Source: Bolinopsis microptera | Lineage: Eukaryota > Ctenophora > Tentaculata > Lobata > Bolinopsidae | Reading direction: 5' to 3' | Length of the DNA stretch: 64,000 nt | Assembly (NCBI RefSeq): GCF_026151205.1 | Contig: NC_087079.1 | Span: forward strand, 11,708,635-11,772,634 | Notes under the pieces: model-generated | What the model saw: the letters and a program-made list of their open reading frames with translations, nothing else | What the model was told of the DNA's origin: nothing | Databases searched by the model: none | Made by a program: the position numbers and the translations under genes | Shown: piece after piece, positions 1 to 64,000 of the stretch | How the letters are laid out: each line of letters starts with the position of its first letter | Position numbering within the stretch: the stretch's first letter is position 1

Positions 1-801
1 GGTACGTACTTTCCATCTTAGCACAGTGTTGGCAAGCATGACCGTCGCCGTTATACCTCCCATACTATTATACCCTCTTTACTGTTTTTCAGGCATTAAG
101 AATAAGGCTCATTAAAGGTCGTTCAGCAGGTTTATTTTTAGTTCAAAACATTTTAATTCGATGTCAAAGATGACAAGAATAAGAAATAGTTATGTGGAGG
201 TTTTCAAGAAATTTGCACAAAATACGCGTCAGCACTGTTAGTGTTATATGAAATTGGTAAAAACCCAAAATCGCCATATTCAGGTGTCTTAAAAAACCAT
301 GTTAAAATAGAGTTTGATGGGTAACCCGCTGGTTTACGTAATATATAAACGATCCAATAAAGCGTTGACGCAGGAAAGAAACTGTATTCGAGAACTGAAA
401 TTTATCTTTAAATATTAATACAACTTACAATAATTGCAACTATACTTTGATCATACAAGGCTAGGAGTGAGCCAAAAAGGAAGTGACACTAATTTGGGAG
501 GGGGTAGGGGGGACACTGAAGTGAAATCAATTAAAACATAAGAAGTGTTTTAGCAAAGTTAAGACTGTATTTATCACTAGTAATCGCTCATTAGCGATTG
601 CTAGCATATATATATAGAACTAATGTATCATTTTACTGGACTATAGAATTTATGTATCATTTTGCAGAATGTAGACATACACGGCGATTTTTTTTAAATG
701 AACTAATTCATCAAAATGTTTAAAAAATTGCATCTGTTATTTTAATTAGATAAAAATTAACTGATTCTCGTGGTTTGCTGTCAAGTCTTAATGTATGACT
801 A
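1..801. other. Non-coding stretch, nothing recognised
   Basis: AT-rich sequence without a convincing exon, RNA gene or repeat on either strand. It lies downstream (3') of the minus-strand SUV39H-type gene. Confidence 0.5.
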
Positions 802-1291
802 CAGTTTAACCCCGATTTACCGCGGAGTTTGGGGGAAAGGGGCGTGCCAACTAAATCGCTCGCATCAATTTTTTAAATTCTTGTGAAAAGGATCTAAGGG
901 TATGAAAGTAATCGAAATCGGTGTATTTTTTGACGCTGATTCCGAATCCCCCCATGATCATGACGTATGGTAAAATGCTTCCCCGGAGAGTTATGGGCAA
1001 CAAAACTGTTTTGGTCACGTGACAAGTGAGTGTTATGGAGGTTATGGTTATGGCTGAGATAAGGGTTTATGTAAAACCGTTTTGTTCGGCTGCAAAACCA
1101 TGAAAACCAAAGTCGCGTGATAATTTTAAGGCGAGCGAATTAGTAAGAGCCAGGAAAGGAGACATCCGCGGTAAATCGAGGTTTGTGGTAAATCGGATGT
1201 TTGTTTGTTTACATTATGCATGTTAAACCCTATTTGGGGAATGGAGATGGCTGCGGTAAATCGGGGTTTGCGGTAAATCGGGGTTTTACTG
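802..1291. mobile_element. MITE with pogo/Tigger-like termini
   Basis: The left end reads CAGTTTAACCCCGATTTACC and the right end, reverse-complemented, reads CAGTAAAACCCCGATTTACC. Both ends are flanked by TA (800-801 and 1292-1293), the target-site duplication typical of Tc1/mariner-pogo elements. The right arm carries a second copy of the CGGTAAATCGGGGTTT motif. There is no transposase ORF in the 490 bp, so it would be non-autonomous. The superfamily is inferred from termini and TSD only. The interior shares a segment ending in GACGCTGATTCCGAATC with copies near 27.37 and 27.98 kb. Confidence 0.7.
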
Positions 1292-1376
1292 TACCATCAA
1301 AGCTCAAACTTATAGCTTAGAGATATACTTGTAATTGTCTTCATACACTTTTAATACTAGAGCATTTTTACCGGGC

Positions 1377-1432
1377 GGCTCAGCCTGTCATTCCGCCGAA
1401 TCTCTATTTATGTTTATGAACATAATAGCCTG
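1377..1432. repeat. Dispersed repeat, copy 1
   Basis: The segment around CAGCCTGTCATTCCGCCGAA followed by TCTCTATTTATGTTTATGAA recurs in reverse orientation at about 35942-35992, and partly at about 25905-25955. It is a short dispersed element of unknown class. Confidence 0.6.
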
Positions 1433-1505
1433 GGGTCCCCAGGTAAGAGCATTTAAACTAGAAACCCACACTTAGATCTAACATATTTAACCAGGCTGGC
1501 CCCCC

Positions 1506-1634
1506 TTAACCATGCAAATAGCGAACACACTTCTTGGTGCCACATCTGCACTCTACAGAGAGACGCTGCGCGGCACGGTTATCTTCCTCCACTATCCGAT
1601 CTATCTGGTAGTTGAATGTCAGCTCTTCTCCAGC
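1506..1634 (-). CDS. SUV39H: SUV39H exon 13 (SET end, post-SET, stop)
   Basis: 129 nt with TAA at 1506-1508, acceptor aattcag. Encodes [10 protein letters not shown] and the post-SET zinc motif CRCGTKKC. Confidence 0.93.
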   Translation of the reverse strand, partial: AGEELTFNYQIDRIVEEDNRAAQRLSVECRCGTKKCVRYLHG

Positions 1635-2775
1635 CTGAATTAGAAAGGTTGTGAGTATAAAGTTAGTAGGTAAATATAATCAATAATAATCCTTGCGGGG
1701 GACACGGGGCTTGACGACAGCAAATAGATAAACAAGCTGGATAGACAGATTGAAGCTTCCCTAAGTCGAGTAAGTCGAATAAGAACATATGACTTTCCTA
1801 ACATAATTAACATTAATTAATATTTCAAAACATTTACTGTCAAATTTGAAAAAGCAGGTAACTAAAATGACGACACATTTGTGGGACTTACAGCGATACT
1901 TTTTACAGCAAACAAACAAATGTGCGGTAATCTGAGATCCAGATTGGAAATCCAGCAGGAGAACACCGCCAGATTAGGATCGCACTGAAAAGATAAATAA
2001 TTCATAATTAGTAAATAATTTAAACTTAATATACAGTAATACCACTATTTTAAATAGTGGTATTACTGTATATTAATATTATATTACATGTTTAATTTGT
2101 ATATAAAAGCACTAAAAGTATAGTTATATATGTGGTGAGCGTTAGCTGAGATTTGATGTGATATTGAAAAGTCAGTTATGATGGTATCCAGCCGCAGTCG
2201 CCTCAAGATAAACAATTGCATAATCTTAAGATTGATGGTGATCACTGATCAATCAAAAATACATAGTTATATACTACAAGTATAGCTCAACATCACCTAT
2301 CATGAAATAGAATATTCAAAATGAAATAGATTCAAAATGATGAAAGTAATAGAAGTAGAACAAAATACAATCAACTTAATAACACCAGAATGTGTGTGTG
2401 TGTCTGTGTGTCTGTCTGTCTGTCTGTGTGTAATTTCCGAGCGGTTATACAAAAAAAACGGTAATAGTTACGGGACTGGTTTTTTCGGTATAGTGCCGAC
2501 AAAACTCTGATGAAGCCCATAGGAAATTTTTTTAAAAATCGGCCGGTGGTAAGTGGTTTAATTGATGGTTTTGTACCACAAATGTTACATAAAATTGCTT
2601 GAGCAGAACGGCAAGAGTTACGGGGCTTGCTCTCTCTCTCATTACTGTGTAATGTGTTATAGCTGCATTTAAGTAGCGTCATAATTGGATTAGCCCGGAA
2701 GATTCGCTGTAATGTTATACCTTAAGCTTATTAGTAGGGGAGGGGGGACTGTTAGTGTTTGGGGTCTGTTTGGAC

Positions 2776-2823
<48 letters not shown>

Positions 2824-5800
2824 ATACGACAATGTTATGCGTGTTTTCAAATATAATATGCGGGTGTGGTGCGGAGTTAACAAGGGTTAATTTCTATAAC
2901 GATTTAAATAAAAATAGAAAGCGGTTCAAGACGGGAGTGATGAGGTGTAATACTCGGTGTTCAGACCTTATGATCATGGAGTGTGGTGCCTCATGGCTAA
3001 TAATGACTTAATTATCCACAAGAAATAACTGATTATGAGATTATTGTTTAAGAAACTATTGGGTCACCTAATGCGGGTTTTGACTCAGCGGGTAATTACT
3101 CCTACCCTTTTTAACTGCGGCAGTGAAATCCCGGCCGTAGGCCGGGTTACACTAGTTATATCATAATGTAAGGTTCACAATTCACACACAAACTTGTAAA
3201 ACTAACACTGTGATTTATAAAGCGACTTGTAAAACTAACACTGTGATTTATAAAGCGACTTGTAAAACTAACACTGTGATTTATAAAGTGACTTGTAAAA
3301 CTAACACTGTGATTTATAAAGTGACTTGTGTTGCCGTAGAAAGCCGCGTCAATAGTGAACATCCCCTCGTCCACCTCCGTTCCTTCAGTTGTCTGGTAAT
3401 CCAAATCGAACAGGTATGTTAGACCTTGCGCATCGTATTCTCTAGAAAATGGCTTTTTAAAGAAGACTAAAAGTATCACCAATACCTTAGTTGTTAACTT
3501 ATGTCACTTAGTTTTTATAATATATACAATATACATTATATAATAGAAAGTAAAAGTGTTTAATTACTTTATATTGTTGATTTATTAAAACTTACTTCCC
3601 ACGCTGTTCAGCCTCGTCAAATGTTATAACTTCCCCCACGTACTCTACTACAAAAGTCCCTTTCGGAATATTCTGCAGAGTCTGAAACATAGTGTATTAT
3701 ATAATATATAAATATAATAGGCAATAACAGTGTTAAATTACTTATCTTGTTGATTTATTAAAACTAACGATTTCTAATGATGCGACGTTTTATCATGTTT
3801 TATGAATTTTCATATATGTTACTGTACTTACACAAAGTGAAACAACGGTTTTACAAACTATAAGTCGATAAATCGTTATTTGACTTAGTATATTCAGCTC
3901 ACTCGGTACTTTGTCACTGGATAAATTCAACAACAACAAAAGTATATTACTGTCGTTACATTTATTGTAAAATCCGGATCATTATTTATGAGTCGCATAG
4001 TTGAAATGTTGTCGCATTGAAACGTTGAATAATTCCTTTCCCTGATAAGAGCCTTTTCCTTGTCACATCAAACGGGATCAATACAAATTTTACCCAAGAA
4101 GCGTTATATTTATTGTTATATTGATTTGCATATTTTACGTTTATGGTGCCATATTGCACAGTTTCTTTTCCATTAAAATAACAAATATAGAAGATATCCC
4201 TTCAGTTACCTTGAGCCCCCAGCCCTTGTCGGGTGTCTTGTAGATGGCTGTTTTCACTTGAGTACCTCTCTGTACGATTCTGTTTCCGCAGTCGGGTCCG
4301 CAGGAGCAGCGAGCGTTACACTCGTATATGGGGAACCCTTGCTTCAGGAGTAACTTCCCTTTCTAGGGACAATACAATTAGTTTCCAAAAAACGGATACA
4401 AAAAAGTTGTCAGAAAGCGACAACCTTTCAAAAATGACTCAGTTTTAGAAAAGGAAGTTGTTCAAGAAGAAACAGTGTGACAGTTTTAGTCACATTTGTA
4501 TTGTATTCAACGAAAATAATCTAACTTATACTTTCTATTTTAGATCAAGAATTAAACGAATATTTATATATTTCGTGTTTTGCATATTTTCGCGCGAAAA
4601 AGATCTTTATTCAAAAAAAGGTCTCCGCGCGTTCCACACCAGTAGAAAATTAAGCGAAAATTATAGCAGTAGATGTTTTGTTTTCAGAATTGTAAGCGAA
4701 TGTCGCCCCAGTTCAGATACAAATTGGCGCAAAAGTTAGGTCAGTGCGCAAATGTTACAATTTCGCAAGGACACCTCTCACCTGCAGTCTGATGACATTT
4801 TGGTGCTGATGAAAATGTTTCGGCAACCAAATATTGAACAGATAAACTTTCATAGTCCAGGCAAGCAATTTACCGACATGGATCAAATATGAGTAATTAG
4901 ATTTCTGCAATACATTGTTACAGTTCGGATGGAAAATAGTACTTGAAACCGAATACGAACCCGGACCCTCTGATGTGAGGCGATAATGTTGCCAATGGGG
5001 CGACATTTGCTTACAATTCTGAGAAGTAAACCGGTCGACATTCTTACAATTTCGCTTACAATTTTGCTAGAACACCTCCTCAAAAATAGTGTTTTATGCA
5101 ATTAAAAAGAATTATTCCTTCCATAACCTACAAAACGATTTCCTTCAAACTTTCCAGATAGTAAGATAAGTATGAGACTGACAATATATGCAAGTTTGGG
5201 TAAATTTCTAACGGGCCAAATTTGAGATATCATTTCCCATCATTTCAAACACAAGAACATATCCCAAATAGGTGGTTCGCTATAGAACGCAGGCGAGAGA
5301 TCTTACGATGTGATTTTCTTTAAACTTTCCAGATAGTAAGATGGTTATAATAATGATAATCTGATTCTCAAATTCTACACATGAAAAATCATTCACACTA
5401 ACATCACGTGATTGATAAACTTACATTGTTGTAGGGAAACTGATAAACTTACATTGTTGTAGGGAAACTGATAAACTTACATTGTTGTAGGGAAACTGAT
5501 AAACTTACATTGTTGTAGGGAAACTGATAAACTTACATTGTTGTAGGGAAACTGATAAACTTACATTGTTGTAGGGAAACTGATAAACTTACATTGTTGT
5601 AGGGAAACTGATAAACTTACATTGTTGTAGGGAAACTGATAAACTTACATTGTTGTAGGGAAACTGATAAACTTACATTGTTGTAGGGAAACTGATAAAC
5701 TTACATTGTTGTAGGGAAACTGATAAACTTACATTGTTGTAGGGAAACTGATAAACTTACATTGTTGTAGGGAAACTGATAAACTTACATTGTTGTAGGG

Positions 5801-8800
5801 AAACTGATAAACTTACATTGTTGTAGGGAAACTGATAAACTTACATTGTTGTAGGGAAACTGATAAACTTACATTGTTGTAGGGAAACTGATAAACTTAC
5901 ATTGTTGTAGGGAAACTGATAAACTTACATTGTTGTAGGGAAACTGATAAACTTACATTGTTGTAGGGAAACTGATAAACTTACATTGTTGTAGGGAAAC
6001 TGATAAACTTACATTGTTGTAGGGAAACTGATAAACTTACATTGTTGTAGGGAAACTGATAAACTTACATTGTTGTAGGGAAACTGATAAACTTACATTG
6101 TTGTAGGGAAACTGATAAACTTACATTGTTGTAGGGAAACTGATAAACTTACATTGTTGTAGGGAAACTGATAAACTTACATTGTTGTAGGGAAACTGAT
6201 AAACTTACATTGTTGTAGGGAAACTGATAAACTTACATTGTTGTAGGGAAACTGATAAACTTACATTGTTGTAGGGAAACTGATAAACTTACATTGTTGT
6301 AGGGAAACTGATAAACTTACATTGTTGTAGGGAAACTGATAAACTTACATTGTTGTAGGGAAACTGATAAACTTACATTGTTGTAGGGAAACTGATAAAC
6401 TTACATTGTTGTAGGGAAACTGATAAACTTACATTGTTGTAAGGAACTGATAAACTTACTTGTGTAGGAAACTGATAAACTTACATTGTTGTAGGGAAAC
6501 TGATAAACTTACATTGTTGTAGGGAACTGATAAACTTACATTGTTGTAGGAAACTGTATAACTTACATTGTTGTAGGGAAACTGGTAACCTTACATTGTT
6601 GTCAGGAAACTGATAAACTACATTGTGTAGGGAAAAACTGATAAACTTACATTGTTGTAAGGGAAACTGATAAACTTACATTGTTGTAGGAAACTGATAA
6701 ACTTACATTGTTGTAGGGAAACTGTAAACTTACATTGTTGTAGGGCAAAACTGATAAACTTACATTGATTGTAGGGAAACTGGATAAACCTTACATTGTA
6801 AGGGCAGGGACTGTTAACTACATTGTTGTAGGGAAACTGGTAAACTACATTGTAAGGGAGGGAAACTGACTAAACTTTACATTGCAGAGGGAAACTGATA
6901 AACTACATTGTTGTAGGGAAACTGTAAACTTACATTGTTGTAGGGAAACTGATAACTTACATTGTTGTAGGGAAAATGATAAACTTACATTGTTGTAGGG
7001 AAACTGATAAACTTACATTGTTGTAAACTGATAAACTTTCTTGTTTAGGGAAACTTTACAACTTATTTTGTTGTAATGATGATATTTACTTTTGTAATGG
7101 AAACTCATTAAAATACAATTGGTTTGTACGAACAGCTTTCGGTGTTGTAGGGGTTCACTGAGTACACTCTTACATTTGTTTCGCAGGGGGAACGATTAAC
7201 GTATATGGGGAACCTGCTTAAACTTCCTTTTAGGGACATACACATTAGTTTAAAAAAAACGTACAAGTTGTAGAAACGAAACTTAAATTGTTTTAGAAAA
7301 GAATTGTAAGAAGAAACAGTGTAGAATTATACTTTATTGTTTAGGAAAATATTAACTTACTTTATTTAGATCAGAATTAAACATTTAATTTGGTTTGTAG
7401 GGAAAGATCTTACAAAAGGTTGGCTTCAACCTAAAATTAAGGAAAATTATAACTTACATTTTGTTTTAGGTGGAATCGATAAAAAATTGCCACATTAGTG
7501 TGGCAAATGTTAAATTTCGAGGGAACTTCATGCATCTTACTTTTTGTAGAAGTGAACAATGAAGATAACTTATATCCAACAATTTGCATGGTAAATTGAT
7601 AAACTTACATTGTTCGTGGAGGAAATGATAAACTTACAGGTTGTGTAGGGAAATGTAAATTACATTGTTAAATTGGGAAACGGTGAATTAAATTCCTTAC
7701 ATTTTGCTAGAAACCTAAAATATGTTTTAGAATTAAAAATTATTCTTAAAACTAAAAAATTTCCTTAAATTTGTAGTAAATGATAAACTTACAAGTTTGG
7801 GAACAACGGGCAAACTTAGATTCATTTAGCATAAAACAGAACTTACAATGGTTGTATAGGAATGTTTAAATTTTCTTTATTTAGGAAGTGGTATAAATTA
7901 ATTGTTTAAATCACATGAAAATCATTAATACACGGATGATAAACTTACATTGTTGTAGGGAAACTGATAAACTTACATTGTTGTAGGGAAACTGATAAAC
8001 TTACATTGTTGTAGGGAAACTGATAAACTTACATTGTTGTAGGGAAACTGATAAACTTACATTGTTGTAGGGAAACTGATAAACTTACATTGTTGTAGGG
8101 AAACTGATAAACTTACATTGTTGTAGGGAAACTGATAAACTTACATTGTTGTAGGGAAACTGATAAACTTACATTGTTGTAGGGAAACTGATAAACTTAC
8201 ATTGTTGTAGGGAAACTGATAAACTTACATTGTTGTAGGGAAACTGATAAACTTACATTGTTGTAGGGAAACTGATAAACTTACATTGTTGTAGGGAAAC
8301 TGATAAACTTACATTGTTGTAGGGAAACTGATAAACTTACATTGTTGTAGGGAAACTGATAAACTTACATTGTTGTAGGGAAACTGATAAACTTACATTG
8401 TTGTAGGGAAACTGATAAACTTACATTGTTGTAGGGAAACTGATAAACTTACATTGTTGTAGGGAAACTGATAAACTTACATTGTTGTAGGGAAACTGAT
8501 AAACTTACATTGTTGTAGGGAAACTGATAAACTTACATTGTTGTAGGGAAACTGATAAACTTACATTGTTGTAGGGAAACTGATAAACTTACATTGTTGT
8601 AGGGAAACTGATAAACTTACATTGTTGTAGGGAAACTGATAAACTTACATTGTTGTAGGGAAACTGATAAACTTACATTGTTGTAGGGAAACTGATAAAC
8701 TTACATTGTTGTAGGGAAACTGATAAACTTACATTGTTGTAGGGAAACTGATAAACTTACATTGTTGTAGGGAAACTGATAAACTTACATTGTTGTAGGG

Positions 8801-11800
8801 AAACTGATAAACTTACATTGTTGTAGGGAAACTGATAAACTTACATTGTTGTAGGGAAACTGATAAACTTACATTGTTGTAGGGAAACTGATAAACTTAC
8901 ATTGTTGTAGGGAAACTGATAAACTTACATTGTTGTAGGGAAACTGATAAACTTACATTGTTGTAGGGAAACTGATAAACTTACATTGTTGTAGGGAAAC
9001 TGATAAACTTACATTGTTGTAGGGAAACTGATAAACTTACATTGTTGTAGGGAAACTGATAAACTTACATTGTTGTAGGGAAACTGATAAACTTACATTG
9101 TTGTAGGGAAACTGATAAACTTACATTGTTGTAGGGAAACTGATAAACTTACATTGTTGTAGGGAAACTGATAAACTTACATTGTTGTAGGGAAACTGAT
9201 AAACTTACATTGTTGTAGGGAAACTGATAAACTTACATTGTTGTAGGGAAACTGATAAACTTACATTGTTGTAGGGAAACTGATAAACTTACATTGTTGT
9301 AGGGAAACTGATAAACTTACATTGTTGTAGGGAAACTGATAAACTTACATTGTTGTAGGGAAACTGATAAACTTACATTGTTGTAGGGAAACTGATAAAC
9401 TTACATTGTTGTAGGGAAACTGATAAACTTACATTGTTGTAGGGAAACTGATAAACTTACATTGTTGTAGGGAAACTGATAAACTTACATTGTTGTAGGG
9501 AAACTGATAAACTTACATTGTTGTAGGAAACTGATAAACTTACATTGTTGTAGGGAAACTGATAAACTTACATTGTTGTAGGGAAACTGATAAACTTACA
9601 TTGTTGTAGGGAAACTGATAAACTTACATTGTTGTAGGGAAACTGATAAACTTACATTATTGTAGGGAAACTGATAAATTTACATTGTTGTAGGGAAACT
9701 GGTAAACCTACATTGTAGCAGGGAAACTGATAAACTTACATTGTTGTAGGGAAACTGATAAACTTACATTGTTGTAGGGAAACTGGTAAACTTACATTGT
9801 TGTAGGGAAACTGATAAACTTACATTGTTGTAGGGAAACTGATAAACTTACATTGTTGTAGGGAAACTGGTAAACTTACATTGTTGTAGGGAAACTGATA
9901 AATTTACATTGTTGTAGGGAAACTGGTAAACTTACATTGTTGTAGGGAAACTGGTAAACCTACATTGTAGCAGGGAAACTGATAAACTTACATTGTTGTA
10001 GGGAAACTGATAAACTTACATTGTTGTAGGGAAACTGATAAATTTACATTGTTGTAGGGAAACTGGTAAACTTACATTGTTGTAGGGAAACTGATAAACT
10101 TACATTGTTGTAGGGAAACTGGTAAACTTACATTGTTGTAGGGAAACTGATAAACTTACATTGTTGTAGGGAAACTGATAAACTTACATTATTGTAGGGA
10201 AACTGATAAACTTACATTATTGTAGGGAAACTGATAAACTTACATTGTTGTAGGGAAACTGATAAACTTACATTGTTGTAGGGAAACTGATAAACTTACA
10301 TTATTGTAGGGAAACTGATAAACTTACATTATTGTAGGGAAACTGATAAACTTACATTGTTGTAGGGAAACTGATAAACTTACATTGTTGTAGGGAAACT
10401 GATAAACTTACATTGTTGTAGGGAAACTGATAAACTTACATTGTTGTAGGGAAACTGATAAACTTACATTATTGTAGGGAAACTGATAAACTTACATTGT
10501 TGTAGGGCACTTTCAAAAACATCTGTCATGGAAAAAATGTTAAAATTTGTCAAAAATCAGTTTTTGTGGCATAATTTGGTGGATAATGTTTGGAATGGGA
10601 TGAAACTCCAGGATATGGTGTGCTATACCCTAACCTTTACTATCTGCCACTTTTTGTTTCGATTTAGGGCTAAATCTGGTGGATAAAAGTGAAACAGACC
10701 AATCCACTTCAGGTGGCCTTTAAAAATATTTAATTCCATCTAAACTCCTAAAATATGATTGAGACTTAACAATAATCGTTATAACTTCATAATTTCATAA
10801 GTAGGGCCGGGATTTTTCTTAAGGGCCAAATTTGGTGGATATATTTGTTTACCTCTTTTTTAAGACTGTTATTTGTTAGCTAACATCAATTTACTGGTCT
10901 TAGAATGATGCAAAGGCAATGTTAAATCTATGGCATCAACTATGAAGTACAAGATTCAAGTTAAAAGGCTATTTTTGGTGGATATAAGTCAATATTAATT
11001 AGTTAAACACGTAAATGTTACCAAAATATCAATAAATAAGACATCATCATGATTAGAAACAGTTGAAAAAGATGAAATATAAGATGTTGAACAATTATGC
11101 ATAAGGTACTATGGCATTTTAAGCATTCAGGGCCAATTTGGTGGATAATTAACTCAAAAATACTTAAAATATCGACCTGGATATTTTGATATCCATCAAT
11201 TTTGGCCTTAAAAGTCGGCTTGAGCTTATCACATTTTGTGCTGAACAAGAAAAAGGTCTAAACAAACCAATATCAGTGTATGATTTCATAATTGAGCAAA
11301 TCTAAGGCCAGAAATAGTGGATAAAAAAGCAAATTTAACCGTTTTTAAGCTAATTTCTTAGGCATTTATCCACCAAAAACGGCCCTAAATGGAGAATGTT
11401 TGGAACGTTTACTTGAAACTATAGCCCTTCTTTACGACCTCAGAGCAATGATTTTCAGCTCTTTCGACCTTAAGATATAATTATTGGGCTTTGAAAGTGG
11501 ATCACATACGTTATCAGTAAAGAAATCGTTATTTCAATCGCTGAGGTAGGTTATTCACATTTAATATCCACCAATTTTAACCTTAAAAGTCGTCTTGGAC
11601 TGAGAATTCTTTTGAACTGACTCAGCAAAGGGGATCTTCTATCTAGAAACAGTTGTAGTTTCATGATAGAACACATCTTGGGCCAAAAATAGTGGATAAA
11701 AATCAAATTTTCCAGTTTGTGTGCTTTTATCCATCAAAAACGGCTCTAAAGGCTGAAAGGAGACAGTTTGTTAAGTTCGTATGAAACTATATCCATTCGT

Positions 11801-14800
11801 TATGGCCCTAGAGCAATAATTGTATACATTTTCAGCTTCTAGACGAGATAATTGGGGTCTAACAATGGATAACCTGCATTATTGACACAGAATTTGACTT
11901 AAAAATAAAATCAATCTTGAAGCTCCAATATATCCACCAAAAATGGCCTAAAAATTAAATCATCTATGCTATCATAAACTTGAAACGATTTCCAACCTGA
12001 TCCGTTCACTGAGAAAAGCTGGTGAACTTGTTGACCAATATAATTTTTTCAGTTGAAAATTTTCGGTATTGAATTTTATTTCATCGTTTTATTATCCACC
12101 ATATGTAGCCTTAAAATTGAAATCTTTCTTTATTTTCGCCTTTTATCATAGAGGCATATCGATTTGCTACAATTCTATCTTTAAATAATCACCATAAATT
12201 AACCACACGTAAAGTTACAGGCCAACAAATGATATATCCACCAAACCCCTCTGAAAAGTATATCCACCATTATTAGCCTTGATTTAAATGCGTGTATCTC
12301 TGCTCATAGACATAGTGGACATTTTATTCTTTTTGTAAAAGTTGAACTATCGCAAATCCTATGCTGAAAAAAATTTTAATCAAAATATTGAGTATATCCA
12401 CCAAATGAGAGCTTCTAGAAGTTGAAATTTTTCCCGTGACAGATTCGTTAACATAGTTTTTGAAAGTGCCCTGTAGGGAAACTGATAAACTTACATTGTT
12501 GTAAGGAAACTGATAAACTTACATTGTTGTAGGGAAACTGATAAACTTACATTATTGTAGGGAAACTGATAAACTTACATTGTTGTAGGGAAACTGATAA
12601 ACTTACATTGTTGTAGGGAAACTGATAAACTTACATTGTTGTAGGGAAACTGATAAACTTACATTGTTGTAGGGAAACTGATAAACTTACATTGTTGTAG
12701 GGAAACTGATAAACTTACATTATTGTAGGGAAACTGATAAACTTACATTATTGTAGGGAAACTGATAAACTTACATTGTTGTAAGGAAACTGATAAACTT
12801 ACATTGTTGTAGGGAAACTGATAAACTTACATTGTTGTAAGGAAACTGATAAACTTACATTGTTGTAGGGAAACTGATAAACTTACATTATTGTAGGGAA
12901 ACTGATAAACTTACATTGTTGTAGGGAAACTGATAAACTTACATTGTTGTAGGGAAACTGATAAACTTACATTGTTGTAGGGAAACTGATAAACTTACAT
13001 TGTTGTAGGGAAACTGATAAACTTACATTGTTGTAAGGAAACTGATAAACTTACATTGTTGTAGGGAAACTGATAAACTTACATTGTTGTAAGGAAACTG
13101 ATAAACTTACATTGTTGTAGGGAAACTGATAAACTTACATTATTGTAGGGAAACTGATAAACTTACATTGTTGTAGGGAAACTGATAAACTTACATTGTT
13201 GTAGGGAAACTGGTAAACTTACATTGTAACAGGGAAACTGATAAACTTACATTGTTGTAGGGAAACTGATAAACTTACATTGTAACAGGGAAACTGATAA
13301 ACTTACATTGCAGCAGGGAAACTGATAAACTTACATTGTTGTAGGGAAACTGATAAACTTACATTGTTGTAGGGAAACTGATAAACTTACATTGTTGTAG
13401 GGAAACTGATAAACTTACATTGTTGTAGGGAAACTGATAAACTTACATTGTTGTAGGGAAACTGATAAACTTACATTGTTGTAGGGAAACTGATAAACTT
13501 ACATTGTTGTAGGGAAACTGATAAACTTACATTGTAACAGGGAAACTGATAAACTTACATTGTTGTAGGGAAGAGCTGCCCCGCCTAAATGTGGGCAGCA
13601 CTCCACGTGAGGAGACAAGCAGCAGTCCTTAACACCGTACTCTCCTGAACAGACACAACCTGAAACGGGAGTAGAATAAGGGGCCAACTAGTTAGTAACA
13701 CTGTTAGTTACCATAGTTACAACTAGTGACCATAAACATTAGTTACTTTTAGTTTGATTGTGGTATCAGTAAGTGACATGAATAGCAACATTAACTAAAT
13801 TTTAGCTACGGTTGCTAAGACTGACCTATGAGTGTATCGTCACTTATATGAACTCCTTTTCCAGCAAACCTATCTCGCACAAATGTGAAGTTCAGGGGCG
13901 GCAAGTTGAAGTCCACCGTATTCAGTATCTGCGTAAATAGGACCATTACTTTGATTAACCATATTCAGTATCTGAATCCAGCTAGTGTATATTACAGAAT
14001 CCAGCTAGTGTATATTACATAATCCAGCTGGTGTATATTACAGAATCCAGCTGGTGTATATTACAGAATCCAGCTGGTGTATATTACAGAATCCAGCTGG
14101 TGTATATTACAGAATCCAGCTGGTGTATATTACAGAATCCAGCTAGTGTATATTACAGAATCCAGCTGGTGTATATTACAGAATCCAGCTGGTGTATATT
14201 AGAGAATCAAGCTAGTGTATATTAGAGAATACAGCTAGTGTATACTGTATATTACAGAATCCAGCTGGTGTATATTACAGAATCCAGCTGGTGTATATTA
14301 CAGAATCCAACTGGTGTAATAATAATATATATATTATTCTTATTATTACCTCGACAGTGGGAAAAGAGGGGCCCAGTTCCTCTTGAACTTTATTTGCGTA
14401 CTGTTTTAACAATCTCCTGTATTGCACTTTAAGTGCCTGTGAAGACAATTCCGCATTTAGCTGCCACAGATGTACCTGAAGAAGAGGTACTACAAATAGT
14501 GCTCCACAAACCTTTTAACATGTTCTTTAAGAAACATTATCGAGAATAAATTTTAATGGTAATAATTTACGAATGAAGATACCTGTGATTTTATAGCGGA
14601 AATCTTCTGTGTTCGTTTCTTTAGTCGCGTTTTTATAGCTTTCAAATCCTCGCAAATAGCGCTGGGAAAGGTTGACAATCAAAAATTTTATATTATTTAA
14701 TATGTCAACTTATCTACCTTCAAAACTGAACGATTTTATCTGAAAATGTGTGGGAAGGAACCCATTTTGCCAGAAATGAATAAAAAACTTTTCTTAATGT

Positions 14801-16338
14801 GAAATAAAACTTGCATGATCATGATCTTATCACCCGTGAGAAAGAATTTTTGTGAAGTGTAAGTGAATTACAATTTAGAAGTGAAATAAAAACTAGTAAC
14901 CTGTTTTTGTCTACTGTTAGCAGGAGGTTGGTAATGTAATGGAGGAGCAAATGAGGAGAGCAGTTGAAATGCTCCTCAGGTTCCCAAGACGTGTACTTCT
15001 CACTGAAGTCAGACCATTTTACCAGGAACTTGTACTGCTTCTCTGACTGTACAAGACAAGTTTTATGTTAGAATTACGTGTGAATATGTTTCTAAAAATG
15101 AACAAGTTACAGCACAAAAAACACCACAATTACAATGATTACCACGTGTTAAATGAACAGAAAACTTCCTAAGATAATATTAATATGTCTACCTGAGAGC
15201 CCATTTTGTGAGTTAGAATCTTCTCGATCTCAAAGTAAACTGTCTGGTTCTGTTTGTTGCAAGCTCTTTTCATTACGACGTAGTTTTTCTGTCTGCTGTT
15301 GCTTATACTGTGTCTCAGGTTGTAGAACTCTGTAGAAAGTTAAATCAATTTTGGGATTGGTGGAGAGATGTCATTGAATTGCATCCCATATTATTACATA
15401 TGTATGTGTTCAGGTTTTATTTTACCCTTTTGTTAATGAATTGTATTGAACGAAAAGTTGCAAATAGTATGTTTAATCGAGATTCAGCATGTCATCTACC
15501 TTTATTTTTTAGAGGGTTTGCAAATGCTGAAGGAAGTTGCAGACAGGGTATCGTCAATTTCCTTGCTACCAACTTTAGTGAATGTGATTTGGCCCTAAAG
15601 TAAAATGTATATCATAGGCTGAAAACTTATACTTTAAGGGGGCCGGGGAAGGTCTTTATGTTTAACTTGCATATTGATACAACTCATACTTGACAAAGAG
15701 TAAATAAGTAAAAAAAAAACAGTGTCAACAAATACTTACACTGTGGGAGAGCTTGGAGATTCAGAAGCTGAGGAGCCCTTTCTTAGCCTCTTTTTAGGAT
15801 GAGTGGATTCAATATCAGAATCCTCTATAGGGTTGGCCCAGGAATTATTGACAGTTATTGAAAGTGCCTCATCAAAGGATGTGTCCATGGCATCTTTTTT
15901 TGATCTCGATAATAAACAGGTAACCTTTTGAGGGGTCCTTGAGGGAGATTTAATGTTGAAAGAAAACCTTCTAGTTCGGTTCGGTGTTGGGGATTTATCT
16001 TCAAGGATTTCGACTGCAGTCACTTTTGAATGATTCTGTTCAATACAAGATGATGTAGGCTTCCCAGAATTTTCTTCAGTTTCAGGGATTTTAGAATCAG
16101 TTACTTTGATAGCTGATGTTTGAGCAATTTCGTCTGCCTGTTCTTTTTCTTCATTGTGATCCAGATCCCCATTTAGTGTCTCAAAAAGCAAACCAGTGAT
16201 ATTCTCTACTTCATTGTCAACTATTTTCAAAAGACTGTCTTTGCTATTCTTTTTGATCTTACCAGTGTTTTTAGATAACGAAAAATCTGAATCATCCTCA
16301 TTCTTCTTAGGTGAGAAAAACTTTGTAATTGACTGCAT
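1506..16338 (-). CDS. SUV39H: SUV39H / Su(var)3-9-type histone H3K9 methyltransferase, complete 13-exon gene
   Basis: Predicted to methylate histone H3 lysine 9 in heterochromatin using S-adenosylmethionine. Exons (minus): 16338-15740, 15594-15500, 15329-15193, 15046-14901, 14661-14583, 14475-14350, 13928-13826, 13659-13559, 4362-4210, 3681-3596, 3441-3306, 1984-1892, 1634-1506. They sum to 1983 nt (660 residues plus stop), every junction keeps frame and every intron is GT-AG. Visible in order: PIP-like MQSITKFF at residues 1-8, a low-complexity acidic/Ser-rich region to about 230, a chromodomain (about 262-325, including [20 protein letters not shown]), a linker, a Cys-rich pre-SET (about 429-495, ending [19 protein letters not shown]), then SET with [17 protein letters not shown] (583-591) and ELTFNY (catalytic-type Tyr627), and post-[11 protein letters not shown] (647-654). 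The start is supported by an in-frame TGA 12 nt upstream. The human enzyme is about 412 aa; the excess is mainly the N-terminus. Introns 8 and 11 begin with arrays of duplicated donor sites. Confidence 0.93.
1892..1984 (-). CDS. SUV39H: SUV39H exon 12 (SET, starts CDPN)
   Basis: 93 nt, acceptor cttttcag, donor ATCGCT|gtaagt. Encodes [20 protein letters not shown], as in other SUV39H enzymes. Confidence 0.93.
2171..2242. repeat. Dispersed repeat shared with 60.9 kb
   Basis: This segment, with pieces such as AAGATAAACAATTGCATAAT, recurs in slightly diverged form at 60903-60975 in the same orientation (CAGCCGCAGYCGCC...GCATAATCTTAAG). Short dispersed element, class unknown. Confidence 0.6.
2391..2432. 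repeat. (TG/TCTG)n microsatellite
   Basis: Imperfect TGTG/TCTG tract in SUV39H intron 11. Confidence 0.8.
2779..2820. repeat. (AG)n microsatellite
   Basis: About 21 perfect AG dinucleotides in SUV39H intron 11. Confidence 0.9.
3192..3323 (-). repeat. 33-bp tandem repeat of an exon end plus 5' splice site (4 units)
   Basis: Four contiguous 33-bp units. On the coding strand each contains the end of SUV39H exon 11 (TTTATAAATCACAGT) followed by the donor gttagt. Possible donors therefore fall after 3306, 3273, 3240 and 3207. Because 33 is a multiple of three and no stop occurs, each more distal donor would add 11 residues (VSFTS-H/R-FINHS) and still rejoin CDPN. Confidence 0.93.
3306..3441 (-). 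CDS. SUV39H: SUV39H exon 11 (SET, ends FINHS)
   Basis: 136 nt, acceptor ttttctag, first donor CACAGT|gttagt. Encodes [10 protein letters not shown] and [15 protein letters not shown], splitting the catalytic NHSCDPN motif at Ser|Cys. The exon end is tandemly repeated beyond the first donor. Confidence 0.92.
3596..3681 (-). CDS. SUV39H: SUV39H exon 10 (SET)
   Basis: 86 nt, acceptor gtttcag, donor GGGAA|gtaagt. Encodes [20 protein letters not shown]. Confidence 0.92.
4210..4362 (-). CDS. SUV39H: SUV39H exon 9 (pre-SET second Cys cluster, SET start)
   Basis: 153 nt, acceptor gtccctag, donor CTCAAG|gtaact. Encodes [19 protein letters not shown] and DKGWGLK, equivalent to the human IYECNSRCRCGYDCPNR and GRGWGV. 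Confidence 0.93.
5413..7030 (-). repeat. 28-bp minisatellite, distal block
   Basis: Coding-strand unit is TTTCCCTACAACAAT followed by gtaagtttatcag. Units are near identical to about 6440, then become increasingly error-laden with 1-3-nt indels. Confidence 0.95.
7031..7935. other. Garbled mosaic of minisatellite and unique intron flank
   Basis: The sequence follows, in order, fragments of 4310-5410 (AAGAAGAAACAGTGT, TTAGATCA-GAATTAAAC, GGCAAATGTTA, CAAGTTTGGG, ACATGAAAATCATT) while drifting into minisatellite words. This looks like a consensus made from mixed reads rather than a real locus. Treat coordinates and copy number here as unreliable. Confidence 0.65.
7936..10504 (-). repeat. 28-bp minisatellite, middle block
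   Basis: About 90 near-identical units. Point variants (ATTATTGTAG, GGTAAAC, TAGCAGGG) accumulate after about 9640, which gives the array internal structure. Confidence 0.95.
10505..12471. mobile_element. 1,967-bp inverted-repeat element inserted in the minisatellite
   Basis: Ends are GGGCACTTTCAAAAAC and its reverse complement, flanked by TGTA (10501-10504 and 12472-12475). The minisatellite unit resumes exactly after the duplication, so the boundaries are firm. The left part carries repeated GGCC...TTGGTGGATA motifs and the right part mainly the reverse TATCCACCAAAAAYGGCC, in an overall palindromic arrangement. No substantial ORF, so it would be non-autonomous. The superfamily is uncertain: a 4-bp TSD and inner CAC...GTG ends are compatible with several DNA transposon groups. 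Confidence 0.85.
12472..13558 (-). repeat. 28-bp minisatellite, proximal block abutting exon 8
   Basis: About 39 units that run directly into exon 8: the exon's own end TTCCCTACAACAAT|gtaagt is the first unit. Some units carry variants (GTAACAGGG, GCAGCAGGG). Confidence 0.95.
13559..13659 (-). CDS. SUV39H: SUV39H exon 8 (pre-SET, first Cys cluster)
   Basis: 101 nt, acceptor gtttcag, donor AACAAT|gtaagt. Encodes the zinc cluster GCVC...DCC...ECC and ends LPYNN. Its last 14 bases and the donor are the unit that is amplified hundreds-fold in the following intron. Confidence 0.9.
13826..13928 (-). CDS. SUV39H: SUV39H exon 7
   Basis: 103 nt, acceptor tacgcag, donor CATAG|gtcagt. Encodes [13 protein letters not shown], matching the start of the SUV39H pre-SET region (VDLDGPPRAFVYI in human). 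Confidence 0.87.
13974..14318. repeat. 23-bp minisatellite in SUV39H intron 6
   Basis: About 15 units of GAATCCAGCTGGTGTATATTACA. On the coding strand each unit contains GTAATA, the same hexamer as the exon 6 donor, but the exon end itself is not repeated. Confidence 0.9.
14350..14475 (-). CDS. SUV39H: SUV39H exon 6
   Basis: 126 nt, acceptor ttcttcag, donor TCGAG|gtaata. A helical linker ([20 protein letters not shown]) resembling the SUV39H stretch before pre-SET. Confidence 0.8.
14583..14661 (-). CDS. SUV39H: SUV39H exon 5
   Basis: 79 nt, acceptor ttcccag, donor CACAG|gtatct. A basic helical linker ([13 protein letters not shown]) between chromodomain and pre-SET. Confidence 0.8.
14901..15046 (-). 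CDS. SUV39H: SUV39H exon 4 (chromodomain core)
   Basis: 146 nt, acceptor cttgtacag, donor ACAG|gttact. Encodes [20 protein letters not shown], with the aromatic-cage Trp residues of a methyl-lysine-binding chromodomain. Confidence 0.9.
15193..15329 (-). CDS. SUV39H: SUV39H exon 3 (start of chromodomain)
   Basis: 137 nt, acceptor ttctacag, donor CAG|gtagac. Ends with [16 protein letters not shown], the first strand of the chromodomain. Confidence 0.85.
15500..15594 (-). CDS. SUV39H: SUV39H exon 2
   Basis: 95 nt, acceptor tttag, donor AAAG|gtagat. Residues about 200-232, basic linker ([13 protein letters not shown]). The phase fits exons 1 and 3. Confidence 0.75.
15740..16338 (-). CDS. SUV39H: SUV39H exon 1 (N-terminal extension)
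   Basis: Encodes residues 1-199 plus two bases of codon 200. It begins [12 protein letters not shown], a PIP-box-like peptide, and continues as an acidic, Ser/Thr-rich, probably disordered segment with basic patches (KKRLRKG). The donor reads ACAGT|gtaagt. The split Val codon is completed by exon 2, which shows this ORF belongs to the methyltransferase rather than being a separate gene. Confidence 0.85.
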
Positions 16339-16526
16339 ATCTTCTAATCATTTTGATTCCATAATTAGGTATCTAAAATCAGACATATTTAGAAAAACAC
16401 AATTTTTTAGGAAAAAACAGTTTTAATATTCATCACCAATTTAACGAAAAGAGTTGAAACATCTTCAACAGCACTACATCTTAAGATGTTAGCATTTAAA
16501 TTAGCAAAATGAAAAGAAAATTTGTG

Positions 16527-16673
16527 TTGATATCCCACAAGATTTTATTTGTTTTCAAAAGTTATAAATATGCGCAAACCAATAAGGGCCGCATCACATA
16601 ATGTTTCTCGCAACCACAGATATGAGCTAGTTGCCAACGAAAACTTTAATTAAATTATTTCGTGGGATATCAA
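16527..16673. repeat. Possible short MITE upstream of SUV39H
   Basis: A 12-bp terminal inverted repeat, TTGATATCCCAC ... GTGGGATATCAA, encloses about 147 bp. No clear target duplication. Confidence 0.35.
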
Positions 16674-18340
16674 ATACTGAAGAATTGACGGAATATACTG
16701 GTACTAAATTCAATGACTAATTGTTCAAGTGTCAATCCAACTGTACGTTACAAGCAGCGAACAAATTATGTGTTGTATGCCCCAAATCTCACTTTTGAAG
16801 GTGTCACAAGGGTGAGACATGGTGAATTTGAGATCCATGTACGTTTGTAAGAGCGATGACCTTACTATGAATAAACCGCATCACAAAAATTGTCTTGATA
16901 TTCATTGTAAAACATATAAGTGATACGAATAATTTGTTTTAGCAGGGGCTTTCAAAATACATGTGTAAATCGTCTTGAGCTTTATTGTATACCTCTTGTA
17001 TACCAGCTTCATTGTACATACCTCTTTCTGAGCACTCCGCCATCAAGGTGACGAAAAGCAAAAGTAACTTTGTTCACAAATGTAACTCTGCGCTACGTAA
17101 AACACTCAATTTTACCAGGACATGGCCATGAACTTTCCAGACATGTCTAGACACTACAACATGCACCCAGGTATAACGAGTTGTGTGCATTAGACTAATA
17201 AATTACTGTAATAAAAACTAGTGTGACTGTACTGACTAAACGAACATAGTGAAGTTCTCATTATTCCATTTTATTACACATCCACTTTCCTGAGCTTTGA
17301 GGATGGACCATTTTAAATGAGACTTTACACATGCGATAAAATTATCCTTCCACTGATTAATTTGCAGCAAAGGTTACTCTGTTCAACAAACTTATTCCAC
17401 AGAGAGTGACCATCAAAGAGAAGTCAAAATATAGCAACTTAAATAAAAATGACCAATGAAGGGTGAGGGTGATGAAATCTTGGACCTCAAAAAAATTGAC
17501 AAAAAACGAGGTCAAAACCGAATAAAGACTTTTTAAGGCCTATTTCGAAATTCTGTCTATGTTCTAGGAATAATTCATCTGTTCTAAATGATCCCTAGAA
17601 CATAACCTGAAGCTGTTTTAGGGTGATTGGTCAAAAAATGTAAAAGAAGATAGATTGTTGGACTCGATTTTCAGGACTCGCGATTTAAAATCGCTCGCTT
17701 AATACAATTACACATAAGCACTAACCTTTGACCGGCAATAATTTCGGCTAGGAACAATGTTTTCCCGTGGGACCAAAAGTATTTGATAGATATCACTCCC
17801 CTCTATCAGAAACAACTATAAAGTCAATTTCGAACGAATTTTGATAAAATTCTTTAGAATGTCTACATTTAAAATTGTCTCAGAGCTCCTATTTAATGAG
17901 TCTGGGTTCTTAAGTAGTGGAGTATTCAGATTGTTTGTATATTTGGAGTCTATAGAATTTCTATAGAATTTTTATAGAATTTTTAATATTTTAGGGAATT
18001 TCATTTTTATTATCCTGATTTTTACATTTGATAGGCTGATGAGTTTCATAATGTGATTTCTTGCAGTCATCATCCTTTCCTCAAGTCCTATGTTAGAAAA
18101 CCTGCTAAGCCTGCTTGTTAGGTGCATCTGCCTTATTTAGTCACGATTTTATTAACAGTTTTTAACGTCTGTTTTCTGAACAGTTTCTTGTTTCACCTAA
18201 GGCAAAGATGCACACTCTCGTTAACTTAAGTATCATTTACAGCTGAGCATAAGGGTTAAATTTAAATTATTTAACCTTTTGGTGCTGTATAAAAATAACA
18301 TTAATTTATTATTATTATAAAGGGTCTCAATAAGAGGTCT
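16674..18340. other. Non-coding stretch upstream of SUV39H, nothing recognised
   Basis: No exon, RNA gene or repeat is recognised. The promoter of the minus-strand SUV39H gene would lie near 16.3-16.7 kb but no motif can be named. Confidence 0.45.
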
Positions 18341-18344
18341 CGAC

Positions 18345-19330
18345 TGCCTAGGCGTCAGACCTTGGCAGTCGGTAGTTTTCCTCTGGCCCGGGATCAGCTG
18401 ACCCTAGGGACCAGAGGATAAAGGTGTAGAAACTATATGTATCTACAAAACTTTCAAGGTTGTTTTTACAAGAGACAGGGCTTGCTGCGCAAGGGAAGAA
18501 AAGCGGGAGAAACACTCACAAATTATACAAATAAATATTATAAAACATAGCAAAAAGAAATTCAAACAATCCTACACTACTACAAATGTTTATTACATAC
18601 TACAATGTGATACATGATAATTATATGCTGTATAGACAAGAAACAGGGCTTGCAGGGCAAGAGATGGATCAAAGGGACTAGTCACAGAGTGTAATATACA
18701 GTGATTCAGCAAGAACCCATTGCTGAATCTGGCACACAAAATACCACAATCAATACAAAAATATACAATATTATATCAAACAATATGTTTATACAAGAAT
18801 CAGGGCTTGCAGAGCAAGAGAAGAAAAATAAGAGAAAACTACCATCAACTGTATATACCGTAGTCCATCAGATAGGTAATCATTACTAATACACAAATCA
18901 GCAGGGCTAACAACAATATAAAATCCATAATAAATACTCAATCTACCCAATATACGAGTTAAAAATTGTATAAACAAGAGACAGGGCTTGCATAGCAAGG
19001 GAAGAAAAATAAGAGGACCAGGTAAAAAGTGTTTATTAGAGTACCCAGTGAAAATTAAACTTTAAAAAAAGAGTATTTACAGTGTATTATACACTCAAAT
19101 ATATTATATGTCTAAGACCATCCTGAGAATCCTGGCTGATCCAAGCAGAGCTGTCTTCTGGAGATTAGAGATGCTCAGATTGCAGTGGACTGCGTCGAGG
19201 TGTTTACGAAAGTTTATGGTGATAGTTCCTAATGCGCCTATCACCACAGGGACGATTGTGACCTTTCGTAAATTCCAGTTCTTCTTAATTTCTCTTTTCA
19301 GGTCTTGATATTTCAGAATCTTTTCTTGTT
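18345..19330 (-). mobile_element. 3' end of a non-LTR retroelement (degraded)
   Basis: On the minus strand 19330-19104 encodes DLKREIKKNWNLRKVTIVPV, VIGALGTI and LQKTALLGSARILR before a TAA. This is the typical C-terminal tail of a LINE RT family common in invertebrates. Downstream 3'-UTR-like sequence has four spaced copies of ACARGGCTTGCWNNGCAAG (about 18478, 18648, 18807, 18984) and ends in a GC-rich segment near 18345-18420. Confidence 0.6.
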
Positions 19331-21539
19331 CTCTATTATTATTATTATTATTAAGTATGTGCAGCTTATCATCTAAGCAGAGGCCCCGCCACTGCCGTAT
19401 AACTATTTGATCTGGTGATGACTATATTAGTGAAACAAATTTTTAGTGAAACAAATTTAAAATTTTATACTTTATTTTACAATCATAATATAATAATATT
19501 TATAAGCCTCCGTTTTGAAAGGTTTAAATTTTAAGATATTCACATTTCTATTTAAAAATTCAATTTAAAATATAAGTTAATAACTGGCCGCTAAAGCCGC
19601 GCATTCATGAAAACAGGATTAACTTGTTTATAATTATACAACAAATAAAAATGAATTTAAAACTATCCGTGGTTTTTAAAATAAATTATATCTTACCTAA
19701 ATCCAAAGCCAGCTTTGTAATAAAATTTACTATTAGTATTAGATCATGATATATCGTCAATACTTTTTTTTTTTTTTTAATTTTTTTTTTTTATAAAATT
19801 ATTCAAACAATATACACATAATATAGCAATGACCCTATATAAAAACAAACCTTTAAGAATATAAAAAATTCCCTAAACACTCAAAAATTACCCTTGGCCT
19901 TGTGGCTCCAAATTAAGATCTAGACTATCGTCAATACTCGATGTTTTTCTCCTTAAAGTCCCAAATTTATTTTGAAGGTTTTGTACCCAAGGATACAAGG
20001 ATACAAGGATACAAGGATACAAGGATACAAAAGTGATAATTACTTTATTGAGTACACAATAGTTGTAATTCTGAAATAATTTAAGTTACACAATTCTAAT
20101 TATTTACAAGTGTGTAGGGATAATTTAGAAATGTTATATAATGCTAGTTTTAGAAAAATAGATAAATCGAGTTAGTATGGTTCAATCTTATTTTAGGGTC
20201 CTATAGCATTATGCACATGCCAGTATTTGAGTGGAAATCTGGGCTCTTATAGTAGGCTGTATAATTTTCGTTCACAGAGAGAATTGAATGGATTGCTCTT
20301 GCTGTGGCAGTGAGTGTGGTAGGATCTAGAGTTTTGTTGGAGAGCAAACCGACTAGGTCAGTAATGTTTAGGGGATGGAAATTGAATTTTTCCCTAACTG
20401 AGGAGTAGAGCAAACCCAATCAGTACATATATTTAGGGATTTTAAAACTCTGGCAATAATTTTCACATAGCCATGTGTCGACGCATACTGCGCGCGTGAC
20501 GCGGCGGTCGCGCGCTACTGCAAGCGAGAGGGCTCTGCATTCTGGTTAGAGCAAGCACAAAGCAATGATTATACCATCGTGTTTTGAAATTTGTCTCTGT
20601 TAACCATTAATGATTAAGGCATTATAACCGTACCTCATATATGAGAGCACCAAATTGCTTCATTTTCATTACTGTGTCTACTCCGATATCGACTAAGTTT
20701 TTTTGAAAAGTTTTAAAATTCCAATCAGAAAGTGTTTACAAATTTTTTGCTCAATTACGGAAGCTACAAAAGCCGTCCATTTGCATTAAATACGGCACCT
20801 AGGCAAAACTTGCTGATCATTCCAAAAAGTTATGCATATGAACAATTTGGTATAATTGTGAAATTGTTGTTGCATGTTGACCTGGTGCGCACGAGTGCGC
20901 GGCTGTATTGTCACTGCTGCGCGCAGTGTTGTGACCCCTCTTCGTCGTATTTTACACATATTTGGACATTGGCAATTTATTCAATTGATAATTTTAAAGT
21001 TTTAACATTTTTTATATTAAATTCTTTTTTAATATAGTTCTAAAACGATTAGGCTTGCTTTCTGTAAAAATTTAATGTACTTTCGTAAAATAATTTTGAT
21101 GTGGCAGCGATTTGAAAAAGAAATTAGTTAAAAATGATACAAAAAAATTGGACATTTTTTGATATTAAAACATGTATAACTTGGGCTGTGTTGACAGTAG
21201 AAAAATAATTTAACCCTTGTCCGAAAGGTTTACAAAAGTTTTACGCGCCGCGCATAATTGCCGCGCAATTTCGCGTGTCAAATCCGTCTAAGAGTGAACA
21301 TAATTGATGAAGGAGCACTTTGAGCTTTACACCTCGTGCGTTCACTGTTCGCGCCTTAATTGCGCCCAGTTCACTGTTGCCTCGCGTTATTCCATCATCC
21401 ATATTTCTGCTCTTAGTTCTTTACTCTTTAGTTGCTTTATAATGTGTCAGCAGTAATCAGCCCTGCTGTATTATATTTATATATTGTACTTGATTGTTGA
21501 TACCTAATTAATTAACTGTTTACGATGGCAGTTATGGCG
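19331..21539. other. Non-coding stretch with minor repeats
   Basis: Contains a 10-bp AAGGATACAA array (19988-20030), A/T homopolymers (about 19766-19795) and a segment (20760-20850, GGCACCTAGGC...) related to 28185-28240. No convincing exon; a 72-codon ORF at 20201-20419 is unrecognised. Confidence 0.45.
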
Positions 21540-21800
21540 GATGATGATTAATCACTCTACAATCGCCTGTCACGTGACTTCTTCAACCCGTTCTGTAGAT
21601 GGCCCTAAACAACTATATTCGAACCCCGGAAACCATAACCCTCTAATCAGATCCCAATCCTAACGGCCTAACCCTAACCAAATCCTTTACAAAAGCATAT
21701 ACTGAAACACTATAGAGAAATTATACGGTCATATCACGTGATCGAGACAGTTTTTCGCCAATATCTCGTTAGGGGAGAATTTTAACCTTATGTCATGGGG
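21540..21800. repeat. Dispersed repeat, inverted relative to 27.49-27.76 kb
   Basis: Shares TAATCACTCTAC, GTCACGTGAC, CCCTAACC and ATCACGTGATCGAGACAGTT with the reverse complement of 27490-27762. Non-coding element of unknown class. Confidence 0.65.
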
Positions 21801-22482
21801 GTAATAGGTAAGTGCTTAGTAACCTCTTTGCTTTTATTCGAGCCTTTTATTAAATCGAAGTTACAGTTCACGAGGTTGATCCTTTGGGAGATATTAAATC
21901 CTGTTTTACTATTATTTATAAATTCTAACGTTTAACTTTAATATTAATAAGTAAGTTTGGACGCAGACTAGAAACGAGTTTAATCGACTAAGTTTTTGAT
22001 TTTGTGTACCTTTTAATTTTTATCATACAACTTTTTAATTTCAGCAAATTTTAGTTAAAGAGTAAATCAAAGTTAGCAATCATTGAACTCAATAGTTAAA
22101 AAGGTGACTGTAAAAATAGAACTAAGATTTCGATACTTTTAAATGAACTTCTAGTTCTAATGATATAATTTTAAATTATTAGATGTTTAAATTTTCCTTA
22201 TAGCTGGATCATAGTCATGTAGAAATTAGGTTAAACATTGTCATGCAGAAATTAGGTTCCATAGAAAACACAGTCACGCCTTACATTATTACAAGCTTTA
22301 AAGGGCTCGTGAGTCGTGTTAGTGTTACTAAGTTACTAGATCAACATGCTTAGCCAATCAGTCTTGTTATATTAAACTATTACTTTTGAGCTTGAAAGCA
22401 GACAAAACTTTGCTTATTTGTTTGTTTATTATTTTGTTTGTTATTAGAGAAAGAAGACAATATTACCTCTCGATTATTTCAG

Positions 22483-24066
22483 GAGAAGCTAAAAGCGCTG
22501 AAAGACCAAGAATCATCTCCCGCAGGAGCTGTTGGATCAGCACGCTGAAGAAGTACAGAGACTGGCGAACAAGCTGATAAACTCAGACAGCAGCAAAAAC
22601 TTCAAGTTAGCTTCGTGACGTCATTGACATTACCGTCGTTGTGACGTCATTTTCGATGTTGATCAAATGAATTTATTTGTATTCTAGAGATTCTATTTTA
22701 GCATTTGACAAGTAACAACTTTGGCTCTGTTTACTGTGCTGTAATGCAGTGAACGACCGGGATTCCCGGCGCCGGGGGAGGTGTTTATTCCCGGCCCCGG
22801 CCAATTTTGAGTTTTTGGCCGGGAATTATAGATTAAAAAGTCACATAAGAACATAAAAACTACTGTCTTATTTGACCCACAATTCATACTTACATTTACA
22901 ACTTATCTTATATTGGTAAGGGATCAATTAGCCGAAGTTAAAATGGAAAGTGCCAGTTTTACTTTAAGGTCTGAAGCACTGAGCGTGAAAAGTGATATTA
23001 AAATGGACTCTAAAAGTGCCTGTGTCTTCATACTATGGTGTTCCGCCTCACTTCTATACTACTATAATCGAGCACAGGACCGGACTTGACAAGCCCACTA
23101 AAACAAGTTGTGTAAAAAATACCACCAGTTCACGGCCCAACCACATTGTTTATTTGTACACCCAGTGAATTATTCCTTATATGGCGCGGAACATTCCTGG
23201 CCTAACGTGTGTGCCGTGTTTCTCCGCACTATCAGTTGACTGGCAGTCAACTACATGAATGGTACTGTACTCGCATTTATGTGTTACTTGTTTTTACGTG
23301 TTTGATTTAAATTGCTCGTGATTAGACACACGTTCGGTGAAAGGGGAGGGGGTAGTTTTCACTTTTCAGACTAGGGAAGGGGCAAGGAAACGTGTGATTA
23401 CTTGATTATTGATTTTTCACGTTTTAAGTTAATCTCGACACGTGTTCAGTAATTATATGTTTTATAAATACCCTACTGTTTACACTTTTTAAATCCCTTT
23501 AAAGCCAACAATATAATCCACAAAACAGACTCCTGGCACTAATTTCAGGATCTAACGGCCAAATAATGTGTTTTATAAATACCCTACTATTTAAACTTTT
23601 TAAAACCACTTTAAAGCCAGCAATATAATCCACAAAACTGACTCTTGGCACTCATTTCAGTAGTTATGGTAGGCGATGCACCAGTTGACATAATTCTAAG
23701 AATGACTGTAACTGCGTACTGATCTCAAACTCGAAGTAACATCCCCAAGATGAACTACTATTTTTTAATCGTGCATGAGAAACTAAAGTATTATGATAGG
23801 GGGCTTTTTAAAAAGTTACTGACATGACGCTGGTCCTCACTTTTTGGAGTCTCTACTCCCTCATTTCCAGGTTAGTGCACTATTAGTGGGGAGGAGGTGT
23901 ATTAACTTTATCAGTCACGTAACCTCATAACACTCCCCATCACGGGTAACTTGTAATGGTAAAGTTGTCATGGTAACAGAAATGTGTTTTCAGGCTGAAC
24001 AGGAAGCTGTACAACAACCGGTCTGACAAGTTACAAGTGGTGGACCTACATCATCTAGATGTACAG
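22483..24066 (+). CDS. Possible fragment of an Smr-domain protein gene (two exons)
   Basis: Exon B (23994-24066, acceptor gttttcag, donor TACAG|gttcgt) encodes NRKLYNNRSDKLQVVDLHHL followed by DVQ, resembling the DLHGLxV start of Smr domains. Exon A would end at 22605 (AACTTCAA|gttagc) and encode LLDQHAEEVQRLANKL, in phase with exon B. From acceptor atttcag (22482) the exon A frame needs one base shift near 22520, so either exon A starts at 22526 or there is a frameshift. No following exon with the Smr GxG motif was found before the retroelement remnant at 24.36 kb. It may be a pseudogene; recognition rests on a short motif. Confidence 0.3.
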
Positions 24067-24356
24067 GTTCGTTCATTTACTGATTGATAGCTATTTTAAT
24101 GAACTTATTTGTTTAGATTTATGACGTGTTTCTCAATTGACAATTTTATACCCTCGAGATAATACAAAATTCTATGAAGGATACATTTTTAATGTTCAAT
24201 TACATAAATGACAAACTTAAGTTGACTAAATCGCTGCCTGTATTTAGATTATTTAAAAAAATCAATTTGGTGTGACCACAGTACCATAAGTCGCACTGAG
24301 CATAAAACCTGTGAGCGAATCACCATACTTAAAGAGTGTGTGCCAGCTCATGTCCG

Positions 24357-25035
24357 TCTTCATAACCTCTTCCCTCCACGGCCCCATCTTGACTGCATCT
24401 CAAGAGAGCCGCATTGAACTTCCCTTTCATGCTCGAGGTTTCTTTTAACTCTCTGAAGGACCTCAGCTTGTTGTTCCCGGGCGTTCATCTTCTTCCACGG
24501 TTTCTTCCATTCTCCAAAACCAATCCTTGCCCTGCTGTACGGCTGGACCATTCCTCTCACCTCTTCACAGACTAAGTCCCTCTCAGCACAATCTAGTTCC
24601 TTGTCTGGTCTCCAAACTCTCCCTGACCTGACTTGCGGTTGAATCGCCCTTATCATGTCATCATAAAACTGCTGGTAGGACTAATGGAGTCGACATTTCT
24701 CCAGCTTCCAAGTATCGGACAGGCTGCCGATGGGCAAGGCCACACTAGATGTTTGACTAAATAAGCAGATGTTACTCAGTGTATGGCATACACCCTGCCA
24801 CTTCGTCAGAAAACTGTTGGTGTGCTGCCTCTGCTCTAATCCACCGACCCAGGAACTTGATTGGCTTTTCCGCTACGTTTGGAATCACATCTCCCCCTAG
24901 ACTCAGACGTTCTTCGACGCCTCCACTTCCACTGTTCTCTTCATACCATTTTACTACTACCCCCCTCTTCATAACCAGGGCTCTTGACTTGGAGGATTTC
25001 AACTGGATTCTGGAAACGTGACCAGTCCACATATC
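24357..25035 (-). mobile_element. Degraded non-LTR retrotransposon RT fragment
   Basis: Two ORF pieces on the minus strand (25032-24772 and 24656-24360) encode KSSKSRALVMKRG, IPNVAEKPIKFLGRW and SLEMQSRWGRGG. These are recognisable parts of a LINE RT-downstream region, now separated by stops and shifts. It is likely the same broad family as the remnant at 19.1-19.3 kb. Confidence 0.6.
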
Positions 25036-25894
25036 TCTTAAATATATTGAGCAGGGTTTTCATATCCTTCATCCGGGCACATGTCAAACAACTGGATGGA
25101 TAACATCATTAATCATACGGCACTAATTGTTGATATAATCTGACCCCCTAATAATTGGGGTTCCCCTTTGTCGTGCTAGCCCTTAAATGGGTCATAACTT
25201 GGCCAAATTGTGTAATCAACTTGAAATTTGCTGGCCTTAGGAACGATCCTTCGGCTTCTTGTAAAGCTCTTCCTTGAAAGTGCTGGTTTACATTGTAATG
25301 CAGGTAATGCCGAAGTAAAATAACAAAGGTGGTCGACTCATTCGATGGCCTTATTGCGTCGCAACGAATCCTCATAAGATAAGATAAGATAAGAAGAAAT
25401 GTGTCTGTCAACTTTGGAGTTCCTAGTATAACGTGTTGTCATTTTATGGCGACAATAATTAAAACTAAAAGGAGAGTGACGTGCCACACCCTCTGAAATC
25501 AATGAAATTTGGCGAAACTTTCAGAAATACTAAGTTTGACCCACATGTGAAGGTCGCTAAACTAAATGTAATATTTCAGGTATAAATTCTACTAGTACGA
25601 TTCGATGCTGTGGAAGAGGTTGAAGTTGACGTTTAAGCAGTCACCCTGCCGAACAAGAAATCAGTCAGGCAAAGAGGCTAGGTTGACTAGAAACTCAATC
25701 ACTGTATCCGTGAAACTTGCTGGAAGCTATGTGAGTTATTTTACCTCCTTATTTCAAATGACCTCCAAACCAATTACATTGAAGAGGTGAAGAAACCATT
25801 AATATTTACTGAATTAAATGCGACTATAAAACCGAAATAGTAATACACTACTGACTACAAAGAAACATCTTACATGGGGCCAGGCTCATATAAG
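25036..25894. other. Non-coding stretch, nothing recognised
   Basis: Only short ORFs without recognisable domains; short GATAA repeat near 25376-25391. Confidence 0.4.
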
Positions 25895-25957
25895 TGTTCA
25901 TATGTTAGTGTTCATAGCCGTTGAAAATATGGCGGAATGACAGGCTGAATGTGGCCC
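25895..25957. repeat. Dispersed repeat, copy 2 (partial)
   Basis: ATGGCGGAATGACAGGCTGA matches the reverse of the 1377-1432 copy. Confidence 0.5.
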
Positions 25958-26107
25958 AGTAGAAGAAAAAAACATTATAATTCTTTCCGACCATAATAGA
26001 AATACAATTAAACTAGAATGAAACAAAGAGTATTAAATTTTTAAATTAGTCGAGTCAACCAAATTTCACAGAGAAGCTGGACATTTATACGACAATTTAA
26101 ACGCAAT

Positions 26108-26178
26108 GTGTATGCGCCGTGATCAATGGTCACGGCGCATAACCATTGCGCCGTGACCGTTGATCACGGCGCATAACC
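26108..26178. repeat. Compound GC-rich palindrome
   Basis: Two arms of about 31 bp (TATGCGCCGTGATCAAYGGT...CACGGCGCA) in inverted orientation separated by a few bases. Each arm is itself a near palindrome around GATCAATGGTCACGGCGC. It could extrude as a cruciform. Confidence 0.75.
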
Positions 26179-27344
26179 CGTAAGATGCTGCGCACATTTT
26201 TGATTTTAAAATGGCGGGAACACATTTCAACTGCCATTGTTATACGATACATTGAAGTGCATAGTGAAGTGTGTGGTCTGATAGTAGACAGAGGATTTAT
26301 TTGGAACATTTCCGGTGCCTTAAACTGTTCTCCACTGTGCACTGCACACGGACTATTTGATCGCTTAAACGAAGCGCACACATATTCATTATTGTTTTCT
26401 TTTTACATAATTGATAATATCTCTAATATATTTTCAGGAGTATCGGTCATCAGACACTAAAGAGGACCAATTATTCTATGTTCTACATCTTCAATGATTA
26501 ATAAAGATCTCGGATTGCTCCTACTAATGCATGATGTGTTAAAATGAAAGAGAAAGAGAAACCACTCATTTATGATTTACTTTTAGTATTATGTCTGAAC
26601 AATGATGAATGATATTGAAGTTGATCTTAAAAACTGTCTATGAACCCTTGCTAAATGATTTTGGAAGGTGTTAGGGCTAAATATACCTGTAGACATCACT
26701 TTCAGTGATTTTTATGAAATTAATGATTTGTATATATTTTGGGACTAAAATAAGCGCAAGACCTTCGACGTTCCTACTCCTATTGTTATTTTAATCAAGC
26801 AAATATTCAAAAAAAATTTATACTGTCGTATAAATAAAATACTTAGTAATCGGATAGGGCTTTGAAAAATTGAGTATTACAATTACCAAGCTAAAATATA
26901 TAATGTTGAACTCAAAAATGTTCATGCGTTGGTGGAGAAATATTCAATTCTGTGCGTAGTTTTTTGTCACATCTATGGCAAATTTTAACCAATTTTGTTC
27001 ATTCTTTCATAATACTATTTAGTAGACAAATTACTTTCGAACTGTGTCCATATTATTTATTCAAATCTAAAACAAATTCCTTAATTTGGCTTCAAAATTG
27101 TTTAAATCTGAATACGAGCTAATTACGACGCATACCGGTCACGGCACTGCGCGCGGCAGTGATTGTGGCTTTCGCTTGATGGATATTACTTTGCAGGTTT
27201 ACAACCTACCAGGACGCGCGCCGAGTTGTATACATTGTCGTTTCACTACGTATCGTGGCGAAAGTTAACCGAGCGTGCTAAATCACTCTACAGTCGATCT
27301 TCGAGATTGTTCTAAAAGGGCCCCCGACAGTTGAAACCAACTTC
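26179..27344. other. Non-coding stretch, nothing recognised
   Basis: No supported exon. 27196-27230 carries the word TTTACAACCTACCAGGACGC, also present in the right arm of the element ending at 28145. Confidence 0.4.
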
Positions 27345-27762
27345 ATTCGATGTATTTTCGGACGCTGATTCCGAATCACCCCCCATGACATAGGGTTAAA
27401 ATTTGTAGCGCGATGCACTACTGGGTCGCGCGCGCATCCAATAATGCTTCTCGCAACCACAGATCTTAAGCATATCGGCGAGATGCGAAGGATTGACACC
27501 GTCAATCAAGGTTAAAATGCTCCTGTGACGAGATATTGGCGAAAAACTGTTTCGATCACGTGATATGACCGTATAAGGAAGTTAGTCTAATATCTAGTTA
27601 GGGTTAGGGTATCAGCATATGCTTTTGTTAAGGATTGGGTTAGGTGTTAGGGTTGAGATCAGATTAGAGGGTTAGGGTTTCGAATAATCGTTCAGGACCA
27701 GCTAGAGAAGGGGTTGAAAAAGTCACGTGACAGTCGAGTGTAGAGTGATTAATCATCATCCT
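27345..27762. repeat. Dispersed repeat with GACGCTGATTCCGAATC and CACGTGA motifs
   Basis: The first part matches 921-976 (GACGCTGATTCCGAATC). 27490-27762 is the inverted partner of 21540-21800, including a few GGGTTAGG words. Non-coding. Confidence 0.6.
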
Positions 27763-27765
27763 AAG

Positions 27766-28145
27766 TTAACGGGTGATATTCGCATTTCGTAAAATATTTG
27801 TTTAAAGACCGTCAAAGAGTCCAACTCGGCACGCGTCTTGGTAGGTTATATAAACCTACACGGCGAAAGCCACGATACAGCCGCGTACTCATTGCTCGTG
27901 CGCGACATGCAGGTCCAAGGTCTACAACGTGTGACAAGCATATTTTCACGCTACGTCTTGTGGTGATTCGGAATCAGCGTCCAAAATACACCGATTTAAA
28001 TTACTTCCATACCCTCACTAGTCTATGTTAAATAAGCCTGAGGGTAGGTAGTTTGTAGGTTTACAACCTACCAGGACGCGCGCCGAGTTGGACTCGTCGA
28101 CGGTCCTGTATATGGAACAGATATTTTACGAGTATCACCCGTTAA
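27766..28145. mobile_element. MITE-like element with long terminal inverted repeats
   Basis: The left arm TTAACGGGTGATATTCG...GTAAAATATTTG...AGTCCAACTCGGC...GGTAGGTTATATAAACCTAC is matched by the reverse complement of the right arm (28045-28145) with few differences, giving about 95-bp TIRs around 190 bp. No ORF. Target duplication not clear. Confidence 0.65.
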
Positions 28146-28695
28146 GACTTTTACAGCTACTTTTGCTCCAAAAGCCGCGCACCATCAAATATGGCACCTA
28201 GGCGAATCTCACTGATCTTTCCAAAAAGGTATGACAAATTTGGTACTGTGAAAATTCTCACAGTCTCTAGAAAACAGTGGTACAAAAATTTTTAAAATCC
28301 GAGCAAGTTTATTTTTATCGTGCACCCCCTACTGAGTGAGGGTCATAGACTGTAGCCTGCCACGTGACCATTAATGCGATATAACAGATAATTAATGCTA
28401 ATTAGATGATTTTCGGAAAAATCATGAGCAAGCGATTATGTAGTACGGAAACAACACCATACGTGTTGCATGTTGCATGTTGAGACCATTAACAAAGTAG
28501 ACAAGAAATCGAAAATCATACAACAAAATAGTGGGTGGATCAGAATTGTATTACAAAATCTCTCAAATAAATACTATACTCGGCACAGTGTTTCAGTGGC
28601 TGAAGGACTAACACAAGCTACCAATGGAGGTTTAATATGCTTCAGGTTGCATCACTACATAAGTACTACATCACTATTGACTATGATAAATAATA

Positions 28696-28696
<1 letters not shown>

Positions 28697-28730
<34 letters not shown>
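28697..28730. repeat. Poly-G tract (34 G)
   Basis: Homopolymer of 34 G on the plus strand in AT-rich surroundings. Confidence 0.9.
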
Positions 28731-28731
<1 letters not shown>

Positions 28732-28997
28732 GACTACGTGATATGTGAACCTTGTATAAGAACCTGTCGAGTGACAAAAACTTGTTTTCTTAATTTATGT
28801 GACGTTGCTTGCTATTTAACATTCCGAATCAAATGTTATCCTTATAATAAATTAACAGACTGAATAGAAGATATTATAGATAGTCTTATGACAACAATAT
28901 TAGAATTACAAAATTCACTTTGTGAATAAACTTAAAATAGTACAAAATTACAATCTCATGACATCAGTTAAGTGGGACCCCCTCCCCCCATCAGTAA

Positions 28998-29020
28998 GGG
29001 GGGGGGGGGGGGGGGGGGGG
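28998..29020. repeat. Poly-G tract (23 G)
   Basis: Homopolymer bracketed by CCCCATCAGT words on both sides (about 28988 and 29024). Confidence 0.9.
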
Positions 29021-29211
29021 CAACCCCATCAGTTATTAGACATCCCCGGTCCGACAACAAATCCACCGTAAAATAAAGGAAACCAGTCTTTCTCATCCAT
29101 ACCACTTAATAATGTCACTGATAGTGATTTGACTTGACGATAACATTATACACTCATCTCGTCGACTGAAATGGAGATGAGTTAAATAGAGACAGTTTTA
29201 ACAACGGATAG

Positions 29212-29347
29212 TAGTAGTGTAGTAGTGTAGTAGTGTAGTAGTGTAGTAGTGTAGTAGTGTAGTAGTGTAGTAGTGTAGTAGTGTAGTAGTGTAGTAGTGT
29301 AGTAGTGTAGTAGTGTAGTAGTGTAGTAGTGTAGTAGTGTAGTAGTG
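29212..29347. repeat. 8-bp GTAGTAGT tandem repeat
   Basis: About 17 units of TAGTAGTG. Confidence 0.95.
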
Positions 29348-29363
29348 GGGGGTACACTACCTC

Positions 29364-30418
29364 CAGGGGTGGGCGACAATTGACCCCCCGACAATTGACC
29401 CCCCGACAATTGACCCCCGACAATTGACCCCCCGACAATTGACCCCCCGACAATTGACCCCCGAAAATATAATTTAATACAATTAACCCTGACCCTGACC
29501 CTGACCCTGACCCTGACCCTGACCCATGACCCTGACCCAGGAACAGCTGTCCCTGACCCTAACCCTAACCCCAACCCTAACCCTAACGTTAACCCTAACC
29601 CTAACCCTAACCCTAACCCTAACCCTAACCCTAACCCTAACCCTAACCCTAACCCGATTAATTTACCCCAGTTTAATTACAATTGTCGGGGGTCAATTGT
29701 CGGGGGGTCAATTGTCGGGGGGTCAATTGTCGGGGGGTCAATTGTCGGGGGGTCAATTGTCGTACTAAGCCCTAGATTTCGCGACAATTGACCCCAGTGT
29801 AATTACATAGAGGGTCAATTGTCGGGGGGTCAATTGTCGGGGGGTTAATTGTCGGGGGGTCAATTGTCGGGGGGTCAATTGTCGTACTAAACCCTAGATT
29901 TCGCGACAATTGACCCCAGTGTAATTACATAGGGGGTCAATTGTCGGGGGGTCAATTGTCGGGGGGTCAATTGTCGGGGGGTCAATTGACCCCCCGACAA
30001 TTGACCCCCCGACAATTGACCCCCCGACAATTGACCCCCGACAATTGACCCCCCGACAATTGACCCCCCGACAATTGACCCCCGAAAATATAATTTAATA
30101 CAATTAACCCTGACCCTGACCCTGACCCTGACCCTGACCCTGACCCTGACCCTGACCCTGACCCTGGCCCTGACCCTGACCCTGACCCTGACCCTGACCC
30201 TGACCCATGACCCTGACCCAGGAACAGCTGTCCCTGACCCTAACCCTAACCCCAACCCTAACCCTAAGCCTAACCCTAACCCTAACCCTAACCCTAACGT
30301 TAACCCTAACCCTAACCCTAACCCTAACCCTAACCCTAACCCTAACCCTAACCCTAACCCTAACCCTAACCCTAACCCTAACCCGATTAATTTACCCCAG
30401 TTTAATTACAATTGTCGG
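29364..30418. repeat. Composite telomere-like and 15-bp G-rich repeat modules
   Basis: Order: inverted 15-bp array (GACAATTGACCCCCC), CCCTGA repeats (about 29488-29533), CCCTAA repeats (about 29557-29655), forward 15-bp arrays (GTCAATTGTCGGGGG) with spacer GTACTAARCCCTAGATTTCG, a palindromic switch near 29990 (GGGGGTCAATTGACCCCC), then again inverted 15-bp array, CCCTGA (about 30106-30206), CCCTAA (about 30240-30386) and CAATTGTCGGGGG. The module occurs twice in tandem before the LINE insertion. Confidence 0.92.
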
Positions 30419-30507
30419 GGGTACCTACCTTGGGTACCTTGGGTTCGTTTCGGGCCAGCACGCCCAGGCCAAGACATCTTGCGTCTCCACCACCGGTGTC
30501 TCCGTTA

Positions 30508-33471
30508 TCATGTCTTGCTCACAGCCCATTCCAAGATTGAATTGCCGTTAGCCGCTGTATATCCAGGGGTAGGAGGGGTGTCGGGGACGGTATGAAGAAA
30601 GCGATCAAGTGCTGCCTTGAATTTTGGCAAGGTTGGGATAGACTTGATGTCGTGAGGCACAGCGTTATACAAAGCAGAAGCCACTGAAGGGAAAGAGTGG
30701 AACCTCATGGTATTGGTGCTTTTGTATTTTGATCCGCCAAGAGGACGAAGACATGTAACTCCTCTTCTTTGAGAGTGCTGGAAAGTAATGTTTACACTGT
30801 TGGGAATCTCACCGTAGTAAATTTTCCAGACAAGGATGATCATGTACCTCTCGCGGCGGCGCTGTAGGGAGTAGAGATCAAGCTGCTTCAGGCGCTCCCA
30901 GTAGCTAAGATGCTTGTATCCTGCTATTTTTGCAGTGAATGAGCGTTGGATCGACTCAATCATGATTATGTCACACTGCAGGTGAGGCGACCAGAGAGCA
31001 CAGCAATACTCGGTAATTGAGCGGACGTATGTCTTGAAGAGCATCATCATCGTGTCTTTGTCTCTGGTAGAGAAAGTTCTCAGTACCCATCCAGCTTTGC
31101 TCGCTGCCTCAGAGGACTTTCTTGTGATGTGTTGACGCCAGGAGAGATCACTGTCAACATACACACCGAGATCTTTCACGACATCATCAGAAGATATCGA
31201 TGCACCAGATGGTAAAATGTAGGGTTTCTTTAGCTCAGGGTTCTTACCATGCTGGAGAAGTTGGAACTTACTTTCGTTTAGCTCCATGTTGTTTGCTACT
31301 GCCCATTGCACTACTGCACAGAGATCTTCCTGGAGACATTTGCAGTCGGACGGGGAGCTGATGTTTTTGTGGAGCTTGGAGTCATCAGCGAACACTTTTA
31401 CTTTGCAATGTTTTACAACTTGGAACAGGTCGTTGATATACAAAATAAATAGCAGTGGGCCTAACACAGTGCCCTGTGGTACCCCACTTAGCACCATTAT
31501 GACGAGAGATTCAATACCATCTACAACGACATGTTGGGTTCTTCCACTGAGGAAACTCTCCAGCCAACGGTGGGCGTTGCCCTGGATGCCGTACATATGG
31601 AGCTTCTTCAAAAGTATAGCGTGATCTACCTTATCGAAGGCTTTGCTGAAATCAAGATACAGAATATCAGCATTTTCGTCACCGTCTAAGTCATCCATGA
31701 TGTCTTGGACGTGGTGAAGAAGTTGAGTAAGACAGCTTCTTCCAGCTTGAAAGCCGTGTTGATCGTGATTGATTATGTCTTGAGCTACAATGTAGTCAAC
31801 CAGCTTAGCGCGGACGACCCTCTCGAACATCTTTATGAGGTTGGATGTTAGAGATACCGGTCGATAGTTGGCAGCAATCGACCTTTTCCCCTTTTTAAAA
31901 AGGGGGATAATACTCTGTTTCTTGAATTTTGTAGCTATTTCACCAGAGCTTACCGAAGCTTTCCAAAGCTTGGTTATCACAGGAGCTAGGACAATTCCGC
32001 ATTCCTTGAGGATTAGGACTGGGAACTTGTCAGGTCCGACTGCTGAGAAACGATTCATCGCTTTGATGGCGTCGAGGATATCTTGCTCATTAAAGTCGAT
32101 GTCTGTGATAGAATGAGGTTGCTCAATGACCTTGGACGTCCGGACTTCGGCTAGATTTGCCTTTTTGGGGTCACTGAAAGCACTCGCATATTGATCCTGT
32201 AAGATATTACCCATAGTGGCTGGATCAGACTGGAGCTTGTCATCACTATCCAATAGGGGTCCGACAGATGCAGCAGGGGTTTTAAACCTCTTTGCGAAGG
32301 TATAAAACGCCTTAGGATTAGTCTTGATCTTACTAAGAGCAACAAGTTCTTCTCTGGCTCGCTGCTGTTTAATGTCCGCTTTAAGGAGCATCTCGACAGC
32401 AGCCCTCTCTTCATCCAGCTTGCGAAGCTTGACATTGTTGCGAGGCGGAGAAGGGCCACAAAATCTGTATTTGATACAGTTGATCCTGGCATTAAGGCGC
32501 TTTTTCTTTCTAAGGAGAGCCACCCTTGACCTCGGGATTTTTGAAGATGCTGCGGCTTGACGATTGTGGCTATGTGAAGGTGCGTGTTTCTTGCAGATCT
32601 GCACAAGGATCCCTTCAAACATATCCCATGCAGCATCTTGGCTAGTTGAAGGGTTGGTTACTGTCGACCAGTCTACAGTAGTGAGTTCCTTGTTGATCAA
32701 GGCCCAGTCAGCAGCATTGAAGTTGATGTCATCAAGTGCTGTGGCAGGACTACTGTTTCCTTGCTGGTTGCTCAAGTAGGAACTGCGGGTGGAGGAGAGT
32801 ACAGGTCACTATGTCGTGGTCTGATTTCTCCGTCTTTGACACTGATAGACCGTGGATTAAGTCGGTGTTGTTGGAGAGGATCAGGTCAAGGATGTTTTGG
32901 TCCTTCCTAGTGGGTTCGTCGACTAGCTGCTCTAGGAAGTTTGAAGATATGAACTCCATAAAGGCTAGTCCCGAGTTCGTGTCGGAAGCCGATTTGCTGG
33001 AGTTTGGTTTGATCGACTTACTGGACCAGTCTACAAACGGCAAATTAAAGTCACCTGCAATGTAGAGTTCAGGAGAACCAGGGAGGTGGTCTATAAAGTC
33101 TTGAATCGCACTCAGACAGTCATCAAATTTGTCGAATGGTGCCTGTGGTGGGCGGTACACGCCAACAAGGAGAAAGTTACTGCTAGCGATGTGAACCATT
33201 GCAACTTCACAATAGGAGTTAGAGTATACTTTTATCGTGTCAGCAGGTAAAGAGTGGTGTAGGTAGATAGCTACACCGCCTTGAGCACGTTTGTCTCGGT
33301 CAGCTCTGATGGTACTGTAGCCAGGGCCGGGATACACGTCTCTGCTTCAACATGGTATGGCTTCAGATGAGTCTCCGTCAGAATAAAGAAGGGAGTGTGG
33401 AGCGGGCTGGTTGCTAAATTCTCGTGGAGAGATTTTAATTTCCATTGCTGGTTCTTTATCCCAGGATTCAT
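30508..33471 (-). pseudogene. LINE ORF2: AP endonuclease-reverse transcriptase, frame-shifted
   Basis: Endonuclease motifs are visible (FFILTETHLKP, GGVAIYLHHSLP, LVGVYRPP, IAGDFNLP, KSDHDIVTC) and RT motifs (YRPVSLTSNLIKMFE, LYLDFSKAFDKVDH, SGVPQGTVLGPLLFILYIND, VFADDSKL). The frame changes near 33330 and again near 32770, so three ORF pieces make up the protein. It acts by target-primed reverse transcription. The RT piece 32775-30508 is open for 755 codons, so the insertion is probably young. Confidence 0.88.
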
Positions 33472-33531
33472 TCCTTGTATGTTAAGATTTAAGAAGAAAT
33501 GTTGAGGAGATCGGGAGTATTGATTTGAGGT

Positions 33532-34896
33532 CTACTTTCCCAGCAGCGGTTGGTAGAGAGCAGGCTGTTGCAGGTGCTGTGCAGGGTAGCCCTGGGGAAG
33601 ATGAGGGGCTTGTTGATAGGGTTGCTGAACTGCAGTTGAGTACTGAACACCCGGACGAAGATATAACTGGGGGTTCGGGTTTGTTTGCGGAGGTAGATGA
33701 GAGGCCATCATTGATTCGAGTGATTTCTGAATCATGCACGACATCTCTTTCGACCAATCCGCTTTCAACTGGTCCAAATGCTGGAGAAAATCCTTGTTGC
33801 TAAAAAATTTCGAAGCATTTTTATCTTGAGGCGGCTTCAAAGTTGATGTATTCTTCCTGCTGCGCTTATGATTGTCTTGAGCAGGAGGGACATCCCCTTT
33901 CTTTCCTGTTAGAACAGGTTTAGTGGGTGGTTTGTCGCTGCTGATACGCTTTACACCTCTAATATGAATGAGCTTGCATTCATTGTTTAGGCACAAGTTA
34001 GAGACAAGACCATTTTGGCAAAGTTGGGTATGGAAGTAGCGGCAGCTATCTCCACGATTGCAACCGCGGCGACGATCTTTGCCTCCGGGACCGTTCCGCA
34101 TAAATCGCTTGCACCACGTGGGATGGTAGTGTTGGCACTTGCCATCAGTAAGTCCAGTAATGCCATGCGGGCATTCCTGTTTCAAGAGTAAAGGACAAAC
34201 TGGTATGCTGCGATCGTAAACTTCGTTGATTGGAGTCTTGATCTCTTTGTCCTCCGTGTTAGTTTTCAGATCGTTAGCAGTGGTTTCTGCATTAATGGTA
34301 GAATCAGATTCAGCCTGCACATCGGACTTAACAGATATGTTGTTGCTTATCACATCCTTCTGGTCAGTAACAGGGAGAATTTGCTCCGTTTGCTGTGGTG
34401 ACGGTTGACTCCAGCTGGAGAGACACTCGCCGCACAGAAATACAACTCCTATTTCCTCGTCAACATGCGTGTCAGTATAACAACCACGGTGACCGGGTCT
34501 CTTACAACGACAGCATATTACTTCGCTGGGCGAGTTGTCCGAGGAGTAAGGAGTAAAGTCGGCCTTGCACTTCAGACAGCGAATTGCACGTGCGTCTTGG
34601 ATAAACTGCACAATCGCCGTAGCAGCTACCGCCTTGGTTAGGTGGTTTCCGCTTTTTAGGGTAGAAATTCGTTCCGCAAGAACTGGATAGTCGCTATCCA
34701 TAGACTGGAGAAGCTTTACCGCATTAGCTAGGTGTTTCTGAAGGATGGTTCTAGAGTTACCTAGCAGGTCCACATTTTGCTCAAGGGACTTGTTGCTTTG
34801 GTATGCATCTAAGAGGACCTTAATCTCAGTTTCTGGAGTTAAAGCTTTTATCTTCCCGATGAGCAGTTCATCGCTAGAGAAGTCGTGTACACTCAT
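33532..34896 (-). CDS. LINE ORF1 protein with PHD-like and three CCCH zinc fingers
   Basis: A 454-codon ORF from MSVHDFSSDE (an upstream in-frame Met at 34953 is possible). It has an N-terminal helical region, then a PHD-like Cys/His cluster (CLKCKAD ... CCRCKRPGHRGC ... CGEC), a Ser/Thr-rich linker, three CCCH-type fingers (CPLLLKQECPHG...CQHYH; WCKRF...CRYFH; LCQNG...CKLIH), and a Gln/Pro-rich tail. As a LINE ORF1 product it would bind element RNA; PHD-like fingers are known in CR1-clade ORF1 proteins. It lies 5' of ORF2 with about 60 bp between. Confidence 0.82.
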   Translation of the reverse strand: MSVHDFSSDELLIGKIKALTPETEIKVLLDAYQSNKSLEQNVDLLGNSRTILQKHLANAVKLLQSMDSDYPVLAERISTLKSGNHLTKAVAATAIVQFIQDARAIRCLKCKADFTPYSSDNSPSEVICCRCKRPGHRGCYTDTHVDEEIGVVFLCGECLSSWSQPSPQQTEQILPVTDQKDVISNNISVKSDVQAESDSTINAETTANDLKTNTEDKEIKTPINEVYDRSIPVCPLLLKQECPHGITGLTDGKCQHYHPTWCKRFMRNGPGGKDRRRGCNRGDSCRYFHTQLCQNGLVSNLCLNNECKLIHIRGVKRISSDKPPTKPVLTGKKGDVPPAQDNHKRSRKNTSTLKPPQDKNASKFFSNKDFLQHLDQLKADWSKEMSCMIQKSLESMMASHLPPQTNPNPQLYLRPGVQYSTAVQQPYQQAPHLPQGYPAQHLQQPALYQPLLGK

Positions 34897-35084
34897 CGAT
34901 CCAGTAATATGTATAATCCTTCGAAAACAACTGTGTTGCACACTTGTATACACACTGTGTATAACAGGTGTAATAAGAAGGTTAAGCTCTTACACACGTT
35001 ACACGCAAATATTGCTTATATCGGTAGATATATCAGAGCTATTAAAATCGTTGCAAAATGTAAACGTACTACTAACTTCAATTT

Positions 35085-35437
35085 GTCGGGGGGTCAATTG
35101 TCGGGGGGTCAATTGTCGGGGGGTCAATTGTCGGGGGGTCAATTGTCGTACTAAGCCCTAGATTTCGCGACAATTGACCCCAGTGTAATAACATAGAGGG
35201 TCAATTGTCGGGGGGTCAATTGTCGGGGGGTTAATTGTCGGGGGGTCAATTTTCGGGGGGTCAATTGTCGTACTAAACCCTAGATTTCGCGACAATTGAC
35301 CCCAGTGTAATTACATAGGGGGTCAATTGTCGGGGGGTCAATTGTCGGGGGGTCAATTGTCGGGGGGTCAATTGTCGGGGGGTCAATTGTCGGGGGGTCA
35401 ATTGTCGGGGGGTCAATTGTCGGGGGGTCAATTGTCG
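35085..35437. repeat. 15-bp GTCAATTGTCGGGGG arrays on the far side of the LINE
   Basis: Near-identical to 29683-29993, including the two spacers GTACTAARCCCTAGATTTCG, then nine or so further units to GTCGCGGTACC. Confidence 0.92.
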
Positions 35438-35640
35438 CGGTACCTACCTCCAGACCCATAGCATAAGGGAAAAGCACACAAAATAAATAATATGATCTGA
35501 AACTTTCTGCAAGACTTAAAATCAGATTTCTAATTGCTATTGTTCGAAATTTCTTGTGCAACTGTTACACTGATATAGTGTGTACTGTGTATGGTGCTGG
35601 GTTTCTCATGGAAGACATTATTTGGATTTCCCCAACTTAC

Positions 35641-35773
35641 CAATGCGTTATTTACACAGGAGTCGAAGGACTGAGCAATCTGGTTACACCGTAACACTTG
35701 GTCGGGGTTAGCTCTGTAACATTCCGCTAGATCTGATACGTTACTGCTGCACATCTCCTTCTTCTCTGGAATC
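35641..35773 (-). CDS. MIC19: MIC19 exon 7 (CHCH domain)
   Basis: 133 nt, acceptor atatcag, donor GCATTG|gtaagt. Encodes the whole twin CX9C: CSSNVSDLAEC and CNQIAQSFDSC. The split Gln codon joins exon 6 in frame. Confidence 0.85.
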
Positions 35774-38700
35774 CTGATATGGTGTGCTAGTTATTACATC
35801 TACACTCTGCTACTAAAGTACAGCGCGCGAACGTATTTCAGCTGTATTACCAGGCGACAGCTCTGAGTGCGCTAATAGCAGTCGAGGGAGGGTTGGCGCG
35901 AAATGTCGACAAATGACCGCAATTAAACATCGCCCTGCTGTAATGTTCATAAACATAGAGATTCGGCGGAATGACAGGCTGAGCGCCGCCCAGTAACACC
36001 CTATAACAGAACGGAATGGAATTAAACTTGTTTTTATTCCATTCCAAAACCGGGCTTCAGGGGAAAAACGAAAAGTGTACGGTATAGAAAAAAGAACCCG
36101 GTATGGCGGTATAGAAACGTTAAAATTATCCCAATCCCCAGTATCTGTGGCCTCTCAATTAATCTTTCAAGCGTCTCACATGCTCAATATGTGTATTCTA
36201 TGTACGTATTGTGTAATTGTGATGGAATACTGTTGGGGGGGGGGGGGGGGGGGGGGAAGGGGGGGGGGGCAACCATATTAAAGTACATTAAATTTTAAAA
36301 TGTAGGTTTTTTTTTTCAATTTTGACCCGGGGATAGACTTTAATATACTTTAATATACCTATATTATCTCGATTCAAAATTTGGCCGCTTAATTTATTTA
36401 AAGGCCTCCAATGTATAGATTAGATTTAACTTTCATGTTAAGTTAGTCTTGTTCAAAGATATTGATACTTGACCAATTTATGAGTTCAGGGGACTAACAA
36501 CTGCCTCATCTTGTAAATCTTAACGAAGAATATAAATCTACTAATTGTAAGTATATTAAAAAATATTAAAATGTAGTGTTTTTCCGATTTTGACCCGGGG
36601 ATATACGTTAATATGGTTGCCCCTCCCTCCCCCCCCCCCCCACTGTTCGATATCACGCAGTCACATCACCACGAAATGTGAGGTCACGCAGGTGTGATCC
36701 AATGCAGGATATACGAACCCTTGACACACGTGCACGAAAGAGGTATACAACGTGTAGCAAACGAACCCGCACAATCAATATGAGTAATATGTATAAATGC
36801 TAAATTGGAAATACATTTACGACTCTTCAAACCTATAGATCACAGCAATAACAAGAATTGCGCCCGTTTGTTCGGCTGTCGGCGGACGCTAAATTTCCAT
36901 CCACTTGCACCAACTCTTCAAATTTTATCATGCCTTGGCCTTCAATTAATTTTTCGTTTCTTGTGTCACGTGAATTGGCTTAATTGACTAGCTGAATAGT
37001 GAATAGTTACATTAAACCAAAGTAAAAGTTGATCGTTGTACCTCAGCTGAGCAGGTCAGCCAATGCAATTAAAGTGGGCCGGACCAGCTTAATGTAATTG
37101 TTGATTAGCTCAAGTTTGGAGGTGCCGCGAGTTTGGTTGTCTGTAATAAAATACTTGTGCATCGAAGAAAATAAATGTTGTTCAGACACAGCGCGCGCGT
37201 TAAGGCAATTTAATTAATTTTACTGATAAGCCGCGCGACTGTATTCTGAAATATCGCGTGTAGATTTAATTTGAATGTTCCTCCGCAAACGTTAAGATAA
37301 GATAACCTATAGATCACAGCAATAAAAATGGTTGGTGTAAAGTATTTCTACCTAAGGGACTTCGTTGTTTTTCTGACACTTGACAGGACTAGAAGGTTCA
37401 AATGATCTGTGAAACTTTCTGGAAAACTATCAACCATCTGGAACGAGCCGTAACTAATAAATTATACTATACTGGCGCGGCTCGGCCGGGCGGCCAGCCG
37501 GCTGTTCTAGCGTGGATTCTAATCCGATAGGATAACGCCATTCCTGGTTGGACGACGTTCGCTGTCCTAGGGCGATCCGATCGCATTTCAGATTGTCGTC
37601 CGATCGCTCTTGATCGCTAGGCGCTCGGATTTTATTTTTGAGAGGCGATAGGATAGAAAAATCCGAGAGCCTAGCTCTAGGATTTTACGTCTCCGAGAGG
37701 TGTGCTCTCGGATTTATCATTTCCGGGAGATAAAATGCGTGTTGCGCGTTTCCGAACTCAAATAAAATTCCATCGAGATCGAAAACATGAAAAAAAATTT
37801 AAAATATTAACTTTTAGTATGTTTTCATTCTTCCGTAAAATTAATGAGAAAATATAGAGAAGCAAAATTCATCATCATTGGATACGGCCATACTCGGTTG
37901 AATACACCCCATCTCGTTCGATCTCGGAAGTTAAGCAACTGCAGGCCGGGTTAGTACTTGGATGGGTGACCGCCTGGGAATTCCCGGTGCTGTATCCTTT
38001 TGTTATATTTCCGAAGAACAATAGTGCAGACATCTTCGCACTATTTTGAATATAAAGTACCCAGGAGTCATCTCCAACAAAAACTTGTATAAACGCTGCA
38101 ATGCTGAACCATTGTCAGAAAAAGTGGCCCGTAGTCGGTGGAGAATGTTAGGACATGTTTTGCGGGGTCCTTTTGACGGACCAGCGTTTTCTTCCCTCAT
38201 TTTTGCCATCAATACACTGGACTTACCAGGGAGAAGAGGAAGACCCCAAAGCAATCTATTCTCGCTGATTGTGCATGATTTATGTAAAAGAAATATTTAT
38301 TTGAATAATATCTTTGACCTGCATTATCTCTGTAATTTAGCGTATGACAAGAGATATTGGCGGGAATTGCAATGAAGTTTTTGATTTTTAGTTTTTATTT
38401 TAGGGAAAGATTAGACTTGGGCGTTGTTTTTTAAACTATCCCTTGTTTAGAACTTTGATTTAATAATTTAATAATGTTTTACTGAACAGAAGAAATTGTG
38501 AATGGCTTTTTCAGAATTGCAGTGGTTATTAAGAGTAGCATTTTATCCTCAGAAATATAGTCTATGTTCAAACGCAAGGAAATGTTTCCAAATGTCAGAA
38601 TAACATGGCTTAGAATAGCTACAAAGTTTTGTCTGAAAGGGCTTTGTTGTCTCATTCTAAGATCTATCTGAAACATTCTTATCTGCTCAAAATTGATTAG

Positions 38701-41700
38701 AATATATTCTTAAGTTAACTTGAAGAGTACTACAAGGTATCCTGAAGTTAACTTGAAGGGTACTACAAGGTATCCTAGAGTTAACTCAAAAAGTACTACA
38801 AGGTATCCTGAAGTTAACTTGAAGAGTACTACAAGGTATCCTGAAGTTAACTTGAAGAGTACTACAAGGTATCCTAGAGTTTACTCAAAAAGTACTTCAA
38901 GGTATCCTGAAGTTAACTTGAAGAGTACTACAAGTTATCCTGAAGTTGACTTGAAGAGTACTACAAGTTATCCTAGAGTTAACTCAAAAAGTACTACAAG
39001 GTATCCTGAAGTTAACTTGAAGAGTACTACAAGGTATCCTGAAGTTAACTTGAAGAGTACTACAAGGTATCCTAGAGTTTACTCAAAAAGTACTTCAAGG
39101 TATCCTGAAGTTAACTTGAAGAGTACTACAAGTTATCCTGAAGTTGACTTGAAGAGTACTACAAGTTATCCTAGAGTTAACTCAAAAAGTGCTACAAGGT
39201 TTTATCCTGAAGTTAACTTGAAGAGTACTACAAGTTATCCTGAAGTTGACTTGAAGAGTACTACAAGGTATCCTAGAGTTAACTCAAAAAGTACTACAAG
39301 GTATCCTGAAGTTAACTTGAAGAGTACTACAAGGTATCCTAGAGTTAACTCAAAAAGTACTACAAGTTATCCTGAAGTTGACTTGAAGAGTACTACAAGG
39401 TATCCTAGAGTTAACTCAAAAAGTACTACAAGAGGCATCATGTAGCCTCCAGGCTCGACAAACCCCGACAAACCCCGACACACCCCGACAAACCCCGACA
39501 AACCCCGACATATCCTGACAAACCCCGACAAACCCCGACAGACCCCGACAAACCCCGACATATCCCGACAAACCCCGACAAACCCCGACATATCCCGACG
39601 TGTCGAGATATGTCAGGGTATGTCGGATTATGTCAGTTTGCCCAATAATTTCGGTATCAAATTGACGAAAATAATACTCTGGAGCTCTCATAATACAATT
39701 TTTTCCGTTCGCACTCTTTTGTAGAAAGACAATAGTGAAAGGTTACGAATGGACGTTTTAGCAGAAAAACGTGGATTTTGGAGAACGAGGTAAGTGGCTA
39801 TAAATATGTCGTCAGTCCTTCCTTCCTTCCGTAAGTTACCATGACAACTAGCGTGCAGTGCAGCGCGCGAGTATTGCTTGCGGAGATTTAATGTATATTA
39901 TATAGCTAGCATGTCAATGAATGCGCGGCGCGAGTGTATTTTAATGTATGCTATGTTATGTACAGTATTAGGTAATAAGCCCAATTTGTACATGGCATGC
40001 GTAGTATAATGTACTCTGTGTATATTATTATTATAAAGTGAGCTGATTAGAGCTTATATTTATAGTTATAGTGAATGGAAATCTAGCGTCCGCCAAAACG
40101 AAACAACGGGCGCAATTATTGTTAAAACTGTGCACTCAGTATAATAATAATCTAATACGCACTATGAAGCTATGAGCACGAGAGAAGAGTACTACACCGG
40201 ACGGGACTGCAAGATTGTGAGAAAGCAAGAGCGCAGCGCAAGAGACCAAAAGAGCAAGAGTGGGAGACAGTAAGAGCCACAGGATGAAAAGAAAGGAGTG
40301 TTGCGTCAGGCTTTGCTTCGCCGCATCGGTTCATTTCCTTACCAATACATACATGCTACATAAAGAGGTCTCCTCCTAGTCGTTGGAGTGGCCTGCATCA
40401 CACACATCTCTTCTACGGCGTAACATGTTCCTCCATTCCACTCGCTTTAGAGCCAACTGTTTTACTTCATCTCTGCTGATGTTATCGACACCTGTAAATT
40501 CAGCCGCATCCTCGAGTACACAGGCCATCCAGCCTTTGCGGGGTCGTCCTCTCAGTCTCTTTCCATAGTTTGGTTTCCAATCCAGTAAGAAATTGGGGAA
40601 CCGCGTCTCTGGCATTCTGACAACATGTCCGTACCACCTTAGTCTAGCCGCACCGATGAAAGTTTCGATAGACTTAATTCCAGCACGCCTGAGAACTTCT
40701 TCATTGGAGACATGGAAGAACCACTTTATCTTCAAGATTCTTCTCAGGGAGGTCAGATGGAAGACCTCAAACCGTTTCATCTGCTTTTTTGTTGTGTTCC
40801 ACACTTCAGCTCCATATAACAGAATAGTAATAACAGCAGCCTTGTAGATACGGATCTTGGTGGGCGTTCTTATAGTTCGACTGTTCCATATCTTCCAAAG
40901 CTGATGGAACGCACCATTAGCACGCTGGATCCTGATGTCAAGATCTCGGTCAATGGTACCATCCCCACTGATGTTGGCACCAAGATAAACAAAGTTGCTG
41001 ACCTGTTCAACAGGTTCTCCCTCCACTGTTAGCTTTATACTGTCTCTTTTGGTGTAAGGTCGCTGGGACGCACACTTGCTGATCGCCATGTATTGTGTCT
41101 TTTTAGCGTTGATCTTCAACCCAGCATAAGAGGTGTAATAAGCTATAAGATCAGTGGACTCTTGCAGCCCTTCTTCAGTATTGTCCATCACTGCCAGATC
41201 ATCAGCGTAGTCACTATCCATGATAACTTTTTCATCTGCACCCTTTAGTTCCTTTTGCAGTACAGCACCATGACTGATTGCCTTGTGAACCTCGGCCAAA
41301 AAGATTCCAAAGTTCAGACAGAAATTAAATACAGGAGGGCCCTGGATATCACCCTGTCCAGTGCCCGAATTAACAGAGAACCAATCAGACATTTCACCAT
41401 TAACCCTGACAGCACTCATGGTTCCGTTGAAGAATGCCTGAAAGATTCTAACATATTTCTCAGGAAGTCCATAGTGTCTCATGCTTGACCAAATAAACTC
41501 TCTTCTGATGGAATCAAACGCTGCCTTAAAATCAATGAAATTAACATAAAGTGGAATGTTAAACTCAATGCAGTTGTGAATAATGGTGCGGATGGAATAA
41601 ATCTGATCAATACATGAGCGGTTCCGTCTGAACCCACACTGATTTTCCCTAACTCCCTAAGAAGACACTCCATTCCAACATCCAGCCTCTTAAGAAGAAC

Positions 41701-44700
41701 CATTTGAAGAACCTTAGAAGACGTTGCCCTAAGAGTTATACCCCTATTATTGCAGCAGTATATACTACCCTAATATATACTTATATATACTTACCAATAC
41801 TTGCCTAAATCCAATTCAATGAAACAAGCGATGCTGAATAAAAACAACAAAATTTGTATCATGTATTTTAAATAACATACATACGTATATAAGTTATTGA
41901 AAGTTTCAAAAGTATTACTAATACTAAGAGTAACTTTTAAAATGTACTTTACAAGGCATTATACAACTTAGAAGTACACGTATCCCAAAGGCCAAAATAT
42001 CATGCAATTTGTAAAATTTAAACAAATATTCTTAATTATCATTGATAATTTTCTACATGTGTCGAACTCTAAAAACTACAACCCATTGTAAGAAGATTTA
42101 ACGTGTAGCCTTTTTGTTATTGTTAAAATAATAAAAAACAATGTAATATCTATTATATAGTGCTGGCACTATATACATGATGCTCATCACAATTATAATG
42201 ATATCAAAATATGATAATTGGTAATGTACTGGCCAGTATATTAACATAGATCCGCTCATTACGTACCGAAGTGAACATTCACTAAGCACCGTTGATCGTC
42301 GTAATCAGAGAGCGCGGTAAAGGAGTAAAGGGCGGGAAGGAGTGGAGATTGGACAGTTAAGACAAGTTTGGAACTTTTGGGATCCATCGTTCAAAAAATT
42401 TCAAAACAAAACTTACATGAAAATTATGAAGCTTATTATAACCATTGATACAAAGGCCATAATCTTTCGCCAGCTCTTTAATATCCACCTTGAAGCTACA
42501 TTTTATATCCTTGAACTACACAATATAAACTAAAGCATGTTTTAGTGTAGGCTTTTTGTCACAACAAGACTGCAACCTATAGTATCAACTATAAACAGAA
42601 CCCCTAATGTCTACTAAAAAATTTCTTCTAGTCCTAATATGAGCCTTGTCTCTAAAAACCTAACTGAACTAGCGTTTCGGTGTGTGCAAAAGCTTTCAGG
42701 CATGCGCATTCCTTGCCCCGTTAGTTACCTGTCCTTACAAAACCAAACTAGCAGTCAAGGACAAAAAGTCATACACCAAATGGGCATTATATTTTATGAA
42801 TTGTTTTACATCTTTTTATTCTGTAAAATGTGCTAAAATTAAATTTCTTGTTTCATTGAATTTCTTGTTTCATTGATGAAACCTCACAAAAATCTCCAAA
42901 TCAATCACAATGCCTTCTAAAGTACAATGAATCAATGTCCAAAAAAGATCAATTCGAGAGAAATCTTAGTTCCCAAAACAAGAACTTTATGTTTTTAGAA
43001 ATAAAATAACAATATTTCAGCATCAAAGTATCAAACAGTTCCCAGGTAATTTGACACTACTACATAATTCAATGTACTAAATAATTCAATATTTTAAAAA
43101 CAACTTTAAAAACTTTATCAACTACTGCCCGACGTGACTCGTGTGCCACATTGTACCAACTCTTGCTCTTCGTCCAAGCTTTTTCGTCTACTTGGCGTAG
43201 GGCGCGGTAAGATTTTATGTAATCACGCGCGTACTTATCGCGCGCTGTAGTAACACGTACACATGGTCTTGTGGCTTCCAATGACCCCTGTAATCCATGT
43301 GCGGGGCAGGAGGGTCAAGCACTCTTTTTCTGGAATGAGCCTCCTGATCCATGTGTGGGGCAGGAGGGTCAAGCACTGTTTTTTTCAGGTTGACCCTCCT
43401 GCGCCATTATACTGCCATTGATCAATCTTCTTTAGGCAACTTCCAATCACTTTTCATCCATTATTAACGAATCCTGACAAACCCCGACAAACCCCGACAA
43501 ACCCCGACAAACCCCGACAAACCCCGACACACCCCGACAAACCCCGACAAACCCTGACAAACCCCGACAAACCCCGACAAACCCCGACAAACCCTGACAA
43601 ACCCCGACAAACCCCGACAAAACCCCGACAAAACCCCGACGTGTCGAGGTGTGTCGTATCAAGTCGGGCCCACCGGCTACATGATGCCTTACAAGGTATC
43701 CTGAAGTTAACTTGAAGAGTACTACAAGATATCCTGGATTAACTTGAAGAGTACTACAAGTTATCCTGAAGTTGACTTGAAGAGTACTACAAGGTATCCT
43801 AGAGTTAACTCAAAAAGTACTACAAGTTATCCTGAAGTTAACTTGAAGAGTACTACAATCGAGGTAAACTATAGGTAAAAATATAATATTAATCATAAAA
43901 AGAAGAAAGCTATATGGCGGCTTTGTAGATGTTATCCTGAAGTTGACTTGAAGAGTACTACAAGGTATCCTAGAGTTAACTCAAAAAGTACTACAAGGTA
44001 TCCTGAAGTTAACTTGAAGAGTACTACAAGGTATTCTGAAGTTAACTTGAAGAGTACTACAAGGTATCCTGAAGTTAACTTGAAGAGTACTACAAGGTAT
44101 CCTAGAGTTAACTCTTATAGAGAACTACAAGTTAGCTTCAAGTTATCATTTATCTACTTAATTTAACCTAAACAACCTCCATGTTGTTGTAGCCTGCAGG
44201 CAACCGTGGATCAACTTAAGATAAAGCGATGATATGATCCTGAAGTTAACTGACAGAAAGCATGAAGTTTCAACCTACAGTTAGATATGCGTCGTCTTCC
44301 AATTATATCGGTCCTGATATTTGAAATTTTATCGCCTCTCGGATTTGCTCTCGGATTTGCTCTCGGATCCTATAGGATTTGAGTATCCTATCGGGTCCGA
44401 GAGCAAATCCTATCGGCACTCGGAATTGTTAAATCCTATCTCCGCTAGGATTAGCGCTCGGATCCGATAGGTTTATAATTTCCTATCGGGTCCGAGAGCA
44501 AATCCTATCGCCTCTCGGAACTTACACATCCTATCGCCGCTCGGCGATAGGAATTCATCGGAGGTATCCTGGGGGGACTGGATCGGCGTTAGGATTGATA
44601 AAATCCGAGATATCTCGGACGCGCTAGAATAAATCCTAGGGTAATCCTGTCTAATTAGAATCGCAGAAATCGACGTTCTGAACAGCCGTGAGCCGGCGCG

Positions 44701-47700
44701 CGCAATGATTGATTGTTGAATGCCCCAAAGTTTCTACACAACGGTGAATTCGCGGCTTACGTAAAATTGAAATCGAATAGTGATTCCAGAAGGATTTACG
44801 ACAAAACTTTTCCAAATAAAACTGTAAGGCCTACAAAATGAATTGTTTTAAATTTAAGGTAACCCTTCAAACACAAGAAAATATTCCCAAATCGGTGGTT
44901 CGCTGCGGAACACAGGCATCTAGAGATACAGAGATATAGAGATCCTACTATACGATTTTCTTTAAATTTCCAAGATAATATTTGACAAAAATCAGTGTTA
45001 GTACTAATAAGACTAAATTAGAAGTTACTGGTGTTTTATGAAAAGTTTGAATGAAACTTACTGGAGCTTTGAAGTGACAAGGCCGAATCCTTCTTCGTGA
45101 GCACAACTTATGTCCTGTTTTCGTTTTTGCAACTGAAAAACCATCGTTTAAATTGACAATTTTCATCAGACCAAAAGAACCATTAGACAAAGAATATGAG
45201 AATGTTTAACTAGATTGTTGCGATACAGTCAGTGGGGTGGGGGGGGGGGGGGAGGGGAGGAGTACTATACTCCCCCCCCCCCCCCCTTGGGGTGGGGTAC
45301 TATACTCTCACCACTCACATTGCTTTCAATAACACTAAATCTATTCCGCCACCGTGACCGCTCTGTATTCAAAGCATTAGACATCACACCAGCGTCTATT
45401 CTAGCTTGGTCCCTTGCTCCTTCTACCTTGGCTTCTGTTATAATCTTCTGTACCTGAACAATATTGCTCTAGAAAAGTACGATCAGACAAACGGTCAATT
45501 GAAAATATTCACGGCTATTTTAAAAGGTTTTAAACACTGATTGAAATTAATCCGACGAAAATAAGGTCGTTAATCGGGATACACACCTCTTGTTTTTTGT
45601 ACTCTCCAAATAATGACTGAGCGAGATTGTCTGACGGTGGAAGCTCATTTATTTCATCAGGGATTGATACCGCAACCACAGGCTCGATAACCGGCTTAAT
45701 TTGAGTTAACTCTACAGCTGGTCCAACCTCTACTTCTACCACTGGCTCAACGACTGGCTCAACGACTGGCTCAACGACTGGCTCAACGACTGGCTCAACG
45801 ACTGGCTCAACGACTGGCTCAACGACTGGTTCAACGACTGGTTCAACGACTGGCTCACTCTCAGTAGATTCAGGCTCTACTGGTTTAGCGATTTTATCAG
45901 TCTCTGGTTCCGAATTGGCTATTTCATTTCTAGCCGAGATGAAGTATGGTTCGATGGCTTTCTGTATTAAACCGAATAAGCTATGAGACTCTGAAGAATC
46001 AGATGAGGTCTTAACAATCTCTGATTGAACAATAGCTTCTGGTGTCATTACAACAGACTCTGGTATTTCAACAGGTTCTGGCAATAAATGAACTGGCTCT
46101 GATGCCGTTTCAATAGACTCTAGGACCGGTTCAATAGACTCTATGACCGGTTCAACAGGCTCTGGTAATGTTTCGACAGGCTCTGACACCGTTTCAATTG
46201 ACTCTAGGACCGGTTCAACAGGCTCTGGTACCGTTTCAACAGACTCTGGCATCGTTTCAATAGACTCTAGGACCGGTTCAACAGGCTCTAGTACCGTTTC
46301 AACAGGCTCTATTACCGTTTCAACAGGCTCTAGTACCGTTTCAACAGGCTCTGACACCGTTTCAATAGACTCCAAGACCGGTTCAACAGGCTCTGGTACA
46401 GTTTCGACAGGCTCTGACACTGTTTCAATAGACTCTAGGTCCGATTCAACAGGCTCTGGTACAGTTTCGACAGACTCTGGCACCGTTTCAATGGACTCTA
46501 GTGCCGGTTCAACAGGCTCTGGTACAGTTTCGACAGACTCTGGCACCGTTTCAATGGACTCTAGTGCCGGTTCGACAGGCTCTGGTACAGTTTCGACAGA
46601 CTCTGGCACCGTTTCAATGGACTCTAGTGCCGGTTCAACAGGCTCTGGTACAGTTTCGACAGACTCTGGAACCGTTTCAATGGACTCTAGTGCCGTTTCG
46701 ACAGGCTCTGACACTGTTTCAATAGACTCTAGGACCGATTCAACAGGCTCTGGTACAGTTTCGACAGACTCTGGCACCGTTTCAATGGACTCTAGTGCCG
46801 TTTCGACAGGCTCTGGTACAGTTTCGACAGACTCTGGCACCGTTTCGATAGACTCTAGTGCCGTTCCGACATGCTCTGGTATAGTTTCATCTACCTCTGA
46901 AGGTATTTCAACAGGTTCGGTCACTGATTCAACTGCTTCAACAGACTCAGATAACACAGGTTCAAGCTCCACATCTTCTTGGTTGAGTATTTCAACATGT
47001 TCCACTACTGGTGTGTCAGGTGATTGCTCGATAATATGATCTTGAGCTGGGTCTGCTTCTAATTCAGTTGCAGGAGCCTCTAAAACTGCTTCTAATTCAG
47101 TTGCAGGAGCCTTTGAATCTTCTACAATTTCCTGTTCGATGGGTAACGATTCAACTATTGCGTTAGTCTCCAAGATGAGTAGTTCCACAACTGGTTCCTC
47201 TATTGTAGATACATGAGCCCCAGGTTCTACATTACACTGCTCCTCTGCTGAAGGATCTGAAATGGCAGGTTCCAGAATAGCTTTCGTTTCAGCTGCCAAT
47301 GTCTCCGATATTAATTCTAGTTCATCAGTGACAGGGAGTATAAAGATTGGTGCTTCTACTTGATCACCATCCAGTGGTCGCATTTCTTCCGCTGTTTCCA
47401 TACAATCAAGTGATTTAACTTCTTCTTTGGGAGTAGTTGTAGGCTCAGATAATTCTTCTTCTTCTTCTTGTATAACGTTGTCATTCAGATTAGATGAAGC
47501 TGATTTGTCCTCTTGAACGGGTTCGTCTGAAAAGAGTGTAAATTAGAATACAATATTACATTCAAATGTAATTTACCTTAGTCATATGCGGTTTAAAGAG
47601 AATAAGTTTTAACCACAACTGCTTAATAGCAAATCTTACAACTATACATATATCGGAACAAAATCGTTATTACATATTATATTTAAACCACTACTGGAAC

Positions 47701-50700
47701 ATCCAAAATTCATATATTCCATTATATTCATATAAAAAGCATTGCGCGTAAATAAATATCAATATATAATATAAAATATCAATATAAATAGCTGTGTGTA
47801 AGATGGGAACAAAATCACATATTTAAGATGATTTAAATCAGAACACGCATTTTGAGTTGAACCGATTTGAATTTGATAAGAATCGATTTGAAATTGATAA
47901 AAGTAGCTTTGCGACAGAATTTATGCAATGTTTTCAGAGAAAAATAATGCTGGATTTGAAATGAAGAGAATCAACAAACACAAAAGCGCAGAACAGCATG
48001 CTGATTAACAGGGACAATGAACCTTTACCAGCTTGTTCTTCTCCGCACATTTCTTCAATACTTTCTTCTTTCAAATTATCCGTAAAAGCAGGTACTTCAG
48101 CTGGGTCGTTACCAATCATTAATACCTCCTCCTTTGGCGCATCATAAGATACCAATCCCTCTCGCTGGATTTCATCAGCTACAATAGCCGATATTTCTTG
48201 GTCAGATTTCTCAGGCACAGCCTGTTCTTGTGGTGCGGTAATTCCAATGTAAGGAGCTGTGGTATCTTCTTCTTCGGTACATTCCTTATCTGTGTCTGTG
48301 GTTGGAATAAGCTCTTCTTCTTCGGTACATTCCTTATCTGTCTCTGTGTGTGGAATGAGCTCTTCTTCTTTGGTACATTCCTTATTTGTCTCTGTGTGTG
48401 GATTAAGCTCTTCTTCTACTATACATTCCTTATCTGTCTCTGTGTGTAGATTGAGCTCTTCTTCTTCGGTACATTCCTTATCTGTCTCTGTGTGTGGAAT
48501 GAGCTCTTCTTCTTCGGTACATTCCTTATCTGTCTCTGTGTGTGGAATGAGCTCTTCTTCTACTATACATTCCTCTACAGGTAGAGAGTCTGCAAATATT
48601 TTACCAGGTGAGCTAGGTTCAGTGTCTTGAATAGAACTATCAAAGTTTGACGTCATAACATCTTCTATTTCTTCATCATTGTCGGATAAAACGACAGACT
48701 CCAATTGGGGGGCATCATTTAACGGCTCCAATTCGATGATATCCTTTAGCGGCTCCAGGAGTGGAACCTCACTACCCTCTACACATCCCTCCCTGCACAT
48801 TTCATCACCACTGTCGCTACTATTATCCTCGCTATCTGATAGCTCTATCTCACTATCAGTATCACTTAGATCTGTAGTGGGAACTAGCACGTTCTCTGTT
48901 GTACAGACTGTCTCACTTTCTCTATCATTAACATCTAATTCAAGAGCTTGATCAGATTCAGCAATCGCTGGTTCAATCTGTATCTGTTCAACCGTAGGAT
49001 CCGTCACAATGTTAGGTTGATTATCAGCTGTAATTATCGTTTATTATTACAGTTATTCTTTTACAAAACAAATTTTTTTTTAATAAAACAAAAATATTAC
49101 CGTATTAATAAAACAAAAATATTATTACGCCATTTATTGAAAATCCGGATAAGATATCGTACCTGCCATGTTCAGTTTTCAATTTAAAGCTATTTAAGTA
49201 CTTATCAAACAATATTCGCAATATTTTGGCCTATAGCTCCCAATTTAGATTTATAGACTCAAAATGTAATAAACTGCTGCACTGCAGCTTGGTATTTTGG
49301 GCTACTAAGCCTCCTATGTCCACCCGAAAGATTGAATATGGTTCTTACATATATATAATGGGACGTATTGAATCCTCCTATTATTATAATATATTATTAT
49401 TAAATATAAATAGTGAATTACTTGGTTGTAGTCCAGGGTATAAATATAGCGGGGGGAGCTCCAAAGCATTTACGGATCCAATTTGATTCCCCACCATTCC
49501 AGACATCACGGGAAAGTTACCTGGGTGAGAAACAGGTTAGACAAACCAGCTCCGTACCTGGGGTCACAATGAGCTCTACCAGCTCCCTACCTGGGGTCTC
49601 AATGAGCTCTACCAGCTCCCTACCTGGGGTCTCAATGGGCTCTACCAGCTCCCTAACTGGGGTCTCAATGAGCTCTACCAGCTCCGTACCTGGGGTTCTC
49701 AATGAGCTCTACCAGCTCCCTACCTGGGGTCTCAATGGGCTCTACCAGCTCCCTACCTGGGGTCTCAATGGGCTATACCAGCTCCCTACCTGGGGTCACA
49801 ATGGGCTCTACCAGCTCATAAGGCTCGATGTCCTCATAGTATTCTTCTTCATCGTCCTCCTCCTCATCGTCTTCAAAGTCTAAACCCAAATCAGCTCCTA
49901 TTGATTTATACAGCTCCATGTCAACCGTCTGAAGTAAGTTATGGTGTGAAATTATGAAATATAAAGGTTATGCAGCCCTGGTAGTATACTTCGTTGGAAT
50001 CAAATGACGATTTAAAATAAAAGGGGGGGGGGGGGGGGGGGGGGGGGGCGAAACAGCTGCCGAAATGGAAACTCGTTGCTGGATTGAGGGGAATGAAGGC
50101 AGCGACCTCCGGGTGGTCAGCAACTCTTATGATGAACTGATAAAGTATCTACTATCTATGAAGCACACCAAATTAACCAGAGTACATTGGGGCTTATTTC
50201 TCAGTCACTGATTAAAATAATTCTTTCTGATATCGCTCATTCGAGGAAAATAACCATGTTAATTTTTCCGAATGCACGTTCACTTTCAGATATTTTGACT
50301 GACTGGATAGAGTTAAATAACAATGTATTGTGTTCGTCCTTACAAAATAAACATGTCCTGAAAAAATGGGAACTGTAGCTACTCAGATGACCGAGATATC
50401 AAGGATTTAAAAGAGTTTATTCATTACGTGGTATCAGGTGATTGGGTTGAAACTAGATCCACATTATGGGAAATGTGCAGAAAGCCTTATTACGGTGTCG
50501 TACCACGTTATCACATGATTAGCCAATCAATTTCGCTTTAAACGAGAAAATAATAATGATAATAACTAGAAATGTATACATCGCTTTATATCCAAAAAGA
50601 ACTCAAAATCCAAGATTCAGTTCAAGCCATCTAAAGCGAACAAATTGCATGAACACTTTGTTAATTTGTATCCGTTTTGCGTCATCTTTCAGATCATATT

Positions 50701-51139
50701 CCTCATTTAAAGATTTAATGACCTATTGCAATATGTTAAAATGGTGTTTATATCATGTTCGCAAACAGTATAAGCAATTCAACGTTGATTTGGTGTGGCC
50801 AAAATCGAATTTTCAAATTTTGGCGACAGAATCCTCGATTGAGTAGTTACACTATACCTTCTGCAATCTGCAAAGTTACATGTTTCAAATATGAAACATG
50901 GCTATGCTATAAGAACCAATGTGTGTGTACTGATTGCCCCTCTCTCCCCCCCCCGGCCCCCCCTGTGACAATACACTCACCACATTTTTATCTGTAAGAT
51001 TTTCGAGCTCCTCTGATAAACTATTTAGCTCCTCTTTTGATAACCGCCTCTTTGAAATCCTGACCTCCCCGTCATCATCACTCTCTAGCACTACTTGAGT
51101 AGTGTCTGTCTCGTTCGATGTAGATTGGGAAGAACCCAT
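35641..51139 (-). CDS. MIC19: Giant MIC19/CHCHD3-type MICOS subunit, seven exons recognised
   Basis: Predicted mitochondrial MICOS (crista junction) subunit. Exons (minus): 51139-50981, 49928-49790, 49027-48029, 47526-45587, 45453-45319, 45132-45062, 35773-35641; 1192 codons with all phases matching. The N-terminus MGSSQS has a myristoylation-type Gly2/Ser6, and VVLESDDDGEV resembles the MIC19 start. The C-terminus has a twin CX9C: C1156-x9-C1166-x10-C1177-x9-C1187 (CYRANPDQVLRC), the exact spacing of MIC19. Usual family length is about 200-250 aa; here about 1,000 residues of acidic repeats sit between the ends (residues about 54-1079). Exon 7 ends NNAL|gtaagt, so a last exon is expected at lower coordinates but was not found; reading through gives a stop at 35530. 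Intron 6 is 9.3 kb and full of mobile elements. Confidence 0.85.
35942..35992. repeat. Dispersed repeat, copy 3
   Basis: Reverse-complement match to 1377-1432 through ATGTTCATAAACATAGAGAT and TCGGCGGAATGACAGGCTGA. Confidence 0.6.
36235..36641. mobile_element. Foldback element with poly-G/poly-C ends
   Basis: Starts with G22-AA-G10+ then CAACCATATTAA; ends with TTAATATGGTTGCCCCTCCC and a poly-C run, the inverse. Flanked by ACTGTT at 36229-36234 and 36642-36647. Subterminal direct words GACCCGGGGATA occur near both ends. No ORF. Confidence 0.65.
36648..37473. other. Non-coding stretch in MIC19 intron 6
   Basis: Nothing recognised beyond a repeated phrase (CCTATAGATCACAGCAATAA) at about 36832 and 37306. 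Confidence 0.4.
37474..37760. repeat. Palindrome-rich element (ATCCTATCG/CTCGGAT family), copy 1
   Basis: Dense short inverted words (CTCGGATTT, GCGATAGGAT, ATCCGAGAG, CTAGGATTTTA). The GC-rich start GGCTGTTCTAGC...GATTCTAAT matches, in reverse, the right edge of a second copy at 44330-44705. Confidence 0.6.
37880..37999 (+). rRNA. 5S rRNA gene or 5S-derived sequence
   Basis: Close match to metazoan 5S rRNA: GGATACGGCCATACTCGG..., CCATCTCGTTCGATCTCGGA, AGTTAAGC (A box), and GGATGGGTGACCGCCTGGGA (C box), ending in CTGTATCCTTTT, with a T run as Pol III terminator. Helix I pairs GGATAC with GTATCC although it differs from the common GCCTAC/GTAGGC. It is directly followed by a LINE 3' fragment in the same orientation, so it may be a retro-copy rather than an active gene. 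Confidence 0.88.
38025..38400 (+). mobile_element. 5'-truncated LINE fragment fused downstream of 5S
   Basis: The reading frame 38025-38373 encodes RHLRTILNIKYPGVISNKNL, RSRWRMLGHVLRGP and LPGRRGRPQSNL before a stop. This is the C-terminal tail typical of LINE RT proteins (compare FHLTSLRRILKIKW and RLRWYGHVVRMP in the 40.4-41.7 kb LINE). Confidence 0.75.
38401..38720. other. Probable LINE 3' UTR and flank
   Basis: AT-rich, no ORF. Lies between the truncated LINE coding end and the 33-bp satellite. Confidence 0.35.
38722..39431. repeat. 33-bp satellite, array 1
   Basis: About 22 units of two alternating types: TGAAGTTAACTTGAAGAGTA... and TAGAGTTAACTCAAAAAGTA..., both followed by CTACAAGGTATCC. 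A longer block including variant ACAAGTTATCC is duplicated within it. The unit is 33 bp without stops, so the plus strand is open for 241 codons of an 11-residue repeat (KSTTRYPEVNL); no evidence it is a gene. Confidence 0.93.
39450..39600. repeat. 10-bp AACCCCGACA satellite, array 1
   Basis: About 15 units, joined to the 33-bp array by GGCATCATGTAGCC and followed by GACGTGTCGAGATATGTC. Confidence 0.93.
39660..40375. other. Non-coding stretch, nothing recognised
   Basis: AT-rich with a few CG-rich words. Probably 3' flank or UTR of the minus-strand LINE. Confidence 0.35.
40376..41757 (-). mobile_element. 5'-truncated RTE-like non-LTR retrotransposon (RT and C-terminus)
   Basis: From about 41757 the minus strand encodes NNRGITLRATSSKVLQMVLL, a frame shift near 41645, QCGFRRNRSCIDQI, NFIDFKAAFDSIRRE, GTGQGDIQGPP, DSDYADDLAVMD (catalytic YADD), FVYLGANISGDG, and the tail FHLTSLRRILKIKW...RLRWYGHVVRMPE...RGRPRKGW to a stop at 40376. 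The open piece is 41482-40376 (368 codons). The endonuclease domain is missing. Confidence 0.85.
41758..43465. other. Non-coding stretch with a small direct repeat
   Basis: AT-rich and unrecognised. A GTGGGGCAGGAGGGTCAAGC-type phrase occurs twice (about 43300 and 43353). The 70-codon minus ORF at 43069-43281 is basic and unrecognised. Confidence 0.4.
43468..43640. repeat. 10-bp AACCCCGACA satellite, array 2
   Basis: About 17 units, followed by GACGTGTCGAGGTGTGTC and GGCTACATGATGCC, the inverse of the junction word at array 1. Confidence 0.93.
43686..44118. repeat. 33-bp satellite, array 2 (split by unique sequence)
   Basis: Units of the same GAAGTTAACTTGAAGAGTAC type at 43686-43857 and 43931-44118, separated by about 70 bp of unique DNA. 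Confidence 0.9.
44330..44705. repeat. Palindrome-rich element, copy 2
   Basis: Many inverted copies of CTCGGATTTGCTCTCGG, ATCCTATCGGGTCCGAGAGC and CGATAGGA. The right edge GATTCTAAT/GAACAGCC relates in reverse to 37474-37545. Confidence 0.65.
45062..45132 (-). CDS. MIC19: MIC19 exon 6
   Basis: 71 nt, acceptor ttttcag, donor CTCCA|gtaagt. Encodes LQKRKQDISCAHEEGFGLVT, like the MIC19 stretch just before the CHCH domain. Confidence 0.78.
45234..45291. repeat. G-tract / C-tract hairpin
   Basis: A poly-G stretch, GGAGTACTATACTCC and a poly-C stretch form a perfect foldback next to MIC19 exon 5, followed by TTGGGGTGGGGTACTATACT. Confidence 0.85.
45319..45453 (-). CDS. MIC19: MIC19 exon 5 (helical)
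   Basis: 135 nt, acceptor gttcag, donor AGCAAT|gtgagt. Helical segment (VQKIITEAKVEGARDQARID) corresponding in position to the MIC19 coiled coil. Confidence 0.82.
45587..47526 (-). CDS. MIC19: MIC19 exon 4 (Glu/Pro/Val repeats)
   Basis: 1940 nt, acceptor ttttcag, donor CAAGAG|gtgtgt. Low-complexity: tens of units of ESVETVPEPVE and LESIETV (33/66-bp periodicity, about 46050-46910), then VVEP repeats (about 45740-45850). Likely disordered. Ends SLFGEYKKQE. Confidence 0.85.
47527..48028 (-). other. MIC19 intron 3
   Basis: About 500 bp AT-rich intron, no repeat recognised. Confidence 0.6.
48029..49027 (-). CDS. MIC19: MIC19 exon 3 (16-residue acidic repeats)
   Basis: 999 nt, acceptor attacag, donor GCTG|gtaaag. 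Acidic and Ser-rich, with about seven copies of a 16-residue repeat like ECTEEEELIPHTETDK (48-bp units, about 48250-48570). Phase 1 on both sides. Confidence 0.82.
49548..49812 (-). repeat. 33-bp tandem repeat of MIC19 exon 2 end plus 5' splice site (8 units)
   Basis: Coding-strand unit: GAGCTGGTAGAGCCCATTG, then AGACCCCAG, then donor gtaggg. Eight units, one 34 bp long. The most proximal unit is the real exon end. A TAG in the next unit (GGTATAGCC) stops read-through, so distal donors would truncate unless that unit is skipped. Confidence 0.92.
49790..49928 (-). CDS. MIC19: MIC19 exon 2
   Basis: 139 nt, acceptor acttcag, first donor CCCCAG|gtaggg. Very acidic (DFEDDEEEDDEEEYYEDIE), ends ELVEPIVTP. 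The exon end and donor are the unit of the 33-bp array that follows. Confidence 0.82.
50023..50048. repeat. Poly-G tract (26 G)
   Basis: Homopolymer in MIC19 intron 1. Confidence 0.9.
50981..51139 (-). CDS. MIC19: MIC19 exon 1
   Basis: 159 nt, residues 1-53, donor AATGTG|gtgagt. MGSSQS start, acidic DDDGEV, then KRRLSKEELNSLSEELENL. Confidence 0.85.
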
Positions 51140-51601
51140 AGCTCCTTCTAACTCCTCTCACATTCAAAGCACCACCTTTTTGCTTTTTTAACGATAAATT
51201 GATTATTATATAATGCACAGCGAATTCTGTAACAAAAATTATAGAATGCAGTTCTAAATTTTGAATTTTGAGGAAAGAGGCATTAATTAATGATTTAACA
51301 CACGCTAGTCGCTATCACAGTTTCCAAACAATCATGATTTGATATTATGGAGTTAAACAAAATTACAAAATTCATATGTAACATTCTCATATTATAAATA
51401 CATGGTTCTAAAGGTGCCCTTTAGCTATAAAGCAACGAAGAAATGCTTAGTACGTAATTTAAAACCGAGAAATTACAAGAAAACCAACAAAAATGCAAAA
51501 ATAATGCAACAAAACTTAGTCGACTAAGATTGAGAAACAAGGTTAGATTATATCAAACACAGAAACTTATTGCATAACATAGAGAAGCGAGAATTCCTGA
51601 T

Positions 51602-52789
51602 TCAGGACAATAACTCAAATTCACTTGACTCTTCATCTTCAGACATTACGTCAGGGAACTGCAAAGAGTCCGTAACACAAGCATGGGTCTGAGCTTTATA
51701 AGTCTGACTGGATAGAAAAAAGAGATTTTGTGACGGAGAAGTAACGGGTGATTTGTACTCTGCATCAGATAAAGACAAAGCATCTTGATTTGGTGATTGG
51801 GTTGGGTCAAAGTAATGAGAGCTAGAGCTTGTATTGCAATTGGAAGGTTGGGAATCATCTTCAAGACGGTTGCCGGGCGAACTGACGCACATAGCATTTT
51901 CAGTAGCTTCACTTTCACTTTCACTTATCAATCTAGAATTTTCCTGACCTTCGTTACTGAATTCACAAACAGTTTCTTGCGAATCATTATTTTCAATCAG
52001 TTGTTTGTTGCAATGAGAAGCATTATCCGAATTCCCATCGATTTGAGACTGGCTTAATAGACGTTCCACTCCAACACTAAAACTCGTGGTTGCAGCTTCA
52101 ACATTAGTATTATGACTGGTCACAGAGTCAACACAAGGAATAACAGCAGTATTGTGGCTTAATTCCTGATATGAGTTAGCCATGGAATTGAAAAGTTCAA
52201 AATCAGCAACATCATTACTTGGGGCACTGTTGAAGTTGATTTTGTTGAGTGTCGATTCTAAATTTTTTAGCTGAGAGACTTTGGAGAAAAGAGTGTACGA
52301 ATCAGCCATTTGTTGACTTAAGTTCAACCTTTGTTGCCAGAAATCAATATCAATCTTGTTTTCCAGTGAGTTCGATATGGTTAAATCAAAATCATCTGAA
52401 GACCCCAAGATTAAAGGTGATGATTGGTTATTGTCAAAATTGTTTTCAATTTGATGTTCAAAATCGTCTGTTCCAACAGATGCATTTTTGGATGAGCTTA
52501 ATAAATCTCTTGTGACAAAAAGATGATAATCATACACCCAATCATTGACAGCTTTCTCCTTACTTATGAAGGGTCGAACTACATATGTTTCATCTCCATA
52601 TTTACAACGATACGATTTAAGAACTTCCGGAATGAGTAGCATCTCCACAAATCTTTTTGAGATGGCCTCCGATACGAGAGTACATTCCGAACTTTCTATT
52701 TCAGTGTAAGTAAGATAGAGCTGGAATTGGTACGGGCCAAGTTTGACCGATAGTTCAAGCTTAACTATTCCGTCTGAATAATTTACCAT
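51602..52789 (-). CDS. Uncharacterised 395-residue protein
   Basis: Single open frame with Met at 52789 and stop at 51602. The N-terminal about 95 residues look folded (VKLELSVKLGPYQFQLYLTY, then SYRCKYGDETYVVRPFISKE); the rest is Ser/Asn/Asp-rich and probably disordered, ending SEDEESSEFELLS. No domain is recognised. It lies 460 bp upstream of MIC19 on the same strand. An upstream non-coding exon cannot be excluded. Confidence 0.6.
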   Translation of the reverse strand: MVNYSDGIVKLELSVKLGPYQFQLYLTYTEIESSECTLVSEAISKRFVEMLLIPEVLKSYRCKYGDETYVVRPFISKEKAVNDWVYDYHLFVTRDLLSSSKNASVGTDDFEHQIENNFDNNQSSPLILGSSDDFDLTISNSLENKIDIDFWQQRLNLSQQMADSYTLFSKVSQLKNLESTLNKINFNSAPSNDVADFELFNSMANSYQELSHNTAVIPCVDSVTSHNTNVEAATTSFSVGVERLLSQSQIDGNSDNASHCNKQLIENNDSQETVCEFSNEGQENSRLISESESEATENAMCVSSPGNRLEDDSQPSNCNTSSSSHYFDPTQSPNQDALSLSDAEYKSPVTSPSQNLFFLSSQTYKAQTHACVTDSLQFPDVMSEDEESSEFELLS

Positions 52790-52967
52790 TTTCCAGAAAT
52801 GTGATGATTACCACTACATAACCTAGAAAGAATAGAATGTTCAGCTCAAATGCTACAGTGAGATTGGGGCTACAGTGTAAATAAACCAAATAGTAGACCT
52901 AGATTCTGATGATGACTAAAAAGTCAGATTTTTTGAACAAATCAACTTCCAGTAGCGTACAATTAAA

Positions 52968-53197
52968 GGTCATAGACTTGAATCCTGGCAGAACATAACC
53001 ATATCATAACCATGTCATAACCATGTCATAACCATGTCATAACCTTGCCATAACCATGTCATGCATAACCGCTTTTTAGTTGTGACATGGTTATGACGTT
53101 TGTCTGACATGGATATGACATACATGGTTGTGAGTTGTGACATGGTTATAAGATGGTTGTGACATGGTTATGCTGTCGGGAATCTAGTCTATGACCC
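52968..53197. mobile_element. Foldback element of inverted ATAACCATGTC arrays
   Basis: Ends GGTCATAGACTTGAATCC and, reversed, GGTCATAGACTAGATTCC, with CATAACCATGTCATAACC units on the left and GACATGGTTATGACAT units on the right. Flanked by AATTAAA and AATTGAA, a possible imperfect TSD. The whole 230 bp can fold on itself. Confidence 0.7.
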
Positions 53198-54243
53198 AAT
53201 TGAATCCTCGAATTGATGCCATATGTAAAAGCATATGCAAGTCTGGTCACCTTGCCACCAGTAATCAATATCCAAGTCTATAAATTATTATAAATTTTTG
53301 CAAAATAATCGCTCATATCATGAGACAGCTGGTATTGAACTAACAACAGTAAAACCCATAAAATTGTTCATTAAAATCTTTAATTTTTTATCATAATACA
53401 CTCAATGTAATAAAGCTGCCCTTTAATCAACTTCATTAGAAGTAGTATTTCATGTACTTGCACATCAGACATACAATGTACCGTAATTCAAGATTTGGCT
53501 TAAGTATAAACCTAACTATCAAATTAAATCTTTGGACAACATAAAGTTAAACTCTATTCGATTCTGACCTCATTGGTCAGTATCAGCACTCAGTTCCGCT
53601 TTCCAACTTTTCACGGCAGATCAACTACTTTACAAATTTTTTTCCAATATATTTTCCAAATTTGGAACATATACAGAAGAGCTTTTACATAGCAAATTGA
53701 TTTTGATAAAGTTTAATTATGCAACGATTCTTGTGAATATGAAACCTTTAGGTCAGCTTTATATGTAACACCACACAGGCATTAAAATTAAAAATACTTA
53801 AGTGCAATGAGTGAAGGTCAAAACTTATCAAAGTAAACCAATAAAAAACATGAAGCTTATACCAGACATAGTTGAAAGTCAATTGATGGAATTTGATTTT
53901 TAAGGGGTCTCACGAAATCAGTCTGACATAAGCAATTCATTAATAATAAGATTAATCATATCATGATTTTTCATTGTTGTAACATGTAAAGATGTTTGCG
54001 CAAATCGTGAATAGAAATTCAATATGATCAAGTAAGATTATACCAAAACACTGATATTTATGAAATTGTGAATAAATAAATATAAAAAATAGCCACGTTG
54101 CAGAAGTCTTATTCAAATGCAAAGGGAATCGTTAAACATGAAACATCATTTCATTTATGATTTCACAGTCCAAGACAGGTCAAGTACTACTCCCTGTGTC
54201 GCAAAGAATAAGAATTCCAGCCTCTAATCAGAAAATAGAAAAT
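53198..54243. other. Non-coding stretch between two ORF genes
   Basis: AT-rich; no exon or repeat recognised. Probably 3' UTR of the zinc-finger gene and intergenic DNA. Confidence 0.45.
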
Positions 54244-55869
54244 TTACACTTGTTTACGAAGGATATGTTTTGGAGACTTTAAGTGTTCAATTATTAAATT
54301 CTTAGTGGAGTAAATATTTTCACAAATTTTACAAAAGTACTGAAGATTTTTCTGGGCTGTTATTAATTTGACATTTTGATTGTAATCTTTTATAAGTGCC
54401 TCATCTACAATTCCTTCTAATTTAGGCAGGACAGTTTTACTTTGTGCTATGATCTTTTCTTTCTTTTGCCTATAGTACTGATGAAGATCAATATTAAAAT
54501 GACTGATATTTAAGGCCATAGCATGAGTGGCAATCAGATGACTTTCAAATTTCAATTCCTCCTTAAACTTCATACTACAGGTTTTGCAAACATATGGGTT
54601 AGTGGAAGGTTCCTTACAGTAATACTGAAAGTCAAAAGTTACAATTGATTTTTTCTTATTCGCCTCACCAATGCCTTTCTTAACCTCAGACTCTGGTGTG
54701 TCAGGAGACAAAGTACTTGGATTCGAGGATTTGTTATTTTCAACAGGTTTTCTTTCTTTATTGTTGATTGCACTTCCGACAGTTAACGGTTCTGATGATT
54801 GTCTAAAGCGTTTCAAAGCTGGTTCTTGCTCATCAGACAGTGATGGAGTTCTTTTATTCTTAGAAACTGCTTGGTGGTAACTTTTTATATTATCAACAGG
54901 CAAAGCCCTTTTAGACGGAACAGCATCAATGGAACCACATAAACCAAGTGGTTCATCATGCTTGGTATCATTAAAATTCTCAGAAGAATTTGCTGATGCT
55001 GCATTAAAATTATCAGTTTTTGACTGACCAGTAGATTCCTCTAAACTATCAATAACTGTTAGATGGCTGTCATCTTCTGCCTTACTTTCACTAAGTTCTC
55101 CTCCCAGCACATTCAATACACTATTATCTGGCTCAAAATTCTTCAGAGTGCTCGCAATTTCTTTGTCATCTGCTTGAACTGCTAGTTCTGACTTTAAACT
55201 TTTGCTAACTTTGGCACAAACTGTTCCAACACTGCCTTGAGTCGCATCATTAACTTCTGATTTTGACACAAGTTCTTTATCTTCTGTCTGATTTTTACTG
55301 AGGTAACTCTCATTTAAGGAAACTGTTGGCACTAGCATTGAACTGCTATCAGAATTCCCATTGTTTTCAATAATCTTAAGTCCAACATTAGCATTTGATT
55401 CTGTATTATCATGAAACAAAGTAGTGTCTTCAACTAAAGAGGACTCAAGGGCATCACGGGTATTCAATGTCACATTCAGGTCAACAAATTCATCAGTAAG
55501 CGTAGTCTCAAGCGCCTCCTCAGAATTTTGAGAATTTTCGACATAATTGATAATATCCTCATTCATAGGACTGTTTAAGAGAGTCGAATTCCCATCCTCA
55601 GAGATTTTGCAAGGTGCTGCCGGTTCATTTGATTCCACAAGTTTTGATATTTCAAATGTATCTTTTTCTGCATTGGCACAGTCAATCACTTTTTCATACG
55701 TTTTACAAGTGTCATCCTTTTTCAAGGTTGGCTCCAAACTAATCGGCTCACTAAGTAACATTTCTTCATCAAGTGGATCAATGTTTTCGTGATCACCATC
55801 CTCATCATCTGTCCATAAGAGACTAGCCTCAATCTCTTCGTCGTCAAGATCATCGAGTTGAGTTGACAT
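54244..55869 (-). CDS. Acidic protein with two C-terminal C2H2 zinc fingers
   Basis: 541 residues from MSTQLDDLDDEEIEASLLWT (55869). In-frame upstream Mets exist but add an implausible hydrophobic leader. A long acidic, Ser-rich region, then a basic Ser/Pro-rich part (PALKRFRQ), and two fingers: YVCKTCSMKFKEELKFESHL-IATH (about 426-449, C-x2-C-x12-H-x4-H) and YFCKICENIYSTKNLIIEHL (about 511-535, C-x2-C-x12-H-x5-H, the U1/matrin-like spacing). Nucleic-acid binding is likely; the orthologue is not recognised. Confidence 0.7.
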   Translation of the reverse strand: MSTQLDDLDDEEIEASLLWTDDEDGDHENIDPLDEEMLLSEPISLEPTLKKDDTCKTYEKVIDCANAEKDTFEISKLVESNEPAAPCKISEDGNSTLLNSPMNEDIINYVENSQNSEEALETTLTDEFVDLNVTLNTRDALESSLVEDTTLFHDNTESNANVGLKIIENNGNSDSSSMLVPTVSLNESYLSKNQTEDKELVSKSEVNDATQGSVGTVCAKVSKSLKSELAVQADDKEIASTLKNFEPDNSVLNVLGGELSESKAEDDSHLTVIDSLEESTGQSKTDNFNAASANSSENFNDTKHDEPLGLCGSIDAVPSKRALPVDNIKSYHQAVSKNKRTPSLSDEQEPALKRFRQSSEPLTVGSAINNKERKPVENNKSSNPSTLSPDTPESEVKKGIGEANKKKSIVTFDFQYYCKEPSTNPYVCKTCSMKFKEELKFESHLIATHAMALNISHFNIDLHQYYRQKKEKIIAQSKTVLPKLEGIVDEALIKDYNQNVKLITAQKNLQYFCKICENIYSTKNLIIEHLKSPKHILRKQV

Positions 55870-57339
55870 AATATGCAGACTAAACACTGAAACATTTGAT
55901 GGTTTATGGATAAAGAATAGTAGATAATAATAAGTTTTCGAGTGATACAAATTTACATTTTACAACCTTTAGTATAGTATGGTATATTAGTATAGTACTA
56001 TGTTTACAGTATGCTACATGTATATGTGCTGAATACCAGGGGTATCCGAAAGAGATTCTTGATCTTTTGGCAGAGCCCCTCCTCATTTAACCCTCAATCA
56101 TGTTTCCGATCACTCATATGGCATGGCCTGGGTTGACCGAGGAGACATTACACAGATCTGTGTTAATTTGCATAGATCCAATGAGTCTTTAGCTACTTTG
56201 AAATCGATACAAAATTAACAAAGATATACAGGGTTGGCCAATATTGACTGCCCACCTAAACCTATGAATAATTCATGTAACTCCTATCAGAAAGGCCAAC
56301 ATAAACTAAGCACACCCCTCTCAACAACCCATGGATAACGGATGGTATTGCAGAAGCAGTTGATAAAAGACATACCCTACACAAAGATTGGACTGAATCC
56401 ATTGCTAGCAGCGTTAACAAAGCTGGTGATGAATTATTGATTGAAATAAATTTTCGTGCACATACAGAATGAATGGTTAATAATTTAATATATATGTAGA
56501 CCAAGGTCTGTGCACGGGATGCTTCCTGGAAGAATCCAGTTCTTTTAGCGGGGCACCCTACCTAAAGCCAAATTGAGATATAATAATCATATTCCTAGAG
56601 AAATAATCAGAAATCGAATACCAATCAAATAATATGATATATAGGAGTAGTAACCATATTTACTATGCAAAATGCCCCAACCACATAGTGTAAATTTATA
56701 TAGAATTCAAATTCCATATCATCATTAAACCTCAATAGTCAATATAATAGCCCAAGCAAAATTAAATAACTTCTTATATACCTTACTGTCATACTACAAA
56801 TTAATTGAACATTTGAAATCTGTTAACCAGAGAAAAATTTCTAAACCTTATGCAAGTGAAATAATTTAGATGCAATAATGAATGCCTAATGTGAGTATCA
56901 TCTGTCAATGTCCTTGTAAAAAAGTCTGTAAAAGAGATATGAGTAACTAATATAGAAGAAAAAACAGGAAGTTGTCGTCTGTTGAAAAATAAATAAAATA
57001 TCTAGAATATAAATTAGAATATAAAATAACATTCAGTCAATGTGTCGTCAATAAACTGTACAATTATCAAATGTTAAAACTGGGTGATACAGTCACCAAA
57101 AATAAATATCAAGTATAATAAGTAAATAAATTAAATGTGGTCTATAAAACTACCACTAGGTATAATAGGTCAATAAATTAAAAGTGGTTTATAAAACTAC
57201 CACTGTGCGAACCCTTCCTCCAGTTAAAACATGTCAGTCATGTGCAAAATCAATCAAAATGGTAAGGTGGTAAAAAAAGGGAAAATCCTTTCGATACATC
57301 AATTATATATGCCTCAGATTTAAAAGAATTAGAAGATAC
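55870..57339. other. Non-coding stretch, nothing recognised
   Basis: AT-rich, no exon or repeat of note. A duplicated phrase (AAATTAAA-GTGG..TATAAAACTACCACT) sits near 57120-57205. Confidence 0.4.
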
Positions 57340-59046
57340 TTAGTTATCGTCGACTATGATTGCAGTGTAAAATTTGTCATATGAATTGTCGACGGTATAA
57401 TTAGGGTCTGTTGTTATAGATGAGAGTAGCTGTTTCTTATACGAATCACTTAAGCTTTTAACATCGGGCAGATTTCGTAGATCTGTTGGAACATTATTCC
57501 AACATTTTGCCCCCAAGTATTGAAAGTTTTTATGTGATGTTGATCTATTAACATATAGGTTGCAGCTTTCGCCGCTCCTACTACCTCCTGATATGTAACT
57601 AAATTTGTTCATAAAGTTTGTAGGACAATTGTCATGGATGATTCTAAACATATAATTTGACAGATGGAGTTGTCGTCTAAGATGGAGTGGTAACCATTTC
57701 ATGTCTCTATAAACATTAAGGCTGCTCTCTGTTTGTGGAACGTTGAGAGCTATTTTGGCTACCTTTTTGTACAGAGTGTCAAGTTCAGCAAGTTTTGTCT
57801 TGCCAGCTCTACAATAGATCGTGTCTAAATAATCGAATTGTGGCAACATGAGTGCATTGGCAAACATTTTCCTATATTTAATGGGTAGCAGTGCTTTACT
57901 TCTATACATGGCACCAATTCTCTTCATGACCTTCTTAATAATATAATCTACATGGCTTTTGAAGTTTAATTTACTATCTAGAATGAGGCCAAGATATTTT
58001 GTCTCTTTGCACTCCTTGATTGTGAAAGTTACCTCATTACATTCAATGGTTAATTCATCATGTTGATCAACAGAATCAAACAATAGGAATTCAGTCTTCG
58101 TTTCATTGAGTGATAATTTATTTACACTGAGCCATTTAAAGATTGTCATAAGTTCTATTTTCATGTTTATAAATGTGCTTCTGCAGGTTTGATCAAAGAA
58201 TAGTGCACCATCATCTGCAAATAGAAAGGGCTTAGATAGGTTACAGGCATAAATGATGTCATTTATGAAGATACTAAATAATATAGGCCCAATGATGCTT
58301 CCTTGTGGTACACCACTCAGAACTTCTAAAAATGAGCTTATTTTGCCATTGATCCTTGTGCATTGATATCTACAAGATAAGAAGTTCTTAAACCAGGTTA
58401 AAGCAATGCCACCAATTCCATAATATGCCAATTTTTGAAGCAATATTTCATGATTCACTGTGTCAAAGGCCTTCTTAAGATCAAGAAAGATGATTCCTGG
58501 TTTATAAGACTTAGATTTACTCATATATATTTCGTCCATCAGATCGTACATCAAATAAGTTGTGGAGTGATTTTTCCGAAAGCCATATTGATGCCGGATG
58601 AAAAGTTTGTTCTCTTCCATGTAATCAGTGAGTTGCTTGCCGACAAAGTATTCTATAAGTTTTCCTACAAGTGGAAGGATGGATATTGGCCTGTAATTAT
58701 TAGGATCATCTTTCATTCCTGCCTTATGGATGGGAGTTACTCTAGCTTTTTTACAAAGGGTTGGTACAACACCTGTATTAAGGCTCAAATTGACAATATG
58801 GGTCAGTGGCTCAACTATGTGTGGTACAGCTTGCTTAAGTAAAAATAGAGGCACATCGTCATATGAGGCCTTGTCATTCTTGAGTGTTTCGACATACATT
58901 AGGATATCAGTTTCGTTTATTTCTTGGAATCTATCAAATGAGATGTTAGAAGTTCTAGGAGGTAAAAAATCAGTAAAACTAACTCTTTCAATATTGGGGG
59001 CCTGATTTTGTAATCTTGATCCAACATGACTACCGTAAACTACTTA
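57340..59046 (-). mobile_element. 5'-truncated LINE (L2/CR1/jockey-like) with intact RT frame
   Basis: The open frame runs from about 59040 to 57340: RVSFTDFLPPRTSN, then YRPISILPLVGKLIEYFVG, IIFLDLKKAFDTVNHEILL, LSGVPQGSIIGPILFSIFIN, PFLFADDGALFFD (catalytic FADD) and the C-terminal WNNVPTDLRNLP tail. No endonuclease part; truncated at the TAA just upstream of 59040. It is distinct from the 30-35 kb LINE. Confidence 0.85.
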
Positions 59047-59284
59047 AGCATATTATTAACACAGCAGTGTAAGGTACAACGGTGGAGGTACGTGTATGAC
59101 TGTGCGTGAGAAGATTTACAAATTAAGGTCACGGTTGACCAGGTGTTCACGTTAAGCATCAAATCTCTATACAGTGAATGTCATTCACACACTAGAACAC
59201 CCATGCAGCACACACTAGAACACCATTAGCATGCAATTGCTTGTGCAAATTATGTAGTACATAACCCTGCCCCTACGATGTATG

Positions 59285-59574
59285 CAGTGGCGTAACGTTG
59301 CCTGTTGGCGCCCCCCTGCCGAAAAAAGCGCCCCCCTGTTGGCGCCCCCTCCCTTTTTGGTGCCCCTCCCTAAAATTGAACAAATTAGGTGATTTTAAAG
59401 AATACGCCGGTAAAATCTCTAAAAAAGTGTGTATCTAGAGCAAAACGCGCAGTTTTGCTAGTACTTTAGTTAAGTTTTCGAAATTGTCCCACATTCAAAC
59501 GACGATTTGGCGCACCCCCTAAGACGGCGCCCCCCTGCACAGCGGGGTCAGCAGGGCCTTTCGTTACGCCACTG
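59285..59574. mobile_element. hAT-type MITE with 8-bp target duplication
   Basis: TIRs CAGTGGCGTAACG ... CGTTACGCCACTG, flanked by perfect GATGTATG at 59277-59284 and 59575-59582. 290 bp, GC-rich ends with GGCGCCCCCCTG words, no ORF. An 8-bp TSD and CAGTG ends are hallmarks of hAT elements. Confidence 0.92.
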
Positions 59575-59582
59575 GATGTATG

Positions 59583-60902
59583 ATGGAGTAGATCATGTGC
59601 TTTTAAAAAATTGTGTGAGTAAATTTGATTGTTGATATTTCAAAAAATATTGGTAGCAATGGACCATTTCTGGTACCTGTGTATTGTGCTCTGCCGATCG
59701 TATATTTTATTTCAAATTCCAATTATGTCAAAACTCATCAATTTAAAGGTAATTTTAAAAATATCTTGAAATTTTTAATAAAACAATTTTCAGTTTTCAT
59801 AATTTAGACCGTGAAAATTCATTTAATCTTACTATATATAAAGTGAGACGATATATATTTGTGCCATTTTACTGACACCACGGCATCAACTTTAACGCGA
59901 CTTTCTGCAAAAACCGTAAAAGATATACAACTGAAACTTTTTTGGCTGGGTCAAATGCTTTAATAGCCTCCAAATCAGCATGAACAAATAAAGAATTGGC
60001 CAAGGAATAATGATTTTAGAGCCGAAAATTTGGATCCCCAAGTGGTGTCAAAAACGCCAATTAAATAGATAATAATTATTTTAGTCTTTTGAGTCTTGAC
60101 AACGTTTAGGATTATATTATACTGTTCCTGCTAGTATGTAGTATAATATAATGTATGACATTGATGTTGCCATCATTTTTAAGCGTCAAAATGGTCTAGA
60201 AACCAGCTTTACTTAGTACATAATCAAGAAAGTTATATAGACATATTTCATACGTATTAAATTGAATGTGCCTTTGGCAGAGATATAACCTGCGCCAATA
60301 AAAAACATAAAAATTAGGCCCGCCCTAGCAGTTTTTTCTGATTTAACACTGAAAATTAACTTTATCAAATTATCAACTCATTTTTAATTCCTTCAGCGGT
60401 CAAAATACTTCTAGTCACTAGTAAGATTGTATCAGGTGGTGACCCCCACTGTCGCTTCACTATAGAGTTTTTTATAGGGTAAATTTTTACCCCCCCCCCC
60501 CCAATCAGTTTTACACATAGCTATTGTGTCAAATTACACTAGCGTTATCATTTGGAAATCCCCCTCAGCTGCATGAGTACGTAATACGTGAACGACCCCT
60601 TATTATATATATTAGTAAAAGCTGTGGAAACGATTTAATTAATTGCACGCATGGATTGTAGCGCGCGCGTGCGCTGCGCTAGCTAGCTGCCCGTTTTTAC
60701 AAAACCGCGCACGTGTGTTCAAAAGTTTGACATCGCCGCTTACAACTTCGTATTTTATGATGGCATTAATCGGGGCATGTCCACGTATGCACAAATTAGG
60801 GTTTCAATTTTGCCAGCTACGCTCTGGTTCATTAGATCTAAATATGTAATTAGTTTTCGCTTCATATTAAGCATGGGTTATGAGACCTTTGATATGAAAT
60901 CG
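59583..60902. other. Non-coding stretch, nothing recognised
   Basis: AT-rich, with a 13-C run near 60490. GTACGTAATACGTGAACGAC near 60576 is similar to a word beside the poly-G at 28.73 kb. Confidence 0.4.
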
Positions 60903-60975
60903 ACAATTCAGTTATGGCGGTATTCAGCCGCAGCCGCCCCAAGATAACAAGTGCATAATCTTAAGGTTGATGGTA
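60903..60975. repeat. Dispersed repeat shared with 2171-2242
   Basis: AGCCGCAGCCGCCCCAAGAT and GCATAATCTTAAGGTTGATG match the first copy in the same orientation. Confidence 0.6.
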
Positions 60976-61060
60976 GCCATGTACACATGAAAACGACGCA
61001 TCTAAAGACGACTTGTGACTCAAATAGTTTCGGCTTTTTAACTCCATCCACAAGGGAGTA

Positions 61061-61151
61061 TCACCTCAATAAATGTAATAGATTTGTATTTTATAAACTA
61101 GTTTATAAACTAGTTACAACACAACAAATCTATTACATTTGTTGAGGGTGA
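61061..61151. repeat. 91-bp near-perfect hairpin
   Basis: TCACCTCAATAAATGTAATA-GATTTGT is inverted as ACAAATC-TATTACATTTGTTGAGGGTGA around a loop that itself repeats TTTATAAACTAGT. Probably a small MITE. Confidence 0.75.
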
Positions 61152-61835
61152 ACAGAAAATTAAAAAAATAAAACTCGTCATTTATGAAAATAATTTAAGT
61201 ACTTATAAACTGATATATTACAATATGCTGTATTACCAACAATCCAAATTGGTGTACAATGTACATTTAACCTAAAAAGCAAGCAATGAAAGAAATTATC
61301 TCAGATGACCATGTATAATAATATATAGATGACAAAATATCTGGTATTTGAAATTTTAACCATATCAAATAGACAATTTTCAAGGCATAATCAAAAAAGG
61401 TCGTTCTCTGACTTGAAATATTGACAGCTCTAATCTTAATTATATAAAAAAGAAAACAATTGACCAGACACATAAAAAGATGATATTCTCTGCTATTATA
61501 CACAATATTACACTAGAAATGTAACCATCCCCTCTCTGAACCATAATAATGATGCATCTACAAATTTGAGTTGTGATAAAAACATTTATGAAGTGCTAGA
61601 AGTATCAATAATTTTAACATTCTAACATTCTTACACATAAACCCAAAATGAAATAAGTAATTAAATCAGCTCCTTAGAAAAAGAAAATGATATTGTTGTT
61701 TTGAGTGTTTAATAATTCTTATTATTCACATATCACATTGTTTAATTGAATGCGAAACAAAAGAAAAGAATCTAGAATATAAATTTATCCCAAATGAGTA
61801 CTTTAAGATAAGTACTCAGTACTTATGTTTCTCGT
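61152..61835. other. 3' flank of the TMED gene, nothing recognised
   Basis: AT-rich; probably includes the TMED 3' UTR (AATAAT/AATAAA-type words) on the minus strand. Confidence 0.4.
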
Positions 61836-61898
61836 TTAAATTTTGGCTTGCCTTTTGGCTGTCTTGTCCTCTTTAAATAACTGCTTCAGCAAATACAC
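61836..61898 (-). CDS. TMED last exon
   Basis: 63 nt with TAA at 61836-61838. Encodes the end of the TM helix and a Lys-rich cytosolic tail. Confidence 0.82.
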   Translation of the reverse strand: MYLLKQLFKEDKTAKRQAKI

Positions 61899-63203
61899 CT
61901 GAAAAAAATAACCCACAATTATTTCATGTCTTAGATAAGAAGGGGTTTTATAATCCATTAAGTTACTGTGGTAACAGTGTAGTATTGATTATAATCCATT
62001 AAGTTACTGTGGTAACAGTGTAGTATTGATTATAATCCATTAAGTTACCGTGGTAACAGTGTAGTATTGATTATAATCCATTAAGTTACTGTGGTAACAG
62101 TGTAGTATTGATTATAACCCATTAAGTAGCTAAGAAGTTTAGCTTGGTATAATTAATTAATTAAGACTGCACTACTACACTGTTACCATAGTAACAGTGT
62201 AGTATTGTTCGTATAGTGACCAGGTGTTTAAACTCCACGTGTCCTAATGGCTAATACGCAGGAACTATTTAAGATGGTCACTGTGTGAGCCTATCAGTGT
62301 AGGTATTGTGTTCAGTTGAAATAATAATCCAGGGTTTCAGAAACTTGTTGACTATTTTATAGAGTGTTGAGATTATGATTGTGAAATTGATGGTGTACCC
62401 AATTACAAAAAATACAATAAATCTATCAGTATCTGGAAAGAAAATTAAAGAAGAGTTTTGTCCTAATTGTCAATGACCTGGACAGTTATAGCCATGAGTA
62501 CCATGAAGGCACACTACTATTACTACTGACCTGAACAGTAGCAATGAGTACCATGAAGGCACACTACTATCACTACTGACCTGGACAGTAGCCATGAGTA
62601 CCATGAAGGCACACTACTATCACTACTGACCTGGATCGGACAGTAGCCATGAGTACCATGAAGGCACACTACTATTACTACTGACCTGGACTGTAGCCAT
62701 GAGTACCATGAAGGCACACTACTATCACTACTGACCTGGACTGTAGCCATGAGTACCATGAAGGCACACTACTATCACTACTGACCTGGACAGTAGCCAT
62801 GAGTACCATGAAGGCACACTACTATTACTACTGACCTGGACAGTAGCCATGAGTACCATGAAGGCACACTACTATTACTACTGACCTGGACAGTAGCCAT
62901 GAGTACCATGAAGGCACACTACTATTACTACTGACCTGGACAGTAGCCATGAGTACCATGAAGGCACACTACTATCACTACTGACCTGGACAGTAGCCAT
63001 GAGTACCATGAAGGCACACTACTATCACTACTGACCTGGACAGTAGCCATGAGTACCATGAAGGCACACTGTACCATACTCCACCGGTCCACCCTTATCT
63101 TATTACTGTTCTGTATCTTCTGGTCTTTGTTTCTCTGAGCTTTACTGAGTTGGAGTTGAACTTGAGTCTTGAAAAGCTGACTCTTTATGTTATCTACTTG
63201 TTT
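61836..63203 (-). CDS. p24/TMED family cargo receptor, last two exons (5' part beyond the window)
   Basis: ER-Golgi p24 cargo receptor. Exon 63203-63036 (acceptor ccttcag, donor GTCCAG|gtcagt) encodes a helical stretch (KQVDNIKSQLFKTQVQL...), then RVDRWSMVQCAFMVLMATVQ, the start of the transmembrane helix. Exon 61898-61836 (acceptor ttttcag) encodes VYLLKQLFKEDKTAKRQAKI and a TAA. Together they give the p24 ending: WS-rich border, one TM helix, then QVYLLKxxF like the cytosolic tails of TMED5/7 (QVCTLKRFF, QVFLLKSFF). The lysines of the tail may serve COPI binding. The GOLD domain exons lie to the right of the window. The intron between these exons begins with a 50-bp array of the exon end and donor. 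Confidence 0.82.
61950..62120. repeat. 41-bp tandem repeat (4 units) in the TMED intron
   Basis: Unit TAATCCATTAAGTTACTGTG-GTAACAGTGTAGTATTGATTA, with the palindrome GTTACTGTGGTAAC. An inverted related segment occurs near 62170-62210. Confidence 0.9.
62475..63075 (-). repeat. 50-bp tandem repeat of TMED exon end plus 5' splice site (about 12 units)
   Basis: Coding-strand unit: TGTGCCTTCATGGTACTCAT, GGCTACTGTCCAG, then gtcagtagtgatagtag. The most proximal copy is the real exon; the rest are intronic. Variants include one 55-bp unit. Confidence 0.92.
63036..63203 (-). CDS. TMED penultimate exon
   Basis: 168 nt, 56 codons: coiled coil plus first half of the TM helix. Its last 35 nt are repeated about 11 more times in the following intron. 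Confidence 0.82.
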
Positions 63204-63240
63204 CTGAAGGGATAAAAGCGTATTGGTAAATCATTTACAA

Positions 63241-64000
63241 CGTTTGAAAATTAAGTTACTAACATGGAGAGATGTGAAAATCGCGTAAAGTGAAGCAAGT
63301 TACTAACATGGAGAGATGCGAATCCCGCGTGAAGTGAAGCAAGTTACTAACATGGAGAGATGTGAATCCCGCGTGAAGTGAAGCAAGTTACTAACATGGA
63401 GAGATGTGAATCCCGCGTGAAGTGAAGCAAGTTATTAACATGGAGAGATGTGAATCCCGCTTGAAGTGAAGCAAGTTACTTACATGGAGAGATGTGAATC
63501 CCGCGTGAAGTGAAGCAAGTTATTAACATGGAGAGATGTGAATCCCGAGTGAAGTGAAGCAAGTTACTAACATGGAGAGATGTGAATCCCGCGTGAAGTG
63601 AAGCAAGTTATTAACATGGAGAGATGTGAATCCCGAGTGAAGTGAAGCAAGTTACTAACATGGAGAGATGTGAATCCCGCGTGAAATGAAGCAAGTTACT
63701 TACATGGAGAGATGTGAATCCCGTGTAAAGTGAAGCAAGTTATTAACATGGAGAGATGTGAATCCCGAGTGAAGTGAAGCAAGTTACTAACATGGAGAGA
63801 TGTGAATCCCGCGTGAAGTAAAGCAAGTTATTAACATGGAGAGATGTGAATCCCGAGTGAAGTGAAGCAAGTTACTAACATGGAGAGATGTGAATGCCGT
63901 GTAAAGTGAAGCAAGTTATTAACATGGAGAGATGTGAATCCCGAGTGAAGTGAAGCAAGTTACTTACATGGAGAGATGTGAATCCCGTGTAAAGTGAAGC
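63241..64000 (-). repeat. 44-bp tandem repeat running off the right edge
   Basis: About 17 units. On the coding strand each contains CACATCTCTCCAT followed by gttagt or gtaagt. It lies in the intron upstream of TMED exon 63203 and may also derive from an exon end, but that exon is outside the window. Confidence 0.9.

Follow-up and report, generated by a model that had tools for sequence, protein, structure and literature searches.

Tandem repeats that run across exon-intron boundaries are known from amphioxus under the name of mirages, where they were reported in Adh3 and in the globins BflGb6 and BflGb9 (PMC3087553), and further in PGBD5 and troponin C (PMC3902484). According to these reports, the repeat unit measures 10-72 bp in Adh3 and about 150-160 bp in the globins, many units, though not every one, carry a splice signal, either kind of boundary, donor or acceptor, can be affected, repeat number varies between haplotypes, and regular splicing is described as undisturbed (PMC3087553, PMC3902484). 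Mirages were also proposed as a source of introns in amphioxus in a paper that cites Rogers 1989, Zhuo 2007 and Gao and Lynch 2009 for introns gained through tandem duplication across AG/GT (PMC3087553). The earlier note on the ctenophore DNA studied here, which knew of no named system of this kind, was wrong on that point, as these amphioxus reports make plain. In the ctenophore literature, at the level of titles, none on such arrays was found, and one may still exist. In Hormiphora, 13% of the genome is reported as marked as repeats by Tandem Repeats Finder, which fits a tandem-rich group (PMC8527503).

The observation of donor-spanning arrays in the window, by which we mean the whole 64-kb stretch of DNA that was analysed, bases 11708635-11772634 of contig C8, is real and confirmed. 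Tandem Repeats Finder, run on the window with a reporting threshold of 50, scored the five named arrays at 262 to 6890, and all five lie at donors, with units of 28, 33, 33, 50 and 44 bp. The claim of the earlier note that introns here begin with tandem arrays of the exon end and its 5' splice site was in this way borne out in five of five cases, by the repeat finder and by reading of the minus strand, on which all five arrays' genes are oriented. Read on that strand, each unit consists of an exon 3' end plus the donor, i.e. the last 14 to 33 nt of the exon followed by 5 to 17 nt of the intron, and the first copy of each array is the real exon end. The phase at all five junctions agrees with the following exon, and four of the five were set by protein homology, two in a gene with Chromo, Pre-SET and SET domains and two in a p24/TMED gene. 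The five units are different from one another, and the same unit at many loci, as one dispersed satellite would have it, is not what was found in a genome search with one of the arrays.

In the SET gene, a 33-bp array of 4.2 copies (3192..3329, minus strand) has as its unit the last 24 nt of the SET-domain exon, which ends at 3306, and 9 nt of intron (GTTAGTTTT). This later exon of the gene ends in AATCACAGT before the donor GTTAGT and joins TGCGATCCT to give NHSCDPN, a conserved SET motif. A genome search with this array, in which 40 of 442 candidates were scored and simple repeats were skipped, gave no second locus, the remaining matches falling at query positions 770-930. The 28-bp array of the same gene comes in two blocks, an exon-proximal one of 39.3 copies (12472..13572, minus strand) and a distal one of 181.9 copies (5413..10507, minus strand; Tandem Repeats Finder and direct reading), and between them lies a transposon-like insertion (10507..12472) that, by direct reading, has inverted repeats GGGCACTTTCAAAAAC at its termini and probably a target duplication of 4 bp, TGTA. 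Its unit is made of the last 14 nt of the Pre-SET exon (about 13662-13559, minus strand) and 14 nt of intron (GTAAGTTTATCAGT); the exon ends in CCCTACAACAAT before GTAAGT and joins, in phase 0, the exon that starts with AAAGGGAAG near 4362. Pfam domain continuity was run on joins made at the proximal donors, and with these the Pre-SET domain is continuous across its junction (PF05033, 7.5e-16) and the SET domain is complete (PF00856, 2.9e-26, 105/105 positions). Direct reading also found an acceptor duplication in this gene, two copies of CAGATACTGAATA(C/T)GGT about 46 bp apart (13918..13975, minus strand). A 23-bp intronic array (13974-14318) adjoins it.

The gene at 44-51 kb had been called MIC19 in the earlier note, an identity that we found unsupported and dropped, two pieces of the gene having given no Pfam match with an E of 1 or below; we refer to it as the acidic-repeat gene. 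Its 33-bp array of 8.2 copies (49545..49817, minus strand) has a unit of the last 28 nt of exon 2 (49928-49790, minus strand) and 5 nt of intron, GTAGG. The exon ends in GTGACCCCAG before GTAGGG and is joined in phase 1, in agreement with exon 3 (CTGATAATCAA). Copy 2 of the array holds an in-frame TAG, the donor is altered in three of eight units, and one unit is offset by 1 base.

The remaining two arrays belong to successive exons of the TMED/p24 gene. That of exon 4 (exon 63203-63036, minus strand) is a 50-bp array of 11.8 copies (62474..63070, minus strand), the unit being the last 33 nt of the exon plus 17 nt of intron (GTCAGTAGTGATAGTAG); the exon ends in ACTGTCCAG before GTCAGT, a donor present in 10 of the 11 units that were stepped through (the other unit is out of register), and PF01105 is continuous over the junction. 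The other is a 44-bp array with 17.0 copies in the window (63253..64000, minus strand), its unit being the last 33 nt of exon 3 plus 11 nt of intron (GTAAGTAACTT). What had been noted before as a fifth array (63241-64000) with GTTAGT or GTAAGT in its units stood as an array with those donors, and its owner is now the 3' end of TMED exon 3, as was found by reading into the next stretch (L069): the array extends to position 133 there, for 20 units altogether, and the true donor is 100 bases past the window edge, where the exon ends in TCTCTCCAT before GTAAGT. The donors of these 20 units are GTAAGT in 4, GTTAGT in 10 and GTTAAT in 6. With the proximal donors the p24/GOLD domain is complete (PF01105, 2.3e-39), and all 182/182 positions matched even though the Pfam query carried six intron-derived residues at the join of exons 3 and 4. 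For internal comparison, the last TMED intron has a 41-bp array of 4.4 copies (61948..62127) away from the junctions.

To compare the donors, the sequence up to each of the first seven in an array (four in the short 33-bp array of the SET gene) was spliced to the following exon, one donor at a time. For four of the five arrays (TMED exon 3, TMED exon 4, the acidic-repeat gene and the 28-bp array of the SET gene), only the first donor of seven gave a frame that stayed open and ran correctly into the next exon, while later donors led to stops or a frame shift. At the 33-bp array of the SET gene the frame stays open and in phase with up to three extra copies, and for this reason extra copies could be included in the mRNA. 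Classical splicing work has it that the downstream one of two equal donors can win. As read from the sequence, the altered internal donors of two arrays and the single productive donor fit use of the first donor.

We consider it probable that these arrays are intronic minisatellites of the mirage type, in which a local tandem duplication is kept because the first donor still yields the normal mRNA. A local duplication, presumably through replication slippage, unequal exchange or repair, would by chance cover the 3' end of an exon together with its donor. The spliceosome would keep using the first donor, and because it does so every later copy would be intronic and the mRNA unchanged; the array, which we infer to be neutral, would then be free to expand or contract, to homogenise and to decay. 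Such a duplication could also happen at acceptors, where the real site would be the last copy, and fewer arrays would survive there because decoy AGs precede it, selection of this kind being presumably behind a difference between donors and acceptors. Of the three ideas put forward in the earlier note, that of tolerance with a proximal donor that still works is the best supported, given the single productive donor in four of five arrays and the Pfam continuity.

To see the arrays against other introns of the same genome (264.65 Mb, 232 contigs), six protein families were searched in it and sequence was taken for part of their exons. The junction sample was drawn from kinesin, myosin, TCP1 and SNF2 exons that are consecutive in the profile and have the whole intron available; pairs with a large profile gap or overlap were skipped, 80 junction pairs were placed and 3 were unplaceable, and 78 introns were left after removal of duplicates, some of them with uncertain junctions. 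Tandem copies span the donor in 3 of the 78 (52, 2 and 2 copies) and the acceptor in 2, one of which was recognised as an array by Tandem Repeats Finder. The proximal site of all three spanned donors matches the kinesin profile to the codon, a match that was itself part of the placing score, and one of the three was not blind, its region (L070) having been chosen partly for a visible array, with the gene already in the first family list. A further likely acceptor-spanning case was seen in region L022, outside the paired set.

This sample bears on the strongest of the alternatives, one that we think unlikely, namely that the short introns of this genome are rich in minisatellites which arise without regard to position, so that some overlap a donor or an acceptor by chance and donors as such are irrelevant. 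Arrays are present in 21 of the 78 introns, the junction cases counted in, with 22 arrays in the interior and about 22% of 2627 interior points within a tandem match. At 1.5% per intron site, the rate at which interior arrays are founded leads one to expect 1.2 spanning arrays per side, or 1.8 by an alternative formula; the 3 donors seen against 1.2 are not a significant excess (p = 0.12), nor are the 5 donors and acceptors together against 2.4 (p = 0.097). The comparison that the earlier note had itself proposed as its refutation, donors against the rest of the intron, accordingly shows no significant excess at donors, and a donor-specific hotspot as read from these 78 introns was dropped on the same ground. 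With 3 donors and 2 acceptors, the sample cannot tell the two kinds of site apart, and a donor preference is unproven by it. Nor are donors the only boundaries affected, since there are the 2 spanned acceptors and the two-copy acceptor duplication in the SET gene of the window.

What speaks against indifference to position comes from genome-wide motif counts, in which three copies of a motif 10-40 bases apart were counted as a clustered triple and the reversed motif served as an imperfect control; such counts give extra weight to long arrays. Two donor octamers gave 1347 triples against 11 reversed (AGGTAAGT) and 1187 against 183 (AGGTGAGT), despite near-equal isolated occurrences in 339 kb (11 vs 13 for both), and the donor hexamer GTAAGT gave 16,393 against 3,050 (isolated, 185 vs 172). 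The acceptor octamer TTTTCAGG gave 317 against 95 (isolated, 31 vs 4) and the acceptor hexamer TTCAGG 6,569 against 1,015 (isolated, 200 vs 94). Per isolated occurrence, triples amount to 0.11-0.16 for donor motifs, 0.013-0.042 for acceptor motifs and 0.001-0.030 for reversed controls, with TTTTCAGG lower than its own reverse. As true donors, AGGTAAGT stands in 4 of the 78 introns, GTAAGT in 14 and AGGTGAGT, which tells against the donor reading, in 0; as true acceptors, TTTTCAGG stands in 5 and TTCAGG in 17, so that GTAAGT and TTCAGG were compared at similar shares of true sites (14/78 and 17/78).

Among the matches listed, about the first 100 places for each motif, the two donor octamers account for 14 arrays over the initial 17.65 Mb of contig C1, with periods of 22 to 46 bp, two of the 14 having one unit in common and two being possibly one array; TTTTCAGG forms 5 in about 59 Mb, the length of contig C2 being estimated, and two of these have a common unit. 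This is a ratio of about 9 in array density (p = 4e-6, among the matches listed and with shared units not yet allowed for), and it too argues against arrays placed without regard to donors. For the hexamers, again among the matches listed, GTAAGT has 8 arrays within the initial 2.59 Mb of C1, every one of them on the plus strand in a listing that seems plus-only, and TTCAGG has about 9 arrays with at least 3 matches in 10.15 Mb on both strands, one of them a satellite with a period of 293 bp. Scaled up, the GTAAGT listing extrapolates to some 1,600 arrays. We regard it as possible, though somewhat doubtful, that donor-spanning arrays number in the thousands and exceed acceptor-spanning ones several-fold; the thousands are an extrapolation from this figure and from the share of GTAAGT among donors (14 of 78), which assumes most listed arrays to sit at donors.

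In 118 arrays outside the window GTAAGT is found in 8 and its reverse in 0, while GTTAGT is found in 2 against 5 reversed and GTGAGT in 0 against 1 reversed. Ranked among 90 hexamers of the same composition (mean 2.1), GTAAGT is third, AGTGTA being ahead of it with 10 and TGGTAA equal to it with 8, a ranking that speaks for arrays arising regardless of donors. Because arrays here favour words unrelated to donors, the hexamer excess is partly compositional and not all due to donors, and the reversed hexamer lost weight as a sufficient control. The octamer result is stronger than the hexamer result, and the comparison is against four non-donor octamers only (11, 183, 95 and 317 matches). As a whole, the clustered-motif counts favour donors over acceptors, in arrays known from the motif alone. 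The asymmetry between donors and acceptors is only partly shown. For the commonness of the arrays in the genome there is evidence, and perhaps there is a donor bias. The statement in the earlier note that the units are unrelated and that arrays arise locally and recurrently at donors proved right, with three of 78 homology-defined donors elsewhere spanned and the two donor octamers over-represented in tandem clusters.

A less probable explanation than chance overlap would be that donors themselves provoke the duplication, e.g. through U1 binding, R-loops or polymerase pausing. The donor rate of 3.8% (3/78) against 1.5% per interior site points that way, as do the clustered counts of both octamers and of GTAAGT given above; but the donor excess among the 78 introns is the non-significant one, and acceptors are affected as well. 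We find it quite improbable. That extra U1-binding sites were selected, whether for shielding long introns from premature polyadenylation or for tuning of splicing, seems to us very unlikely, and this idea of the earlier note found no support. In its favour, GTAAGT is intact in 39/39 proximal and 85/90 distal units stepped through of the 28-bp array and GTTAGT is kept in 4/4 units of the 33-bp array of the SET gene. Against it, the donor side is more variable than the exon side in two of the five arrays (0.083 vs 0.033 for TMED exon 3, 0.150 vs 0.045 for the acidic-repeat gene), two arrays have weak donors (GTCAGT, GTAGGG), and arrays exist on the acceptor side. There is no general sign that the extra donors are maintained; the arrays of the SET gene would not contradict maintenance, and the intact GTAAGT across the 28-bp array is not predicted by decay alone unless the array is young or homogenised. 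Lastly, that these introns originated when exon sequence was duplicated in tandem, as in the model of Rogers, with the arrays as relics, agrees with the exon sequence in the units, with AG/GT in some cases and with the proposal of mirages as an intron source in amphioxus (PMC3087553), and is nevertheless improbable in the extreme, as the array in five of five introns ends before the acceptor and the intron's last bases are unlike the unit (direct reading, no alignment run).

With retention of local duplications at a working first donor as the preferred reading, mirages extend from amphioxus to an early animal lineage, the ctenophores, which suggests that tandem duplication in short introns commonly gives rise to them as a by-product. 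The arrays show one way in which introns grow: one kinesin intron is 1818 bp long, with 98 bp outside the array. If confirmed on annotated junctions, the asymmetry between donors and acceptors would offer an easy way of testing, from the genome, how the spliceosome picks one of several identical sites. If donor arrays do exist in thousands, they would be a natural record of a 5'-to-3', first-come choice of donors, in which splicing would overlook additional donors that follow the first one and would notice additional acceptors that precede the real one, and splice-site choice would be measurable from genome sequence alone.

The neighbouring classes of repeat and of intron gain differ from what was found here in definable ways. 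The minisatellites in the interior of introns of the same genome have overlapping period ranges and probably a common mutational source with the arrays described here, but unlike these they do not overlap a junction. The intron gain of Rogers, of Zhuo and of Gao and Lynch has in common with our arrays a local duplication that copies a splice signal; there, the duplication reportedly creates a new intron, with the acceptor lying within a copy of the duplicated unit, whereas here the acceptor of the array-bearing intron is unrelated to the unit. The closest likeness is to mirages. The unit crosses the exon-intron boundary in 5/5 window arrays, and in 3/78 donors and 2/78 acceptors elsewhere; the window units of 28, 33, 33, 44 and 50 bp are inside the range of 10-72 bp reported for Adh3; the splice signal is present in part of the units at TMED exon 3 and is kept in nearly all units of both SET-gene arrays; and acceptor boundaries are affected too, in 2/78 introns elsewhere and at 13918-13975 in the window. 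With these four defining features in common, the window arrays are mirage-type, a new occurrence of a known structure. They differ from the amphioxus cases in being in a ctenophore, in reaching up to about 221 copies, in being known from genome sequence alone, and in coming with a rough genome-wide count and a comparison of donors with acceptors.

The 28-bp array, which spans a splice donor of the minus-strand Pre-SET/SET gene, is interrupted by a 2-kb insertion (10507-12472) whose ends are terminal inverted repeats, GGGCACTTTCAAAAAC, and TGTA is likely its target duplication. In a genome-wide match search, positions 4006-4100 of the window (815-909 of the query) proved to be a dispersed repeat, short at ~95 bp, of which many large contigs carry copies, dozens in all. 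The acidic-repeat gene has two very large reading frames at 45530-49040, which contain coding minisatellites (unit lengths 48, 21/63 and 12 bp).

Telomere-like TAACCC arrays occur at a chromosome-internal position (29484-29655 and 30105-30384, within 29374-30384), flanked by arrays of CAATTGTCGGGGGGT, 15-bp and 122-bp, and the 122-bp unit of the CAATTGTCGGGGGGT arrays has a second site 5 kb away, at 35078-35392 (region 35078-35437). A minus-strand reading frame of 567 codons (57340-59043) looks, by eye, like the reverse transcriptase of a LINE-type element.

Elsewhere in the genome, a single kinesin gene (C12:14833295-14836857; stretches L031, L033 and L035) carried arrays in four of the five introns examined, with units of 13, 21, 32 and 41 bp, and in two of these four the array started no more than 6 bp from the donor. 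At another kinesin locus, a 49-bp x 7 array (L022:1735-2078; C2:6087272-6087615) overlaps the 5' end of the kinesin exon match and is apparently an acceptor-side mirage, the name known from amphioxus for tandem arrays spanning an exon-intron boundary.
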